A stretch of DNA of 64,000 nt from positions 62,001 to 126,000 of the forward strand of contig JANQJS010000025.1 of assembly GCA_028281535.1 (NCBI GenBank). Direction: 5' to 3'. Under the pieces are notes generated by a model, which made no database searches, was not told the DNA's origin, and was given only the letters and a program-made list of their open reading frames with translations. Both the position numbers and the translations under genes were made by a program. This document shows positions 1-64,000 of this stretch, piece after piece. How positions within the stretch are numbered: the stretch's first letter is position 1; each line of letters begins with the position of its first letter. This DNA is from Sedimentisphaerales bacterium (GTDB taxonomy: Bacteria > Planctomycetota > Phycisphaerae > Sedimentisphaerales > SM23-30).

Positions 1-1041
1 ATTTTTGTTAACAACGATTCCTGCGTCGTGAAGCCAGTTCTCTGCGTCTGCCCCAGTTACATTAGCATCATATGGTCGTAAATCGACAAGATTTAAGTGG
101 TTATCAGTGCCACCTGAGCACAGATCAAAACCTTTGCTTAATAATGCGTCTGCTAGCGATTTGCTATTTTTAATGACTTGTTCGCTGTAGCTTTTAAAAT
201 CAGGTTTAAGAGCTTCAGCGAAAGCAATGGCCTTAGCTGCTATGACATGACAAAGCGGGCCACCTTGCATTCTGGGAAATACACAGGAATTGATGCTTTT
301 GGCATATTCTTCTTTGCACATGGTAATACCAGAGCGAGGGCCTCGGAGAGTTTTATGCGTTGTCGTTGTGACAAAATCACATACAGGGATAGGATCTGGG
401 TGCAATTGGGTACAAACCAACCCTGCGATGTGGGCTATGTCAGCGAGAAGTTTGGCGTCATTATCTTTAGCGATTTGAGCAAATTTTTCAAAATCAATTT
501 TTCGTGGGTAAGCACTGGCACCGGCAATAATTAGTTTAGGATTGTGTTGTTTTGCCAATTCAGCGACTTGATCATAATCGATCATTTTAGTGTCTTCTTT
601 GACCCCATAGCTTACAATATTATAAAGTTTACCACTGAAATTGACTTTTGAGCCATGTGTCAGATGACCGCCATGAGATAAATCCATGGCAAGGATGGTA
701 TCCCCAGGTTGTAGGCATGAAAAATAGACCGCCATATTTGCTTGGCTTCCTGAATGCGGTTGGACATTAACATGCTCGCAGCCAAAAAGTGCTTTGCAGC
801 GATCTATTGCTAATTCTTCAGCTTCGTCTACATGGTCGCAGCCACCATAATAACGTTTTCTAGGTAATCCTTCTGCGTATTTATTCGTTAGACAGCTACC
901 CTGAGCTTCCATAACGGCAGGGGAAGTATGATTTTCTGAAGCAATCATCTCAAGCATTAATTGCTGACGATTTTCTTCGTTTTTGATGATTTTATAAACT
1001 TCTGGATCTTGTTGTGCTAGAGTTTGCAGGTTATCTGCCAA
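1..1041 (-). CDS. glyA: Serine hydroxymethyltransferase, 3' end outside the window
   Basis: Pyridoxal-phosphate enzyme that interconverts serine and glycine and charges tetrahydrofolate with a one-carbon unit in the cytoplasm. Translating the minus strand gives a continuous 347-codon frame with the family hallmarks: the N-terminal stretch [25 protein letters not shown], and the cofactor-binding motif [13 protein letters not shown], whose lysine is about residue 230. The start is a TTG at 1041, chosen because AAGGAG lies seven bases upstream and no in-frame ATG fits. The family is usually about 415-420 residues, so roughly the last 70 lie beyond position 1. The gene is divergent from the TPR gene at 1294. 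Confidence 0.96.
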
Positions 1042-1252
1042 AATGATTCTCCTTCTAACATAAATACGTTTTGTATTAAAACGATTTATTTTATGGCTTG
1101 GGTTATGATTATCAAGCAAAATTATCGTTTATCATCATGGAAATAGGTTTCTGGGTTTGATTTTGCCTCGCTAGATTGCCCAGCTTATTAATAGCACAGT
1201 CAGTCTATTTTGGATAAAATAAGGGAGTGATCAAAATCTAGGGTTGATCGTA

Positions 1253-1258
1253 TATAAT
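1253..1258 (+). promoter_or_regulatory. Possible -10 box before the TPR lipoprotein gene
   Basis: A perfect TATAAT stands 36 bases before the start at 1294, in the divergent gap with glyA. No convincing -35 box sits at the usual spacing, so this is only a candidate. Confidence 0.25.
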
Positions 1259-1293
1259 ATAAAAATCCATTTGATAAGAATTTCATATAATTC

Positions 1294-4200
1294 ATGGAAA
1301 CCTTATATAAACGTATGATAGATCGATGGCTATATCTAACCTTGTTGGCAATAATTTCTGTAGGGTGTCAAATCCCTCAGGTACCGCAACCAGAAAATCC
1401 GTCAAGTGAGCCTGCGGTCAAGCCACTAGAACCAGTTCAGACCCAGCCAGATTATGGTAAGATATCTCCTCTTAAACTGAATGTTGCATTAACGGAAAAT
1501 GAGTTAGTCAGAATGACTCTGCCATTGGATGAGATTGAATTTGATATTTCACTCATGCAACAACAGGTTAATGATGCTCTCGGCGATGAAAAGATAACAG
1601 ATCCATCTTGTGAAAAAGATATTAATAAAATATATCTTCAAAGTCGCTGGTTGACGAATCAGAAGAAGTGGTATCAAGCTGGTAAAGTGATTCAATCAGG
1701 TTTGGATTGTCAACCAGACCATGTTCCTTTAAATGAACTCATGGCTAAGGTGACTTTTCAAACCCGTCGATATCTTAGTTGTAGCCAAATATGTAAGCGG
1801 CTGATTGGGTTGTCTCCTGGCAATATTCTTGCATATCATTATTGGGGAATGATTGAAACAAAGAATGCCAATAATGAATTGGCGGCAGTTATTTCGCAGC
1901 AAGGATTAAAGAGCCCCAAAGCCACAGTCGACAGTCCTTTAACGCCACTCTTGCAGTTGAATTTGGCATCCGTTTTATACGAGATGAATTATTACGAAGC
2001 TGCCATTGGTGAATATTGGAAGACGTTCCGATTAATGGATTATCAGAGAGGGTTTTCGCAATCAGATCCAATATTGAAGAGGTTAACATTTCAGTATTAT
2101 GAAAATCTTTTAATCATTGCGCATCTGCATTTGGAGTTAGGCCAAATTGATAAGTCTGTTGATACTTTGAACTATTTTCAAAAATTAGGCTTAGACATTG
2201 ATTTAATTCAGCCTTTTGTGGCAGCTCTTATAGAAAGACGAATACCATTATTTCAACGATTTGATTCACTAAAGCATTTTATTGCTTATTTATTATCACA
2301 AGATAATGATCCTGAGTATTTATTGAGTTTATTCTGGAACGCAAGTGAAAAACTTTCAATGTCACAGGCTTATTTTAAATCTTTAGATGAATGGTATTCT
2401 ATAAATCAACAAAGATCATTAATTGATATCCGTTTATATTCATATGGACTAAGCTTAGGTGGAGAAGTCAACGAGGCCATTGAAGTTATTGAAAAATCAT
2501 TAGGGTTCTATGATCCTGACCCATTATTGTATCGCGATATAGCTAACTATTATGTTCAAATGGAATCCTGGCAGGAAGCTTTGCAATATTATTGTCTTTA
2601 TCTTGAAATGGTTCCTTATTTTCAATATGACAAAGTTGTTAATGAAATAAAACAAGCCATTAATTCAACGACTCAATTTCAAGTTGTTTTAGATCTTCTA
2701 GATGTTCCAGCTATGCAACCACCTTATTTAGGAAGCTACTTTTATGGAATTATTGCGCAGGAAGCTGAACAGGATGTATTAGCGGAAACCTATTTTCGCC
2801 AAAGTCTCTCCTCGAATAAAAAATTTCAACCGGCAAGAGATCGTTTGCTAGAACTATTATTGATAGGAGAGAAATATAATAATGTTATACAGGTGATTCA
2901 TTTGTGGAGTCAATCTCAAGATATAGAGCCTGCGACAGAATTCTTGAAGTCAAAAGACATGACTCAAATAGATTTATTGCCGCCCCCTGAAGATGTCAAG
3001 GATTTGAAACTAAATGGGTATATCGCACGGGCATGTAAAGAATTAGGTTATTATGATGAAGCCGAGGCTTATTATCAATATATATTAAATAACAGCTCGT
3101 CTGAAAAAAAAGTATATCTATCATTGGCAGACGTGTATCAGCTGCAAGGTCGATTTTCAATCGCTGAAAAAATCTTATTAGATTTACTAAGTAATCATAG
3201 TTTTCATATTGATGCTTCTTCTTCGCTGGAAGATCAGGCGTGGGATTCACTAAAACGTGAAGATGTGTTCAAGCAGCTATTTACTTTATATTGTTATTGG
3301 AATATTCATGAGGGGGAAAATGAATCCGTTCGCGAAATGACCGAACAGCAAATTCGTAAAACCTATTTGCGATGGGTTGAATATGTTACACGCGAGTTAT
3401 CCGAGCCCTTTGATTGGCTTGCATTACAAGCTTTGCTGGAAAAGATGCATATCCCTGGTCCGCAGGGAAAATTAACGGCCATGTTACTCAGTGAAATCTA
3501 TGCAAGTCAAGACCAATTGGATGAAGCTATTTCTGTTTTGGAGCCAATTGTTCCGTTTATTCAAGATGATGAAAAGATGCTTTCTTTAGTTGCTGAAATG
3601 TATGAGCGAAAAAAAATATTTACCCAGGGATACGAATTTCGTCATAAAGTATGGCAGCTGGATCCCGCGAACGGCAGTGCCTTTTTACGTGTTGTAACTG
3701 ATTTGCGTTTAGCATTTAAAGCCAATGAAGCGGTTGATCTAGTCACGAATAACTACCAAAAGCCATTTTTGCAAAATAAAAAATCAATACGTTTGCTTAC
3801 CAGAGAAGCGATGTTGAATTTTAAAATTACACGTCGGTATGATGATGCAATTCTTGTATTACAAGATTGGATAAGCTTTTTAGAAAAAGAGGATCCTGTG
3901 TCGTCGTCAGATGAGAGCGAAGCTGTTTCTCTAGAAAATCAGATACCTTTGTCAGATGAAATGATGCTGTTGGCTAGTTATATGATTTGGTTTCAAACAC
4001 AAGCCCAGAATTATGCTAAAGCTATTGAGCTATCTTTAGCTTATTACCAAAAATTCAAGCCTGACTATAAATATTCTACCTATTACCTTATGCGTATGTT
4101 AAATGTTCGTAAGCAATATAGTGAAATTATGACATTAGCAGAATCATTGTTGGCGAATGAAAAAAATGATTTATTAGTGCGTCAGCAATATTATGAAGCG

Positions 4201-5193
4201 TTAATAGAAGATGGTCAGGTTGATAGAGCTATCAATTTGAGCTTGGAACAGATAATGTTGTTTCCTGACCAGCTGATCCCAAAACGTTTTCATGTATCTT
4301 TGCTGCATCAGGTTGAACGTTTTCAAGAAGCTCGTGATGTTATTGATCAGTGGCGTTTGGACTATTTTGATAAAGCACTAGAGCAGAGGTATATTGATAC
4401 ACTTATTGCATTAAAGGAATATGACGCTGCTATAGAATTGCTGAATAATTCACAATGGATTGAAAAATTATCATCCGTTTATCGTGAATTAATGTTGAAA
4501 ATTGAATTTTCACGCGACCAACTTCAAGCAGCCATTGAATTGATCGATGAATTTGTTGTTAACAAAGAGGCCCCAGCCGTTTTTCAGCTTAAGGCGCAAG
4601 TCTACGCTTCATTTATGGATTATGAAAGTGCGATGACGATGCTGTCTAAAGCAATAGAGCAATTAGGCGAAAGTGAATCATTGATGTTGTCATACGGTTA
4701 TTATCTTGAAAGGGCCGGAAAAGTTGACGAATCAATTTCGCTTATGGAAAAAATGTTGGATAATAAACCACTGGATGCATCATTTTCAAATAATTTAGGG
4801 TATATTTTACTGGTAAATAAAGGCCCATCCCAGCGTGTATATGATTTACTAAAACGGTCTTATGAAATGAAGCCTGATTCTGGTCCTACTTTAGATAGTC
4901 TGGGATGGTATTATTATCAATTGGGAGACTACGAGCTCGCGTATGAATATTTATGTCAATCCGCCGCTGTGTTAGGGCAGGTTGATTATGAGATTCTTGA
5001 TCATTTAGGTGATACTGCCTATCAATTGGGCCAGGAAGAATTGGCGAAGAAGTACTGGCAGGATGCAATGAAGGATCTTAAAAATAAGGCAAATTTTGGG
5101 AAAATTGATGAGCGACGCAACTCTTTGATATTGGAAAAGATAGAAAATGGCATGGCAGATCTTGCAGTTGAAGTTATAGATAATTTCGACTAG
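1294..5193 (+). CDS. Large TPR-repeat lipoprotein
   Basis: A 1299-residue protein probably anchored in a membrane by a lipid. The N-terminus has a short basic and hydrophobic signal ending in ISVGC (Cys25), an acceptable but not ideal lipobox. The rest is helical and built of tetratricopeptide-like repeats, clearest at the C-terminus in the segments around LDSLGWYYYQLGDYELAYEYL and LGDTAYQLGQEELAKKYWQDAM. TPR scaffolds bind other proteins; the partner is not evident. An in-frame ATG at 1315 would give a more typical short signal peptide and may be the true start, as neither has a strong ribosome site. It is followed 56 bases later by yebC and then a metallohydrolase on the same strand, probably one operon. 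Confidence 0.8.
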   Translation: METLYKRMIDRWLYLTLLAIISVGCQIPQVPQPENPSSEPAVKPLEPVQTQPDYGKISPLKLNVALTENELVRMTLPLDEIEFDISLMQQQVNDALGDEKITDPSCEKDINKIYLQSRWLTNQKKWYQAGKVIQSGLDCQPDHVPLNELMAKVTFQTRRYLSCSQICKRLIGLSPGNILAYHYWGMIETKNANNELAAVISQQGLKSPKATVDSPLTPLLQLNLASVLYEMNYYEAAIGEYWKTFRLMDYQRGFSQSDPILKRLTFQYYENLLIIAHLHLELGQIDKSVDTLNYFQKLGLDIDLIQPFVAALIERRIPLFQRFDSLKHFIAYLLSQDNDPEYLLSLFWNASEKLSMSQAYFKSLDEWYSINQQRSLIDIRLYSYGLSLGGEVNEAIEVIEKSLGFYDPDPLLYRDIANYYVQMESWQEALQYYCLYLEMVPYFQYDKVVNEIKQAINSTTQFQVVLDLLDVPAMQPPYLGSYFYGIIAQEAEQDVLAETYFRQSLSSNKKFQPARDRLLELLLIGEKYNNVIQVIHLWSQSQDIEPATEFLKSKDMTQIDLLPPPEDVKDLKLNGYIARACKELGYYDEAEAYYQYILNNSSSEKKVYLSLADVYQLQGRFSIAEKILLDLLSNHSFHIDASSSLEDQAWDSLKREDVFKQLFTLYCYWNIHEGENESVREMTEQQIRKTYLRWVEYVTRELSEPFDWLALQALLEKMHIPGPQGKLTAMLLSEIYASQDQLDEAISVLEPIVPFIQDDEKMLSLVAEMYERKKIFTQGYEFRHKVWQLDPANGSAFLRVVTDLRLAFKANEAVDLVTNNYQKPFLQNKKSIRLLTREAMLNFKITRRYDDAILVLQDWISFLEKEDPVSSSDESEAVSLENQIPLSDEMMLLASYMIWFQTQAQNYAKAIELSLAYYQKFKPDYKYSTYYLMRMLNVRKQYSEIMTLAESLLANEKNDLLVRQQYYEALIEDGQVDRAINLSLEQIMLFPDQLIPKRFHVSLLHQVERFQEARDVIDQWRLDYFDKALEQRYIDTLIALKEYDAAIELLNNSQWIEKLSSVYRELMLKIEFSRDQLQAAIELIDEFVVNKEAPAVFQLKAQVYASFMDYESAMTMLSKAIEQLGESESLMLSYGYYLERAGKVDESISLMEKMLDNKPLDASFSNNLGYILLVNKGPSQRVYDLLKRSYEMKPDSGPTLDSLGWYYYQLGDYELAYEYLCQSAAVLGQVDYEILDHLGDTAYQLGQEELAKKYWQDAMKDLKNKANFGKIDERRNSLILEKIENGMADLAVEVIDNFD

Positions 5194-5249
5194 AATAGGA
5201 CTTTGGTTCTGGTAAGTTGATTTAATAAAGTAAAAGGAAGAGTTTCACT

Positions 5250-6002
5250 ATGGCAGGTCATTCCCATTGGGCGGGTATCAAACATAAAAAAGCGGCATTA
5301 GATGCTAAAAGGGGTAAGCTTTGGAGTAAACTGGCACGAAATATTATCATGGCAGCGAAAAATGGTGGTGGAGACCCTGATACGAATTTAGCTTTGCGTT
5401 ATGCGATTGATAAGGCCAAAGATGCAAATATGCCTAAAGATACTATTGAGAAAGCGGTTAAAAAAGGAACGGGTGATCTTGAGGGTGTCAATTACGAAGA
5501 AGTCCTGTATGAAGGTTATGGCAACGATGGCGTTGCAATAATGTGTGAAGTCTTAACAGATAATCGAAATCGTACTGCTAGTGAATTGCGTAAGATATTT
5601 GACAAGAAGGGTGGTTCGCTAGGTAGCAGCGGTTGTGTTGCATGGATGTTTACAAAAAAAGGGCTATTTACGATTAAGGAAGTCGATGGGATTACTGAAG
5701 ATCGCATTATGGAAGTAGCATTGGAAGCGGGAGCGGATGATGTTGAACAAATGGGTGATACCTTTGAAGTTACTTGCAGTGTAGAAGCCTTTAATGATGT
5801 CAAGCAAGCCTTTTCAGAAAATAGCATCGAAACAGAAGTGTCTGAATTCACACAAATACCTTCGAATACTGTTACGCTTGATGAAGCAGGTTCAAAAAAA
5901 ATCTTAAATCTGATGGAAGAACTTGAAGATCAAGATGATGTGCAGAATGTTTGTGGTAATTTTGATATACCAGAAGACATTATCGCAAAAATTAGCTCAT
6001 AA
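5250..6002 (+). CDS. yebC: YebC/PmpR family DNA-binding regulator
   Basis: A 250-residue member of the YebC/TACO1 family. Members are described as transcriptional regulators, and more recent work ties the family to translation of difficult (for example proline-rich) sequences. The typical start MAGHSHWAGIKHKKAALDAKRGKLWSKLARNI, the segment NRTASELRKIFDKKGGSLG and the full length all match. The AAAGGAAGAG stretch upstream gives a good ribosome site. It is the middle gene of a three-gene run with the TPR lipoprotein and the metallohydrolase. Confidence 0.95.
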   Translation: MAGHSHWAGIKHKKAALDAKRGKLWSKLARNIIMAAKNGGGDPDTNLALRYAIDKAKDANMPKDTIEKAVKKGTGDLEGVNYEEVLYEGYGNDGVAIMCEVLTDNRNRTASELRKIFDKKGGSLGSSGCVAWMFTKKGLFTIKEVDGITEDRIMEVALEAGADDVEQMGDTFEVTCSVEAFNDVKQAFSENSIETEVSEFTQIPSNTVTLDEAGSKKILNLMEELEDQDDVQNVCGNFDIPEDIIAKISS

Positions 6003-6031
6003 ATATCCCTAATCTATAAGTAACTATTTAT

Positions 6032-6835
6032 ATGTCCTCTCTTTTTAACTGGAACTCAACGGATCGTGGTGTGATTCGAAGTTTTTCATTACAAAGTGGT
6101 TCAAATGGCAATTGCTATTTTGTTGAAACCGAAGATGTTCGTTTGCTAATTGATGCTGGATTGACAGGAAAAACAGCACAGCAAAGGATGATGCAATATG
6201 GCTATGATATTCATGATGTTGATGCGTTGATAATTAGCCATTCTCATAGTGATCATATTAAAGGGGCAGGGGTTTTTCATCGAAAGTTTGGTATCCCCGT
6301 TTATATTACATCTAAAGGTTTGAATGCTGGTCGTTCTAAACTAGGTCCATTAACGGATGTTAATTATTTTAGGCCAGGTGAAACCATTGTTTTTGGGGAA
6401 ACGAAAATCCTGACCATACCAACGCCACATGATGCTGTTGATAGTGTTATTTTTGTGGTCGAACATTTTGGGAAATATTTAGGAATATTTACTGACTTGG
6501 GTCACTGTTTTGATGGACTATCGGAATGGATATCAAGAATGGACGGATTGTATTTGGAAAGTAATTATGATCCAGATATGCTTGAGAATAGTGATTATCC
6601 TAATTGGCTAAAGCGTCGTATTATAGGCGATGGTGGGCATATATCAAATCAACAAGCGGCAGATCTCATTGAAGAGTGTCAACCCGATTTGCAGTTTTTA
6701 GCCTTGTCACATCTTAGCGAAAATAACAATGATCCAACGATTGCATTAGAGACGATGCAAGCGTGTGTGGCAGAAACAATAAATGTTGCTGTCGCACCGC
6801 GTGTTGATGTTAGCCAAATGTTCATTGTAGAATAA
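6032..6835 (+). CDS. MBL-fold metallo-hydrolase, YycJ/WalJ-like
   Basis: A 267-residue cytoplasmic metallo-beta-lactamase-fold hydrolase. The metal-binding motif HSHSDHIKG is at about residues 70-78, with a later TDLGH and a C-terminal LSHLSENNND that complete the dinuclear site in this family. The opening SLQSGSNGNCYFVE and overall length are those of the YycJ/WalJ group, whose members have been linked to nucleic-acid processing; the exact substrate here is unknown. The ATG is 29 bases after yebC without a strong ribosome site, suggesting translational coupling. A bidirectional hairpin follows the stop. Confidence 0.88.
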   Translation: MSSLFNWNSTDRGVIRSFSLQSGSNGNCYFVETEDVRLLIDAGLTGKTAQQRMMQYGYDIHDVDALIISHSHSDHIKGAGVFHRKFGIPVYITSKGLNAGRSKLGPLTDVNYFRPGETIVFGETKILTIPTPHDAVDSVIFVVEHFGKYLGIFTDLGHCFDGLSEWISRMDGLYLESNYDPDMLENSDYPNWLKRRIIGDGGHISNQQAADLIEECQPDLQFLALSHLSENNNDPTIALETMQACVAETINVAVAPRVDVSQMFIVE

Positions 6836-6839
6836 AAAA

Positions 6840-6868
6840 AGCCTGCTGAACGAGTTCAACAGGCTTTA
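6840..6868. terminator. Bidirectional terminator hairpin
   Basis: AGCCTGCTGAA pairs with TTCAACAGGCT (one mismatch) around a CGAG loop. An A-run precedes it (a T-run on the minus strand) and a short T stretch follows. It lies between the converging metallohydrolase and secretin genes and can serve both. Confidence 0.8.
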
Positions 6869-6888
6869 ATAATCGAATTGAAAATGTA

Positions 6889-10626
<3,738 letters not shown>

Positions 10627-10656
10627 GATTCTAACTCCTTTTACATATAAGGGATA

Positions 10657-10737
10657 CTGTTGGATGTTCTCCCGGAACTTCTGCCCGTAGTTTTGCCCGC
10701 CTCGGTGGCAAAAGACACTCTATTTCTAATCCAACAA
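10657..10737 (-). ncRNA. Candidate structured 5' leader of the secretin gene
   Basis: Read on the minus strand, TGTTGGAT (10736-10729) pairs perfectly with ATCCAACA (10665-10658) and closes a domain with two inner hairpins. One is TTTTGCC/GGCAAAA (10713-10707 with 10697-10691, nine-base loop). The other is GTTC/GAAC (10678-10675 with 10669-10666), directly stacked on the closing stem. Downstream, CCTT can pair with the AAGG of the Shine-Dalgarno, offering a route to translational control. This is a hand-drawn fold with short stems; I cannot assign it to a known riboswitch family. Confidence 0.35.
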
Positions 10738-11120
10738 CATACTGTGGTGACACATCGCTTTACGGTTGGGCCTTTTGGCAAGTAAATCACAAATTCTGAG
10801 GCTTTTAGTGATCTTTAGTTTAAATAAGATTGCGCTGAGTTGCAATCAAAAAATCAATGATACCATAGTCGTATCGGTATGTCAAATAAGTACTTTTGAG
10901 AATCCGGGGGTGTGAATCAATCGTGTTAAACAGGTTAAGATATTATAAAATAATTGTTTACGACGCCTCTTGACGAGCGTAAAACTGTTGTGTCGTGCTT
11001 ATTGAGGTTAGGGCTGGCCTTTGGCAAAAACTTTATTTTTTCTGGAAAAGAAATGGAATACCTGCAGAATGTGGATTTAGGTAATTTACATCAAACATTG
11101 CAAAATTTGTTTGAGTTCGT
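10738..11120. other. Rest of the divergent gap between the secretin gene and tsaB
   Basis: No credible gene. Two small inverted repeats are visible: GATTGC/GCAATC (10828-10833 and 10842-10847) and GATAC/GTATC (10859-10863 and 10871-10875). Promoters for both flanking genes should lie here, but I cannot pick out convincing boxes. Confidence 0.5.
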
Positions 11121-11891
11121 ATGATAGGTGCGATGAAAAACGATAAGCATATTTTAACGATTGAAACGTCCGGGCGTATTGGCGGGGCCGCAATATCTAT
11201 TGGGCCTCAAATAATTGGTAGTAAGGAGTTTACGGGGTCTCAGAAGCACACCTCTCAGCTTTTTCCTACCATTGAGGCGCTTTGTAAAGATGCTGGCTGG
11301 CAGCCTGATCAAATAGAGCAAATCTTTGTTTCGTCAGGACCTGGCAGCTTTACCGGGCTTCGGGTGGGTATTACCGCGGCGAAAGTTTTAGCCTACGCGA
11401 GTGAAATGGATGTGGTGTCTGTGCCTAGTATGGATGCATTGGTTCTTAATATGAATCAGGACTTACCAGAAGAGGCGGAAAGGATTGAGACATTCGTTGT
11501 GGTCATGGATGCGAAACGTCAGCAGGTTTATGCCGCGATATATCAGCGAACTGGTGGAAGTGATAATTCTGCTGGCAGCCATGTACCAGGATTTGATGTG
11601 GTACTGCCTGCGTCTGTATTAACTCCCAGCGAGTTGTTGGAAAAATTGGATGGGCCTGCGGTTATTTTGGGAGAAGGATTGCGTTGGCATGGTTCGTCCT
11701 TAGAGGCGGATGGTATCGTTCATTTAGAGGAAGATCCATTTTGGCAGCCGAGGCCGGAGAATGTGTTGCAGTGCGGATTATTGCTCGCTGAAGATGAGCA
11801 ATTTACAGTGCCAGAAGATTTGATACCGATTTATTTGCGTCGACCTGAAGCGGTGGAAAAATGGGAACAGCTTCATGGCACAGATGCTTAG
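11121..11891 (+). CDS. tsaB: tRNA threonylcarbamoyladenosine biosynthesis protein TsaB
   Basis: A 256-residue ASKHA-fold protein. TsaB dimerises with TsaD and, with TsaE, forms the complex that adds threonylcarbamoyl to A37 of ANN-decoding tRNAs. The N-terminal ILTIETSG and the signature SSGPGSFTGLRVGITAAKVLAY (about residues 70-91) identify it. The in-frame ATG at 11133 gives the more usual N-terminus (MKNDKHILTIETS) and may be the real start. tsaE is also in this window, about 50 kb away; tsaD is not. dgt begins 12 bases after the stop, probably co-transcribed. Confidence 0.92.
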   Translation: MIGAMKNDKHILTIETSGRIGGAAISIGPQIIGSKEFTGSQKHTSQLFPTIEALCKDAGWQPDQIEQIFVSSGPGSFTGLRVGITAAKVLAYASEMDVVSVPSMDALVLNMNQDLPEEAERIETFVVVMDAKRQQVYAAIYQRTGGSDNSAGSHVPGFDVVLPASVLTPSELLEKLDGPAVILGEGLRWHGSSLEADGIVHLEEDPFWQPRPENVLQCGLLLAEDEQFTVPEDLIPIYLRRPEAVEKWEQLHGTDA

Positions 11892-11903
11892 GTCAGATTT
11901 AAC

Positions 11904-13040
11904 ATGTTACAATCCAGGGAATCACTAGAGCAAGCTCAAGATCGAGATTTAGCTCCTTATGCCGTAAAGGCAACAGAGAGCAAAGGGCGCAAGTTCGATG
12001 AAAAAGAGCATGATTATCGCACCTGTTTTCAGCGGGATCGGGATCGTGTGATTCATTGCAGTGGGTTTAGACGCTTGGATGCGAAAACGCAGGTCTTTTA
12101 TGATTCCAAAAGTGATTATACTCGTACGCGATTGACGCATACGATTGAAGTGACGCAGATTGCTCGGACGCTGGCTCGGATATTATCATTGAATGAAGAT
12201 CTGGCGGAGACAGCGAGTTTGGCGCATGATTTAGGGCATCCACCTTATGGTCATTGCGGCGAATATGTGTTGGATGATTTAATGGAAGGTCATGGCGGGT
12301 TTGAGCATAATGCTCAGTCGCTAAGAGTTGTCGAGTATTTGGAGCATCCTTATCCAGAGTTTCGTGGTTTGAATTTATCGTATGAAGTTTTGGAGTGTTT
12401 AGCCAAACATGAAAGTCGTTACGATCGGCCCGATTTAAAAGATCTTTATGGCACAGATCAAGCCCCCTTGGAAGGGCAGATCGCTGATTTGGCAGATAGC
12501 ATTGCTTACAATTCACATGATTTGGATGATGCCTTATTTTTTGGGTTGATTGATGAAGAGGATTTGAAAGATATTTCACTCTATCAGCAATTCAAAAGCG
12601 AATTTGACAAATCCTATCCAGACTCGAATCGTTATACGAGGCGTTTGCGATGTGCCAAGCGTCTGATTGATTTGTTGGTCAGTGATACCTTGGAAGAGTC
12701 GAATCGTCTTATCGGAAAGTATCGGCCTAAAACCATAGAAAATGTTCGCAATTGCGAGATTAAGTTAATTAGTTTATCCGAAGATGCAAAGCAACGTTTA
12801 GATCAATTAAGCGATTTTCTTTATAAGAAAGTTTACATGCACCCAGATGTTGCCGCAGCAACTGAACGTGCAAAAAAAGAATTGGGTTTTTTATTCAATT
12901 ATTTTGTCGATGATCCAAATCATTTACCGAGTCGCTATGAGAGTCGAGTGGCCGAGCAGGGTATTCATAAAGTAGTCTGTGATTATCTGGCCGGGATGAC
13001 TGATCGATATTGTCATACACTTTATGAAAATGAAAGCTAA
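11904..13040 (+). CDS. dgt: dGTPase-type HD deoxynucleotide triphosphohydrolase
   Basis: A 378-residue cytoplasmic HD-domain enzyme that hydrolyses dNTPs (classically dGTP) to nucleoside and triphosphate. The metal ligands are visible as H79 in RLTHTIEV, and H108-D109 in AHDLGHPPYGH. The segments CSGFRRLDAKTQV and GGFEHNAQSLR are typical of the shorter, type 2 dGTPase-like group. It follows tsaB by 12 bases. Substrate preference cannot be read from the sequence. Confidence 0.92.
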   Translation: MLQSRESLEQAQDRDLAPYAVKATESKGRKFDEKEHDYRTCFQRDRDRVIHCSGFRRLDAKTQVFYDSKSDYTRTRLTHTIEVTQIARTLARILSLNEDLAETASLAHDLGHPPYGHCGEYVLDDLMEGHGGFEHNAQSLRVVEYLEHPYPEFRGLNLSYEVLECLAKHESRYDRPDLKDLYGTDQAPLEGQIADLADSIAYNSHDLDDALFFGLIDEEDLKDISLYQQFKSEFDKSYPDSNRYTRRLRCAKRLIDLLVSDTLEESNRLIGKYRPKTIENVRNCEIKLISLSEDAKQRLDQLSDFLYKKVYMHPDVAAATERAKKELGFLFNYFVDDPNHLPSRYESRVAEQGIHKVVCDYLAGMTDRYCHTLYENES

Positions 13041-13201
13041 GGGAAAAAAGATTTAGCCCGCTTGTTGTTTTCTGAAAAATCGATTGATAGGTTCTGGTAG
13101 GGGACGGGAATGATTAAAGATGCCTGGTACCTTTAATTGGTACTACAAACCAAACGATTAAACCTGTAATGCTGTAAGGTTAATGATAAGGTTTTTAAAA
13201 C

Positions 13202-13762
13202 ATGAGCGATAATGAAGAAAGACGACTGGCTTTAATTGAATTAATCGAACAAGCATTTGGTGACGTCAAGTTGGAAGATGGTATCTCGCTGTCACAATCA
13301 GAACTCTACGATGAGTATGTCACTGATAAGAAAAGTCTGGCAAAGGCACGAGCTAAAGATACGGAAGAATCCTGGACGCAAATAGCTAAAGAAAAGATCG
13401 ACAAATATCATATTGGTAGCATAGGTGGTTTATCATTTCTGGATGAAAAAGGAATGCGATTTTATCTTCCAGCTTTTATGACAAATGAATTGAAATTTAA
13501 CGAGCAGGAAGAAAATTCAGAGTATGGTTATGTTGACGATCTCATTTATACATTAACACCCCCCAGATCAAAATCCAGAGGAGAGTACAAATATTTCCTT
13601 GATAGGTTTGGGAATTTCACCAAGGATCAGGTTAACGCCATCGTGCAATTTCTAAATTATTTGCTTGAAGATCCAAATGATATTGAAGAAACGAAAATCG
13701 CATTTAATTACTGGGAAAAGCGATTATGTGAATACCCTAAACTTAGTGAACCCGATTGTTAG
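13202..13762 (+). CDS. DUF6714 family protein
   Basis: A 186-residue soluble protein with no signal peptide. The start LALIELIEQAFGDVKLEDGISLSQSELYDEY and the middle segment GGLSFLDEKGMRFYLPAFM match my recollection of the DUF6714 family, which has no established function. The gene is 161 bases after dgt with an AAGG-type ribosome site, so it probably has its own promoter. It starts a stretch of small orphan-type genes that runs to 17.05 kb. Confidence 0.7.
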   Translation: MSDNEERRLALIELIEQAFGDVKLEDGISLSQSELYDEYVTDKKSLAKARAKDTEESWTQIAKEKIDKYHIGSIGGLSFLDEKGMRFYLPAFMTNELKFNEQEENSEYGYVDDLIYTLTPPRSKSRGEYKYFLDRFGNFTKDQVNAIVQFLNYLLEDPNDIEETKIAFNYWEKRLCEYPKLSEPDC

Positions 13763-13814
13763 ACCAGAAGTAACTAAAGATCGCTATTGCTTTTGATTAC
13801 CACCAAGTTGATCT

Positions 13815-14306
13815 TTAAAATTCTTCTCTTTTACACAAGCAAGATCGTGTTGGCCATTTTAAACCGCTCACAGATATTTCGATTATCTTGTTTCCAAGTT
13901 CATCAATATCAAAATCTAATAATAATGCATTTTCGATGTTTTGCGTAATGAAACCAATTACTCCTCCTGTAACCTGTTCAAACTTTACATTATAGTTGAA
14001 ATTAAAAATTGAATCTAATAAATATAAACCGCATTCACGCGTGTATTCACAGGACACATATACGGGATTTGCATTTAATTGATGTAAAGACTTTATGTAA
14101 TCATTAAATTCGTTTGTTTTTAATAATTCATAACCAATTATAAATTTATATATATTGTTATAAGGTATATCTTTGAATGCTGAAAATAGGTTTTTGTTTT
14201 CCTCTAGTGAAACAAGCTCGTCTTCCGTTATTTCTTTATTACATAGCGTGCTAATTAAAGGTAAGTATTTTTTTATAAAAAATTTATAAGTTAGTTTTTC
14301 GCTCAT
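13815..14306 (-). CDS. Hypothetical protein, very AT-rich
   Basis: A 163-residue protein I do not recognise. It has no signal peptide or membrane segment; it is mainly helical at the N-terminus and has a hydrophobic patch near VTGGVIGFITQNIENALLLDFD. Its codons are more AT-rich than those of its neighbours, which may point to recent acquisition. It converges with the DUF6714 gene, 52 bases apart. Sixteen to 29 bases before its start lies a sequence that matches half of the GbsR-type operator found at 15029-15052, so it may share that regulator. Confidence 0.6.
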   Translation of the reverse strand: MSEKLTYKFFIKKYLPLISTLCNKEITEDELVSLEENKNLFSAFKDIPYNNIYKFIIGYELLKTNEFNDYIKSLHQLNANPVYVSCEYTRECGLYLLDSIFNFNYNVKFEQVTGGVIGFITQNIENALLLDFDIDELGNKIIEISVSGLKWPTRSCLCKREEF

Positions 14307-14321
14307 TGTTAAATATTAGTT

Positions 14322-14335
14322 CTTTTCAGTATATA
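14322..14335. promoter_or_regulatory. Possible operator half-site before the 163-residue hypothetical gene
   Basis: TTTTCAGTATATA is identical to thirteen consecutive bases of the palindromic operator at 15029-15052; the other half-site is not conserved. It lies just before the gene that starts at 14306. Confidence 0.35.
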
Positions 14336-14409
14336 AAACACACTAGCTAGATTTGTTGGACAGAAATCTGACTATCCTACATATCTTCATATCTAATCTG
14401 AAGTTTTGT

Positions 14410-14925
14410 TTATGGCATCATTTTCATAAGCCATTTTAATAGGGTATTGGATTCGGAATGGGATACTTTTTGCATGATTTTGGATGCCATTTCTGTGAAG
14501 TCGATCAGGGTTTTCATTTGGTCATTAAAGGTTTTTACTTCTTTTCCCTTTAGTGATTTGGTCGTATCGTAGCAGTCGTGGAGTGCTGATAGGGCAGGGT
14601 CAATTTCACGGCGTTTACGCTGTTGTGAGACGGTTGCAAAAATTTTCCAAGGATCTTTCAATCCTTCGAACAGATCTTTGCGTTCTCCTGGGACTACTAC
14701 TTTGCTGGCGACTCCCCAATTGATTAATTCTCGCAATGACTGATTGGCATTGCCGCGGGAGATTTGTAATTCTTCCATGATTTGATCGGTTGATAGCGGT
14801 TCTTCAGATATCATCAGAAGGGCGTGAATCTGTGCCTGGGTGCGATTGATGCCCCAGTCGCTGCCTAGAGCGCCCCATTGTGCGATAAATTTTTGTCGTG
14901 CCTGTGTCAGGGGGTTGTTTAACAT
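14410..14925 (-). CDS. GbsR/MarR family transcriptional regulator
   Basis: A 171-residue winged helix-turn-helix regulator of the GbsR-like group (COG1510). The sequence FIAQWGALGSDWGINRTQAQIHALLMIS, then LSTDQIMEELQISRGNANQSLRELINWGV forms the DNA-binding domain (about residues 12-75), followed by a helical dimerisation region (about 90-165). AAAGGAG is seven bases before the ATG. It is divergent from the desaturase gene at 15098, and the space between holds two equal-length palindromes, so it very probably represses itself and the desaturase. The signal it senses is unknown. Confidence 0.88.
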   Translation of the reverse strand: MLNNPLTQARQKFIAQWGALGSDWGINRTQAQIHALLMISEEPLSTDQIMEELQISRGNANQSLRELINWGVASKVVVPGERKDLFEGLKDPWKIFATVSQQRKRREIDPALSALHDCYDTTKSLKGKEVKTFNDQMKTLIDFTEMASKIMQKVSHSESNTLLKWLMKMMP

Positions 14926-14990
14926 AACATGCTCCTTTATTAAAAGGTTATAGACCTATTATACCATGTCAGGTGTCGATGAGGGAATAA

Positions 14991-15012
14991 ATTTTCACAA
15001 AATACTGAAAAT
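14991..15012. promoter_or_regulatory. Operator 1 of the regulator-desaturase intergenic region
   Basis: An imperfect 22-bp dyad with outer arms ATTTTCA and TGAAAAT. It has exactly the same arm spacing as the perfect dyad 39 bp downstream and shares TACTGAAAAT with it. Confidence 0.65.
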
Positions 15013-15028
15013 AATATTTGATATATAA

Positions 15029-15052
15029 TATTTTCAGTATATACTGAAAATA
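15029..15052. promoter_or_regulatory. Operator 2, perfect 24-bp palindrome
   Basis: TATTTTCAGTAT followed directly by its exact reverse complement. It lies 46 bases before the desaturase start and overlaps the likely promoter (a TATAAT occurs at 15024-15029). A MarR-fold dimer commonly binds a dyad of this size. Confidence 0.8.
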
Positions 15053-15097
15053 AAGATAGTTTGTTATTTGATACATTCATAGAAGAAGGAGCTCGTC

Positions 15098-15898
15098 ATG
15101 GCAACAATACCATTTGATACACATCGTTTATTTCAGCAGGTTCCCTGGAAGGACTTGGTACGATTGACACGTTTTGAAACGTTACGGGAAGTGTTTTTGT
15201 CCTTGCCATGGTTTGCCGGTTCTTTGGTGTTTGCTTATCTGGGCTGGTATCTTTTCGCTTTATTATGTTCATTTGTGTTTTTTTTAACAGGCTTGCGGCA
15301 AGTTCATAATGCGTATCACTATACACTCGGATTGAGTAAGCCAGATACTGAATGGTTTTTATTTGTGATGAGCCAATTGATGCTTGGGTCGATGCATGCG
15401 GTAAAATACAATCATCTCGAGCATCATAAACATTGTCTGACAGAGAATGATGTTGAAGGTAAATGCGGTCGTATGAACCTGCTGCAAGTACTTTTGTTTG
15501 GTCCATTTTTTCCGATTGAACAACATGTAAATGCATTACGCCATGCGAAAGGGCGTCAGTATCGATGGATTGTATTTGAAATCTTATTGAATGCCGTCGT
15601 GTTAGTGTGGGTTTTCGGCTATAGCGAGATATTTTGGCTGCAGTATCATTACTTAGCTATGCTGGTCGGGCATTGCTTAACCGCTCTTTTTGCCGTTTGG
15701 ACGGTGCATCATGATACACCAGATAGTCATAATTTCGGTCGTACACAACGTGGTAAATGGCAAAATATATTAACGTTTAATATGTTCTTACATGCCGAAC
15801 ATCATTTGTTTCCTGGTGTCCCAACATGTCACTTAGATGAATTGGCCGGTCGTATAGATAAAGTGACACCTGAGATAAAGTCGCAAAATGTTTTGTAG
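15098..15898 (+). CDS. Membrane fatty acid desaturase family protein
   Basis: A 266-residue integral membrane di-iron enzyme. Three histidine boxes are visible: HNAYH (residues 70-74), HLEHH (106-110) and HAEHH (232-236), with hydrophobic segments near 36-65 and 155-200. The family introduces double bonds or hydroxyl groups into acyl chains or carotenoids; the substrate is not clear here. AAGGAG stands before the ATG. The two dyads upstream and the divergent GbsR-type gene suggest regulation of membrane lipid modification. Confidence 0.85.
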   Translation: MATIPFDTHRLFQQVPWKDLVRLTRFETLREVFLSLPWFAGSLVFAYLGWYLFALLCSFVFFLTGLRQVHNAYHYTLGLSKPDTEWFLFVMSQLMLGSMHAVKYNHLEHHKHCLTENDVEGKCGRMNLLQVLLFGPFFPIEQHVNALRHAKGRQYRWIVFEILLNAVVLVWVFGYSEIFWLQYHYLAMLVGHCLTALFAVWTVHHDTPDSHNFGRTQRGKWQNILTFNMFLHAEHHLFPGVPTCHLDELAGRIDKVTPEIKSQNVL

Positions 15899-15975
15899 GT
15901 TATTTGTAGGGAATAGGTTTCTTTAAGTACACATTTGATGGGATAATTGCAGGTCAGTCAGTGTGTTACCCGTAA

Positions 15976-16001
15976 TAAAGGTGGGCAGGAATCTGCCCAC
16001 C
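15976..16001. repeat. REP-like GC hairpin
   Basis: AAGGTGGGCAG and its perfect reverse complement CTGCCCACCTT flank a GAAT loop. No T-run follows, so it is not a standard terminator, though it may protect the desaturase 3' end. Its GGTGGGC/GCCCACC core resembles a widely dispersed bacterial hairpin repeat; a related copy lies at 62749-62774. Confidence 0.65.
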
Positions 16002-16159
16002 TTACATTAATGCAATTTATCTTTTATCTCATTGGAGAAGGGAGTCATTAATGGCGCAGGCTATAATATTCTTGTTAGATGTATAGAACTGGCGTATAAG
16101 TGATTGCTAAGTAAGTTTAGTGTTTCATGATGTTGTCGATTAGAAGAGAAAAGGATTTT

Positions 16160-16645
16160 ATGAATAATCAAAGTCATCAATATGGTCAGGGGCATGACTC
16201 ATTACCTGATATTGGATGTGATCGCCCTGATATCGTATTGGAAATACCAGAGCGTGAGCATGAAGAACGTTTGTTTTTGACTGAAGACTTATGTGTGGTG
16301 GATGAAGAACATTTTTTTGTTCGTGGCGTGATTAAGATTCCTATCCATGATCTTGAGCGTGATCTAGGCATTGGTGTTTGGGTGTCACATAGCGAAGAAA
16401 ATTATATGACTTATATCAAAAATCCAGATTCATCTGAGATAGGTCCCTTTTTTGGGTGGCTCTCGAATGAGTTGTCCTGCTATGAAGAAAAGACCTATTG
16501 TTTAAAAACCATGGCACATTATCTGGGAAACAATATGCGGCCGGAAATCGATCTTGAACCGACAGATCATCCACTCTCACTCGATCAAAAAAATGGCATT
16601 AGCTTGCAGCGAGCCTGGGATCTGGTGCATCATTATATAAAATAG
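16160..16645 (+). CDS. DUF2199 family protein
   Basis: A soluble 161-residue protein. The core LCVVDEEHFFVRGVIKIPIHDLERDLGIGVWVSHSEENY matches the DUF2199 family, whose function is not established. Start chosen at 16160 because AAGGA stands just upstream; a GTG/ATG reading further upstream at 16127 lacks such a site. Family members usually begin with a CxxC-like zinc motif; here the equivalent region (QYGQGHDSLPDIGC) has lost most cysteines. The next gene follows 18 bases later, so the two are probably one operon. Confidence 0.75.
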   Translation: MNNQSHQYGQGHDSLPDIGCDRPDIVLEIPEREHEERLFLTEDLCVVDEEHFFVRGVIKIPIHDLERDLGIGVWVSHSEENYMTYIKNPDSSEIGPFFGWLSNELSCYEEKTYCLKTMAHYLGNNMRPEIDLEPTDHPLSLDQKNGISLQRAWDLVHHYIK

Positions 16646-16663
16646 AGAATAGGAGGTGTTTCG

Positions 16664-17050
16664 ATGGGGGAAGTTAATTTAGAAATAGAAAGGGAATTAT
16701 TTAGACAATTCATTGCTTCAAATCGTATCGATCGTTATTTGTGGCATTTAGAAAATGAAAAAAGACGAGATAGAATCTTTGGCGACTTGCGGGACACCTC
16801 TTATTTTAATCAAAAGAAGATTACTGAGGTTGAATCAGAGAAGGAAATATTTGAGTTTTTAAGAGATAGAAACATTGACAAAGAGATTTATTTAATATGC
16901 AGTGAAGAAGAGATTGATGGCAGTTTAGTTCATTTATCAGAATTGGATGATCAGCGGTATTGGTCTGCTGAAGAAATATTAGGGTATTCTCGAGATCAAA
17001 AGGTAGGGTTCTTTAAAAACCATGAGTGGTGGTTTTATATCTTGAAGTGA
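16664..17050 (+). CDS. Hypothetical protein downstream of the DUF2199 gene
   Basis: A 128-residue, highly charged soluble protein that I do not recognise. It is Glu/Asp/Arg-rich with an aromatic C-terminus ending KNHEWWFYILK. AGGAGGTG gives a strong ribosome site, and the 18-base gap suggests co-transcription with the DUF2199 gene. A strong hairpin follows 117 bases after the stop. Confidence 0.65.
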   Translation: MGEVNLEIERELFRQFIASNRIDRYLWHLENEKRRDRIFGDLRDTSYFNQKKITEVESEKEIFEFLRDRNIDKEIYLICSEEEIDGSLVHLSELDDQRYWSAEEILGYSRDQKVGFFKNHEWWFYILK

Positions 17051-17166
17051 ATTCAGGGTGTTTACGTATAAGGGAACGGGAAAAGTTCAATTCTTTATTG
17101 AAATTTAATATATTATATTACGCAGTTAAAAAATTCTCTGCATTTGATTGTGACTTTATTTAAATA

Positions 17167-17198
17167 TAAGCGGTTGGCCTGATTATGCCAACCGCTTA
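17167..17198. terminator. Strong terminator hairpin
   Basis: TAAGCGGTTGGC and its perfect reverse complement surround an eight-base loop, with a T-rich stretch following on the plus strand. It lies between the converging 16664 and 17247-19658 genes. Confidence 0.75.
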
Positions 17199-17208
17199 CT
17201 TCTTTGTG

Positions 17209-17242
17209 ATTTTTTGTTTTTATTACAAACAAAACAAAAAAT
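17209..17242. terminator. A/T-rich inverted repeat at the 3' end of the GLUG/dockerin gene
   Basis: ATTTTTTGTTTT pairs perfectly with AAAACAAAAAAT across a ten-base loop, just beyond the stop at 17247. It gives U-rich transcripts in both directions. Confidence 0.5.
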
Positions 17243-17246
17243 TAAT

Positions 17247-19658
17247 TTATGGACAGGTACCTGTGTAGGTGTCATCCCAAATTGTTTCATCGGCCGAGTC
17301 GACATCAAAATCATGATCAAAGTCAGCACGATGGTCATAGCTTGCATCACCTTTGGATGTATCCATCGCATCATCCAAAATGGTTTTGTCGTCACAATCC
17401 ACATCGTCATCTCCGTCGGCGTCACCTGTTGCATGCGGTAATGCCGTCCAGGATGTTGCCCAACTGCTTTGCACTAGAATTAAGCGTGCCGTATTTAACC
17501 AGAGATAGACTGTTACACCGCCAGCAGGTGTTCCAGTGCCTAATGCCGTTGAATCAGACAGCGTGCCTTTTAGCGTGATAATTTTAGGTGTTGAACGAGA
17601 TGCTGTCGAGTAGGTGTAGATGTTAGGATCTGAATCGACATTATCAATTTTAAAGCTCGACCCAAATACCCAAACGGAACCATCGTCACGAATATCCACA
17701 GCAGAACCGCTGCCTGGCAGTGTGCCGCCTGAGATCATGACTTTACCTACGCCGCCGTTGTCATCAAATTCATCTGCCAGGACTGTTTTTTCAAGCGTAC
17801 CTCCGGTAATTATCATGGTACTATCATTGAAAGCCCGAGCAATATCTTTCAAGGTACCGCCGCTAATGATTGCCGTCGAATCATTACGTAGCTCAACGTC
17901 ATCATGAATGGTGCCATCAGAAATTTCAATCGAAGATCCTGAATTGGCACGAACAAAACCGACATTACCACCTTTGATATATAGCTCATTAGAACTATCG
18001 TTCAAAACGGTTGAGCCCATGATATCCGGTCCATTACCTCCGGTGTCATCAATGGTGACTTTGGCATCATTGCCAGCAGCTATATTACCAATGACATCAT
18101 CCAGGATTGTAATTTCTGTATTGGCACCTGGGCGAATCTCAAAAACGCGTGCGCTACTTTGGAAAGTTACATCCGAGGCTGTTGTTGAGGTTGTGTGGTT
18201 AATTCTTAACCAGTTGTCATTATAGGTAAAGTTGCTGACATTACCTACGTAACCATTCAAGTCGGCAAATGTAATGACATTGTTGCTGGTCAATGCACTG
18301 CTGAAGAGATTAAAATCTTTGCGGTCGATATCACCGTCACTATCCAGATCGGCATCCCAGTCTATCACCGAATCGGTCGTGCTGGTTTGATAGCGTTTAA
18401 ATGATTCAAAAAATATATCGATGTCATTTGGATCAACAAGCCAGTCATTATTCATATCACCTGTCAAGAGAACACCTATATCGACCAATACTGGATAATC
18501 GCTATCTTCATCGATCGTCCAGTAATCGTTACTGCCATTGGTCGTTTCGCCTTTAAAATCCCAGCCATCATCAGTGAAGGTTACTTTCTTTTTCATGTTC
18601 GCTGTTGTTTCACCCGTGAGGCCTGTTGTTGGTTGAGGGTTTTCGCCATGCCCATTTAATGAAGAATTGACATCTGAATCCCAAAAACAAGCGTTGGGAT
18701 CATTCGGAAGTCGCCAGCCAGTAAATCCCCCTAAACGATCATTGGTTCCAGAAACAACTCCGGTTGAATAACAATCTACAATTGTACCAAACCGATCTGC
18801 GACCAGCCCGCCAGCCCCATAGGCATCAACATGAGTTCCCACACTTGCACTGGCACGTGAATAACAGTTTGTAATGGTTCCTTTATTGACTGCTACGAGT
18901 CCCGCGGCATCGCCAAGATCTCCGCAGGCACCTCCTGGCAGCGTATTCGATAAAACGACGCTACCCGTAGAAAAGCTGAGATCGACAGTTCCGCTTTGAA
19001 TATATGCTATTAAACCACCAGCATGTGTTACAGCATCTGAAATATCCACATCGATCGCAAATGATTTTTCAACCGAAGCTGAACTATCCATACGGCCAAC
19101 TAAACCACCTGTATTTAAACAGCCACCCGTTGTCGTAGGACTGATCGTACCACACTGAATGACATCGCCGCCCACCAATTGACCCACCAATGTTCCGCTG
19201 TGGCTGGTCACGGTTTTGGCCAATGTTAATGTCGCATCTTCCAGCAAGACTTCTTTGATTGTGCCGGTTACATAGCCAAATAAACCATTATTAACGCCGG
19301 TATTGGTCGTATAAGAATAATTGGAAATGGTATATGAATCACCGTCAAATTCACCGCTAAATGCTGTTGTAGACGAACCAATGGGATTAATGGAAGTGCT
19401 AGTTAAATCAATATCGGCTGTTACAACAAAATATTTCCCCCAGTCTTCTGAATGATTACTCAATTCGACTAATTGCGTACTGTTGGAAATTTGATATGGA
19501 TCACCAGATGTTCCGGCGCCTCCAGCATACGTTCCCGTTGCCAAAGCGGGTGTTGATAATACTAATATGACATAAATGGAAAGTAGGATTTTTGAATATA
19601 CGTTTTGATTTTTTCTTAGGTTCTGATCATGTTTTGATTGCTTGGCTAAGTCATACAT
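17247..19658 (-). CDS. Secreted GLUG-motif protein with two dockerin-like EF-hand domains
   Basis: An 803-residue exported protein. The signal peptide has a long n-region and ends near STPALA (residue 40). Residues about 45-350 carry GLUG-type repeats (GLFGYVTGTIKEV, GGLVGRMDSSASV, GGLIAYIQSGTV). A dockerin-like pair follows at about 396-455, with Ca-binding loops in GDMNNDWLVDPNDIDIF and DLDSDGDIDRKDFNLF. Then come repeats of the type STAIISGGTL (about 460-690), likely a beta-helix. A second EF-hand pair forms the C-terminus (GDADGDDDVDCDDKTIL and DFDHDFDVDSADETIW). Such proteins are thought to act at the cell surface or in adhesion; the ligand is unknown. It has no close operon partner. Confidence 0.85.
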   Translation of the reverse strand: MYDLAKQSKHDQNLRKNQNVYSKILLSIYVILVLSTPALATGTYAGGAGTSGDPYQISNSTQLVELSNHSEDWGKYFVVTADIDLTSTSINPIGSSTTAFSGEFDGDSYTISNYSYTTNTGVNNGLFGYVTGTIKEVLLEDATLTLAKTVTSHSGTLVGQLVGGDVIQCGTISPTTTGGCLNTGGLVGRMDSSASVEKSFAIDVDISDAVTHAGGLIAYIQSGTVDLSFSTGSVVLSNTLPGGACGDLGDAAGLVAVNKGTITNCYSRASASVGTHVDAYGAGGLVADRFGTIVDCYSTGVVSGTNDRLGGFTGWRLPNDPNACFWDSDVNSSLNGHGENPQPTTGLTGETTANMKKKVTFTDDGWDFKGETTNGSNDYWTIDEDSDYPVLVDIGVLLTGDMNNDWLVDPNDIDIFFESFKRYQTSTTDSVIDWDADLDSDGDIDRKDFNLFSSALTSNNVITFADLNGYVGNVSNFTYNDNWLRINHTTSTTASDVTFQSSARVFEIRPGANTEITILDDVIGNIAAGNDAKVTIDDTGGNGPDIMGSTVLNDSSNELYIKGGNVGFVRANSGSSIEISDGTIHDDVELRNDSTAIISGGTLKDIARAFNDSTMIITGGTLEKTVLADEFDDNGGVGKVMISGGTLPGSGSAVDIRDDGSVWVFGSSFKIDNVDSDPNIYTYSTASRSTPKIITLKGTLSDSTALGTGTPAGGVTVYLWLNTARLILVQSSWATSWTALPHATGDADGDDDVDCDDKTILDDAMDTSKGDASYDHRADFDHDFDVDSADETIWDDTYTGTCP

Positions 19659-20351
19659 CGTCTAATACCCCTTTCGATTTGTAAAGGTCTTTAAGTTTTT
19701 TTAAGTAACATTTAAAACATATTCAATAGTATCTATGCGCGCACATTTTTCGCTATTGAGTTAAATGAATTTAGACAAGTGTTACAAAAAACGTCTATCG
19801 TGTATGCCTGTTTTCATAGATTTAGTAGTTATGACATGTTGTTTAGTCTATTTTTTTAAATCTATAAAAACCTTCTTGAACTTTCATACGTACACGAACT
19901 AAAACATGAATTGAATAGTGAGAACTCCCGCATTCCATGACTATTCCCAGCATTTTCTTACTTATTTCCCCTACGCCTAATAAAATTTTATAACAAATTT
20001 GTTCAAAGTCAAGTTAGAGAATTGTCAGGGGAATCAATCTAAGGGTTTACGGAAGTTTATTTTCACTTATTTCGTACGCAAACAATTAGGCTCGTTGATG
20101 TTATTAAAATATAAGAATTTTAAATTTAAATTTTCAAATAAATAATAAAAAGTGTTTAGGATGGAAGTTTCATTCGGTAAACAGATCGGATGATATTGTT
20201 GCAGAGATTTTCAACGTGTTTGTCCATGATTTTTCGGAGAGTATTTTTGATGTTGAGACTTTCAGTAGAGTAGGTCATGATTTCTTTAGTTATCTTAGTA
20301 TGTAAAAATTGATAAAGTATCGTAAAAAAACCAGGTGCAAACCAAACAAAA
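19659..20351. other. Long AT-rich non-coding gap
   Basis: About 690 bases with no convincing gene. A minus-strand reading frame at 20156-20407 has no ribosome site, no recognisable domain and overlaps the 3' end of the heme-protein gene, so I leave it out. The promoter of the gene starting at 19658 should be here, but I see no clear boxes or strong hairpins. Confidence 0.5.
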
Positions 20352-23300
20352 TTAATCTTTGGGGAGTGGTACTTGATAGTCACTGGCGAGATAGCTGAAC
20401 AGATCAATGATTTCCTGATCGGTTAGATTGAGTAATAGACCGTCAGGCATCATCGAATTGGGGAAGGTATCGATTTTTTCGATATCTTCCTGGTTGATCA
20501 CAATTTGATCATTAGGAGTTTGCAGGGTAATCGATTTTTCACTTTCTTTTTTGATCGAACCTGCCAAGATGCTCCCTGATTTAGTGCGAACCATGCATAG
20601 TTGGTAATCGTCTGGGATCAAGGCGTTCGGATAGAGGATGTTTTCAATCATATAGTTTACATCCTTGCGATCAGAACCTGTTAGTTCTGGGCCACTTACG
20701 CTACCTTCGCCAAAGAGCTTATGACAGGCAAAACAGCGAGCATTATAAAGCACTCGGCCATTAGATCTATCTGCATTTTCTAAAGCATCTTCAGTAAGTA
20801 GGTTTTCATATTTTTCCTGGAGATGTTTTTTGGCCGAGGCTTTGGGACGAATAGAGCCCCAATTTTTCTTTAAGAGTCTGTTGATCTCTTTGTCATAGAA
20901 TTTTTGTATTTTCTGCACGTTAAATGTATCAAGATCTCTTGGGCTGATTTTTCCAGCATCGACCTGTTGAAGTAACGCTAATGCATATGTTTTTCTTGTG
21001 GCTAGCGTATTGATGGCATCTTGTTTTTGTAGAGAATCAAACGTTTCATATTTATCAAGAATCGCTTTTGCCGTGCTGTCGTCGTCATAACTCGCCAGGC
21101 CTCTAAGTGCCAGGCCACATAAATCCTGATCTGTCAAAAAGCCATGAAGTATTGGTGAAAGATTTTTTGTTTTATTATCGATAAGAGAGCTTAGAGCTTT
21201 TTGGCGAAAGTCTAATGCAATTGTGTGGTCTTCAGCAATTGTTGTAAGGCGTTCAATCGTGTTGAGATCACCAAAACCTCTGGCCACTTGCAGGGCGGCT
21301 AATTGAATTTCCAAATTATTAGACTTTAAACAATTATTATAAACACTATTCCAGGATTGAGGCGGGCGAGGTTTTTGGTAGTCGGCTAGAGCAATCTGCA
21401 AACCATGTAATATGTCCAATTGAACAGTCTCTTTTTTTGTTTCTGATAATAAGCGAATGAGAGGTTCCAATGTTGTTTCGAATGTGTTTGAAGATAATTC
21501 GCTGGCAAAGCGACGCGTTATGAATTGTCGAATGGTTGAAGATGTTGATTGCGACAGAAGATATAAGCTTTTGTTTGCATCCGTTTTGATCAGCGGCTCG
21601 ATGGCATACCAGCACATCATTGTCAAGTTGTGATCATCTTCAAGAAACGAATTCGCAGCTAGATTCTCTGCAATGGGCCAGTATTGATTTGGTTGATATC
21701 TTTGGAGCCCTGAAGCAATATGGAGGCATACCAAAGCAGAAGTGTCTTCTTTAGCGTGTTTTGCTAATTTATCAAGCGTTTCTTTCGAAGCGAAAATCTC
21801 TTCTGTAAGATAACGCACAGCCCAGCATCGGATATGTTCATTCGAGTGATCGAGTTGTTGCAATAAAAAGGATTCTGTCAAGCCATCTACGGCATAAAGT
21901 GCCCACATGAACCGGAGTTTGCGTGTGATGTCAGTTTGCTTTTTATAATGATCCAGAAGAGTTTTCCTGGTTGAATCTAAATTCGTTCTGGCAGAGGATC
22001 GTTCTTGAAGGATTCTTCGTGCATGTCGAACATAAAAATCATTTTTATGAAACATCATGTCAATTAATTGCTGATTAGATAATTTTGCTAAGTTGAAAGG
22101 CTCTAGAGGCTTTGACTTGCCATACGTGATTTTATAAATTCGTCCCGTTGATCGACTAATCTCATCAAAATCATGACATTCACCTGTGTCGTGCCAATCG
22201 GTAATAATGAGGCCACCATCAGGTCCCGTTGTCATTGCTGAAGGGCGGAACCAATTGTGATTCGTGAGTAAAAAGTCAGGTGCATGCGAACCGATATAGC
22301 CGGATTTATGACGCCTTAATGTATCGCGATTCATTCGATTGCCATGAATGTTCAGGACGAAGAAATCGCCTCGATATTTATCTGGAAAATTATCTCCTAA
22401 GTAAACAACAGCACCGGAATGTGAGTGTCCACCGCCAGCGGTAGAGTGTACGCCTTGGGCACCGCGAGAGGACATCCAATCCCCACCACCCCAATGAATA
22501 TGGTCTGCGGCGGTTTGCATTAAGTCGTACGTATAAGGATTGTTGTCTTCTCCCCATTGTCGTTTGTATCGTCCACCAGGAATTAAGTGCCAGAGGTGCT
22601 CTATGACGTTATTCGCCATGAAGGCTTGTCCATGATCATCAAAATCAATCGCCCAGGGATTGACAGTGCCATGAGCCACATCTTCTAGAATATGTTTGGT
22701 TGGGTGATATCGCCAGATGCCAGCGTTCATTTTCATGCGTTGATCTTTGGGGGTTCCAGGTTTACCGGCATATGATGTTCCCATGACGCCATGCCGTCCC
22801 CAAAGCCAGCCGTCTGGAGACCAGGTTAAGCCGTTGGCACAATTGTGCATGGAATCTTCTTCATTGAAACCATCTAAGAGAATTTGAGCAGGGCCGTCTG
22901 GTTTATCATCTTGATCACGGTCGGGTATGAAAATCAAATGAGGCAAGGAGATCAGCCATACACCGCCAAAGCCAAGTTCGATACTGGTTAAGTTGCAGCC
23001 ATTTTCCAGAAAGACTTTCTTTGTATCAAACTGACCGTCATTATCCTTATCCTCATAAATCGAAACGCGATCCACATCTTTTGCTTTATGCCAATAGGGA
23101 TATGAAAAATTTTCGATGACCCATAGGCGACCACGATCATCAAACGTCATGGCGATCGGCTGTAGTATGTCCGGTTCATGGGCAAATAATGAAATCTCGA
23201 ATCCCTCAGGCAAAGTCATTTTGTTAAGTGACTCTTTTGCAGAGAGTGAATACTTATCCTTAGATTCAGTATCATTTAAGCCGGGAGGAATTTGTCCAAA

Positions 23301-23372
23301 GCTATTTAAGTTATAGTGGGCAGAAAAAAGTAAAAACGATAACAACACTAAAAATTTTGATTTTATAATCAT
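20352..23372 (-). CDS. PVC-type heme-binding dehydrogenase with HEAT-like repeats and cytochrome c domain
   Basis: A 1006-residue exported protein of the Pirellula/Verrucomicrobium type (TIGR02604 plus TIGR02603). Order: signal peptide ending SFGQ (about residue 27); a beta-propeller-like dehydrogenase region (about 45-440) with [37 protein letters not shown] and the histidine-rich segment [12 protein letters not shown]; helical HEAT-like repeats (about 450-830); and a C-terminal cytochrome c domain with C880-F-A-C883-H884. Related proteins are linked to periplasmic oxidation of sugars, but substrates are largely unproven. No strong ribosome site precedes the ATG. A small inverted repeat (ACTATA/TATAGT near 23403-23418) lies in its upstream region. 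Confidence 0.92.
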   Translation of the reverse strand: [1006 protein letters not shown]

Positions 23373-23453
23373 ACAGACACTTATTTGTTAGAGTGGAAAT
23401 ATACTATAAACATATAGTGTAGTGAATTGAATAATCTAATATATCTAATGTCA

Positions 23454-23484
23454 CAGTAATATCAATTATAAAATGATATTACTG
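23454..23484. repeat. Perfect 11-bp inverted repeat between exported-protein genes
   Basis: CAGTAATATCA and its exact reverse complement flank a nine-base AT loop. It lies between the stop at 23560 and the start at 23372, so it may be a transcript-end hairpin (no clear T-run on the minus strand) or an operator for the heme-protein gene. Confidence 0.5.
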
Positions 23485-23559
23485 GGGCATCGAATGTATC
23501 TCAATTCGGCAAAACCAATTATGTGTTTTGGTGATTAAAATATGTCGTGTTATTGTTTC

Positions 23560-26500
23560 TTATTCAACCATCCAATTACAAGCCATAGCCGCGAAATCGA
23601 TTAGATTAAAAATATTATCGCCGCCTAGTGGAGCAAAATCAGGTGTTGACGTTCCTGGTTGTATCCACTCTAGAATAAAATTTTTAATTTGGTAGCTATT
23701 TGGTGTATTGGACAATAATGTTGCCCAGTCACGCATGTTAACAATGTTATCGCCGCATAAAGGATAATGATCATATTTCAAGTGCCGAGAAAGCCAATGT
23801 TCAGATAATATCGTCAGGTCTTCTATGCTTACGCCATTGGCTTGAAAATCCCCTATATAAGGCATCCATTGCAGCCTTGGCCGGCTCATATTCTTTTGTA
23901 GTCGCCATATCGAACTAAAGTCCCATCCTTTGTCGGCAAAAGTTGACGTTTTTAAAAGATTGTCAGTTGTTTCATCAAATAACTCGTCTGGGTCTTCTCC
24001 TGTATCACTGCTGCCAACGCCATTTAGGTCTTGATTGACACTTTTATCCCAGAAGCATGCTTGGATGTCATGTTCTCTGTATCGTCCAAGGAAACCACCT
24101 AAAAATCTACTCGTGGGTATACCTGTCACTTTTCCACTGGCATATGAGTTTATGATAGAAGTACCTCCCTCGCTTCGACCAGCTAATCCTCCAGCATAAT
24201 CCGAAGTAATATTGACATCACCCAATGCAAAACAATTACTGATACTCGCAAAGATATACTGTTGGCCAACAAGACCGCCACATGTATTTTGACCTTGTAT
24301 GTCAACATCAGCATAAGATTGATCGATTGTTGAAGAGAAAATGTTATCACCGACCAAACCCCCAATACCTGAAAATAAGAAGGTTGCTGGGTTTACTTGT
24401 ATAAACCCTGTTGCAGAACAATTTTCAATCAGAGCGCTTTCTGTATTGGTGCCAACTAATCCACCAGTAAAACTAAATGATCGTATATTGCAATTTTTAA
24501 CATGGCAATTATCAATTCTTCCACCCTTGTTAATACCTGCGATTGACCCAACAAAAAAGGACCAATAGGTATCAATAGTCGTTTTCTCGAGATAAATATT
24601 TTTCAATAGGGCATCACTGCATTCAAGTTGTCCAATGAGTCCATGTCCTTGTGTAAAATGTGGATCACTTATCTCGATATTTTTAATAGTGTGGTTGTTG
24701 CCATCGATAGTTCCTGTAAAACTATAGGGTAAGTCTGCAATCACTTTGTAATCTATGCCATGCATATTTAAATCATTAGTGATGATGAAATGTTTATCAA
24801 TGAGTCGTGGGTTATGGCCAATACTATTCAGTTGGGATTCATTTGCAATTTGGTAAGGAGAATTGATATCGCCTGTTCCGCCTGCGAATATAGGTAATGC
24901 CGGTGGCGTCTGAAGCGTATACCAATGAATTGGGTATCCTCCGCCATTAGGCATTGCCCAGTCGTCACTTCCGCCATTTGATAGTTCATTGATAAAGTCC
25001 CATCCTTCATTTATAAACGTGTTTTCTTGTTGCAGCTGTTGTGTTGTTAATCCTATCCCTGCGGCACTATTTAGTAAACCGCTGGTTTGTGTATCCCAAA
25101 AACAACTAATGATGGGAGATATGTTATTGAGAGGGAGTGTAAAAGTTACTCCAGCAAAACCACCAACATCCTGAGAGCCTAAAACGCTACCGGTGCTGTA
25201 GCAATTTTTTATTTGAAGTGGGGATAAATCGCCAGCAAAGCCGCCAATGGTTTCTTCTCCTGAAACATTTCCTCTTGCAAAACAGTTAGAGATGATACCT
25301 CCGCCACCAAGAAATGAACCACTATTACCCATGAAACCACCCGTAGAACTAAATCCAGTCGTATCGGCGCTACTGCTACAATTACTAATGTGTCCACTTT
25401 CAATGAAGCCGATAAAGCCACCAACGTTGACCTCACCTTCTACAGTTCCACCTGTGACATGGCAATCATATATTTTTGCAAAAGAGTCTAGATAGCCAAC
25501 TAACGCGCCCACGTTTCTAAATTCCTGTGAAAAACTATAAGTAATATTTGGAGAAACTAATTCTAAATTTTTGATAGTGCCATCAGCGACATATCCAAAT
25601 AAGCCAATAAGTGATGTTCTAGGCCCATTGTCAGAATAGGAAAAATCTGAGATCGCAAAACCATTTCCGTTGAAACTTCCAGTAAAGGGCATATTGTTAT
25701 TCGGGAAATTAAACGGGTTATCTGTAAAACCTATTATAGGAAATTCTTGATTCGTATATTGCGAAAGCGAGATGTTGTTCATTAGGATGAAATGTTTATC
25801 CCATCTCGAAGGTAAGGTTCCGATGAGAGCCATTTCTGATCCTGATGTAACTTGATAGGGGTTGTCTTTTGAGCCGTCGCCAGTAAAGCCTTCGGCATAT
25901 TCTATCTCCAGATAGGGTCTGAGTTGTTCGGTGTTGAATTCTCGACTGTAAAATTCTGCTATGCCGTTATTACTTGCCAATCGAAAGCGTGTCATGTAAA
26001 CCGTTAGGATTTGATCTTGAACATAAGCTTTATCAGATTCTTCTGGGATGTCAAAAAAGTTATCTCCAAGTATGATGTCGGTATCGCCGGGTGAAAGTTC
26101 CGTTGGCACAAAGAAATTACCTGCATTGATCTCTAATTCCAGCCAATCGTCATTGTTTCGGTCATTGACAATAGTTGCTAATGTTCCAGTTAATGATGAA
26201 CAATTTAATCTTAATCTCGCACGAACGATAGCTTTGCCTGCAGGTAGTGAAGATAAATCAAATTTTAAGACAGGAAAAAATTCACTCGAGCTGCTTTTTC
26301 CGAATTTGAGAAGAGTTGATGAACCAAAATTTTGAGATGGGTTTCCCGTGTCGGTATAAGCATCAGCAATGGGAAATAAATAACTTAGGCCACCAGTGGC
26401 AAATTGGGCGTTACCAAAATCAATGTTTGCTACCGTTTGTTGAGCAGCGAGTGTGACGTTATATGTTCCGACACCGCCTGGCATGGTTTGTGTCCAACCG

Positions 26501-27243
26501 GTCACATTTGATTCTGCAATAGTATAATTGCCGGGAGCAATATTTTGAAACTGGTAATCTCCGTTTATATCTGTAACGGTATTCGGTTCGTTTAAATCAT
26601 GAGCCCCATTATTGTTTAGGTCAAGGTAGATATTCCAGTCAGCTAGACCGGGCTCGCCAATATCTTTGGTGTGATTTTTGTTTAAATCGTTGAATTTAGT
26701 TCCTTCAATGGTGCCGCCTGTGCCAATGACATTAATGGTGTAATCTTCGACTTCACCATAACTGGTCGTTCCGCATGATGTAGCGAATGGGTCACTGGTT
26801 GACCAGAAAAGCCGGACACGTAAACGAGTGGACCCGCTTAACGCATGATTTGGAACAGTAAAGTTGCTTTGAAAGAATCCATAAAAACTTTGTTCATGGA
26901 TGAGTTCATCGAGATCGTTAAAATCACCATCCTGATTCCAGTCAATCCAAGCCATAAGTTTATCCCCTTGATATCCGGTAAGCGGTTGTCCTCCAGGTGT
27001 GGCAGTCGTGACGGAATGGGTGTAGGATTGCCCTACTTCCAAGGTGGTAGATAACCCTGTATAATCCGAATAATTATTGCAAGGGGTTGCTGAGTTGTTA
27101 AGGGTGTTTAGTTGGACTGTATAAATATATTCATCACACCCCCCTGACGCAGAGCAGTAGGTTTGTGCCTGAGTTGTTGTGATGTTTAGTGAAATTAATG
27201 AGAATAGTAAAATAAATTTTAAATATCTCTGGATCTCAACCAT
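23560..27243 (-). CDS. Secreted multi-domain GLUG protein with GEVED, SdrD_B and DNRLRE-type domains
   Basis: A 1227-residue exported protein. Order: signal peptide (about 1-26); GEVED-type domain (about 27-174) with AWIDWNQDGDFNDLDE and SYGEVEDYTINV; an SdrD B-like domain (about 177-278) with KFNDLNKNHTKDIGEPGLADWNIYLDLN; a DNRLRE-like domain (about 290-450) with ADAYTDTGNPSQNFGSS; many GLUG repeats (about 460-1110); and a planctomycete-style C-terminal dockerin-like region (about 1120-1227) ending NIFNLIDFAAMACNWMVE. GGAGG stands five bases before the ATG. The architecture suggests a cell-surface or matrix protein; ligand and partner are unknown. Confidence 0.85.
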   Translation of the reverse strand: MVEIQRYLKFILLFSLISLNITTTQAQTYCSASGGCDEYIYTVQLNTLNNSATPCNNYSDYTGLSTTLEVGQSYTHSVTTATPGGQPLTGYQGDKLMAWIDWNQDGDFNDLDELIHEQSFYGFFQSNFTVPNHALSGSTRLRVRLFWSTSDPFATSCGTTSYGEVEDYTINVIGTGGTIEGTKFNDLNKNHTKDIGEPGLADWNIYLDLNNNGAHDLNEPNTVTDINGDYQFQNIAPGNYTIAESNVTGWTQTMPGGVGTYNVTLAAQQTVANIDFGNAQFATGGLSYLFPIADAYTDTGNPSQNFGSSTLLKFGKSSSSEFFPVLKFDLSSLPAGKAIVRARLRLNCSSLTGTLATIVNDRNNDDWLELEINAGNFFVPTELSPGDTDIILGDNFFDIPEESDKAYVQDQILTVYMTRFRLASNNGIAEFYSREFNTEQLRPYLEIEYAEGFTGDGSKDNPYQVTSGSEMALIGTLPSRWDKHFILMNNISLSQYTNQEFPIIGFTDNPFNFPNNNMPFTGSFNGNGFAISDFSYSDNGPRTSLIGLFGYVADGTIKNLELVSPNITYSFSQEFRNVGALVGYLDSFAKIYDCHVTGGTVEGEVNVGGFIGFIESGHISNCSSSADTTGFSSTGGFMGNSGSFLGGGGIISNCFARGNVSGEETIGGFAGDLSPLQIKNCYSTGSVLGSQDVGGFAGVTFTLPLNNISPIISCFWDTQTSGLLNSAAGIGLTTQQLQQENTFINEGWDFINELSNGGSDDWAMPNGGGYPIHWYTLQTPPALPIFAGGTGDINSPYQIANESQLNSIGHNPRLIDKHFIITNDLNMHGIDYKVIADLPYSFTGTIDGNNHTIKNIEISDPHFTQGHGLIGQLECSDALLKNIYLEKTTIDTYWSFFVGSIAGINKGGRIDNCHVKNCNIRSFSFTGGLVGTNTESALIENCSATGFIQVNPATFLFSGIGGLVGDNIFSSTIDQSYADVDIQGQNTCGGLVGQQYIFASISNCFALGDVNITSDYAGGLAGRSEGGTSIINSYASGKVTGIPTSRFLGGFLGRYREHDIQACFWDKSVNQDLNGVGSSDTGEDPDELFDETTDNLLKTSTFADKGWDFSSIWRLQKNMSRPRLQWMPYIGDFQANGVSIEDLTILSEHWLSRHLKYDHYPLCGDNIVNMRDWATLLSNTPNSYQIKNFILEWIQPGTSTPDFAPLGGDNIFNLIDFAAMACNWMVE

Positions 27244-27536
27244 ACCTGCCTCCTGGTTTGATTAAACAATTATATGTTTATAAAATGTGATTTCCCTTTT
27301 TCACTCTAAATCATTGTATTTAAACCTGCAATTCTATTCAATCGCAATTATGGTGATTTGAAATTTATAGTGTGTTTAATTTATGTTGAGATATATCAAA
27401 AGGTTACATGCGATATTTGTCAAAAGGTGTTGCTCGTGTGATCCTTTTTGTACAACCAAGTCGGTCTAGCCAGAGGATTTATGAGGCAAAATGACTCGAA
27501 TCTGCTGGAAGTGAATTTTCGATTGGATTTGTATGT

Positions 27537-30500
27537 CTAGTCAAGGGTAATAGAATCGCTTGCATCAAAGTTATTTGATGTTGTATTTAAACGTAGTGTT
27601 ATCGTACCAATTGCATCTAATTGATCTGCATTTTTGATAGTCAGTTTAAACGTACATTTGTTTAAATCAATTGTGATTGATTGGATGTCGCCATTAGATT
27701 TTTTCGGTTTTTTATAGTTGAATATACCTGTTTTTTTTGTAGTGAAAGAGCCTGCTGGTAGTGTTTCAGAAAAAGTGTTATTGCCAATCCAGCTAATGGT
27801 GATTTCTTCTGTGGTCAAATCCAGGTTTGCCAATGAAGAGGTGATCTCACCTTTTGCATTTAATGAATCGCCTTTTTTGCTCGATTTTACTTTAGCGTTT
27901 GTGATGTCTAAAGCATCAAAAACACCTGAAAGTAAGCATAGTGGTAATAGGTTTTTTGCATTAATATCTTCAAGGCTATCGTAAATCATAATGCCAGCGT
28001 AGGTGCCAAAATCCAATTCCAACTTAAAGGGCAGTTGAAACCCTGCAAGGTTGATATCTTTGATAGATATGTCGTAACTGTTTTTCTTGAAATCCAATGT
28101 TAATGTAGCGACATTGCTGGTGAGTAAGTCGGGGCTTTTATAACTAAACTTAAATGTTTTGGTTAGCTTGCCCAGATCAAGGGTGATATCAAATTCTTCA
28201 AAGAAGATGACCGATACTTCATTGTCAAATTCATCCAGGGTTGTAATTCGAATGGAAATGGTGTCTGCAGGCAGTAGGTCTGACGGACTTGAGTCATTGA
28301 TGTTATCGTAAAGTTGACCTGAGATCGAAATATCATCACCAGGGTTTTGAGAGGTTCGATCTTTCCCTGCTTTAATAGATAATTTGGTGATAGTGATATT
28401 TTGAGGAATGATTTCGGGCTCGTTGGGTTCTTCGTTGGGGGCATTAGGGTCAGGATTGTTTGGGTCTATAAATTCAATCGTTGTTAAGCATAAACTTTCG
28501 GAATAATCGCCAATGTTGGGTACACCTGCGCTATCGCGCGCTCGTACTTGGTAACAATATTCCGTTAATTCATCTAACTCGATATCTGTATATACGGTTG
28601 ATGTTTGCCAATCACTGTTGCTACCACCTGGATTACCTGATACTTCAATAAATTCGTATTCCACGGGCCCGGATAAATCGTTGGCCGTGGTTGCCATGAT
28701 GGCAATGGCATCATGACTGATCACAGTAGGCGTGTCAAATGTCATTGGATTGGGGGTAGGTGGGGTGGTGTCTGATGGTGCCTGAGTTGTCGCACAAGAT
28801 GTGGATGAAGCGGTTGTCGCATTTCCTTCGGAATCTCTGGATTGGACGGTATAGCAATATTGTGTTAAACTCTCCAATCCCTGATCAAGATAATTGGTTG
28901 ATGTTTGCCATGAGCTATTGCTTCCACCTGTATTTCCTGATGTTTCTGTGAAGAAATATTGTAATGGACCTGAATCATCCGATGCTGTTGTTGCGGTCAT
29001 GCTGATGGTTGTTTCGCTGATGGCATTTGGAGCCGTCTCAAATGTCGCAGGATTGGGCGTTGGTGCAGTCGTGTCTGGTGGATCATCAGTCGTTGCGCAT
29101 GCTGCTGCAGAGGCTGTGCCAGTGTTACCTGTGGCATCTCGTGTTTGTACCGTATAACAATAAGTTGTGCTGCTACTAAGTCCATTATCTGAATAATTCG
29201 AAAAAGTTGTCCAGTCACTGTTGGTTGCTCCTGGATTACCTGTTGTTTCGACAAAATTATATTCAACAGGTCCAGATATGTCTGTACCTAAAGAAACCAT
29301 GCTGATAGAGCTGTCACTATTGGCGAATGGGGCTGTTGTAAATTCAGCTGGATCGGGTGTGGGTGGATCTAGATCAATGGATGTTGTTGTTGCACAAGCT
29401 TGACTGGACGGAGTGGTGGTATTACCTTCGGAATCTCTAAATTGTACCGTATAGCAATATTCCGTGCCGTTAGATAGGCCATCATCCCCAAAGCTAAAAG
29501 CGGTACTCCATGAACTGCTTGATCCACCACTATTTCCAGTTGTTTCAGTAAATAAATATTCCACTGGTCCAGAGGCGTCCGTAGCTGTTGTTGCAGTCAT
29601 ACTAATTGCAGTATCACTATCTGCTGAAGGCGGAATCGAAAAAGTTGCAGGGTTCGGTGTTGGAGGGGTCGTATCAGGAGTTAGTGTGGTAGCACAAGCT
29701 GGGTTTGAAGCGGTTCCTGTATTACCTAAACCATCTCTGCTTTGAAGTGTGTAACAATATTGGGTGCTGTTCGTTAAGCCATCATCAACGAAACTTGTTG
29801 ATGTTGACCAGCCACTATTGGATGCACCAGAGTTACCTGATGTTTCATTGAAATCATATTCAATTGGGGTTGCAGGATCGGTTGCTGTCGTGGCTGTCAT
29901 ACTAATCGCAGATACGGAATCGGCCGTTGGAGGGATAGAAAATGTCGCAGGGTTAGGTGATGGTGGGGTCAAATCTGGTGCCGCCGTCGTCGCACATGCC
30001 TGACTAGAAGCTGTTCCCGTATTAGCCAGGGCGTCTCGCAATTGTACCGTATAGCAATATTGTGTACTGCTGGATAAACCATCATCAGTATAGTCTGTAG
30101 ATGTTTGCCAACCGCTATCCGTGCTACCTGAATTATCAGATGTTTCGTCGAAATTATATTCCACTGGGGTAGAGATGTCAGTACCTGTGGTTGCCGTCAT
30201 CGAAATGGAACTACTGTCGTTAGCAGTGGGTGACGTATCAAACGTCGCAGGATTGGGGGTTGGTGCGGAGGCATCTTCTATGGTAATTTCTAAATCTTCA
30301 ATGGTAACTAATGTTGATGTGTCATCAAGTGAATTATTATTAGTTACAAAAAGTCTGATGGTTGTTAGGGGAGGGAGGGTGGGAACTTGGTATTCAACAG
30401 TCCATTGCAGGCCAGCTGCAGGTACTTCGCCAACCGTTGAAATAATGCCTACGACATTTGAGATTAATATCGTTCCATTGTTCTCGACTGATCCGTTCGC

Positions 30501-30746
30501 CTGAAAAGCATTTTGGAAATTTATATTTTGAATTTGAGGGCTACTGGCGGTTCCACCTTCACTTGAATTTAGTGTAAAGCTTAATGCGCTCAATAATTCA
30601 ACGGAAGTCATTTCAAGTGTAATGACTTCACCGGGTGTGTAATTTGCTTTTGTGTCATTACTAGCGACGTTGATTTGTATTGCAGCTTGAGAAACTTCTG
30701 AAAATAAAAGTAAGCAACCTACGACCGCTAAAATATAATATTTCAT
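27537..30746 (-). CDS. Secreted protein with cohesin-like N-terminus, six FN3-like repeats and a tandem unknown module
   Basis: A 1069-residue exported protein. Signal peptide ends near SQA (about residue 21). Residues 22-155 look like an immunoglobulin-like or cohesin-like beta domain (TPGEVITLEMTS, ALSFTLNSSEGG, LQWTVEYQVP). Six repeats of about 94 residues follow (about 160-728), each with PTPNPATF, SGPVEY.F, GWQTST.Y.D.GL and YCYTVQ.RDS.GN, an FN3-like pattern. The C-terminus (about 748-1069) is a two-part module beginning ITITKLSIKAGKDRT, also found at the C-terminus of the cyclophilin protein at 48855-51041. GGAGG precedes the ATG by eight bases. Function unknown; probably adhesion or binding outside the cell. 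Confidence 0.75.
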   Translation of the reverse strand: MKYYILAVVGCLLLFSEVSQAAIQINVASNDTKANYTPGEVITLEMTSVELLSALSFTLNSSEGGTASSPQIQNINFQNAFQANGSVENNGTILISNVVGIISTVGEVPAAGLQWTVEYQVPTLPPLTTIRLFVTNNNSLDDTSTLVTIEDLEITIEDASAPTPNPATFDTSPTANDSSSISMTATTGTDISTPVEYNFDETSDNSGSTDSGWQTSTDYTDDGLSSSTQYCYTVQLRDALANTGTASSQACATTAAPDLTPPSPNPATFSIPPTADSVSAISMTATTATDPATPIEYDFNETSGNSGASNSGWSTSTSFVDDGLTNSTQYCYTLQSRDGLGNTGTASNPACATTLTPDTTPPTPNPATFSIPPSADSDTAISMTATTATDASGPVEYLFTETTGNSGGSSSSWSTAFSFGDDGLSNGTEYCYTVQFRDSEGNTTTPSSQACATTTSIDLDPPTPDPAEFTTAPFANSDSSISMVSLGTDISGPVEYNFVETTGNPGATNSDWTTFSNYSDNGLSSSTTYCYTVQTRDATGNTGTASAAACATTDDPPDTTAPTPNPATFETAPNAISETTISMTATTASDDSGPLQYFFTETSGNTGGSNSSWQTSTNYLDQGLESLTQYCYTVQSRDSEGNATTASSTSCATTQAPSDTTPPTPNPMTFDTPTVISHDAIAIMATTANDLSGPVEYEFIEVSGNPGGSNSDWQTSTVYTDIELDELTEYCYQVRARDSAGVPNIGDYSESLCLTTIEFIDPNNPDPNAPNEEPNEPEIIPQNITITKLSIKAGKDRTSQNPGDDISISGQLYDNINDSSPSDLLPADTISIRITTLDEFDNEVSVIFFEEFDITLDLGKLTKTFKFSYKSPDLLTSNVATLTLDFKKNSYDISIKDINLAGFQLPFKLELDFGTYAGIMIYDSLEDINAKNLLPLCLLSGVFDALDITNAKVKSSKKGDSLNAKGEITSSLANLDLTTEEITISWIGNNTFSETLPAGSFTTKKTGIFNYKKPKKSNGDIQSITIDLNKCTFKLTIKNADQLDAIGTITLRLNTTSNNFDASDSITLD

Positions 30747-30771
30747 TGTAAGAACCTCCGTGTCTTAGGCA

Positions 30772-30793
30772 TATTATACTTAATTGATTATAC
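30772..30793 (-). promoter_or_regulatory. Duplicated -10-like boxes before the FN3-like repeat gene
   Basis: Read on the minus strand, AAGTATAAT occurs twice, 14 bases apart, 27-46 bases before the start at 30746. Either TATAAT could be a -10 box; no strong -35 is visible. Confidence 0.35.
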
Positions 30794-30829
30794 TTGTTTC
30801 ACTTAAGAAGGCAATCGTCTTTTTGAATT

Positions 30830-32116
30830 TTAGTGATCTAGAGGCTGAAGAGGAGGCTTAGAAGTGTCCAGTTTTTGGAATAGTTTAGGCATATACCAAA
30901 ATCCAATCGCTGCGATGAATTGGAGAGTACCGGTCAAAATAAATAGCCATAGGCTGCCTATGACATGGTAAGCCATAATTCCAATAAATGGAGCAATAAC
31001 ACCTCTAAGACCTGTTAAACTAACATGAGCCCCCATGTAGAGTGCATCTTGATTTTTTGGGGCAAATTCCATGTGCCCAAGACGCCAAGCAAGTTGCCCG
31101 CCTCCCATTGCTATTCCTGAAATAATTCGACTCACTAGTACGATTTCCAGGCTATTTAGTATAATCGCGGCGACAAGAGTAAATCTTGCCAGTGCCCAGA
31201 TGCCTGCGGAAATGGTTCTGATTTTAAATATGGTGTGTTTGTCAAAATAACGAGCCCAGAGTATGCTTGAAATTCCTGTTACAAATAATGGGATTGCCGC
31301 TAAGGCCGCACCGCCTTCTGTCCAGTTTAGATTGAATTCATCAGCGATTATGATAATTATCACTACTTCGACCATCATTGTTGCAAGGCCATGCATCATT
31401 TGCCATGACATGAAAATTCTAAACCGCTTATCTGTTTTAAGAATCGAAAAACTTTGAAAAAAACCTGATGACCAGTTAGAAATTTTAATGATTGTACCTG
31501 AGATTTTTTGTTCTTGGACTCTGAGTATCAATATGGCTGCTATGAACCCGAAAATCGCACTTAGTCCAAATGGAATTTGGTATGAAATATTCCAGATATC
31601 CATGGCTCTGGAAAATATAAAAATGGTTAATGTATTAAATAAGGTCATTGTTAATGTGAGAGCGACCACCAATTTACCACGGTGTTCAATCGGGTAATTA
31701 TTTCGCCAAACACTGGAGCGGAGCGTAGATACTTGTGCTGCGCCAACTTGAATCAAAAAGATTTGGATTAAATATAAATAGGAAACGGTTTCATTCGATA
31801 ATTTATGCGTGGGTGTTAAGGCGACAGTTAATAAAAGAGTCGATATGATCGTATAGAATAATGAAAGGATACGAATTTTGTTGAGATGATGAATATATGA
31901 AATAACAGGCCCTGCCAGCAGGAGCCCCAGCATATGACAAGACATTAACCAGGCCAGCAAATAATCTGGCATGTGTAACGCTTTTCTAGCGACAAATCCA
32001 CAATAGTTATGCGCAAGAACGCCGGTCACGACACTAAAAGGAATGATGGCAATAAGTTCCCGCCAGAAATTCGAGCGAATATCGTCGGGGAGATTTTTAA
32101 ACCATTCAGGTAGCAT
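30830..32116 (-). CDS. MFS transporter
   Basis: A 428-residue inner-membrane protein with about twelve hydrophobic segments, for example IPFSVVTGVLAHNYCGFV near the N-terminus, ILSLFYTIISTLLLTVAL, IFGFIAAILILRV and LWLFILTGTLQFIAAIGFW. The segment LAWRLGHMEFAPKNQDALYMGAHVSLTGLRGVIAPFIG is typical of the second half of major facilitator proteins. Substrate cannot be inferred. It follows the small lipoprotein gene by 35 bases on the same strand and may be co-transcribed with it. Confidence 0.82.
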   Translation of the reverse strand: MLPEWFKNLPDDIRSNFWRELIAIIPFSVVTGVLAHNYCGFVARKALHMPDYLLAWLMSCHMLGLLLAGPVISYIHHLNKIRILSLFYTIISTLLLTVALTPTHKLSNETVSYLYLIQIFLIQVGAAQVSTLRSSVWRNNYPIEHRGKLVVALTLTMTLFNTLTIFIFSRAMDIWNISYQIPFGLSAIFGFIAAILILRVQEQKISGTIIKISNWSSGFFQSFSILKTDKRFRIFMSWQMMHGLATMMVEVVIIIIIADEFNLNWTEGGAALAAIPLFVTGISSILWARYFDKHTIFKIRTISAGIWALARFTLVAAIILNSLEIVLVSRIISGIAMGGGQLAWRLGHMEFAPKNQDALYMGAHVSLTGLRGVIAPFIGIMAYHVIGSLWLFILTGTLQFIAAIGFWYMPKLFQKLDTSKPPLQPLDH

Positions 32117-32151
32117 AATTACGAATGGTCTTTACGGTTAAGGTTGGACAA

Positions 32152-32361
32152 TCAGTCTAAATAAATATGGTAGTGTGTTAAAGAACTAGGCTTGTCCAAT
32201 AACAACAATGCATCAATGTCATGGCCCATCATGCGACGGTTAATATCAGCAATACGGCTATACTTTCTGTATTGTTGTTCTTTATCCAGAGCTGGAGTTT
32301 CGCAGCCAACCAGGAAGATACCTACAGATAATAGTAAACTTAAAGTGATGGTTCTTAACAT
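32152..32361 (-). CDS. Small lipoprotein
   Basis: A 69-residue lipoprotein. MLRTITLSLLLSVGIFLVGC gives a signal peptide with a good lipobox (LVGC, Cys20). The mature part is short and charged (KYSRIADINRRMMGHDIDALLLLDKPSSLTHYH), and its compact DINRRMMGHDIDALLLLDKPS core looks conserved by type. Start at 32361 is preferred over the ATG at 32382 because AAAGGA stands six bases before it. The MFS gene follows. Function unknown. Confidence 0.7.
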   Translation of the reverse strand: MLRTITLSLLLSVGIFLVGCETPALDKEQQYRKYSRIADINRRMMGHDIDALLLLDKPSSLTHYHIYLD

Positions 32362-32753
32362 TCTGTGTCCTTTATTATTCATTGCCTGATTAAAAAAATC
32401 AGTAGGGCAGGATTTAGGGGTGTTTCTTCTTTATATCTTGCTTATTAATATCTTAAACCAATCATATCGATTTGTCAAGTTGAAGCTAATTTTGCCCAAA
32501 TCGACTAGGCGGACATATAAAGCTTTTAGAGGGATAAGGTGTCGTAATGTGTTGTCATTAAAGAATATATCTCCTGATCATTTGGTGAGATTTATTCATG
32601 GGTTTTATGTCTGTAGATGATAAAAACACAGAAAATAATCTTTTTACTATTTTGAGCGAGTGATATAATGTAATCAGCATCGGAGCAGAAAACGAAAACT
32701 ACAACAAAATCCATTGTAAGTGGTGGGTTTTAAATAAGTAAGGTAAGAAGACC
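32362..32753. other. Non-coding gap before the 94-residue hypothetical gene
   Basis: About 390 AT-rich bases with no supported gene. A TATAAT at 32664-32669 may be a -10 box for the gene at 32754. A 66-codon plus-strand frame at 32420 has no ribosome site or recognisable features. Confidence 0.4.
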
Positions 32754-33038
32754 GTGGTCGTTGGTTTATTTAAACCATCCTACAAAATCAGGCAGTTTAT
32801 CGGACCTGAATCTTTTACCACTGCGGTAAAATATGCAAAGCAGTGGTCTCAGGTAATTGATATGCCTATTTGTTTGTGGGAGCATACACAGGGGCATAGT
32901 ACTCATGGCCCATTTTACGTTAATCGGTGGAAAGATCCTTGGCCAAATGAGCATTGCAAGGTTATTTGTGTTTACGATCAAGGTCGAAATAATGCAGCAT
33001 TGATTGCGGTATTGGATCAGATAGAGATAAAACGTTAG
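32754..33038 (+). CDS. Small hypothetical protein
   Basis: A 94-residue protein starting at GTG. It is rich in aromatic and basic residues (CLWEHTQGHSTHGPFYVNRWKDPWPNEHCKVICVYDQGR), lacks a signal peptide or membrane segment, and I do not recognise it. A weak purine stretch (GGTAAGAAGA) precedes the start and a TATAAT lies about 85 bases upstream. It could be genuine because its composition looks protein-like, but there is no family evidence. Confidence 0.5.
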   Translation: MVVGLFKPSYKIRQFIGPESFTTAVKYAKQWSQVIDMPICLWEHTQGHSTHGPFYVNRWKDPWPNEHCKVICVYDQGRNNAALIAVLDQIEIKR

Positions 33039-33144
33039 GTGACAGTCTCGTTGTTTGATTTTTGAATAGGGATCAAGTATGTTACACTTGTCAATATTTT
33101 GTCGGGTTTTGGTGTATCATAATAATCATTAATAAAAATGTTGG

Positions 33145-36100
33145 GTGAAAAAATTGTATCAAAAGCACGGAATAGGAATTAATCGGGATGTATTTAATTT
33201 AAAATCACATAGAGCCTGCATGCTATTGGCATCTATTTTGATGTTGGTCATATGTGGTAATGTTTCATTTGTTACTGCACAATACAGTAGTAAAGATACT
33301 TTTTTAAGACCAACCTATGATGATACAAATGCGTCTCATTGGTTTGGTGGCGATGACAGGCCAGGATTTATAGGTAGAAATGTTGGAGTTGGGCAATCAT
33401 ATTACTTTGACGAGCCAAGCTATCTATATCATTTGTCATTTCGATTTGATCAAAGGTTTAATTTTTTTCAAAACCCAGATTATTTATTACATCCGGTGAT
33501 TCTTGTATTGCAAGTCCGCTTGGATGATGGAACGATCCTTGATGAAGTAGAAACGTCAGTCGTTACTTTACCTATTTCTGGGAGTTGGGTCCGGTTTAAT
33601 TTAAATCGTTATTTTCATGCTGACACAACTTATATATTTACATGTTATTTGAAATATGGTTCAACCAACATGCTTACATCCGGAGTTACAGGATGGAGTG
33701 GGTCAGATTTGATTCCAAATAGTACTGGGTATTTTGCAGAAAGTATGGAGGATCATATTGATCAATGGTCTGATTGGTATCCACATCCTTGGGATTTTAA
33801 TTTAAAATTATGGGGGCATGAATGTATTGATGGTTGTGATTTTTTAGAAACAATTTATGTCGATAAAAATGCAACCGGCGACAATAATGGATTTAGTTGG
33901 GATGATGCGTTTGTTAATTTTCAAGATGCTTTAACTGCCGCTACGCCGGGAGATCAAATTTGGGTGGCGCGGGGGACCTATTATCCAACATCAGATCATG
34001 GGTTAGGACTAGGTGATCGAGGTAAACATTTTAAACTTTTAAATGATGTAAAAGTGTATGGTGGGTTTACTGGTACCGAAACAGAGTTAAATCAGCGTGA
34101 TGTTGAAAACAACGAAACCATCCTTTCCGCTGATATTGGATTTATAGGACATCCAAATGATAATTGTTATCATATCTTTTATCATCCCAATGGGACAGCT
34201 TTAAATTCCACGGCTTTGTTAGATGGATTTACTGTGAGAGATGGTTACGCGACAGGGAGCGGAGACCATGGTTCAGGAGCAGGGATGTTTAATGATCATA
34301 GTAGTCCTAGAGTTGGGAATTGTATTTTTGAGAATAATACGGCAGGGCTAGGCAATGTTGGCGGTGGGATATGTAATTTTAATAGCAATCCGATTATTTT
34401 TAAATGTCAATTTGTTAACAATAATGTTTTATCAGATGATGCTGGCGGAGGCGGTGGAGCGATTGCAAATAGCTTCAATAGCAGTCCGGAAATTACAAAT
34501 TGCTTTTTTAGTGGTAATAGTACTCTATTTGGAGGTGCTTTATACAACTCGAGTGGTGATCCAATTATTACAAAATGTCGATTTGTGAACAATATTGCTT
34601 ATTCCGGTGGTGCTATCTATACATTCACAAACAATGTAATGATCCATCAATGTGAGTTCGTAGATAATGCTGCAGATACGGATGGTGGTGCTATTTATAA
34701 TGCTTCTGATACGGTTATTTCAAATTCAATTTTCAATGGTAATTCAGCTCATACTGGTGGGGGGATATTTAATCAGTTTGATGAGCCTACCATCGTAAAT
34801 TGCACCGTCACCCAAAATCATGCAAGCGTAGGGGGGGGGATTAGTTCTTCGAATAATGGTAATGTGATTTTAAACAATAACATCGTTTGGGGGAATTCTG
34901 CTAATGCATTTCATGATAATATTTCGCTATTGCTAAATGGAACAGCCGTTGTCAGCCACTGTAATGTCGCTGGCAGCTACGGCAGTGGAATAAATTGGGA
35001 TCCTAATTCTGGGTCTGATTTGGGTGGAAATGTTGATGTTGCTCCATTGTTTATTGATGCTGATGGTCAAGATAATTTACCGGGTACGGAAGATGATAAT
35101 CTTCAGTTGACAATTCAATCGCCTTGTATCGATTTAGGTAATAATAATGCGATTGTTGGCATCGGAGACTTTTTAGGTAACGAAAGAATTTTAGATGGTA
35201 TTGTCGATATGGGTGCTTACGAAACTGCGACAACAATACATAATATAACTCAGGATACCTGGCATCCAAGTATACAAATTGCGATAAACCTTGCCCAGAA
35301 TTCTGACGTGATTGAACTTCTATCTTATGAATACATTGGGCAAGGGAATCATGATATTGATTTTCTTGGTAAAGAAATAACTTTGCGGAGTGCAGATCCT
35401 GAAGATCCTAATATTGTTGCGTCGACCATTATTAATTGTTTAGGCAGTTCAGATGAGCATCATCGTGGATTTTATTTTCATCAAAATGAAAATGGAAATG
35501 CTATCTTGGATGGATTAACCATTAAGAATGGCTATGCTGAAAAAGGAGGTGGAATCTTAATTGAAAACGCCAGTCCGACAATCCGTCGATGTGTGATTAC
35601 CCAAAACCAAACGATCGATGCAACGGTGGAAGATCTTGATTACGAAATCTGGGATGATGGTGGTGATGGAGCAGGCCTTTATATTGATACGTCTTCCGTG
35701 TTCATTGATAGATGCAATATCATTCAAAATACAACTGGAAGTGGAGCTCATGCCGTTCCGTTAAGAGGTGGTAGGGGAGCAGGGCTTTTTGCCATAAATT
35801 CTAATGTGACCATTTTAGATAGTATGATTAGAGAAAATACAACAGGTGATAATGGTCCTTGGACGCTTGAAGAATGGCGTTCTGTAGATGGTGCTGATGG
35901 TGGTGGGATTTATTCAGATCAAACAAATTTGATCATTGACCGCTGCTCTATCATAGGAAACAGTGCAGGCTTAGGTGGAAGTAGCGGTGATTGTATTAAA
36001 GGCAGCAGTGGTGGCCGAGGGGGTGGTATCTATTCCTCATCAACACTTCTGATTAGTCACAGTGTTATAACTAACAATGCCTCTGGAGATGGTGGCGGTG

Positions 36101-37437
36101 GAAATTGCGATGATTTTCCATCACCGACAGATGGCGGGGACGGAGGCAATGGTGGAGGCATTTACTGCTCAGATGCGATTATAATTAATTGCACGATTAC
36201 TCAAAATCAAACAGGCGTAGGAGGCCATCATGGAACAGCTGGTGGCGAACCTGGTTCTCCTGGTTTAGGGAAGGGGATTTATGGTACTCAACTCACAGAA
36301 TTAATAAATAGTATTGTATGGGAAGAAGGAGCTGATGCTGTCGTTGGTATGAATTGTAATAATGTTCAATTTAATAATTTATCCAATGGTTTGTGCCTTG
36401 GTCAGAATGGCAATATTAATGCTGATCCACTCTTTGTGTCTGGTTATTATCTTTCATCGACGCAAGGGCATTGGGATCCTAATAACCAAAATTGGATAAT
36501 AGATTCTGTGACAAGTCCTTCAGTAGATGCTGGATCTGACGCATCGAATTATGCCATGGAACCATTCCCTCATGGAGGTCGAATCAATATGGGGGCGTTT
36601 GGTGGTACGCAATTCGCGAGTAAGGGGAAAACGTTTTCTCCTTCAGATTTAAATCTAGATGGACAAGTGGATACGGATGATATTCTATTGTTTTCCAGTT
36701 ATTGGTTGATGCAGGAATCATACTTTATAAATCATGGTTATGCGATTGTTGATGGAGATCTATCTGAATGGCAGAATGCGCATTGGATCGATTTAGATCA
36801 AACCTATTTTGGGCAGCCTGTGGATATTCAACAGGCAAAATTTTCGGTACGCTGGAATCCTAATGGAAAACTTTATTTGGCGGTAAAAGTTCTTGATAAC
36901 TCTCATTATTTTACAGATACATATGTAAATTGGGATGCTGGAGATCGTATTGAAATTTACAGTCAAGGTGATGCCGCTGGTGGTGGAGGATTCTGGTATT
37001 CCAATGGAAGTGAATGGGATGCCGCTCAGCAATATATGGTTGCACCTAATTCCTCAGGTGGCTCGTGGTCTTCTTGGGGAGATGGTGAACTCATTAATGC
37101 TGATGCTGGTTTTGATTACGCCGCCGTTGTTGATGGCAATTGGATACATTACGAAGCGTGTATTACTCAATTTGATAATTATGGCGGTATTGTAGGGCAA
37201 GAAAATCAGTATACTGACTTGTTTGTTGGTCATGTTCTTGGGTTTGATGTTATTGCTGATACTCGTTCGAGTGAAAGTGTCTTTGGTATGCTTTCGGAAA
37301 ATCTCATGCTTAATAAATTTAACAATGCCGATCAATTTCAACTGTATACTTTGATGCCAAGTTGTGATTATGACCAAAATGGGATAATTGATTTTATAGA
37401 TTATGCTATTTTTGCATCGCAATGGCTCACGGAGTAA
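33145..37437 (+). CDS. Secreted parallel beta-helix protein with split dockerin-like repeats around a CBM9/DOMON-like domain
   Basis: A 1430-residue exported protein. The signal peptide is preceded by a basic n-region and ends near FVTAQ (about residue 45); a GTG start is used and may not be exact. A beta-rich N-terminal domain (about 47-230) is followed by a long right-handed beta-helix (about 235-1160) opening with the segment VDKNATGDNNGFSWDDAFVNFQDAL and rich in GGGIYSS and ITQNQT turns. Then come one EF-hand repeat (DLNLDGQVDTDDILLFSSYWL, about 1168-1190), a CBM9/DOMON-like domain (about 1195-1400, IVDGDLSEWQNAHWIDLDQ, FSVRWNPNGKLYLAVKVLDN), and a last EF-hand repeat (CDYDQNGIIDFIDYAIFASQWL). 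Probably polysaccharide-binding or degrading at the surface; no catalytic motif is certain. A T-tailed terminator follows. Confidence 0.85.
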   Translation: MKKLYQKHGIGINRDVFNLKSHRACMLLASILMLVICGNVSFVTAQYSSKDTFLRPTYDDTNASHWFGGDDRPGFIGRNVGVGQSYYFDEPSYLYHLSFRFDQRFNFFQNPDYLLHPVILVLQVRLDDGTILDEVETSVVTLPISGSWVRFNLNRYFHADTTYIFTCYLKYGSTNMLTSGVTGWSGSDLIPNSTGYFAESMEDHIDQWSDWYPHPWDFNLKLWGHECIDGCDFLETIYVDKNATGDNNGFSWDDAFVNFQDALTAATPGDQIWVARGTYYPTSDHGLGLGDRGKHFKLLNDVKVYGGFTGTETELNQRDVENNETILSADIGFIGHPNDNCYHIFYHPNGTALNSTALLDGFTVRDGYATGSGDHGSGAGMFNDHSSPRVGNCIFENNTAGLGNVGGGICNFNSNPIIFKCQFVNNNVLSDDAGGGGGAIANSFNSSPEITNCFFSGNSTLFGGALYNSSGDPIITKCRFVNNIAYSGGAIYTFTNNVMIHQCEFVDNAADTDGGAIYNASDTVISNSIFNGNSAHTGGGIFNQFDEPTIVNCTVTQNHASVGGGISSSNNGNVILNNNIVWGNSANAFHDNISLLLNGTAVVSHCNVAGSYGSGINWDPNSGSDLGGNVDVAPLFIDADGQDNLPGTEDDNLQLTIQSPCIDLGNNNAIVGIGDFLGNERILDGIVDMGAYETATTIHNITQDTWHPSIQIAINLAQNSDVIELLSYEYIGQGNHDIDFLGKEITLRSADPEDPNIVASTIINCLGSSDEHHRGFYFHQNENGNAILDGLTIKNGYAEKGGGILIENASPTIRRCVITQNQTIDATVEDLDYEIWDDGGDGAGLYIDTSSVFIDRCNIIQNTTGSGAHAVPLRGGRGAGLFAINSNVTILDSMIRENTTGDNGPWTLEEWRSVDGADGGGIYSDQTNLIIDRCSIIGNSAGLGGSSGDCIKGSSGGRGGGIYSSSTLLISHSVITNNASGDGGGGNCDDFPSPTDGGDGGNGGGIYCSDAIIINCTITQNQTGVGGHHGTAGGEPGSPGLGKGIYGTQLTELINSIVWEEGADAVVGMNCNNVQFNNLSNGLCLGQNGNINADPLFVSGYYLSSTQGHWDPNNQNWIIDSVTSPSVDAGSDASNYAMEPFPHGGRINMGAFGGTQFASKGKTFSPSDLNLDGQVDTDDILLFSSYWLMQESYFINHGYAIVDGDLSEWQNAHWIDLDQTYFGQPVDIQQAKFSVRWNPNGKLYLAVKVLDNSHYFTDTYVNWDAGDRIEIYSQGDAAGGGGFWYSNGSEWDAAQQYMVAPNSSGGSWSSWGDGELINADAGFDYAAVVDGNWIHYEACITQFDNYGGIVGQENQYTDLFVGHVLGFDVIADTRSSESVFGMLSENLMLNKFNNADQFQLYTLMPSCDYDQNGIIDFIDYAIFASQWLTE

Positions 37438-37552
37438 ATAGAAATATGTGTCGGGTGCATGGCTTTTAATTGGATAACTAATATTATTAAAGTCTGATTA
37501 TTTGGCGTGAATCCTTAATTGATTAAAATAAAATATTTTAATTATAAATATG

Positions 37553-37592
37553 AAGTCTCTGGATTGAATAATCGCTCAGAGACTTTTTTTTA
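37553..37592 (+). terminator. Rho-independent terminator
   Basis: AAGTCTCTG pairs with CAGAGACTT across a 15-base loop and is followed directly by a run of T. It ends the beta-helix gene transcript about 115 bases after the stop. Confidence 0.9.
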
Positions 37593-37688
37593 TTTACATA
37601 ATTTTCTCTTGCCTGTTTATGACATGAAATTATCATGACATTTAATTGTGATAAAAATGTACATGTAAAACTTTTTGGAGAGATAGTT

Positions 37689-37985
37689 ATGGCAACCTAT
37701 GTATCACTTTTGAATTTAACAGAAAATGGTGTTAAGAATTTTGGTGATTCACCTCGTCGCGCACAAGACTTTGCTGCAAGTGCAAAAAAATATGGTGTAG
37801 CGGTCAAGGATATCTACTGGACTTTAGGGGCATTTGATGGCGTATTGGTCTATGAAGCAGACAGTGATGAATCTGCTGCTGCTGCTATGCTTGCCTTGGG
37901 GTCATTATGTAATGTTAGTACTCAAACCTTACCAGCGTTTGATGCTGAAACATTTAAGGGTATTGCAGGTAAAGTTTCTGGCTAA
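37689..37985 (+). CDS. GYD domain protein
   Basis: A 98-residue soluble protein of the GYD family (PF08734), a ferredoxin-like fold with unproven function. The pattern YVSLLNLTENGVKNFGDSPRRAQDF, then VAVKDIYWTLGAFDGVLVYEADSDESAAAAML is typical. The ATG at 37689 is preferred because GGAGA stands upstream and the product then begins MATYVSLL as in relatives; the ATG at 37635 lacks this. The stop overlaps the stop of the convergent YkgJ gene by a few bases. Confidence 0.85.
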   Translation: MATYVSLLNLTENGVKNFGDSPRRAQDFAASAKKYGVAVKDIYWTLGAFDGVLVYEADSDESAAAAMLALGSLCNVSTQTLPAFDAETFKGIAGKVSG

Positions 37986-38920
37986 AGTGTTTGGTAGTTT
38001 TTTAGCCAGTTGAGCCAGTCCCCATAAAAATAGGGGACGTCAAAAGAGAGATGGAGCTGACGAAGGTTTTCAAGAACGTCTTCGGTCATTTCATTTTGTT
38101 TATCATCTGGACATCCTTGGCAGAAATAAATGCGACAACCCGCAGGGCGATAACTGCGTGTTGAACATAGTTGATTGATTTGGTAAGGGCATGACCCATC
38201 TTCGGATGTCTTGATGTATGGCAGTTTTCTTGTTTTTTGTTCTTTTTGCAGGCCTTTGACGAAATAAAGCATTTCCAATGTGGTAATATAAAGCCTATGG
38301 CCATATTGCTTAAACTGGCAACATTTACCACTGTTTTCACAAAGTCCACCTGATTGCGCAACGGTTTCATCCAGGTTTTTATAAATATTTTCAATGGCTT
38401 TAATACATTGTCTGTTGGTAAGATTTTTTTGAATCCATTGCAGAGCTTCTTTGCAAGGATCTTCCAGGAATTGGCCTGTTTCCAGTTTGCCTTTACGAAT
38501 GGCTTGGATGGATTCAAAATCATAGAGTCGTCCTTTGTTCATTCCCTGGCAATCCTGCGCGGCCAGATTCCAGCTATCTGGGCAGTGAAGATTTTCAGGC
38601 CAGAAGGGCCAGGTGCGGCATTGGATTGGGCGAACAGAGTAAATATCACAACTGATTTTTCCATTATTGCGTGATAGAAAAATACAATCATGGCTAGGTT
38701 TTTTCTCAATGAGACTATAACGTTTTCCTACTTTTCGAACGAATTTTTTTTCAAATTCATCAGGCGTATATCCTTGATGTTTGGCGATCAAAGAAATGTC
38801 TTTTCGAGTAACCCAAACATAACCCTCTCCGGGGCCGCTGCAGCAGTCACCGCATTGGTGGCATTCAAATGCTAAGCCGCACTCATACCATTTATTTTGA
38901 GTTGAATTTTCCTTAGTCAT
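37982..38920 (-). CDS. YkgJ-type cysteine cluster protein, two domains
   Basis: A 312-residue soluble protein with two copies of the zinc/iron-chelating cysteine cluster. The first is CHQCGDCCSG, followed by CIFL, CDIY.VRPIQCRTWPFWPE. The second is CENSGKCCQFKQYGH, followed by CPYQINQLCSTRSYRPAGCRIYFCQGC. Most family members carry one cluster; two in one chain suggests internal duplication. Function of the family is not firmly known. It follows the membrane protein gene by 17 bases and is probably the third gene of the menG operon. Confidence 0.85.
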   Translation of the reverse strand: MTKENSTQNKWYECGLAFECHQCGDCCSGPGEGYVWVTRKDISLIAKHQGYTPDEFEKKFVRKVGKRYSLIEKKPSHDCIFLSRNNGKISCDIYSVRPIQCRTWPFWPENLHCPDSWNLAAQDCQGMNKGRLYDFESIQAIRKGKLETGQFLEDPCKEALQWIQKNLTNRQCIKAIENIYKNLDETVAQSGGLCENSGKCCQFKQYGHRLYITTLEMLYFVKGLQKEQKTRKLPYIKTSEDGSCPYQINQLCSTRSYRPAGCRIYFCQGCPDDKQNEMTEDVLENLRQLHLSFDVPYFYGDWLNWLKNYQTL

Positions 38921-38937
38921 AGTTCGTGATGTTCTGG

Positions 38938-40800
38938 TTATTCAATTGGATTATTATTTAAGAGTTCCTGAGATAATTCAGCGATGTAGGTTCCAGATCT
39001 GAGTTTGATTATACGTTGCAGATAATTTCTGGCTTGAGTGAGTTGTTCTTGTTTGTCGGCAAAACTATCGGTACGTTCTCGCTCACTTAAGAAAAGCAAG
39101 GCTAGTTCAAGCATGGCGTGAATACCGCCATCTTTGCCATCATGTTTTTTTGTAATATCACTTAGTCGGAATATCCGTTCGTCGATGTCTTTTACTAACA
39201 GTGTTTGAGCCATTTCGATATTGTCGAGCAATGGATCAGGCTGTGGAGAATTAATTTTTAACTCTTGTAGATCCTGTTCATAATTTAATTGATGTGGGTC
39301 GAGTGACATAAACTTTGCCAAACGTTTTTCGTGCTCAAGGTGACCCGTTCGGTTTTCAGTGCCCAGCAATAATGCATCCAGGCTGATTCGGTTTTTGAGA
39401 TAACTTAATCGTTCATTTGTTATGGTTGGAAGGGAAACATTAAATAATGACCCAAGTTTTTCAGACATAAAAGGTTCAGGGGCTGTCACCTTAGAGCGTT
39501 TTGCAATAGTTTCTTTACAGTTGATATATGCTTCATTTAAAAGTTGCTGGGCTTGATCAAATTGAAAACGTTCATTTTCTCCTTCTGGCTGATGGCTTGC
39601 GAGAATTCTGGCCAGACGCCATCTAGCTTCAATGGCAGGGTCAGATGTTCTGTGCAAATCAATAAGTTGTTTCCAGGTTGATTTAGATTGAAGTGCTGGA
39701 AAATCATGCCGATAGCGCAATGTGTCTTCATCACGCAGGGCAATTGGATCAATTTTTAAATCTTTAAGTAGACCCATGTAGTAAAGAGCGTCTGCAACGC
39801 GATGGTGTTGCGGATTTACTTTATCCAGAAAATATTTTATCGCATCAAGCGAAATATATTTTTCAGAATAAAATTTAAAAACCGCTTCATTTGCTGCGTT
39901 GGAAGGGGTTTCAAAACTAATACTATTAAATGCCCATCGCCATTGTAGTCTTAATTCTTTTTTAATTATTTCATTGGTCAGATAAGGTTCCATGGCCTTG
40001 CGTTCTGCCATTTCTTTTTCGATAAGAGGTAGAATGCTGCGATCTTGAAAAGCCGGATTACGGCTCGGGCGAAAACGGTCTACGTATGCCTGAAAATTGT
40101 GTTCATTCATGCCAATATTGACTAAGAAGAATGTAACAGTGCCTCCAAGGTATAGACCAAAAATGGGCATGATCACTCCTGGTTTGTATCGAATAAAATG
40201 TCCAATACCAATGACGATACCAAAAATCATTACACTCGATAGAAAGGCAATTCCCCAGGGGGCATATAACATCGCCCATCGCAAGGCATCTTGTTCGGGG
40301 TTTTCGCCGCTGTATAGCCCCCAATACATGACTTCAGGTAGCAGCCATAATACCGCAGCAACAAATTTAGATTTAAACCGCATTGGTTCAAAGCTAACAG
40401 CAATACAGCTGGCAAGTAGACACATACTTAATTCAAAATTATGACCGAAAATGATCACAATTAAAATGAAAGGGATTGAATGGAGGAAGTTATATAATAA
40501 CGCCGTTAATATCGGAATCGTACAGAGCAGAGCCATGGTGATACCGATGGTAAAAATTTGTGATGGGTATTCAAAAATATTCAGTGGTGAAAGAAGGGTG
40601 GGGATCAATTTTCCTGTTACATAGGGCGGATCAATATTAGTCCACTCACCTATTCGAATACGTAAGTAAAACATATTCAACAGGACAAATAGTCCCATAT
40701 TGATCATCCAGTAGATGGTGCGCTTACGCGGATGATATCGCATTGTTGCACCATCCGTAAACCACTGTTTAGGGAATTGTTCAGATGGATATTCAATCAT
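38938..40800 (-). CDS. Multi-pass membrane protein with helical C-terminal domain
   Basis: About 620 residues. Six or seven hydrophobic segments fill the first 235 residues (for example INMGLFVLLNMFYL, FTIGITMALLCTIPILTALLY, SVMIFGIVIGIGHFI, GLYLGGTVTFFLVNIGM). The rest is helical and TPR-like, with DALYYMGLLKDLK and IEARWRLARILASHQPEG. I do not recognise a named family. The ATG at 40800 overlaps the end of the methyltransferase gene by eight bases; a TTG at 40815 is the alternative. The position between menG and the YkgJ gene suggests co-transcription, not shared function. Confidence 0.7.
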   Translation of the reverse strand: MIEYPSEQFPKQWFTDGATMRYHPRKRTIYWMINMGLFVLLNMFYLRIRIGEWTNIDPPYVTGKLIPTLLSPLNIFEYPSQIFTIGITMALLCTIPILTALLYNFLHSIPFILIVIIFGHNFELSMCLLASCIAVSFEPMRFKSKFVAAVLWLLPEVMYWGLYSGENPEQDALRWAMLYAPWGIAFLSSVMIFGIVIGIGHFIRYKPGVIMPIFGLYLGGTVTFFLVNIGMNEHNFQAYVDRFRPSRNPAFQDRSILPLIEKEMAERKAMEPYLTNEIIKKELRLQWRWAFNSISFETPSNAANEAVFKFYSEKYISLDAIKYFLDKVNPQHHRVADALYYMGLLKDLKIDPIALRDEDTLRYRHDFPALQSKSTWKQLIDLHRTSDPAIEARWRLARILASHQPEGENERFQFDQAQQLLNEAYINCKETIAKRSKVTAPEPFMSEKLGSLFNVSLPTITNERLSYLKNRISLDALLLGTENRTGHLEHEKRLAKFMSLDPHQLNYEQDLQELKINSPQPDPLLDNIEMAQTLLVKDIDERIFRLSDITKKHDGKDGGIHAMLELALLFLSERERTDSFADKQEQLTQARNYLQRIIKLRSGTYIAELSQELLNNNPIE

Positions 40801-41569
40801 TTTTTTCTGCGACAAATAATAAAACAGAACCTAGATTTAATTCAATAATTTGTACACGAGAAAAACCAGCCTGATATAAACCACTTTCAACAAATTTTCG
40901 GGTATCAAAACTACGAACCGATTGGGGCAGATAATAATATGCACCACCACTGTCCTGGCTGAGAAGGGACCCGACAATAGGTAATATCAAGCGAAAATAA
41001 CATTCATAACCAAATCGTAAAAAACGATTTCTGGGCATATCAAATTCCAGGATTAAGCTTTTGCCGCCTGGTTTTACCAGGCGATACATTTCGTCTAATC
41101 CTTTTTGTGGATTCTGTAAATTTCTCAGGCCGAACACGCAGCTACTGCGATCGAATTGATTTCCCTCAAGCATATGGATGTTTTCTGCATCGCTACAAAT
41201 CCATTCGATATTTTGTGTGTTACTTCTTGTAGGGGCCGTTTGTTTTTGGTGGGCTATATCCAGCATGGGTTGAACAAAATCAACTCCAACGATTCTGGCA
41301 GGCCTTGGTGTGCTTTCTGCAAAGGTCAGTGCCATGTCGCCTGTGCCACAACAAATGTCGACTATTTCAAAGTTTGGTTGGATTTCGGCAATTTGTACCG
41401 CTTTTTTACGCCAGCTAACATCCATATTTAGGCTTAAAACGCGGTTTACCATATCGTACGTTTTGGCCACGCTCGAAAACATGGTCTGTACACGTTGTTT
41501 TTTATCTTCCAGCTGGTGAGGATTTTGTAAATTTATCCTGTCCCAGGGTTGTGTCGTCTCTTGATTCAT
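40793..41569 (-). CDS. menG: UbiE/MenG-type quinone C-methyltransferase
   Basis: A 258-residue SAM-dependent methyltransferase. The motif VDICCGTGDMALTFAE (SAM site), FGLRNLQNPQKGLDEMYRLVKPGGKSLILEF and YYYLPQSVRSF identify the UbiE/COQ5 family, which methylates demethylmenaquinone or a ubiquinone precursor on the inner membrane. The ATG at 41569 (MNQETTQPW) is preferred over the upstream start at 41611 because the extra residues (YYRLYYYLR) are unlike the family. No strong ribosome site is seen. It is divergent from the pentapeptide gene, 63 bases away. Confidence 0.85.
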   Translation of the reverse strand: MNQETTQPWDRINLQNPHQLEDKKQRVQTMFSSVAKTYDMVNRVLSLNMDVSWRKKAVQIAEIQPNFEIVDICCGTGDMALTFAESTPRPARIVGVDFVQPMLDIAHQKQTAPTRSNTQNIEWICSDAENIHMLEGNQFDRSSCVFGLRNLQNPQKGLDEMYRLVKPGGKSLILEFDMPRNRFLRFGYECYFRLILPIVGSLLSQDSGGAYYYLPQSVRSFDTRKFVESGLYQAGFSRVQIIELNLGSVLLFVAEKND

Positions 41570-41632
41570 TCGTAAATAATAGTATAGTCTATAGTAAAGT
41601 TCAATTGCCAATCTTGAAAAAACGAGGTGAAC

Positions 41633-42304
41633 ATGACGTTAGCAGATCATCAGCAACTATATCAGCAGGATCTACCCAGCCAGTCGCTATTTCAGCAGAA
41701 AATCACTGGATTACATGCCGTTGGAGGCGATTTATCCGGTTGGCAGATGCTCGAATCGGGATTAGAGCAAGCTACGATTATGGATTGTCAATTTAACCAT
41801 TGCCGGGCCAAAAAATGTCAATTTGACACATTACACTTGGTTCAATCTCAAATATCGAGTTGTTCGTATATTAATTCTCGTTTTGAAAAATTAAATTCAG
41901 ATAGCAGCTCTCATGCAGGTTCGAACTTTGCCAGTTGTCAATTTGAGAATACAAAAAGTGAGTTGAGTGATTTTGGTTTATGTGGTTTTCAGGATTGCCA
42001 ATGGGAGAATTCTAAGTTAAGTGAAGTGTCCTTTCATGGTTCCGTCTGGTATGACTGCGTGTTTAAAAATGAAAATTACAACTTCGTACGATTTCCATCT
42101 TCGGTTTTTTACAATGTCGTTTTTGATGGATGTACGTTGAAAAAGGCGATCTTTCGAAAAGCTCGATTTTATGAGTGTCGCTTTAAGGAGTGCGATGTGA
42201 CTGATAGTGTATTTCACAATGCTGAATTTTATAAAACTACGTTTGTGTCAACTGATCTTAGTGAAGCCGCAAATCTTGAAGGAGCAAAGGGGCTGGCGTT
42301 ATGA
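41633..42304 (+). CDS. Pentapeptide-repeat protein
   Basis: A 223-residue protein built of A(D/N)Lxx-like pentapeptides, seen as repeated C/S-x-F patterns (CQFNHCRAKKCQFDT, CRFKECDVTDSVFHNAEF, TDLSEAANLEGA). These fold into a right-handed quadrilateral beta-helix. Some members mimic DNA and bind gyrase; no such role can be claimed here. GAGGTG stands three bases before the ATG at 41633. Its stop overlaps the ATG of the next gene (ATGA at 42301), so the two are translationally coupled. Confidence 0.85.
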   Translation: MTLADHQQLYQQDLPSQSLFQQKITGLHAVGGDLSGWQMLESGLEQATIMDCQFNHCRAKKCQFDTLHLVQSQISSCSYINSRFEKLNSDSSSHAGSNFASCQFENTKSELSDFGLCGFQDCQWENSKLSEVSFHGSVWYDCVFKNENYNFVRFPSSVFYNVVFDGCTLKKAIFRKARFYECRFKECDVTDSVFHNAEFYKTTFVSTDLSEAANLEGAKGLAL

Positions 42305-42873
42305 GAACAAAGCAGTTAATATTTCGTCGGTTTACAGTAGGGCGTTATCCGATTAATGGTTACCTGTTAGCAGACCCAGAAACTCATATTGGTGTGTTTA
42401 TTGATCCTGGTGGCTATCATGATATAATAGGTCAGTTTATTGATGATCAGAAAATTCAACTTCGAGATATCTTTTTTACTCATGGTCATTGGGATCATGT
42501 TGAAGGATTGGAAGAATTTTCCAGGCGATATTCTCTACAATGTTATGCTGGTAAAGATGAAGTTCGTGCCGCGAGTTACATTTTAAATGGCGGTGAAACC
42601 CTGGAGGTCGGAAAGTTAAAATTTGAAACTTTCAGTACGCCAGGGCATACGCCGGGAGGGATATCATTTTATTGCCAGGGGAATTTGTTTCCTGGAGATA
42701 CGCTATTTTGTGGGTCGATGGGGGGGACAGATGCGATTGAAAAAGCTCAGCTCCAGGTTCGTCAGGTCAAAGAGCATTTATTTACATTGCCAGATCAGAC
42801 CCTGGTTTACCCCGGGCATGGACCGATTTCAACGATCGCGGCTGAAAAATATTATAATCCATTTTTTCAATAA
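42301..42873 (+). CDS. Glyoxalase II-like MBL-fold hydrolase
   Basis: A 190-residue metallo-beta-lactamase-fold hydrolase. Metal ligands are visible in THGHWDHVEG (residues about 60-69), TPGHTPGG, PGDTLF and the C-terminal YPGHGP. The family includes glyoxalase II and persulfide dioxygenase-like enzymes; the substrate is unassigned. The gene overlaps the pentapeptide gene by four bases. Confidence 0.85.
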   Translation: MRTKQLIFRRFTVGRYPINGYLLADPETHIGVFIDPGGYHDIIGQFIDDQKIQLRDIFFTHGHWDHVEGLEEFSRRYSLQCYAGKDEVRAASYILNGGETLEVGKLKFETFSTPGHTPGGISFYCQGNLFPGDTLFCGSMGGTDAIEKAQLQVRQVKEHLFTLPDQTLVYPGHGPISTIAAEKYYNPFFQ

Positions 42874-42913
42874 ATAATGGTGTGGGTATGCCGTAAAGGA
42901 GGAAATTAAGCGC

Positions 42914-42955
42914 AAAAACAAACACCCATCTGATTCGAGACCAGAAAGGTGTTTG
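42914..42955 (-). terminator. Terminator after rpsT
   Basis: CAAACACC pairs with GGTGTTTG, enclosing a TCTG/CAGA inner stem; on the minus strand the hairpin runs into TTTTTG. It lies about 30 bases after the rpsT stop. Confidence 0.7.
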
Positions 42956-42984
42956 ATTAATTTTAGGCAATTAGTTTACGGAAA

Positions 42985-43263
42985 TTAGCCGATTTTGGCT
43001 TTGACCGTATTGTAATGGCGAGACAATTGCGAAATTTTGCGACCAGCGGTATTTCTGTGAATAACACCTTTGACGACGAGTCGCTGAATTTTTCTTTGAG
43101 CTTCTCGTAATTCCTGATCAATTTGGTTCAAATCTTTGCCCTCTTTGGCAGTGGACAGGAATTTCTTAATTTGTGTTTTTGTTGCGCTGGTCCTTTGGCG
43201 ATTGAGGACGCGTCTTTTCGCATTTTGCCGAACTCTCTTTTTGGCTGATAGCGAGTGTGCCAT
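42985..43263 (-). CDS. rpsT: 30S ribosomal protein S20
   Basis: A 92-residue basic helical protein that binds 16S rRNA in the small subunit. MAHSLSAKKRVRQNAKRRVLNR and GVIHRNTAGRKISQLSRHYN match S20. AAGGAG is five bases before the ATG. The TPR gene lies 34 bases upstream on the same strand and a terminator hairpin follows. Confidence 0.97.
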   Translation of the reverse strand: MAHSLSAKKRVRQNAKRRVLNRQRTSATKTQIKKFLSTAKEGKDLNQIDQELREAQRKIQRLVVKGVIHRNTAGRKISQLSRHYNTVKAKIG

Positions 43264-43297
43264 TATTACTCCTTGTAATACAAGCTCTTATAAATAA

Positions 43298-44737
43298 TTA
43301 TTCCGAGTCTTTACTCTTTTTTCTTAAAGCGTCGACCCGAGTTCTGACGTCAAAATAGTTAAAATCAATCTGGGCGACTTTACGATATTGCTCCAAAGCT
43401 TCAGGGATTTTACCATCCGCCTCGTAAGCGCGACCCAGATTATACATTAATTTTTTCGCGAAGTCACCCTCTTTATCTTCAGCAGCTTCCAATGCATCAG
43501 AAAAAGATGAAATGGCTTCAGGGTACCATTCTGTATGGTAAAAACAGCGTCCGATGTAGTCATTTGATCGGGCACGGAATTTGATGTCGCCACGGGACTG
43601 CTGGAAGAGCGGGATTGCATCTTCATACTTTTGAGCTTTGAAATAACGACAGGCTAGCTCATATTTGTAGATCATTTCAGTGGGATAATTATCCGCACAA
43701 AGTAGGTAATGATCGATTTCAGTAGCTAACAAGCGTTTGTCCGCTTCTTTGTATTTAACTTTCAAATCCTTATCATCAGGATTCTGTTTAATTCTTGCCC
43801 GCAGATTACGTAATCGGCGGTTATGTTGTTTCATTTTAGTTTCATTCGATCGTTGTTTGAATCGAAACTGATCAAGATTTTCGAAAGCTTCATCAAGAAT
43901 TTTAATCGCTTCCAATTCATTTTCAGGATCGTCCGTTTCAACTAAAATGTCAACATAGGCATTGATTTTTCCAGGCACATTAGGATTCTTTTCATATTCC
44001 TCTCGTGCTGTTTGAATCATGTCCGCTACAACTTCTTCTGACTTGACGATGTTTTCTTGGCTTTGTAGTTTTGATTGCTCTTCAGCATCTTTAATGCTTT
44101 CACGGAAATCGCCATCACCTTCATAGTTTCCCTGCTCCATCGTTGATTTAACGGTGAGTTCGTTCAGGAGTTCTTGAAGGTTTTTGTCATCTTTTTTCTT
44201 TTGCAGTGCCATTTGGCATGCTTTTAGGGCTGTGGTGTAATAGCCCAATTTTTCATATTGTTTTAATAGAAAATGATAATCATTGGCAGAAGCTTTTGGG
44301 TTTTCGATATGCATACCAAATAAGATATCACCAATCCATTTGCCTGTTTCTTTGAAATCACCATTGGCACATGCTTTGAGCATATCGGCCATGTGTGACG
44401 TATTTTTTGGATCTTTACTGAGCAGGTATTCAGCTTTCAGCATAGCATCTTTGGGGATTTTTCCAGATGCTTTTTTATATTTAGACCCATCGCCAAAACC
44501 AGATTTTTTTCCGCCATCCAAAGCGCGACGCATCGCGACTTCACGTAGTTTCATATGACCTTCTTCCACGGCTTCTGGCCAGAAAGTGATGCCATACAAA
44601 TACATATCTATGGCATAATCATAGTTTAACGAGTAGGCTTTCTCGGCGGCGGTTTTAAAGTATTCTCTCGCCTTATTTTTTAATTCATCTGGAAATTCTA
44701 AAGACATATTTCGGCTGTTTGTTGCTGTTTTGCTCAT
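43298..44737 (-). CDS. TPR-repeat protein upstream of rpsT
   Basis: A 479-residue soluble helical protein. TPR-type segments are clear at the C-terminus (ELACRYFKAQKYEDAIPLFQQ, RCFYHTEWYPEAISSFSDALEAA, YNLGRAYEADGKIPEALEQYRKVAQ). A charged coiled coil lies at about 195-330. No signal peptide. Related proteins seem common in planctomycetes, but I cannot name a function. It may be co-transcribed with rpsT, 34 bases downstream. Confidence 0.75.
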   Translation of the reverse strand: MSKTATNSRNMSLEFPDELKNKAREYFKTAAEKAYSLNYDYAIDMYLYGITFWPEAVEEGHMKLREVAMRRALDGGKKSGFGDGSKYKKASGKIPKDAMLKAEYLLSKDPKNTSHMADMLKACANGDFKETGKWIGDILFGMHIENPKASANDYHFLLKQYEKLGYYTTALKACQMALQKKKDDKNLQELLNELTVKSTMEQGNYEGDGDFRESIKDAEEQSKLQSQENIVKSEEVVADMIQTAREEYEKNPNVPGKINAYVDILVETDDPENELEAIKILDEAFENLDQFRFKQRSNETKMKQHNRRLRNLRARIKQNPDDKDLKVKYKEADKRLLATEIDHYLLCADNYPTEMIYKYELACRYFKAQKYEDAIPLFQQSRGDIKFRARSNDYIGRCFYHTEWYPEAISSFSDALEAAEDKEGDFAKKLMYNLGRAYEADGKIPEALEQYRKVAQIDFNYFDVRTRVDALRKKSKDSE

Positions 44738-44841
44738 AGTAGTTATTCTCTATATAGACCCCGTTATTACTTTTATTCCACTATAATTATAGCCCAGGGT
44801 CGTCAGAAAATCTACTTAATTTGCTTGTTTGCAACGATTAA

Positions 44842-44863
44842 GATCTCATTTATTTGTGAGATC
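44842..44863. repeat. Inverted repeat in the TPR-def divergent region
   Basis: GATCTCA and TGAGATC flank an eight-base AT loop (TTTATTTG). It lies between two divergent start codons and could be an operator or chance. Confidence 0.35.
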
Positions 44864-44985
44864 AGGGGTTGCATATTAAATAAATCGCTTGTAATGTTTA
44901 TGCTAGTTGAAATTGCCTTTATTTGGACAATTCAAGCCAAGTAGCATATTCCGTAATGAGTGATTTGTAAAGAGATTTTAAGTAT

Positions 44986-45504
44986 ATGAATATAAATAAG
45001 TTAAGAATCATCAATTATCCTGACCCGCGATTACTGGTTCCTGCTAAGCCTGTTGAGATGATTAATGATGAAATTCGGGCTTTGTCCGATAAAATGATTG
45101 ATCTAATGATCGAAGCTTCAGGTATTGGATTGGCTGCACCACAGGTGGGTGTTGGGCTGCGACTTTTTGTGAATAGTCTTACTTGTAGTCGGGATGATGC
45201 ACTTGTTTTTATCAATCCAGAATTGAGTGATTTCGAGGGTGAGTCGGTTATGGAGGAAGGGTGTTTGTCGCTTCCTGGAATCCATGTGAAAGTTAAGCGA
45301 CCTGCCAGTTGTGTCGTCAAGGCTCAAAATTTAGAGGGCAAACTGTTTGAGATTAAAGCAGAAGAATTGGAATCTCATAATGTCCAACATGAGACGGATC
45401 ATCTGGATGGTCGACTCATTATTGACCGCATTGGTTCATTGGACAAGATGGCCTGTCGGAAAAAATTGAAACAATTAGAAAAAGAATATGAAAATGCTCG
45501 TTAA
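44986..45504 (+). CDS. def: Peptide deformylase
   Basis: A 172-residue metalloprotease-fold enzyme that removes the formyl group from new polypeptides. All three motifs are present: GIGLAAPQVG (46-55), EGCLS (91-95, metal-binding Cys) and HETDH (135-139, two His ligands and catalytic Glu). A lipoprotein and a ROK kinase gene follow at gaps of 38 and 27 bases, probably one operon. Confidence 0.96.
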   Translation: MNINKLRIINYPDPRLLVPAKPVEMINDEIRALSDKMIDLMIEASGIGLAAPQVGVGLRLFVNSLTCSRDDALVFINPELSDFEGESVMEEGCLSLPGIHVKVKRPASCVVKAQNLEGKLFEIKAEELESHNVQHETDHLDGRLIIDRIGSLDKMACRKKLKQLEKEYENAR

Positions 45505-45542
45505 TTGGTGCGTGTACATTTAGATATTACAAAAAAAAGTGA

Positions 45543-46139
45543 ATGGTTATGAAACAAATTTCTAAATACTCTGTTTTGTTTTTATTTTTTATTATTTTGC
45601 AAGGATTGTTTGTGGGGTGTGCGAGCCAGCCAGAAAAGGCCATGGAATTTGAACGTCCTCTCTTGATTGATACCCCATTTGAAACAGCTTGGCTGGCAAC
45701 AAAAAATGAATTAAAGGCTCGTGGTTTCACTATTGCCCATTTAAACAAACGTGATGGTGTGATTGAAACCTATCCATTGTCGAGTCGTCAGTGGTTTGAA
45801 TTTTGGCGTCGCGATGTTGTGGGTGAGAATGCTATTGCTGAAGCGAGTATGCAGAACATCCGTCGTAAAGTGGTTGCCCAATTTTTTATTGATTCTGAAG
45901 ACGAGACCTTGTCGTTGGATTGTTATGCGGAAGTGCAACGCATGGTTTCCAAGCCGGAGGCAGCAAGATTGATTACACGTGGTGAAGATATGTTTGCAAG
46001 TACATCGAATCGTATGCCGACATTGCAATCTCGGTTTACCAAGAAAAAAATTCCAGATGAATGGATGACTTTGCGTCGTGATTATGACCTGGAAGTCGAT
46101 ATTATGGAGCATCTTCAGCGGCAATTATCTGGGAATTAG
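45543..46139 (+). CDS. Lipoprotein of unknown function
   Basis: A 198-residue exported protein with a signal peptide ending in the lipobox LFVGC (Cys26). The mature part (ETAWLATKNELKARGFTIAHLNKRDGVIETYPL) looks like a small alpha/beta domain; I recognise no named family. A second ATG two codons later could be the start. Located between def and the ROK gene. Confidence 0.7.
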   Translation: MVMKQISKYSVLFLFFIILQGLFVGCASQPEKAMEFERPLLIDTPFETAWLATKNELKARGFTIAHLNKRDGVIETYPLSSRQWFEFWRRDVVGENAIAEASMQNIRRKVVAQFFIDSEDETLSLDCYAEVQRMVSKPEAARLITRGEDMFASTSNRMPTLQSRFTKKKIPDEWMTLRRDYDLEVDIMEHLQRQLSGN

Positions 46140-46166
46140 TTTATCTTAATTGTTTGGAGGCGGTTC

Positions 46167-47129
46167 ATGTCAAGCAACTATTATTGGGGAATTGATATTG
46201 GTGGTACACGTGTTAAGTTAGGACTGGTAAATACAGATGGTGATGTTTTAGTCAGCTCCGTCATAGACACCTTGGTTGAAAATGGCCCTGATGATTTAGT
46301 TGATCGTATTGCGCAAACTTGTAAAGGGCTGCTTCTAACTGAAAAAATTCCTTCGGATATGGTTCGAGCTTTTGGGGTAGGATCGCCTGGGCCGATGTCT
46401 CAAAACAAAGGTACCTTGCTGGATCCTGGCAATTTACCTGGGTTTGAAAACTATCCTATTCGAGATCGACTGGCTCAACTTCTTGAACGTCCTGGAGTTT
46501 TGGAAAATGATGTTAATGCCATTTGCTGGGCTGAATTTAAATTTGGGGCTGGCCGTGATGTCGAAACAATGGTGATGCTTGCATTAGGAACAGGTGTTGG
46601 TGGCGGAATTATTTATCAGAGTGAATTGATACAGGGGGCTAAAGGAAATGGTGCTGAATTAGGGCATATGATCGTCGTAGATCAGGGACGCGAATGTAAA
46701 TGTGGTCAGCAAGGTTGTCTGGAAAGTTATGCTTCGGCTTCACATGTGGTTAAACGAACTAAAGAGAAGTTAGATTTAGGTTTAGATTCTACTTTAAAAG
46801 AGGTCATAAATGAGAATCATCATTTAACATGTGAAGCTATTTTTGAACATGCCGAGGATGGCGACGATGTGGCTGTAGATATTGTTAACAGTGTTGCACG
46901 AACACTGGCACAGACGGCGGTTAACCTTGATCATATCTTTGAACCTGAGTTGTGCGTATTAGGTGGAGGTGTTTCTAAATCAGGGGAGTTTTTACTTTCT
47001 CAGGTACGTGAACATTATCATGATATGATGTGGGATTTAAATCCGGCGACAATGGAATTTGCTATTACTGAATTAGATGATCATGCCGGAGTATTGGGTT
47101 CTGCAGCTCTCTGTTTTGACAAATTCTAA
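46167..47129 (+). CDS. ROK family sugar kinase (glucokinase-like)
   Basis: A 320-residue ASKHA-fold kinase. WGIDIGGTRVKLGLVNTDGDVL binds phosphate, GSPGPM and NDVNAICWAEFKFG form the sugar site with the catalytic Asp, and GHMIVVDQGRECKCGQQGCLESYAS carries the ROK zinc motif CxCGxxGCxE. No helix-turn-helix, so it is an enzyme and not a repressor. Glucose is the likely but unproven substrate. GGAGG precedes the ATG. The stop abuts the stop of the convergent TolC gene. Confidence 0.88.
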   Translation: MSSNYYWGIDIGGTRVKLGLVNTDGDVLVSSVIDTLVENGPDDLVDRIAQTCKGLLLTEKIPSDMVRAFGVGSPGPMSQNKGTLLDPGNLPGFENYPIRDRLAQLLERPGVLENDVNAICWAEFKFGAGRDVETMVMLALGTGVGGGIIYQSELIQGAKGNGAELGHMIVVDQGRECKCGQQGCLESYASASHVVKRTKEKLDLGLDSTLKEVINENHHLTCEAIFEHAEDGDDVAVDIVNSVARTLAQTAVNLDHIFEPELCVLGGGVSKSGEFLLSQVREHYHDMMWDLNPATMEFAITELDDHAGVLGSAALCFDKF

Positions 47130-48842
47130 TTATTCTTCCAATTCAGCTAATTTGATATTGTTATATCGAAGCAATACACCTTGTGCCCGATTTGCATCGA
47201 TAATGGCTCGGTTGTAATTGGTTTGCGATGCTATCGCACTGAGTAATGCCGTTGAAAGTCTTTCAATGGTATCAATCTTTCGATTAAGGAAATCAGCACT
47301 TATCACGGCATTAGCTTTTTCTTGAATCAGATAAGAATTTAACGTGTCTTGTTCAGATAGAACAACATCTTTTCTCGCTTTTAATTCATCAAATGCACTA
47401 TTTAGGTTATGAAGTGTAATGTTTACATCTGTAATTACTTGGTCTCTTAACCCTTGAAGGCGAAGTGATTCTTGCAATTTTTGTAATTTTGCAGATTTTA
47501 AGTTTGCCTTCGCGGCACGATTGCCGCCTAAAGGCACTTCAAAACTGATACCTGCTCTAAAGTTCATCGTATTAAGGCGATTCTGTTCATCCCATGCACC
47601 GCCTGTGGTAGTATCTGCTCCGTTGAATTCATTTGACAGCAAAAGATCCAATCTGGGTAAGACCTGGTTTTCAGCGACCCCAATTTGAAGGTCTGCTGTG
47701 TTTAACTGGATTTTTTGTGCGGCAAGCTCTGGTCTCATTTTTAAGCCAGTATGTATTGCTTTGTCGCGATCCAGTTCAAATTTTTCTGATGATGGTGAAT
47801 CTATCAACAAAAGTTCAATTTGTTCATCCAGTGGTAATTCTGGGTCATTGAGACTTTCTAATAATCGGTCTTGGCGTTGAAGGTATGCGTTGGTTGCCGA
47901 TACTAATTGAGCACGAAAACGGTTAAGGGTGGATGCATTTCGAGCAATGATGGTTACTCTAACATCATAGTTTTGACGTTCTTCCAGACGCTTTAGGTTT
48001 TCTTCTGCCTGTTGAATCATATCCTGGAAGATCATCACTTGCTGGCGTGCTTGAGATAATGTCCAGTAATTATTTTCAACTTCAGTGACGGTATTGATCA
48101 CCAGAATTTGAAATTGCAGTTGAGATATACGGAAATTATTTTGAGCCGCATTAATAGCTGCTCGATTTAAATCAATACCGAAATCTCGCAATAAAGGTTG
48201 ACGTAGTTCGACATTGAGCGAATATTCATAGAATGGATCGAAGAAAACCTGGTCGCCATCTACCAAATCTCGAAAACGCCGGAGAGTTTGAGCGATTGAA
48301 ACGGTTGCCCCCGTAGGGAGCAGTTTTCTTAGCCCCATAGCATAATTGGTGTCATGGGTTCTAACGTATGGGTCAATAGCTACTTTTCGGGTTTCTACAC
48401 CATTTTGAGTTGTCACGGTTTGTGTGAAAAAGTCTGAAACAACATTGCCTCGATCATCACTGTCGTGAGTCGCGGATCCAAAGAGAACGGCATCGAAAAC
48501 GGCCTCAGCTTGGACGACATCGGTCATCTGGATGGCTGGGTCGTATTGACCAATTTTTAAGTCCAGATTGTTTTTGAGGGCGCGTTGAATGCATTCTTCA
48601 AGTCCCAACTCAACCTTTCTCACATTAGAATTTTCCATAAGCGGTTGTGATAAACGTTGAGCGTAATCAGCACCGATGTATTTTGTTTTATTGTTATCTT
48701 TAGCGAATAGATTGGCAGCAGTAAACAACGTTATGAGCATAACACTTAACGTTATTTTGCATTTATTCAGATGCGAGTTGCCATTCGCTTTGTTGTTCGT
48801 CGAAGCTTTGATAAGAGTCTCCTTTCGATAAAATACACTCAT
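47130..48842 (-). CDS. TolC family outer-membrane efflux protein
   Basis: About 570 residues. After a signal region (LSVMLITLFTAANLFAK, ending near residue 47) come the repeated long helices and beta segments of TolC: LGLEECIQRALKNNLDLKIGQYD, NAAQNNFRISQLQFQILVINTVTEVENNYWTL, and the second copy around AKANLKSAKLQKLQESLRLQGLRDQVITDVNI. TolC proteins form outer-membrane tunnels for efflux or type I secretion. Start at the ATG 48842 with AAAGGT upstream. It lies 12 bases after the cyclophilin gene; no adaptor or ABC gene is adjacent. Confidence 0.85.
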   Translation of the reverse strand: MSVFYRKETLIKASTNNKANGNSHLNKCKITLSVMLITLFTAANLFAKDNNKTKYIGADYAQRLSQPLMENSNVRKVELGLEECIQRALKNNLDLKIGQYDPAIQMTDVVQAEAVFDAVLFGSATHDSDDRGNVVSDFFTQTVTTQNGVETRKVAIDPYVRTHDTNYAMGLRKLLPTGATVSIAQTLRRFRDLVDGDQVFFDPFYEYSLNVELRQPLLRDFGIDLNRAAINAAQNNFRISQLQFQILVINTVTEVENNYWTLSQARQQVMIFQDMIQQAEENLKRLEERQNYDVRVTIIARNASTLNRFRAQLVSATNAYLQRQDRLLESLNDPELPLDEQIELLLIDSPSSEKFELDRDKAIHTGLKMRPELAAQKIQLNTADLQIGVAENQVLPRLDLLLSNEFNGADTTTGGAWDEQNRLNTMNFRAGISFEVPLGGNRAAKANLKSAKLQKLQESLRLQGLRDQVITDVNITLHNLNSAFDELKARKDVVLSEQDTLNSYLIQEKANAVISADFLNRKIDTIERLSTALLSAIASQTNYNRAIIDANRAQGVLLRYNNIKLAELEE

Positions 48843-48854
48843 CAATCGTTACCT

Positions 48855-51041
48855 TTAGTCAGAAAGTTTGGGTAAAGCACTTATGCCAATGTCGGTAACG
48901 GTTTCGTCAAATGGACTATTTGGGTCTTTATTAAATTGAATACTAAAGTCTTGCGGCGGTGCATTTAAGTTGGTTCGGCGTATCATGACTTCAAATTCTG
49001 CTTTATCAAAATCGATCGACACACGTCGCAATGGGTTACTTCTGTCACGGAAAATAAAACGATTTGTATCGCCACGTCGTTCAAAGAGTGGGTTATTTGG
49101 ATCATCAGTGACATTAAGGGTTCTTGAGCCCCAATTGATGGTCATGGCCACTCCTGTCAGATCTACATCAGCCATATCGGTTGTGATAGAGCCTCGGACG
49201 GTAAGATTGCGGTTGGTAAAAGAGGTTGGGCGGTCATCGCTGACATAACTAAACCGTTCAACCCTTAAAATATCTTCTTGGTTTGCTTGCAGTGTCAGCG
49301 GGAATGATTTATTATTGAGGGCTGTTCCTGAAGCAATAAATGTTCCTATTGACATATCGACAACGACTGTTGGATCTAATCCTGTTAGGTTAATGTCTCT
49401 CGCATTATATCTGAAAGTACCTTTGTTAAAATCTATTCGCATCGTAACAGTGCCGCCATCGGATGTAGTGCCCTGGAACGAATAGATGGTCATTTTTTTA
49501 TTCGTAGTAAAAGAGTCGAATTCCATCGCAAATTGATGTGGGCCTATGAAAATAGAGATGGTTTCACCGGTTGTTTCATCCTTCGTTAAGGGGAAATCTC
49601 CTGTTAGATTCAAGCGATCTTGCGGATTGGTGCGATCTTTACTTGCTTTGATGGTAATTTCTAATTTAATCAGCTGGTTCGGATCATTAAATAATCGCCA
49701 GCCATTAGCAAGTGTATCAATGTTATTTGGGTCTGTTGATGTATTAAATACTTCTAAAGCTAATCCAAGTGTTGGATGGTACCAGGCCCAGTCTGCCATG
49801 TTTGTTTGATTTGGAACTTCAACCGTACTTACAAGATGGGCTTGGCCATCAAGATTTGGATCAAGATCTAGAAAACCAGGGAAAACTTCAGTGACACTGG
49901 TTAGCTCGGACTGAAAAGCATCGCCGCCTATATCAAAATTAATAATATTGTTGGGGTCATTGAAAGTATTGGGGTCGTTAGGATCGAGAGTAAAGTCATC
50001 ATCAATGAGCTTGAAAAAGAAATTATCACTGGTAAAGTTACTCAGTGGTTGAGCATCAAAGATATTGTTTTTTGAAACAAGAACCTGGCTGTTTTTTTCA
50101 TATTCCAAAACCCAGATATCACCTTCACTATCTTTGGTTAGTGTGATATCAAAACTATCGATTCCCAGATCAGGAACCCCTGTTTGCTGCCATCGCAAGC
50201 CACTTAGATCACCCGTAAATGAGCGGCTGCTGAACGTATGGGTGAAACGATTGCCAGCAAATTGATTTTGCCCGATAAAAATTCTTCGATCACCTGCAGA
50301 AGCTCTGATGAAATCTACATTTGAAAAGTCACCGCTGTTACTTCCGAAAGCAAACGGTGTGAAGAGTGCGTCGTTGATAATTACTGGCGTGTTTGGTTCA
50401 GGAACATCATCAAGCTGTGTGCCATTTGGATCGCCTAATGAAACAACGTTGACCATAGCGATTTCATCGACAACAGATTCTAGGCCATCGACGACTTCAC
50501 CAAATACTGTAAAACGTGGATCACTGGTCCCTTTGCCCGGACATCCTGTTGCTGAGAAATTATCAAGACTCGAGTTATCATCCAAATTTATATAAAACTG
50601 TGATGTGGCTGAGTTTTCATCGCATCCCTGCAATGCCATAGCAACGGTACCTCTGATATTACTTAAGCCATTACCTGCTTCACTATTGATTGGGTCATTA
50701 GGCTCATTAAAGACATTTGGATCTCTGGTCCAAAGTGGGTCTGAAGTGAAGTTGGGGTCGGTACCTAAAATATATAAATTAGGATCATATGCCCCGGCTT
50801 GAATCACAAAAGGATTGGGCTCATTGACGACGCGATGAAAAATGGTGTCATCATAAAAATCGTCTTGAATATAATCGAGTAGATTCGCCACGGTATTCGG
50901 GGCAGCGGCTCCATCCAATGCCATGTCTATATTGCCGAAATTTGTTTCAAATCTGACAATCGTGGTCTGCCCAAAGAGCGTTTTTGAAAATGCCAGAATA
51001 ATCACAAATAAGACAATAGTGGGAATGTTTCGATTCAACAC
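48855..51041 (-). CDS. Secreted cyclophilin-type peptidyl-prolyl isomerase with C-terminal tandem module
   Basis: A 728-residue exported protein. Signal peptide ends near LFGQ (about 25). A cyclophilin domain (about 27-230) keeps the key segments FHRVV (active-site Arg), FVIQAG, GTVAMALQGCDENSATSQFYINL and FTVFGEVVDGLE. A middle beta-rich region with many Asp-Pro-Asn runs (about 230-460) is unassigned. The last 265 residues are the same two-part module as in the FN3-like protein at 27537-30746 (starting EITIKASKDRTNPQDRLNLTG). Likely a periplasmic or surface folding helper. Co-transcribed with tolC. Confidence 0.82.
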   Translation of the reverse strand: MLNRNIPTIVLFVIILAFSKTLFGQTTIVRFETNFGNIDMALDGAAAPNTVANLLDYIQDDFYDDTIFHRVVNEPNPFVIQAGAYDPNLYILGTDPNFTSDPLWTRDPNVFNEPNDPINSEAGNGLSNIRGTVAMALQGCDENSATSQFYINLDDNSSLDNFSATGCPGKGTSDPRFTVFGEVVDGLESVVDEIAMVNVVSLGDPNGTQLDDVPEPNTPVIINDALFTPFAFGSNSGDFSNVDFIRASAGDRRIFIGQNQFAGNRFTHTFSSRSFTGDLSGLRWQQTGVPDLGIDSFDITLTKDSEGDIWVLEYEKNSQVLVSKNNIFDAQPLSNFTSDNFFFKLIDDDFTLDPNDPNTFNDPNNIINFDIGGDAFQSELTSVTEVFPGFLDLDPNLDGQAHLVSTVEVPNQTNMADWAWYHPTLGLALEVFNTSTDPNNIDTLANGWRLFNDPNQLIKLEITIKASKDRTNPQDRLNLTGDFPLTKDETTGETISIFIGPHQFAMEFDSFTTNKKMTIYSFQGTTSDGGTVTMRIDFNKGTFRYNARDINLTGLDPTVVVDMSIGTFIASGTALNNKSFPLTLQANQEDILRVERFSYVSDDRPTSFTNRNLTVRGSITTDMADVDLTGVAMTINWGSRTLNVTDDPNNPLFERRGDTNRFIFRDRSNPLRRVSIDFDKAEFEVMIRRTNLNAPPQDFSIQFNKDPNSPFDETVTDIGISALPKLSD

Positions 51042-51208
51042 AGTCTTCTCCGTCTATATCTTGTATACAACAGGGGTTACAATTCCATATAGAGTGTGGG
51101 AATCTTAGTTTTCTCCCTTCTTGAGGGTAAGTTTCCGTACGAACACCCTATAACTGTTCAATTTCATTATCGACTAAATGTAGCGGATACTTAAAGTCTG
51201 ATAATAAA

Positions 51209-52561
51209 TTAATTTGCCAATAATTGTTGAAGGCGGGTTTGGCAGGAATCTAATGTATCAAGTCCTAGCCAATATTCGAGTAATAAATTATCGAAATTGA
51301 CTTTTTGTTGACTATTTTTAGGGGGTTGTATGAGTTTACAGTGGGGTAGTTGATTGAGAATAAACTTGGCAATATCTTCAGAAATATTGAATTCCTGCAT
51401 GGTATCGGTCGTTAGCAGGTCGTTTCTAACAGGCAATGCCCCGGAAAGTTGATAAATGATCTTTTGGGTGGTCAAATTGAGAAGTGATCTGGCAAAATCA
51501 ATCGCTGGCTGACAACTATCCTGGTTTGGCAGAATGACAGCGACTAATCCACTGGCAATCATCGTTGGGACACTTTGGCTATAGGGGATATGGAAAATTT
51601 GTAGCTTGTCACCTAATTTGTCTTTGTAATCTTGGTATTTGTCGAATCCATCCAGGCTGGCCATACATTTACCTTGAGTGAACAAATTAATTTGTTCAGA
51701 TTTTGTAATGGCAGGAATTGTTTTGTTCGTATGCAATAAGTCGTAGAACAATTTAAGAAATTGATCTTGTTGCTGGTTGCAATGGTTTGAAAATAGACTG
51801 GTGTTAAAGAGATGCGCCAAACTGCCCATGTGTTTTAATGTTGGACGCAGTTGCAAACCATACATGCCATGGGTAGCCATGTATTTGATGGTATGTTCAA
51901 ATGTGTGCCATTGCCATAAAGGTGGTGTTGGCATAGCTACGTTGTAGCGTTGTAGAATATCTGAATTTACATATAAGAGCATCGGCCATATTCCCAAAGG
52001 AATGACTTGGTAGGCTTTTTCATTTTCAAACCAATGAGAAATCGTTTTTGAAAATTTGATATCCGGAAATTGTGTTTTGGGGATTGGGCTGTAACATCGA
52101 GAATCGTTTGTGAAGCAGCTACTATCTTCTAGGTCACAAATGACAATATCCACGGATTCTGCGGGTTTTGATATCATATGATTTACTGCATCAGGTTGAT
52201 GTAGATCAATGTATTGGAGTTGATATCTCGCAGGTAATTTTTGTAATTCTCCCAATCGCCTAAAAAGATTTAGCCACTGTGTATTTCCACATGCAATTCG
52301 AATCGATGGCGTAATATCTCGCCTAAGAGCAACGACAGCGCTACGTCGCTCGCGACGGGAGATCAATCCGGTTTGTTCAAGGTGATTCAAAGCGGTGCGT
52401 ACCGTCGCTCTTGAAGCTTGGTAGTCCATAGCGATTTTTCGTTCAGAAGGTAGCTTCTGACCAGGCTTTAATTCGCCATTGGTGACTTTTTGTGTGATGG
52501 CCTCGGCTATAAACCGATGTAAGGGTACGTCCACGCGGCTATCGGGTAAGTGATCGCTCAT
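51209..52561 (-). CDS. GntR-type regulator fused to a solute-binding-protein-like domain
   Basis: A 450-residue protein. The N-terminal winged helix (about 8-78) has the GntR pattern QKVTNGELKPGQKLPSERKIAMDYQASRATVRTALNHLEQTGLISRR. The rest (about 85-440) resembles an ABC sugar-binding protein (AYQVIPLGIWPMLLYVNSDIL, LFTQGKCMASLDGFDKY, TMIASGLVAVILPNQDSCQPAIDFARSLL) and has no signal peptide, so it should sense a ligand in the cytoplasm. Start at 52561 because GGAG stands eight bases before it. It is divergent from the zinc-ribbon gene; its targets are unknown. Confidence 0.8.
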   Translation of the reverse strand: MSDHLPDSRVDVPLHRFIAEAITQKVTNGELKPGQKLPSERKIAMDYQASRATVRTALNHLEQTGLISRRERRSAVVALRRDITPSIRIACGNTQWLNLFRRLGELQKLPARYQLQYIDLHQPDAVNHMISKPAESVDIVICDLEDSSCFTNDSRCYSPIPKTQFPDIKFSKTISHWFENEKAYQVIPLGIWPMLLYVNSDILQRYNVAMPTPPLWQWHTFEHTIKYMATHGMYGLQLRPTLKHMGSLAHLFNTSLFSNHCNQQQDQFLKLFYDLLHTNKTIPAITKSEQINLFTQGKCMASLDGFDKYQDYKDKLGDKLQIFHIPYSQSVPTMIASGLVAVILPNQDSCQPAIDFARSLLNLTTQKIIYQLSGALPVRNDLLTTDTMQEFNISEDIAKFILNQLPHCKLIQPPKNSQQKVNFDNLLLEYWLGLDTLDSCQTRLQQLLAN

Positions 52562-52801
52562 TTTTTGGTCTCCGTACATCAGAACGAAATGCTATTTAGA
52601 GTCCTTTACACCTAGTAGAAATGTCTTGTTGCTATCTCTAAAGAAAGAAAAATGATTTGTTAACACTTTATCTCAAAAAACTTGATATTTGTCTAGTAAA
52701 AACTGATAATATCCTTAGATTTCATGGTCATATGACATATAACGACACTTTATGTATATGCATAGCCATCGGTTACTTAAGATTAAAAGGATTAATAATT
52801 T

Positions 52802-53035
52802 ATGCCAATATATGAATTTACATGCGATGAGTGTGGAAGTGATTTTGAGAAACTGGTTCCATCGATGAATTACAAAGGGGCTCCAGAGTGTCCCAAATGT
52901 CAAAGTAAAAATACTCACAAGCGGATGAGTGTGTTTTCTGCTAGAGCTGCTGAAAAGACATCGCAACCATTTGAAGGTGGATGTGGTATGGGCCCGGATG
53001 GGCGTTGCGGTCGCGGCGGTTGTCAATTTTCATAA
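52802..53035 (+). CDS. FmdB-type zinc-ribbon protein
   Basis: A 77-residue small protein. MPIYEFTCDECGSDFEKLV and CPKCQSKN supply the CxxC...CxxC zinc ribbon of the FmdB regulatory-protein family; the C-terminus is Gly/Cys-rich (GGCGMGPDGRCGRGGCQFS). FmdB was named from a regulator of formamidase, but for most members the role is not known. It stands alone, followed by a 270-base gap before the sigma factor gene. Confidence 0.88.
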   Translation: MPIYEFTCDECGSDFEKLVPSMNYKGAPECPKCQSKNTHKRMSVFSARAAEKTSQPFEGGCGMGPDGRCGRGGCQFS

Positions 53036-53308
53036 AGCGATTTAATTTATCATCTGTCAACAGGGGGCATTGCATTTTGATAGTAGATATGCTAGCATAA
53101 TGGCTAGAGATAGTGTCCCAACACCTCCTTGATTAAGCAATAGAGAAAAACACTGTAAAAATCATTTCATAAGAATGTGTGATCTATTGTAAGCGGTGTA
53201 ACTCTTAGAAAAACAATTAATTATGTTTTTTAGAGTTTTTCCGTAACCTTTCATTGTTTAAATGACATGTTTTAATAGGTAAGCCTTTAACCTTAAGCAG
53301 GTCTCATC

Positions 53309-53929
53309 TTGGAATTTTGCGTTAATATCAAAAAACTTCAGTCACATGATGCGCTTGAAGTCGAACGATGGTTTTTGGCGTATTCGGATAGTGTTTATAC
53401 ATATATTTATTATCGTGTTGGCAAAGATAAGGATTTGGCAGGGGATATTGTGCAAGATGTTTTTCTAAAAGCCTTGGATCAAATTGATCAATTTGATCCA
53501 GATCGCGGTAGGATGTTTGTTTGGTTGACCTGTTTGTCAAAAAACATAATTCGAAAAGCATTATTAGATAAATCACGAAGTTTGTCAGGGAGTTCGAGTC
53601 CTCAGGCAGAAACCCTTGATGATAAGTTATTAAACATTTATGAACGCATTGCAACAGAGCCATTGCCAGACGAAGTTTTAGAGAGGCGTGAGACAGCAGA
53701 GTTGGTACAGATGACTCTGATTAGTATTCCTGGTAATTACAAGGAAGTGTTGGACGAATTTTATTATAAACAAAAAAGCCTTAAAGAGATTTCTATTAAA
53801 TCAGGTGTCACTGAAGGGGCCGCTAAATCATTATTATTTCGAGCCAGAAAAGCTTTTAAAGAATCCTATACGCAATTGGCAACCTCTTTAGGTGTGATTG
53901 AGCTGTCTGGAGGGATATGTGATGAATAA
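53309..53929 (+). CDS. ECF-type sigma-70 family sigma factor
   Basis: A 206-residue extracytoplasmic-function sigma factor. Region 2 (about 20-85) includes WFLAYSDSVYTYIYYRVGKDKDLAGDIVQDVFLKALDQID, and region 4 (about 135-190) includes LISIPGNYKEVLDEFYYKQKSLKEISIKSGVTEGAAKSLLFRARKAFKE. It starts at TTG, with an AGG upstream. It overlaps the FecR-LamG gene by eight bases, and that product is the likely anti-sigma or surface partner. A 26-base perfect palindrome lies within region 2 coding sequence. Confidence 0.9.
   Translation: MEFCVNIKKLQSHDALEVERWFLAYSDSVYTYIYYRVGKDKDLAGDIVQDVFLKALDQIDQFDPDRGRMFVWLTCLSKNIIRKALLDKSRSLSGSSSPQAETLDDKLLNIYERIATEPLPDEVLERRETAELVQMTLISIPGNYKEVLDEFYYKQKSLKEISIKSGVTEGAAKSLLFRARKAFKESYTQLATSLGVIELSGGICDE
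53475..53500. repeat. Perfect 26-bp palindrome inside the sigma factor gene
   Basis: TGGATCAAATTGA followed by its exact reverse complement. Because of it both strands code for the same peptide, LDQIDQFDP. Confidence 0.9.
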
Positions 53930-55613
53930 AGATTGGTTAGATAACAATATCAAGGTGCTTTATCATTCGGTGCCTCGAGAATTGAAATTAGATGCTGTTC
54001 GAAAACGACAAATACTTAATAAAATAAAAGAGCATATCAGTCCTGAAGAAGACCTTCTGCCTAGTACAGTCGAAATATTCCGTGAAAAATTAGAGGCCGA
54101 TCAAAAATTAAAATCTGCAAAAATTGCTGAAGAAAATAAGCAAAAAAGTCAAAAGATTGAGGCTGCTGCCAGAAAGAAATGGGACGATTTTCTCGCAGAG
54201 CAGCGAAAAGATGAATGGTCTTACAATTCGATGCCCGCTGCTTCATTAAAGTGGAAATGGCATATTCCGGGAATATTTTATAAAGGTATTGCAGCTGTGT
54301 TGTTGGTGTCATTATGTCTGTGGCTGTCTTACAATTCGAAGCCTTCGCTTACTGTTGCAAAAATCGTCAGCAGTTATGACACGGTGTGGGATAGAACATT
54401 GAAAACACAAACTGAAGGGATACCGGTAACCACAGAACCAATTAAAATTTTAAGTGGCGTGGTAGAGTTAGAATTTCTACGTGGTGCAAAAGTTCAGTTG
54501 CAAGCACCTGCCGAATTGAAGATTCGATCAGATAATGAAGCGGATTTAGTACAGGGTAAATTGCATGCAACTATCCCGCCGGGAGCAACAGGATTTACAA
54601 TTCATACGCCCCATGTGACGATTGTTGATCATGGTACAGAGTTTGGTGTAGAAGTTAAGGCTAATGGGGACAGTGAATGTCATGTCTTTGAAGGTAAAGT
54701 CAAGTTGCTCCCAGCGGGTTTTCAGCATACGGCATATCCTTATTTGATTACTGGACAAGCTAAGAGGATAAGTCGAGAAGGAGCGATCATGACAGATATC
54801 GCTATAGATGAGGAAAACTATATCGCGAAGATTCCTCAGCCTATTATTCAGGAAATCACCGAAAAGAAATGGGGGAGTTGTTCTTTCTGTTTGAAACAGC
54901 AGGAATTGAAATTAGATCTTCCATTTGCTATAGAGTCAATCAATAATATCACTTTTGTTGATCATCGGCAGGTCTCGTTTGAACAAGACACACCTCCATC
55001 GCCGCATTTGTCGCAAGATTCTTCCGCTTATTTTAGTGATAATGAGAGTTATTTAGTGATTAACCCCAAACAGTCGTCTCTTGATATAGATGAGAATAGT
55101 AGCCGATCATTAGCATTATGGGTCAAGCTGGATGAGTTAGAAACTCAGACGATATTCCATACTCCCGTTGATCTGCGTGAATTTTATGAGTCCTATTTCG
55201 AACCAGTTAACCGTTTGTATGTCCAAAAGAAAAATGACACTGCAATATTTTTGAAATATGATTTTAAGGTTGAGAAAAAACAACTAAAAGATCAAACCAG
55301 GACGTTGCTTTGCCAACTTTCTGATCATGATAATAAGTGGACTCATATTGCTTTGACTATTGAAAATAATCATTGCCTGCGACTGTATGTTAATGGCCTT
55401 TTGGTAGATACCCAGTTTTCTCCTCAAGGTTTTAATATTATTGGTGATACCTCTGAAGAATTTATTTTTGGTAATATTCGACCTCGTCAAAATAATTTTA
55501 AACCTGTAATAAAGAATTCTATTGACGGTTTTTTTGTTTCAGGATTATCACTTTATAATTGTATGTTGACCGAAGATGATGTCGCCTATTTGGCAATGCG
55601 AGATCGTCTATAA
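53922..55613 (+). CDS. FecR-domain membrane protein with C-terminal LamG-like domain
   Basis: A 563-residue protein. The cytoplasmic N-terminus (about 1-120) is helical and charged, followed by one transmembrane segment (IAAVLLVSLCLWLSY, about 125-140). A FecR-type domain lies outside (about 165-265; VELEFLRGAKVQLQAPAEL, FTIHTPHVTIVDHGTEFGVEV, CHVFEGKVKLLP). The C-terminus (about 380-560) is LamG-like (SLALWVKLDELETQTIFHT, WTHIALTIENNHCLRLYVNGLLVDTQ). GGAGGG precedes the ATG at 53922, which overlaps the sigma gene. It likely controls the sigma factor in response to an outside signal, possibly a carbohydrate. Confidence 0.88.
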   Translation: MNKDWLDNNIKVLYHSVPRELKLDAVRKRQILNKIKEHISPEEDLLPSTVEIFREKLEADQKLKSAKIAEENKQKSQKIEAAARKKWDDFLAEQRKDEWSYNSMPAASLKWKWHIPGIFYKGIAAVLLVSLCLWLSYNSKPSLTVAKIVSSYDTVWDRTLKTQTEGIPVTTEPIKILSGVVELEFLRGAKVQLQAPAELKIRSDNEADLVQGKLHATIPPGATGFTIHTPHVTIVDHGTEFGVEVKANGDSECHVFEGKVKLLPAGFQHTAYPYLITGQAKRISREGAIMTDIAIDEENYIAKIPQPIIQEITEKKWGSCSFCLKQQELKLDLPFAIESINNITFVDHRQVSFEQDTPPSPHLSQDSSAYFSDNESYLVINPKQSSLDIDENSSRSLALWVKLDELETQTIFHTPVDLREFYESYFEPVNRLYVQKKNDTAIFLKYDFKVEKKQLKDQTRTLLCQLSDHDNKWTHIALTIENNHCLRLYVNGLLVDTQFSPQGFNIIGDTSEEFIFGNIRPRQNNFKPVIKNSIDGFFVSGLSLYNCMLTEDDVAYLAMRDRL

Positions 55614-55620
55614 TAAAAAC

Positions 55621-55717
55621 GCCAAGATATAAAAGGTAGTTCAAATGATGTTTGATCGCTTCCGTTGGACTACCTGGCAAGCAATATAGGCCATGTACCC
55701 AATGTAACCAGTGTTAC
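55621..55717 (+). other. Hairpin-forming leader or intercistronic region before the oxidase gene
   Basis: GGTAGTTCAA (55635-55644) pairs with TTGGACTACC (55665-55674, one G-U), extended by GCCA/TGGC outside a bulge. A second hairpin, GTAAC/GTTAC, is at 55704-55717. No T-run follows the first, so it is not a plain terminator; it may be a processing site or leader structure. The remaining 180 bases up to 55900 hold no gene. Confidence 0.4.
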
Positions 55718-55900
55718 GCAGCTCGTCATATCTTTTGTTGTACAAGCCGAATGATCTATGCACCATGTTTCCGCGCGCTTACTGAAGATGCCTTTGCTTG
55801 CCTTTCAGTTCTAAAACGAGGTTTCTATTTTGTTTGAAGCCATGTTTGTGTGTGTGTGACGGTGTAAGAAAGATTTAAATCAAGAAAGGAAACAAAAGTT

Positions 55901-58900
55901 ATGAGTAAAAAAAAGAAATGGAGTATGTGTTGGTGGTGGAGAAGTCACTTATGTATGGGGATGATTGTTTTATTAAATTCACAGACGATGGTTCAAGCCG
56001 ATTCCTGGACTTCGCCAGTGGCTACCGGGGTCGAAGCGATTCATATGACCAGTTTGAATACGGGGCGTGTCTTTGTATTTTCATTCCGAGATCAGGGAGA
56101 TGGGGCAACGCAATTCCCCTGGGCAACATTTAATCCTAATAGTTTGGGAAGTGCTAATGTTGTCAATGCTCCTAAGAACTATTTTTGTGCAGGGCATTCG
56201 GTATTGGAAAATGGTGATTTCATCATGACCGATGGTCAGGCGGATGGCACCATCAGTCGATTTAACTCTGTGACTGAACAAATGACCAATCTAGGTAATT
56301 TGGCAGAGAATCAAGGACGTTGGTATCCTTCAACGATCATACTGGGTAATGGTAAACTATTTACCATTGGTGGTATTGCCAATAATGGTGATGGGGGTAA
56401 TGTTTTATCTGCCGAACTGTATGATCCTGATACCAACGCGAGAACAGATATTAATAATGGTAGCAATTTGTTGCCATCACAAGATCCAGATGCCTATCCA
56501 CGTTTATTTCTCTTGTCAACAACCAATGCGAATCCAAATATTTTTGAAGTCTTTCAAGCCGGGCCTGATTCGCAATCACAGTTTTATACCATCAATACCG
56601 ACAATAATTCCGCATCAGTATCTTCAGGTCCTACTGATCCCGGAGCACCAGGTTCAGGAAGTCAGGAGGGGCGTCTGCAAGGTACCTATTGTCGTTTGTA
56701 TGATGGCCGCGTCATGGCGATGGGGGGCTTTCGTTTTGGATTAGAAGATGGTTCGACTTCAACGGTTACCATAATTGATCCAGAAGCGGGAAGTCCTAGT
56801 TGGTCGACCGTTGCTTCCATGCAAGATAGCTCCGATCGATCCTACTTTTTATCTACCGTGATGTCTGATGGAAAGGTTTGCGTCTATGGCCCAGATACTT
56901 CAGTCGAAATTTATAATCCTTCTTCTAACTCATGGAGTGCGGGGGCATCTGCCTCATTGCAGCGTGGATATCACACCGGTGGCGTGTTGCTAGTCGATGG
57001 ACGTATCTGTGTATCTGGTGGTTCCAACCCAGGTGGTCAAGGTGGTTTTGGTGAAACAAACCAAGTGCAAATTTATTCACCCGATTATATGACAGCCAAT
57101 CGTCCCTCCATTACTTCCGCACCGACCTCTGCAGGTTATGGCAGTAATATTGTTGTGAATTATACCTCCACCGGCGGTGCGATTACCGAAGTTCTCCTTC
57201 GTCGTCCAGGTAGTTCAACGCACGGTTTTACCTATAATATGATTGGTGTGCCATGTAGTTTTTCAGATGGAGGTTCTTCTTTAACAGTGACGATTCCATC
57301 GAATCCTAACTTAGTGCCTCCAGGATATTATTATCTTATTATCAGTCGAGGCGGAGCATCTAATCGCATACCGTCTGAGGGTAGTTGGATTCAAATCTCA
57401 GGTAGTGGACCTCCTCCAGATACCAATCCTCCTAGCAGTCCAGCCATTGCTTCTGTGACTTCTGATAGTGATACGCAGCTTACCGCAACCTCTACGACTT
57501 CTACCGATCCTGAAGGTAGCAATCCGATTGAATACGACTTCGATGAAACTACAGGCAATGCCGGTGGTAGTGACAGCCCATGGCAGCTTTCTCAGATTCA
57601 TATCGATACTGGTTTGAATCCTGTTACGCAATATTGCTATCGCGTTCGTGCTCGTGATTCTCAAGGAAATCAAACCGGTTGGTCCAGTGCAACTTGCCAA
57701 ACAACTCAGGCTGCACCGGATACCAATCCTCCAACACCTAATCCAATGACCTGGGCATCACCTCCAGCGGCATTTGGTGATGCGGCGATTATCATGGATG
57801 CCACGAGTGCAGATGATCCGGAAGGTAACATCCCTGTACAATATGATTTTGATGAAACCTCAGGTAATCCTGGTGGTACGGATAGCGGATGGCAGCCCTT
57901 GCCTCGTTATTTAGATGCCGGTTTGGATCCTTCAACGACTTATAGCTATCGTGTTCGTGCTCGCGATAGTTTGGGTAATGCTGGTAGTTATTCAACCACC
58001 TTGTCTGCAACAACCGATGCAGAAGATGGTTATGTTGATGTAATCGTTGGGCCAGGGGTTGTGTTTGATCCACAGCATATAGTGATTAACGTTGGCGACA
58101 CCGTTGAATGGGAATTTGCCGAACTCGATCATAATGTTTGGTCTGGTGTTTCGGGTGGCCATACTGTTCTGGATGGTGAATTACCATGGGAACAAGGTGG
58201 TACTATGATCTTTAGTTCAACCAATGATCCTCTTGTGATCAATCCTGCGGGTACTAAGTTCTTAGTGACATTTGATCAGGCTTTACTTGATGCTTCGACG
58301 GGTGATCTTGGGCCAGATGCTTATAACTATCATTGTCATATTCATGGTACTGGATTACATGATGGTACGATTACTGTTTTAGGTGGTGCAGATAATGATC
58401 CTCCAACACCAAATCCAGCAACCTTTGCATCGGCGCCTAATGCGACCAGTTCAACGTCAATAGCAATGACTGCAACAACAGCCAGCGATGCTAGCGGTCC
58501 AGTTGAATATAATTTCGATGAAACAACAGGTGGTGCAGGCGGTACAGATAGTGGATGGCAAACGTCGACCAGTTATTCTGATGGTGGATTAAGCCCATTA
58601 ACACAATATTGTTATACCGTTCAATCTCGTGATAGTGCTGGTAATACTGGAACCGCTTCAGGTGCGTCCTGTGCTACGACACCAGATGTTCCTAGTGATG
58701 TACTTTTATTAACCGGTTGGGTGACAGGTACATCGCATGCTGATCCGGCTGGTTCTAATCGAGCTTTGGTCTTTACTGTGCATGCTGAAGACGATAATAC
58801 CAATATGAATGCCTCTGTTACATATGGCGGTCAATCGATGACCAAAGTCGTTGAGCAAAATGTTGGTACTGGCTATCGTGCGTATGCCGCGGCCTTTATA

Positions 58901-61177
58901 TTAAATGAAGCAGATATTGCTGCTGCATCTAATAATACTTTTAGTGTCTCTTGGGCGCAAACACCATCGCGTACTCCAGGTTTTGCAAGTATCTTCTTAG
59001 GTAATGTTAATCAAGCAAGCTTAACTGGAGCGACCAGTGGGAATGGTAATACTTCAACAGCAACTGTTTCTTCTGCTGCTCTGTCAACCAATAATGGAGA
59101 TTTAGCAATTGTGGCAGGTACTTGTGGTAATACTGGTAGTTATACGGTCAATAATGGATTCACTGAAGGTACAGAAATTACCGTGACTTCAGGTGATGGT
59201 GTTGTTGGACAGAAACTAGCGACGGGTGCCAATGAGACGCCTAGCATTACACATAGCAATGCCAATCGACAGGTGGTAATTGGTCTTGTCGTTAATGCTG
59301 GTAGTGGTGGCGGTGGTGACACTTCACCTCCAACGCCAAATCCTGCAACTTTTGCTTCAGCACCTTCAGCCACTAGTTCAACAAATATATCCATGACCGC
59401 AACAACAGGTAGTGATGCGAGTCCTCCTGTTGAGTATTTCTTTACAGAACAGAGTGGTAATCCTGGTGGTAGCAATAGCTCATGGCAAACATCCACCAGC
59501 TATAATGATGGTGGTTTATCGCCAAGTACCCAGTATTGTTATACTGTAACGATGCGTGACAGTTTGGGTAATGTCGGTACCGCTTCAAGTTCGTCTTGTG
59601 CGACAACCGATGCGTTGCCAGATACGACACCGCCATCACCGAATCCATCGACATGGGCTTCAGTGCCTACATCAGGTGGTACCAGCTCGATAAGTATGAC
59701 TGCAACCACAGCAAGTGACCCATCTACTCCGGTTGAATATCAATTTGATGAAACTTCCGGTAATGCTGGTGGAACAGACAGTGGATGGCAAACATCATCA
59801 AGTTACACTGATTTAGGTTTGTCTGCAAATACCCAGTATACCTATCGTCAACGCACTCGCGACAGTGCTGGTAATACGGGGTCTTATTCAACGTCACTTT
59901 CTGCAACTACAGATTCTGGTGGTGGATGTGATGTATTATTGAGTGATGATTTTGAAGGTGGAAGCTTTGGTTCTAGTAACTGGAATGATGGTGGTACTGA
60001 TTGCCTGTTCCATAATGGAGCAAATTCTCCTCAAGGCAGTTTTTCTATTAACTTGCAAGATAATACTGCTCCGCCAGCATCAACGAGTTTTACCGATAGC
60101 TTCAATGCTTCATCTTATCAAGATCTGCAGATCGATTGGACTTATCAATGTATTAGTATGGATAATTCCAATGAAGGTTTCTTCTTAGAAGTCTCTACGA
60201 ATGGTGGTTCAAGTTGGACGACGATTGGTGATGAATACAACCTGAATGATGAATTTACCAATAATACCATCGTGAGTGACTCTGTAACGACGTCTGGGAT
60301 TAGCTTGACCAGCAATACGCAAGTACGTTTCCGATGTGATGCGTCAGGTAATGCAGATGATGTCTATCTCGATCAGATAACAATTTCAGGTTGCGGAACT
60401 GGTGGCGGTGGTGATACCGATCCTCCAACGCCAAATCCAGCAACATTTGCATCTGCACCTAGTGCCGATAGCGATATCGCTATTAGCATGACAGCAACCA
60501 CGGCAAGTGATGCTTCTGGTCCAGTTGAATACAATTTCAACCATACCAGTGGAACACCTGGTGGTACGGATAGTGGTTGGCAGACCTCGACTAGTTACAC
60601 GGATAGTGGACTGGCTGCCAGCACGCAATATTGCTACACCGTTCAGTCTCGTGACAGTTTGGGTAATACAGGATCCACTTCAGGCGCCTCATGTGCAACC
60701 ACTCAGGCAGGTGGCGGCGGTGGCCCGATTACGGTTGTTAACCACAGTTTCGAACAGCCAGGTACTGGGAGTGAAATTCTTGGTTTCTCAACAATTCCTG
60801 GTTGGGATGGTACGAACAATAATGAATCAGGTGTGACCACGTTTGATGGTGCCAGTCTTGGTAGTTGGGCTCTTTCTGTCAGTGATTCTGATGAGGCAAG
60901 CCAGGTAACATCACATACGATTGTTGCAAGTACTTACCAAGTTCAAGTGGATGCCAAAGCCGATGGCGGAGCACAGCTAACTATTGAGTTGCGTTACGGA
61001 ACCACAGTGATTGGTTCTCAAACCTATACGCTCAATGGAACTTTCGCCACAAAAACATTAAATGTAACCGTTAATGGTGGTGATCCTGCGATTGGTCAAA
61101 CTTTGAACGTTCGATTTACAAATTCAGGTTCGTTTGATACTTGGTTTGTGGCTGATAACGTACGACTTTCGAATTAA
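55901..61177 (+). CDS. Secreted galactose-oxidase-like copper radical oxidase with FN3-like repeats and a cupredoxin domain
   Basis: A 1758-residue exported protein. Signal peptide ends near MVQA (about 33). Residues 35-500 form a Kelch-type propeller plus DUF1929 domain, and all galactose-oxidase copper and radical positions are present: C96 (FCAG), Y142 (RWYP), Y357-H358 (RGYH) and H441 (STHG). Six FN3-like repeats follow, interrupted by a cupredoxin domain (about 708-830; H744, C812, H815, His820 where Met is usual), a beta domain (about 930-1140) and a jelly-roll-like domain (about 1345-1490). A last beta-sandwich (about 1600-1758) closes it. It probably oxidises alcohols or aldehydes outside the cell, making hydrogen peroxide. 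The sigma/FecR pair upstream may regulate it. Confidence 0.85.
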   Translation: MSKKKKWSMCWWWRSHLCMGMIVLLNSQTMVQADSWTSPVATGVEAIHMTSLNTGRVFVFSFRDQGDGATQFPWATFNPNSLGSANVVNAPKNYFCAGHSVLENGDFIMTDGQADGTISRFNSVTEQMTNLGNLAENQGRWYPSTIILGNGKLFTIGGIANNGDGGNVLSAELYDPDTNARTDINNGSNLLPSQDPDAYPRLFLLSTTNANPNIFEVFQAGPDSQSQFYTINTDNNSASVSSGPTDPGAPGSGSQEGRLQGTYCRLYDGRVMAMGGFRFGLEDGSTSTVTIIDPEAGSPSWSTVASMQDSSDRSYFLSTVMSDGKVCVYGPDTSVEIYNPSSNSWSAGASASLQRGYHTGGVLLVDGRICVSGGSNPGGQGGFGETNQVQIYSPDYMTANRPSITSAPTSAGYGSNIVVNYTSTGGAITEVLLRRPGSSTHGFTYNMIGVPCSFSDGGSSLTVTIPSNPNLVPPGYYYLIISRGGASNRIPSEGSWIQISGSGPPPDTNPPSSPAIASVTSDSDTQLTATSTTSTDPEGSNPIEYDFDETTGNAGGSDSPWQLSQIHIDTGLNPVTQYCYRVRARDSQGNQTGWSSATCQTTQAAPDTNPPTPNPMTWASPPAAFGDAAIIMDATSADDPEGNIPVQYDFDETSGNPGGTDSGWQPLPRYLDAGLDPSTTYSYRVRARDSLGNAGSYSTTLSATTDAEDGYVDVIVGPGVVFDPQHIVINVGDTVEWEFAELDHNVWSGVSGGHTVLDGELPWEQGGTMIFSSTNDPLVINPAGTKFLVTFDQALLDASTGDLGPDAYNYHCHIHGTGLHDGTITVLGGADNDPPTPNPATFASAPNATSSTSIAMTATTASDASGPVEYNFDETTGGAGGTDSGWQTSTSYSDGGLSPLTQYCYTVQSRDSAGNTGTASGASCATTPDVPSDVLLLTGWVTGTSHADPAGSNRALVFTVHAEDDNTNMNASVTYGGQSMTKVVEQNVGTGYRAYAAAFILNEADIAAASNNTFSVSWAQTPSRTPGFASIFLGNVNQASLTGATSGNGNTSTATVSSAALSTNNGDLAIVAGTCGNTGSYTVNNGFTEGTEITVTSGDGVVGQKLATGANETPSITHSNANRQVVIGLVVNAGSGGGGDTSPPTPNPATFASAPSATSSTNISMTATTGSDASPPVEYFFTEQSGNPGGSNSSWQTSTSYNDGGLSPSTQYCYTVTMRDSLGNVGTASSSSCATTDALPDTTPPSPNPSTWASVPTSGGTSSISMTATTASDPSTPVEYQFDETSGNAGGTDSGWQTSSSYTDLGLSANTQYTYRQRTRDSAGNTGSYSTSLSATTDSGGGCDVLLSDDFEGGSFGSSNWNDGGTDCLFHNGANSPQGSFSINLQDNTAPPASTSFTDSFNASSYQDLQIDWTYQCISMDNSNEGFFLEVSTNGGSSWTTIGDEYNLNDEFTNNTIVSDSVTTSGISLTSNTQVRFRCDASGNADDVYLDQITISGCGTGGGGDTDPPTPNPATFASAPSADSDIAISMTATTASDASGPVEYNFNHTSGTPGGTDSGWQTSTSYTDSGLAASTQYCYTVQSRDSLGNTGSTSGASCATTQAGGGGGPITVVNHSFEQPGTGSEILGFSTIPGWDGTNNNESGVTTFDGASLGSWALSVSDSDEASQVTSHTIVASTYQVQVDAKADGGAQLTIELRYGTTVIGSQTYTLNGTFATKTLNVTVNGGDPAIGQTLNVRFTNSGSFDTWFVADNVRLSN

Positions 61178-61212
61178 AATTCGTTATGAGAATTTTAAAA
61201 TAAAATGACTTT

Positions 61213-61242
61213 GGTAAGGTTCTATCTCTTTAGGACCTTACC
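61213..61242 (+). terminator. First hairpin after the oxidase gene
   Basis: GGTAAGGTTC pairs with GGACCTTACC (one G-U), followed by a short AT stretch. It stands before a stronger terminator 48 bases on. Confidence 0.5.
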
Positions 61243-61289
61243 TTATATTAAAAAACAATGTATCTTGAGATATAGATACACCACTTTCG

Positions 61290-61322
61290 AGCGTGGCACT
61301 CACACACTGCCACGCTTTTTTT
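61290..61322 (+). terminator. Strong rho-independent terminator
   Basis: AGCGTGGCA pairs perfectly with TGCCACGCT across a nine-base loop and is followed by seven T residues. It ends the oxidase transcript before the convergent tsaE gene. Confidence 0.92.
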
Positions 61323-61344
61323 ATTTTAGTGAATTTGTAGGGTA

Positions 61345-61803
61345 TTATTTTAATGCTGAAGCGAGAGAGTTTGGCGTATTTTCAAACTGAATGTTTCGCT
61401 GATTTTCTTCTTCGTGTTGCAATTTGATAATAATAGGATTAAATGCTTCGACAATAGACCAAACGATGTCTGCCCATTCGACCAGGACGATGTTGGGAGG
61501 ACTGCAAAGTTCATCAAAACCGATATTAGCAAGTTGTTGTGGGGTATCAAGGCGATAAGCATCAATATGATAGAGGGGAAGTTTGCCTTCATACTCATTG
61601 ATCAATGTAAAGGTTGGGCTGTTGACTTCTTCAGTTGGCACCTCAAGTCCCATGGCAATGCCTTTGGTTAAATGTGTTTTGCCTGCAGCCAATTGACCGA
61701 TGAGTGCAATAACTTCGCCGCCTTGTAGATGTTGGCCAATGGTTTTGCCTATGTCTAATGTTTGTTCTACACTATTGCTGCTGATTTGAAATGTTTCACT
61801 CAT
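61345..61803 (-). CDS. tsaE: tRNA threonylcarbamoyladenosine biosynthesis ATPase TsaE
   Basis: A 152-residue P-loop ATPase that energises the TsaBD complex making t6A37 in tRNA. Walker A is GQLAAGKT (36-43), with an unusual Gln for the more common Asp. SPTFTLINEYEG, LYHIDAYRLD and VLVEWADIV are family motifs. The ATG at 61803 overlaps the thiL stop (ATGA), fixing the start and showing coupling with thiL. tsaB is also in this window, about 50 kb away. Confidence 0.94.
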   Translation of the reverse strand: MSETFQISSNSVEQTLDIGKTIGQHLQGGEVIALIGQLAAGKTHLTKGIAMGLEVPTEEVNSPTFTLINEYEGKLPLYHIDAYRLDTPQQLANIGFDELCSPPNIVLVEWADIVWSIVEAFNPIIIKLQHEEENQRNIQFENTPNSLASALK

Positions 61804-62744
61804 GCTTTGAAATGTTCCCATCCTTTGACCTCAAGGGGTGAAAGGGATCCGTCAATCTTTCGTAAATAGAGTTGGCTTGATCCATCAATTAACTCGGAAT
61901 CGGGTGTTGTTAAGTGGCCAATATTATTGAGTCGTGTTTTTGAGATTTCTTTCCAGTCGACCATAAGCTTGTCACCATCCGCTGGACTGATGCAGAAGAG
62001 AAGTTCAAAGTCTTCGCCATCATTCATCGCGGATTTGATGGGATCTTCGCTTTGTCGTGCAGCATTACTGAGTGGAATCGCCACTTCATCGATAATCGCC
62101 ACTAAATTATTCTCGTCACAAATGTGTTTTAGATCCGCTAATAAGCCATCACTGACATCAATCATGGCATGAAGATTGACATGATCTTTTAATAGGTGTG
62201 CTTCTTTCAGTCGCGGTGTGAAGTCTAAATGTTTTCCCTTAAGTGAACCACCTAATTCTCCAGTAACAAGGATGGCATCTCCCGATACAGCGCCAGTGCG
62301 TTTGATGGGATTTGGGGTTGTCGAAAGCATTGTCACATTAATCGTAAGATCTTTATCCCAACTGGTCGTATCGCCACCAATAATGGGGCACTGAAATTCA
62401 TCACCAGCGGATTGCAGTCCCGCATGCAATTGCTGGGCTTGCTCCATCGAAAAATCATTTGGTAATGATACAGATACCACGGCACCTATAGGCTTGGATG
62501 CCATCGCTGCGCAATCGCTCAAACTGCAGCACATCGCTTTACGACCAATTTGTTCAAGACTTGCAGATGAACTATCAAAATGCACACCTTCTAAAAGAAG
62601 ATCAGTCGTCACAAGCACATTCTCACTGCCCAATTTTAAGATAGCCATGTCATCACCAATACCGGTGTCCACATGGCCAGGCAAGTTCTCTTGTTGCTGA
62701 CGTATCCAGTCAATCAATTCAAATTCAGATTTAATTTGTTTCAT
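61800..62744 (-). CDS. thiL: Thiamine-monophosphate kinase
   Basis: A 314-residue cytoplasmic kinase that makes thiamine pyrophosphate from thiamine monophosphate. TGIGDDMAIL, TTDLLLEGVHFD, SLSDCAAMASKPIGA, IIGGDTTS and MIDVSDGLLADLKHI are the metal- and nucleotide-binding segments of the ThiL/PurM fold. The ATG at 62744 is preferred; a GTG at 62771 would add nine residues lying inside a repeat element. It sits 31 bases after argH and overlaps tsaE. Confidence 0.93.
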   Translation of the reverse strand: MKQIKSEFELIDWIRQQQENLPGHVDTGIGDDMAILKLGSENVLVTTDLLLEGVHFDSSSASLEQIGRKAMCCSLSDCAAMASKPIGAVVSVSLPNDFSMEQAQQLHAGLQSAGDEFQCPIIGGDTTSWDKDLTINVTMLSTTPNPIKRTGAVSGDAILVTGELGGSLKGKHLDFTPRLKEAHLLKDHVNLHAMIDVSDGLLADLKHICDENNLVAIIDEVAIPLSNAARQSEDPIKSAMNDGEDFELLFCISPADGDKLMVDWKEISKTRLNNIGHLTTPDSELIDGSSQLYLRKIDGSLSPLEVKGWEHFKA

Positions 62745-62748
62745 GATT

Positions 62749-62774
62749 TGTAGGGTGGAGCTATGCCCCACGCG
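62749..62774. repeat. REP-like element between argH and thiL
   Basis: TGTAGGGTGGAGC with GCCCCACGCG forms a short near-perfect hairpin (GTGGAGC/GCCCCAC type, one mismatch). It fills the argH-thiL gap and resembles the TGTAGGGTGGGC family of dispersed hairpin repeats; a related copy lies at 15976-16001. Confidence 0.55.
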
Positions 62775-62775
62775 T

Positions 62776-64000
62776 TTATTTCAATTCGTCTTTCCAAAAT
62801 TCAAGTTGCTGATTCAACTGGTCTAAGCCAGCTGAACCTTCAACATTATAATTCTTAACCACATTCTCTGGAGAAAGTGAATCAAAAACATCACTCTCAA
62901 TTTTATCGCAAACCTTCTGGTATTTATCCAATTCCAGCTCACTAAGAGCAATGTTTTGATCTTCACATTGATTCACAATTTTGCCAACAATCTGGTGAGC
63001 CTGTCGGAAGGGGACGCCTTTACGTACCAGGTATTCCGCCAGAGCGGTAGCATCCAGGAATCCTTTGTCCAGATCTTTGGCGATCTCTTTCTTATTAAAC
63101 GTTGTATTGGCCACAATCGCCGTTGTCATTGCCAGGCAAGCTTCAATGGTATCAGAACTATCAAACAATTGTTTTTTATCTTCCTGCATGTCACGGTTGT
63201 AAGCCAGTGGCTGTCCTTTGATCATTGCCAGCATCGCCATGAGGTTGCCATATTGTTGGCTACATTTGCCGCGAATGAGTTCCAGCATGTCTGGATTTTT
63301 CTTTTGCGGCATCATGCTGCTGCCAGTCACATAGGCATCTGCAATCGTAATGAAGCTGAATTCCTGCGACATATATATGATCCAATCTTCCGCCAGTCGT
63401 GAAAGATGGGTGGCAATCATGCTATTGCAGAAAATAAATTCCACGCAAAAATCTCGATCACTAATGCTGTCGATACTGTTTCGAGTGACACCCGCAAAAC
63501 CAAGAATTTCCGCTGTACGTTGTCGGTCCAAGCCCAAGCTTGATCCGGCTAATGCACCACTACCTAGCGGTGATACATTCACACGATCCAGCAAATCATT
63601 AAGACGCTCTTTGTCGCGTTGCAATTGTTCGGCAAATACTAGAACCCCGTGACCAGCCAAGATGGGTTGTGCGCGTTGAAGGTGTGTATAACCAGGCATC
63701 ACAATTTGACCTTGTTTTTGAGCCAGCTTGACCAGTGCTTTTTGTAGATCAACAATAAGTTGAATCAAAATCGCAATTTCATCTCGCATCCAAAGTCGCA
63801 TGTCCAGACAAACTTGATCATTTCGGCTTCGGCCAGTATGAAGCTTTTTGCCCACATCACCTGTTTTTTTGATGAGTGCGTTTTCAACGACCATGTGAAT
63901 ATCTTCAAATTCAGTTTTGAATTTGAATTTACCCGCATCGATTTCTTCAGAAATTTCAGTAAGGGCTTTTTTGATCTCCTGGAATTCCGATTTGGTAATC
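62776..64000 (-). CDS. argH: Argininosuccinate lyase, 5' end outside the window
   Basis: Cleaves argininosuccinate to arginine and fumarate in the last step of arginine synthesis. The frame stays open to the window edge at 64000, giving about 408 codons of a family usually near 460, so roughly 55 N-terminal residues are missing. Motifs seen are FEDIHMVVE, TGRSRNDQVCLDMRLWMRDE, TGSSMMPQKKNPDMLELIRGK (the catalytic Ser loop) and LAYNRDMQEDK. An ATG at 63894 is internal, because the sequence before it (FKTEFEDIH) is clearly argH. It heads an argH-thiL-tsaE run on the minus strand. Confidence 0.96.
   Translation of the reverse strand, partial: ITKSEFQEIKKALTEISEEIDAGKFKFKTEFEDIHMVVENALIKKTGDVGKKLHTGRSRNDQVCLDMRLWMRDEIAILIQLIVDLQKALVKLAQKQGQIVMPGYTHLQRAQPILAGHGVLVFAEQLQRDKERLNDLLDRVNVSPLGSGALAGSSLGLDRQRTAEILGFAGVTRNSIDSISDRDFCVEFIFCNSMIATHLSRLAEDWIIYMSQEFSFITIADAYVTGSSMMPQKKNPDMLELIRGKCSQQYGNLMAMLAMIKGQPLAYNRDMQEDKKQLFDSSDTIEACLAMTTAIVANTTFNKKEIAKDLDKGFLDATALAEYLVRKGVPFRQAHQIVGKIVNQCEDQNIALSELELDKYQKVCDKIESDVFDSLSPENVVKNYNVEGSAGLDQLNQQLEFWKDELK

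Follow-up and report, generated by a model that had tools for sequence, protein, structure and literature searches.

A mobile tandem module at the C-termini of exported planctomycete proteins and its possible role in surface retention

The window, a 64,000-nucleotide stretch of the genome of a Sedimentisphaerales bacterium (contig JANQJS010000025.1, positions 62,001 to 126,000), carries two reverse-strand genes, here called A and B, whose open reading frames were found where an earlier, sequence-only reading of this DNA had placed them. Gene A (27537..30746) encodes an exported protein of 1069 residues that consists of a signal peptide, an N-terminal beta-type domain (approximately residues 22–150, 30297..30683), FN3-like repeats (approximately residues 155–760, 28467..30284) and a C-terminal tandem module (residues 783–1069, 27540..28400). 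The repeats match the FN3-type family PF09294 in five stretches (E=3.8e-20), and the N-terminal domain has no family match, the only hit being PF24353 at 0.051. Gene B (48855..51041) encodes an exported cyclophilin of 728 residues, in which the cyclophilin domain (residues 29–201, 50439..50957; PF00160, E=2.5e-30) is followed by an uncharacterised conserved middle region (residues 228–456, 49674..50360) and by the C-terminal tandem module (residues 457–728, 48858..49673).

When the whole proteins were compared by BLASTP, a single significant match was found, between residues 781–1038 of A and 454–688 of B (E=3e-13, 25% identity over 265 columns). The two tails give a local alignment score of 177, whereas shuffled sequences averaged 40.2 (standard deviation 6.9) and none of 1000 reached the observed score, so a chance likeness can be rejected. 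First halves (score 104) and second halves (score 91) align separately as well, neither score being equalled in 1000 shuffles. The C-terminal similarity claimed from the sequence alone is thus confirmed, and its motifs are found in the alignment: I.IKA.KDRT, DF.K and DINL.G in the first half, G.IT...A..DLT...TI.W and ID..K..F in the second. Because the next-best BLASTP match has an E-value of only 3.7, the N-terminal parts, FN3-like in one protein and cyclophilin in the other, can be considered unrelated, as had also been proposed. The proposed lengths of 320 and 265 residues describe tails that are indeed shared, but a profile built from 16 copies of the same genome gives about 286 and 260 residues, with borders at residues 783–1068 of 1069 in A and 457–716 of 728 in B. 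The match of this profile to the module of A (E=2.2e-95) includes A itself among the profile members.

The suggestion that the domain is duplicated is also supported. When 75 relatives were split at the centre, the resulting half-profiles matched each other with a probability of 99.0 (E=5.9e-18, 117 columns), indicating that the unit comprises about 130 residues and that the module is, as judged from sequence, a tandem pair of homologous units. In single sequences the homology is apparent in gene A (score 80, 0/1000 shuffles), and in gene B (score 46, 20/1000 shuffles) it becomes clear only with the profile. Units 1 and 2 would correspond to 27948..28400 and 27540..27947 in gene A and to 49308..49673 and 48858..49307 in gene B, where the second includes a short tail. 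Lone first halves occur in a FecR-type protein (L019) and two haem peroxidases (L037, L038), and lone second halves in two further proteins (L139, L093).

AlphaFold2 models, based solely on window sequences and L080, a relative from another genome, are all-beta, both for the unit pair (pLDDT 49.5) and for a single unit (pLDDT 60, pTM 0.60; unit 2 of gene A is described on this basis). From these weak models, each unit may be an Ig-like beta-sandwich. The best Foldseek E-value for the module model was 8.4e-3 against PDB and 3.0e-3 against viral structures, and the best VIA match was to 5ggv_Y (Z 5.8, rmsd 3.5 over 98 residues). The matches were mostly to antibody-type Ig domains and lie within the noise of the method, and they are no evidence of kinship with Ig domains. 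Bacterial Ig-like domains such as BIg21 (PF05688) resemble the module in being predicted all-beta sandwiches but are not C-terminal tags; BIg21 itself matched very weakly, with E=0.58 in gene B and 0.055 in one of the 75 modules. The most conserved residues include, in A numbering, Asp804, Gly810, Leu900, Gly902, Pro906, Pro935, Leu946, Gly966 and Asp1027. Their pattern is that of a fold core, with no catalytic pattern evident from the alignment. A disulfide suggested by co-varying cysteines in the copies of this genome was rejected (Fisher P=0.27 over the 75 modules).

The module could be a purely structural Ig-like pair that acts as a spacer, a folding cap or a stabilising unit and binds no ligand itself, a reading that agrees with the all-beta prediction and with conserved columns that are chiefly Gly, Asp, Leu, Pro and aromatic residues, as in a fold core. 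We consider it rather unlikely: spacers are usually internal and repeated, whereas the module is single and terminal, and the charge contrast described below would be left unexplained.

No match to the tails of A and B was found in Pfam or NCBIfam, and no PDB sequence matched either the tail of B or the 75-module profile. At the level of these three collections the possibility of a known domain can be rejected, and the description of the module as uncharacterised holds. Its best recurrent Pfam match was Glyco_hydro_5_C, found in 8 of the 75 modules with a best E-value of 0.0086, and in the one module member displayed in full this match lies below the family cut-off. Neither Dockerin_1 nor cohesin (PF00963) was among the best 25 of the 27 Pfam families matching the 75 modules, and models for type IX secretion were absent from the 14 NCBIfam families matching any of them (E<=0.1). 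Scans of viral collections returned no relatives, and we found no description of the module in the open-access literature, subscription papers being mostly outside the scope of this search.

By tblastn and profile searches, we identified 17 module genes in the genome of the window, some of them in clusters of four, two and two adjacent genes. With the 75-row profile (E<=1e-10), and with kinship as labelled by the search tool, the module was found in 24 of the 161 genomes searched in the order: in every one of the 13 genomes of the family and otherwise in scattered genera of three other families. Even samples of the class (298 genomes; 15-row profile, E<=1e-3) and of the phylum (294 genomes; 75-row profile, E<=1e-4) contained 14 and 17 carriers, respectively, the matches outside the order being mostly weak and partial. 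L080, the relative used in modelling, came from a scan of genome contigs, as the one relative in the Planctomycetota metagenome genome UR.bin216. The cyclophilin and middle parts of gene B together matched 11 of 246 genomes of the phylum, over the cyclophilin part.

Maximum-likelihood phylogeny of 75 modules places that of gene A in a clade of 10 copies from its own genome and one from G010 (95/91), which represents an expansion near the genome of the window. The module nearest to it is 45.6% identical (E=1e-95) and is carried by a beta-helix protein that shows no similarity to A in its N-terminal part (E=0.67). Likewise, the modules of L011_11397 and L013 are 45.3% identical (E=1e-68) on unrelated N-terminal parts. 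Sister modules about 45% identical on unrelated proteins show that the module is mobile, as the sequence-only reading had supposed and as the 17 genes in one genome also attest; in the remaining pairs tested both parts were similar, the pattern of whole-gene relatives. Mobility does not extend to a recent arrival in gene B, whose module belongs to a clade of nine rows, each from a different genome, that spans eight genera, its own included (100/97). Seven other module proteins in or beside this clade match the cyclophilin part of B over most of its length, a further one, with its start cut off, matches a piece of it, and the middle region is matched by eight other module proteins, seven of them within the clade of B. 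Since both regions have been kept across the clade, the cyclophilin–module fusion is old and vertically inherited, and the architecture of A, judged by the same tree and comparisons, is a product of recent shuffling.

The set of module proteins collected from fetched stretches, with one duplicate dropped, numbered 87, and none of the 87 contains two complete modules. Among the 83 proteins with a visible end, the module ends within 10 residues of the stop codon in 66 and 11–50 residues from it in 13, that is, within 50 residues in 79. A simple hydrophobicity rule, used in place of a trained predictor, assigned a signal-peptide-like N-terminal stretch to 70 of the 75 complete N-termini, compared with 11 of 33 control open reading frames of the window. 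The remaining four proteins (L138, L015, L128 and L036) extend 227 to 468 residues past the module, and one of them begins with it, so the module is not always C-terminal on exported proteins.

The N-terminal parts are diverse: 49 Pfam families were found among the 67 of 82 parts covered by the scan, which left out 14 parts above 1000 residues in length and one other, two long proteins being scanned separately. The most frequent partners among the 67 were GLUG (9), cyclophilin (8), Chlam_PMP (7), GH5 (6) and beta-helix (5). RCC1, peptidases and peroxidase also occur, and single occurrences include GH44, GH3, subtilase and ice-binding domains. Carbohydrate-binding modules are often terminal beta-sandwiches, and the presence of GH5 in six parts and of GH44 and GH3 in one each would suit a module of this type, steering enzymes to an external substrate. 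This appears improbable, as most partners (cyclophilin, GLUG, RCC1, peptidases, peroxidase) are not carbohydrate enzymes and the tryptophan content of the module is low (0.75% versus 2.05%). Pfam matches to known carbohydrate-binding families were singletons such as SusG_CBM58 at 0.057 in one of the 75 modules.

A site at the extreme C-terminus, one copy per protein, signal peptides and unrelated cargo would also be expected of an export or sorting signal for an outer-membrane secretion machine, similar to type IX and perhaps cleaved. The type IX C-terminal domain (Por_Secre_tail, TIGR04183; RgpB CTD) is likewise carried singly by unrelated proteins of diderm bacteria and is described as a terminal Ig-like beta-sandwich (PMC4804311). 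In contrast to the module, however, it comprises about 70 rather than about 260 residues and is not a tandem, and the two share no sequence match. The type IX tail profile gave only weak matches, one of them just above the cut-off in one of the 13 family genomes; SprA was found in none of these 13, with the control genomes equally silent. Together with the four modules away from the C-terminus, the differences in sequence and length make an export signal of this kind doubtful.

The most regular property of the module is its charge. In all 71 of the 87 proteins meeting the length rule, the module is less acidic than its own N-terminal part, with a mean net charge per 100 residues of -1.0 versus -7.9 (Wilcoxon P=2e-13, a value that overstates independence, the rows being related). 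As a control, the final 270 residues were compared in 26 exported-type proteins of the genome and were less acidic in only 9. Lysine accounts for 7.5% of the module and 2.3% of the N-terminal part, being higher in the module in 66 of 71 proteins, and 12 module columns are dominated by basic residues. In gene A, lysine rises from 0.0% in the tested N-terminal part to 9.1% in the module. Gene B shows the charge contrast too, yet its module has only 3.8% lysine. The contrast could also stem from selection on folding, with no ligand needed.

These bacteria probably have two further C-terminal systems, given that dockerin-like matches are plentiful in all 13 family genomes (64 in that of the window) and that exosortase is present in all 13 as well. 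Homologous N-terminal parts in the genome of the window carry the module, dockerin-like loops or neither, and a self-written motif detected no such loops in the 17 module proteins of this genome, within the fetched stretches. The module and dockerin-like tails thus behave as if they were alternatives, sharing the same kinds of N-terminal parts; unlike planctomycete type I dockerin-like tails, the module is predicted all-beta and has no calcium-loop repeats. Cohesin PF00963 had no match in the genome of the window and exceeded its cut-off in one of the 13 family genomes. The N-terminal part of L016, outside the module, comes weakly near PF00963 (E=0.018, below the cut-off), and PDB searches with L016 returned unrelated chains only. 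Gene A was considered as a cohesin-bearing anchoring scaffoldin and rejected, its N-terminal domain resembling cohesin by eye but having no cohesin match.

PEP-CTERM proteins, first recognised by features including terminal place, signal peptides and diverse cargo (PMC1569441), resemble the module proteins in carrying a C-terminal tag on diverse proteins with signal peptides. By eye, the module ends of A, B and the other copies in this genome are soluble beta-strand-type sequence with no PEP-CTERM features; the module differs in lacking Pro-Glu-Pro, a transmembrane helix and a basic end, and it would be a folded domain, not a short tag. Two of the module genes are found immediately upstream of a Poly_export gene, at a distance of about 10 kb from an exosortase with a fused nucleotidyltransferase-like part; the locus also contains sugar-nucleotide and sugar transferase genes. 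This polysaccharide neighbourhood is one locus among many and only a lead.

We infer that the module works like a C-terminal surface tag outside every such family tested, and we give a probability of about one half to its being a surface-retention module that holds exported proteins probably to an acidic component of the envelope, both the retention and the acidic ligand being part of what is inferred. This is the best-supported form of the original guess of surface anchoring or export, given the C-terminal placement and the signal-peptide-like N-termini. Once exported across the inner membrane, the two Ig-like units would fold, and the folded pair would retain the protein at the cell envelope, probably by electrostatic binding of its lysines to an acidic partner on the outer surface, for instance an exopolysaccharide or another acidic glycan. 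What is displayed would be the working part at the N-terminus, whether cyclophilin, FN3 array, beta-helix, glycoside hydrolase, peptidase or peroxidase. Retention is favoured over a signal requiring a free end in view of the internal and half-size copies and of the marked regularity of the charge contrast. Several observations count against retention: more than 200 residues follow the module in 4 of 83 proteins, half modules exist, the structure models are weak with Ig matches within noise, and the B module is low in lysine. No dedicated machinery was found for the module, which has no known cognate protein.

A more far-reaching proposal, to which we give little credence, is an undescribed planctomycete surface-display system in which the module is a folded lysine-rich tag, exchangeable with dockerin-like tails and read by an envelope partner or machine of its own; cohesin-like proteins that bear the module, such as L016, would anchor the many dockerin-like proteins of these cells.

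The doubling and mobility of the module are real, and none of the family libraries searched contains it. How planctomycetes place and retain the many large proteins they export is poorly known, and a module present in 17 proteins of one genome and throughout the family would provide a handle by which location may be predicted from sequence. It defines a set of proteins for joint testing and is a possible display tag, and the combination of an acidic, lysine-poor body with a lysine-rich tail offers a concrete, testable clue to its mechanism.

The middle region of the exported cyclophilin protein of gene B, which carries the module (a C-terminal tandem of two homologous units), is a second uncharacterised domain. 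This region, residues 228-456 (window 49674-50360), gave no match above the cut-off in Pfam and is kept in eight further module proteins. Another exported cyclophilin is encoded in the window's genome (positions 2283-4418 of L190, a stretch outside the window, as are the other L-numbered stretches), and its different, repeat-like C-terminal half stands in place of the module.

Single module halves were also observed, one at the end of a FecR-type protein (L019 4904-6328) and one at the C-terminus of each of two animal-type haem peroxidases (L037 1-1812 and L038 1-1881), which come from other families within the order. Dockerin-like ends are found in the window on GLUG and beta-helix proteins (23560-27243 and 33145-37437), whose kinds of N-terminal part are borne with the module elsewhere in the genome. 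In L016, the module is directly abutted by an N-terminal part (5672-6136) with a weak likeness to cohesin (PF00963, E=0.018, under the cut-off); the genome of L016 has 64 dockerin-like matches and no cohesin matches.

The FN3 repeats of gene A, the other module gene of the window, share 61% identity with those of a 1758-aa protein (window 55901-61177) that matches radical copper oxidases of the GlxA type and, weakly, plastocyanin-type models. Within a polysaccharide locus, L239 10904-12805 encodes a nucleotidyltransferase/hexapeptide-repeat part with an exosortase fused behind it.

Follow-up and report, generated by a model that had tools for sequence, protein, structure and literature searches.

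Introduction

Copper-radical oxidases (CROs) readily lose the active Cu(II)-radical state, and its recovery requires a one-electron oxidant; Mn(III), ABTS radicals or peroxidases reactivate the enzymes in vitro (PMC10928124). In Colletotrichum a dedicated heme peroxidase activates the CRO via one-electron oxidation (PMC9770985). Outside the laboratory the switching on of CROs is known for a few fungal pairs only and proceeds via a separate heme peroxidase. For GlxA of Streptomyces, the partners Sco and DtpA act in trans, and both copper delivery through Sco and the action of DtpA limit maturation (PMC4736821).

Here we describe a CRO gene in 64,000 nucleotides of DNA (the window) from a Sedimentisphaerales bacterium, contig JANQJS010000025.1. 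The identity of the product as a CRO and its fusion to a cupredoxin in a single chain are well supported. We read the protein as an exported CRO of the GlxA/AA5_1 type, probably acting on aldehydes or hydroxy-aldehydes, with a tethered type-1 cupredoxin as redox partner. This reading is evenly poised between right and wrong, with activity, metal content, potentials and the copper-copper distance unmeasured.

Results and Discussion

Organization of the gene and its product

The gene at 55901-61177 on the forward strand was described beforehand as an apparently complete CRO joined to a cupredoxin, and its open reading frame is real and complete (Table 1). By eye, the N-terminus has a basic start, a hydrophobic stretch and a VQA-DS sequence resembling a cleavage site. 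The tail behind the cupredoxin domain includes a Reelin-like domain at approximately residues 1397-1495.

Table 1. Features of the CRO-cupredoxin cassette and location of the laccase-fused paralogues.
Feature	Positions in the window	Strand	Basis or conservation
ECF sigma factor gene, first in the cassette	53309..53929	+	TIGR02937 E=1.1e-20; Sigma70_r2/r4
FecR-type membrane anti-sigma gene with C-terminal LamG/ConA-like domain	53898..55613	+	Laminin_G_3 E=3.9e-11; FecR E=2.3e-8
GTGTGTGTG box and GAAAGGA ribosome-binding site, 5' of the CRO gene	55848..55900	+	comparison of upstream regions
CRO-cupredoxin gene	55901..61177	+	1758 aa, ATG start, complete ORF
Signal-peptide-like segment, residues 1-33	55901..55999	+	sequence inspection, no predictor
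Kelch/galactose-oxidase propeller and E-set, residues 35-500	56003..57400	+	PF09118, Kelch, GlxA 1.2e-29, model, Foldseek
C96, cross-linking Cys (NYFCAGH)	56186..56188	+	kept in 31/31 copies covering the position
W141-Y142, second-sphere Trp and cofactor Tyr (GRWYPST), AA5_1/GlxA arrangement	56321..56326	+	32/32 copies
Y357, axial Tyr, and H358, Cu ligand (QRGYHTG)	56969..56974	+	H358 in 31/31 copies covering the position
H441, Cu ligand (SSTHGFT)	57221..57223	+	31/31 copies covering the position
Two FN3-like spacer domains, about residues 508-706	57422..58018	+	domain search, model
Cupredoxin domain, residues 708-832	58022..58396	+	domain search, model, fold matches; 31 copies in genome
H744, predicted type-1 Cu ligand	58130..58132	+	30/30 aligned copies
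H754, extra invariant His	58160..58162	+	30/30 aligned copies
H811-C812-H813-I-H815, predicted Cys and His ligands and two extra invariant His	58331..58345	+	30/30 aligned copies
H820, axial position	58358..58360	+	Met in 23/30 copies, His in 7/30
Tail of FN3-like and other beta domains	58412..60715	+	domain search
C-terminal HpiC1-like beta-sandwich, residues 1609-1757	60725..61171	+	PF22825 E=4.8e-13
Laccase-fused paralogues L043, L028, L044, L034			genome G000, contigs C17, C53, C39, C53, respectively

The copper-radical oxidase domain

The best match of the N-terminal part among solved structures was GlxA from Streptomyces lividans (4unm; phmmer, 1.2e-29). In the alignment C96 corresponds to the Cys of LFCTGH, Y142 to ARWYP, Y357-H358 to RNYHSG and H441 to STHVTD. 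The preliminary description had assigned the copper and radical site to exactly these five residues, and each indeed stands opposite its GlxA counterpart. The Pfam GO-like_E_set model (PF09118) matched above its cut-off (E=1.9e-17) and Kelch motifs were present. The NCBIfam GlxA model (NF052501) gave E=5e-38 and 130.8 bits, below the equivalog cut-off of 800, so by this cut-off the protein does not qualify as a GlxA equivalog. The curated cut-off of Glyoxal_oxid_N (PF07250) was not reached (23.1 vs 37.5 bits).

An AlphaFold2 model of residues 35-832, based on an alignment of 16 paralogues, had a mean pLDDT of 83. Its 27 best PDB matches in a Foldseek search were galactose oxidases, fungal alcohol oxidases, GlxA and FgrAldOx; the best matches were all CROs with E values of 1e-26 to 1e-21. 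Structural prediction, which had been suggested as a check on the propeller, thus places it with the CROs. That the five residues cluster in space is inferred from the alignments, without coordinates.

All five positions are kept in 26 of the 32 paralogues found in the genome (see below). Two of the others are truncated or broken and keep the positions that they cover, and the remaining four, which are fused to a laccase-type oxidase, are the only copies in which Y357 is replaced by Asp or Glu. As judged from this retention the residue set is not due to chance, and the earlier proposal of an intact CRO site is upheld by both the GlxA alignment and the paralogues, with activity untested. Because the axial Tyr is lost, the CRO part of the four laccase-fused copies may be altered or dead. 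This loss, together with the broken sites of the planctomycete relatives L058, L059 and L061, could also mean that the window propeller itself is an inactive binding or structural Kelch domain with relic residues. We consider that very unlikely: the 26 copies, which are 37-79% identical to the window copy, retain all five positions under a low dN/dS of about 0.1-0.18 in the propeller, and in the broken relatives several site residues are missing together.

The consecutive Trp-Tyr in the second sphere is the arrangement of AA5_1 and GlxA (PMC13094651). Given W141-Y142, small aldehydes seem more probable substrates than galactose, an inference for which activity remains to be tested; galactose is disfavored by the same pair but not excluded.

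The cupredoxin domain

Residues 708-832 are, according to the model and the conserved residues, a cupredoxin of the plastocyanin type with H744, C812 and H815 as the predicted ligands; copper binding is inferred. The PF00127 match of the window copy was weak (E=0.005, 17.7 bits, below the 21.2-bit cut-off), and two paralogues scored 37.7 and 42.1 bits. The cupredoxin part of the model had a pLDDT of 87 and matched plastocyanin with Z 11.9 over 96-99 residues and an rmsd of 2.3 over 96. The structural prediction that had been proposed for this region too thus returned a plastocyanin-like Greek-key fold. Fold and ligands, the latter invariant in all 30 aligned copies, bear out the claim of a genuine cupredoxin in the same chain as the CRO.

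The axial ligand varies among cupredoxins. The window copy lacks the axial Met and has a His there, as do six other copies. In multicopper oxidases a His pair flanking the Cys leads to further coppers, and the window cupredoxin resembles these enzymes in having two His around its Cys.

These features bear on the main rival to a redox role, namely that the cupredoxin loads copper from within the chain, capturing scarce extracellular copper for the CRO site and replacing the Sco/ECuC route of Streptomyces GlxA. Copper delivery limits GlxA maturation, as noted above (PMC4736821). The extra invariant His residues H754, H811 and H813 would fit such a function, and the tolerance for either Met or His at the axial position suits metal binding better than a tuned potential. 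The only Sco of the genome adjoins COX1 and may serve the respiratory oxidase. A genome without Sco would have favored copper loading, but this was ruled out by the Sco that was found; its position near COX1 neither requires nor excludes copper loading. Cupredoxins are usually electron carriers, the laccase present in the same chain of some paralogues would remain unexplained, and one copy manages without a cupredoxin. We therefore regard copper loading as unlikely, though it is the alternative to be taken most seriously.

A family of paralogues in one genome

The genome (4.44 Mb, 99.4% complete) carries 32 members of this CRO gene family (the search gave 33 matches because one gene is split), with propellers about 35-79% identical to that of the window copy. 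In 59 relatives belonging to its family and order no CRO genes were found, and similarity there did not go beyond Kelch fragments. Elsewhere in the phylum, eleven further genomes with CROs had one to four matches apiece.

Cupredoxins of the window type number 31 in the genome, every one of them inside a CRO-family chain; the one on C9 lies at a contig start in a copy whose tail is truncated by the contig end. The domain lies near residue 700 in most copies; two have it at about 810, one at 1139 and four at about 1280. The distance from the propeller ranges from about 200 to 800 residues with other domains inserted between, which shows that the cupredoxin was retained despite insertions before it. 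In C5:6435-10139 (L030:6438-10139) the CRO site is intact and PASTA-like domains replace the FN3-cupredoxin part. One CRO-cupredoxin copy on C43 (L045:6669-10118) is broken by a stop as well as a frame change, so that C43:92491-94117 and C43:90668-92494 are pieces of a single gene.

For close pairs, NG86 dN/dS was about 0.05-0.18 for the propellers and 0.02-0.25 for the cupredoxins, with many dS values near saturation. Purifying selection acts on both domains. Chance or decay of the domains was ruled out by the low dN/dS, with the same reservation about several dS values. Joint retention of CRO and cupredoxin after duplication is partly a matter of inheritance.

Four giant paralogues of 2250-2950 aa (L043:5066-13906, L028:6209-14368, L044 and L034) have a multicopper oxidase located after the FN3 pair and before the cupredoxin. 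The full set of multicopper-oxidase motifs (HLHG, WYHDH, HPMHMH and HCHxxEHEDHEM) is present in each, and the four form one well-supported clade. They account for all but one of the five strong laccase-type matches in the genome; the fifth is a separate gene with a dockerin-like segment.

Since the chains differ so much, the modules might be independent, brought together by domain shuffling in a repetitive, FN3-rich family of surface proteins, with a cupredoxin that only binds copper or is structural. The tails are highly variable and include PASTA, F5/8, 3-keto-disaccharide hydrolase and HpiC1-like domains, and in one copy the cupredoxin itself has been replaced. It is, however, the sole downstream domain retained in nearly all copies, its ligands are invariant, and a fusion in the opposite order occurs in another family. 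Independence of the modules thus appears quite unlikely.

The 3-keto-disaccharide hydrolase domain (PF06439, E=1.9e-22) is found in the CRO-cupredoxin paralogue L039:3660-9584 on C60, hinting at oxidized sugars as substrates. A pair of exported proteins recurs 3' of several CRO genes (L021:10423-13749, L024, L039, L046, L033 and L048); their domains are LamG-like or unknown, and they end in dockerin-like sequences (DFNxDCxVNLLDF).

Regulation and neighborhood of the cassettes

The order of ECF sigma factor, FecR-LamG anti-sigma factor and CRO gene on the same strand recurs in at least 21 of the 32 paralogues. In three further cassettes the sigma gene is present, with masked sequence at the anti-sigma position. 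The sigma factor in the window is of an ECF type unlike that of the other cassettes. Upstream of the CRO genes GTGTGT occurs in 25/32 and GAAAGGA in 21/32 regions, and the two possibly form a common control element. At 48855-51041 on the reverse strand the window also encodes an exported cyclophilin-type peptidyl-prolyl isomerase joined to a long beta-rich tail.

Relatives elsewhere in the phylum

The window-type cupredoxin was not found beside other planctomycete CRO propellers within the flanks examined. A different arrangement occurs in a genome of another family of the phylum (G434), where the only CRO gene begins with a cupredoxin-like domain carrying the motif H...C-x2-H...M. This domain was first recognized through its ligand motif and belongs to another subfamily than the window type; the ligands are conserved among five copies, the profile match with window-type cupredoxins was borderline (86.8% probability) and PF00127 was not reached. 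The locus (L099:2567-15730) has genes for a multicopper-oxidase-like protein, a multi-cupredoxin protein and the cupredoxin-CRO fusion in a row. Just 5' of the CRO gene are a gene with at least three cupredoxin-like domains and a 2065-aa multicopper-oxidase gene bearing one more such domain, whose product recalls the Mn-oxidizing multicopper oxidases. The opposite domain order argues for a fusion that arose separately, with no tree behind this inference.

Related propellers in three further genomes (L058, L059 and L061 in G238, G374 and G196) have lost the Cys, the cofactor Tyr and one His together and, to judge by these residues, are natural inactive relatives. A contig scan with two cupredoxin peptide patterns gave one weak cupredoxin (L050, Chthoniobacterales), not a CRO; since only cupredoxin patterns were used, the scan says little on diverged fusions. 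Plasmid records gave propeller matches only, none of which reached 80% of the query.

Proposed role of the tethered cupredoxin

In the reading that we prefer, with the cupredoxin as redox partner, the CRO would act outside the cell on aldehydes or hydroxy-aldehydes, and the FN3 spacers would tether the type-1 copper domain to it. One-electron traffic between the two coppers is inferred, as is the electron-relay role of the cupredoxin. The domain could oxidize the inactive Cu(II) state, which lacks the radical, by one electron and thereby make or remake the Tyr-Cys radical. Alternatively, it could stand in for O2 and drain the Cu(I) state, in which case water rather than peroxide would be formed. 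The electrons would then reach O2 via a laccase, in cis in the four giant paralogues, or via another acceptor. Each cassette would be switched on by its own ECF sigma/FecR-LamG surface-signaling pair, which is likewise inferred.

Several observations count in favor of a tethered redox partner. No PF00141 or DyP peroxidase was detected in the genome by searches that both find positives in control genomes, so that no heme peroxidase partner was found at another locus, and CROs need a one-electron oxidant. A heme-copper oxidase, COX1, is present. Support also comes from the multicopper oxidase in four chains and the position of the G434 fusion beside multicopper-oxidase and multi-cupredoxin genes, and from the confinement of all 31 cupredoxins to CRO chains, in which they are kept despite variable spacing.

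Other observations are harder to reconcile with a relay. The FN3 spacers may keep the CRO and the cupredoxin apart, and the copy with an intact CRO site and no cupredoxin also counts against it. By analogy with azurin variants, an axial His should lower the potential. The window cupredoxin should thus be a poor oxidant for a radical of the glyoxal-oxidase type, and the axial His favors draining of Cu(I) over activation, or else copper loading.

More broadly, we tentatively propose, while considering it short of probable, a self-contained family of extracellular oxidases that carry their own one-electron partner in the chain (a cupredoxin, in some also a laccase). Activation or the full path to O2 would lie within the chain, most of the 32 loci would answer to an ECF sigma/FecR-LamG sensor of their own, and the linkage would have arisen separately in another planctomycete. 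The candidate partners are all copper proteins, and they are fused to the CRO in a genome without the peroxidases of the fungal pairs. Activation or copper loading becomes testable by mutating one domain of a single chain. The 32-copy amplification, with a sigma/anti-sigma pair for most copies, suggests a substrate-by-substrate oxidation program at the cell surface.

Comparison with known systems

The preliminary description knew the combination from no described system, and this stands within the open literature searched: no CRO fused to a cupredoxin or multicopper oxidase was found there, most subscription papers being outside its scope. The parts are individually known, and their combination, amplification and regulation appear not to be. 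GlxA of Streptomyces lividans and S. coelicolor (4UNM, NF052501) shares the five site residues and the Trp before the cofactor Tyr with the window protein, but it has neither a cupredoxin nor an FN3 tail, and it works with CslA. AldOx of Fusarium and the other AA5_1 glyoxal and aldehyde oxidases share the consecutive Trp-Tyr (PMC13094651) and match in fold (9n3u), whereas they are fungal, lack a cupredoxin and are activated by separate peroxidases or chemical oxidants.

Plastocyanin and the purple cupredoxin 5fc9 have the fold and the His, Cys, His pattern of the window domain (Z 11.9 and 11.1), which differs from them in the two His flanking the Cys, the extra invariant His and the axial His. 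The multicopper oxidase of Nitrosopumilus maritimus (9cck) has a C-terminal cupredoxin in cis, like the four large paralogues, and this domain matches the window one (Z 10.6), but there is no CRO in the protein. The tandem peroxidase-AlcOx of Colletotrichum (PMC9770985) pairs a CRO with a dedicated one-electron oxidizing partner; there the partner is a heme peroxidase from a separate gene, whereas the candidate in the window protein is a copper domain in the same chain.
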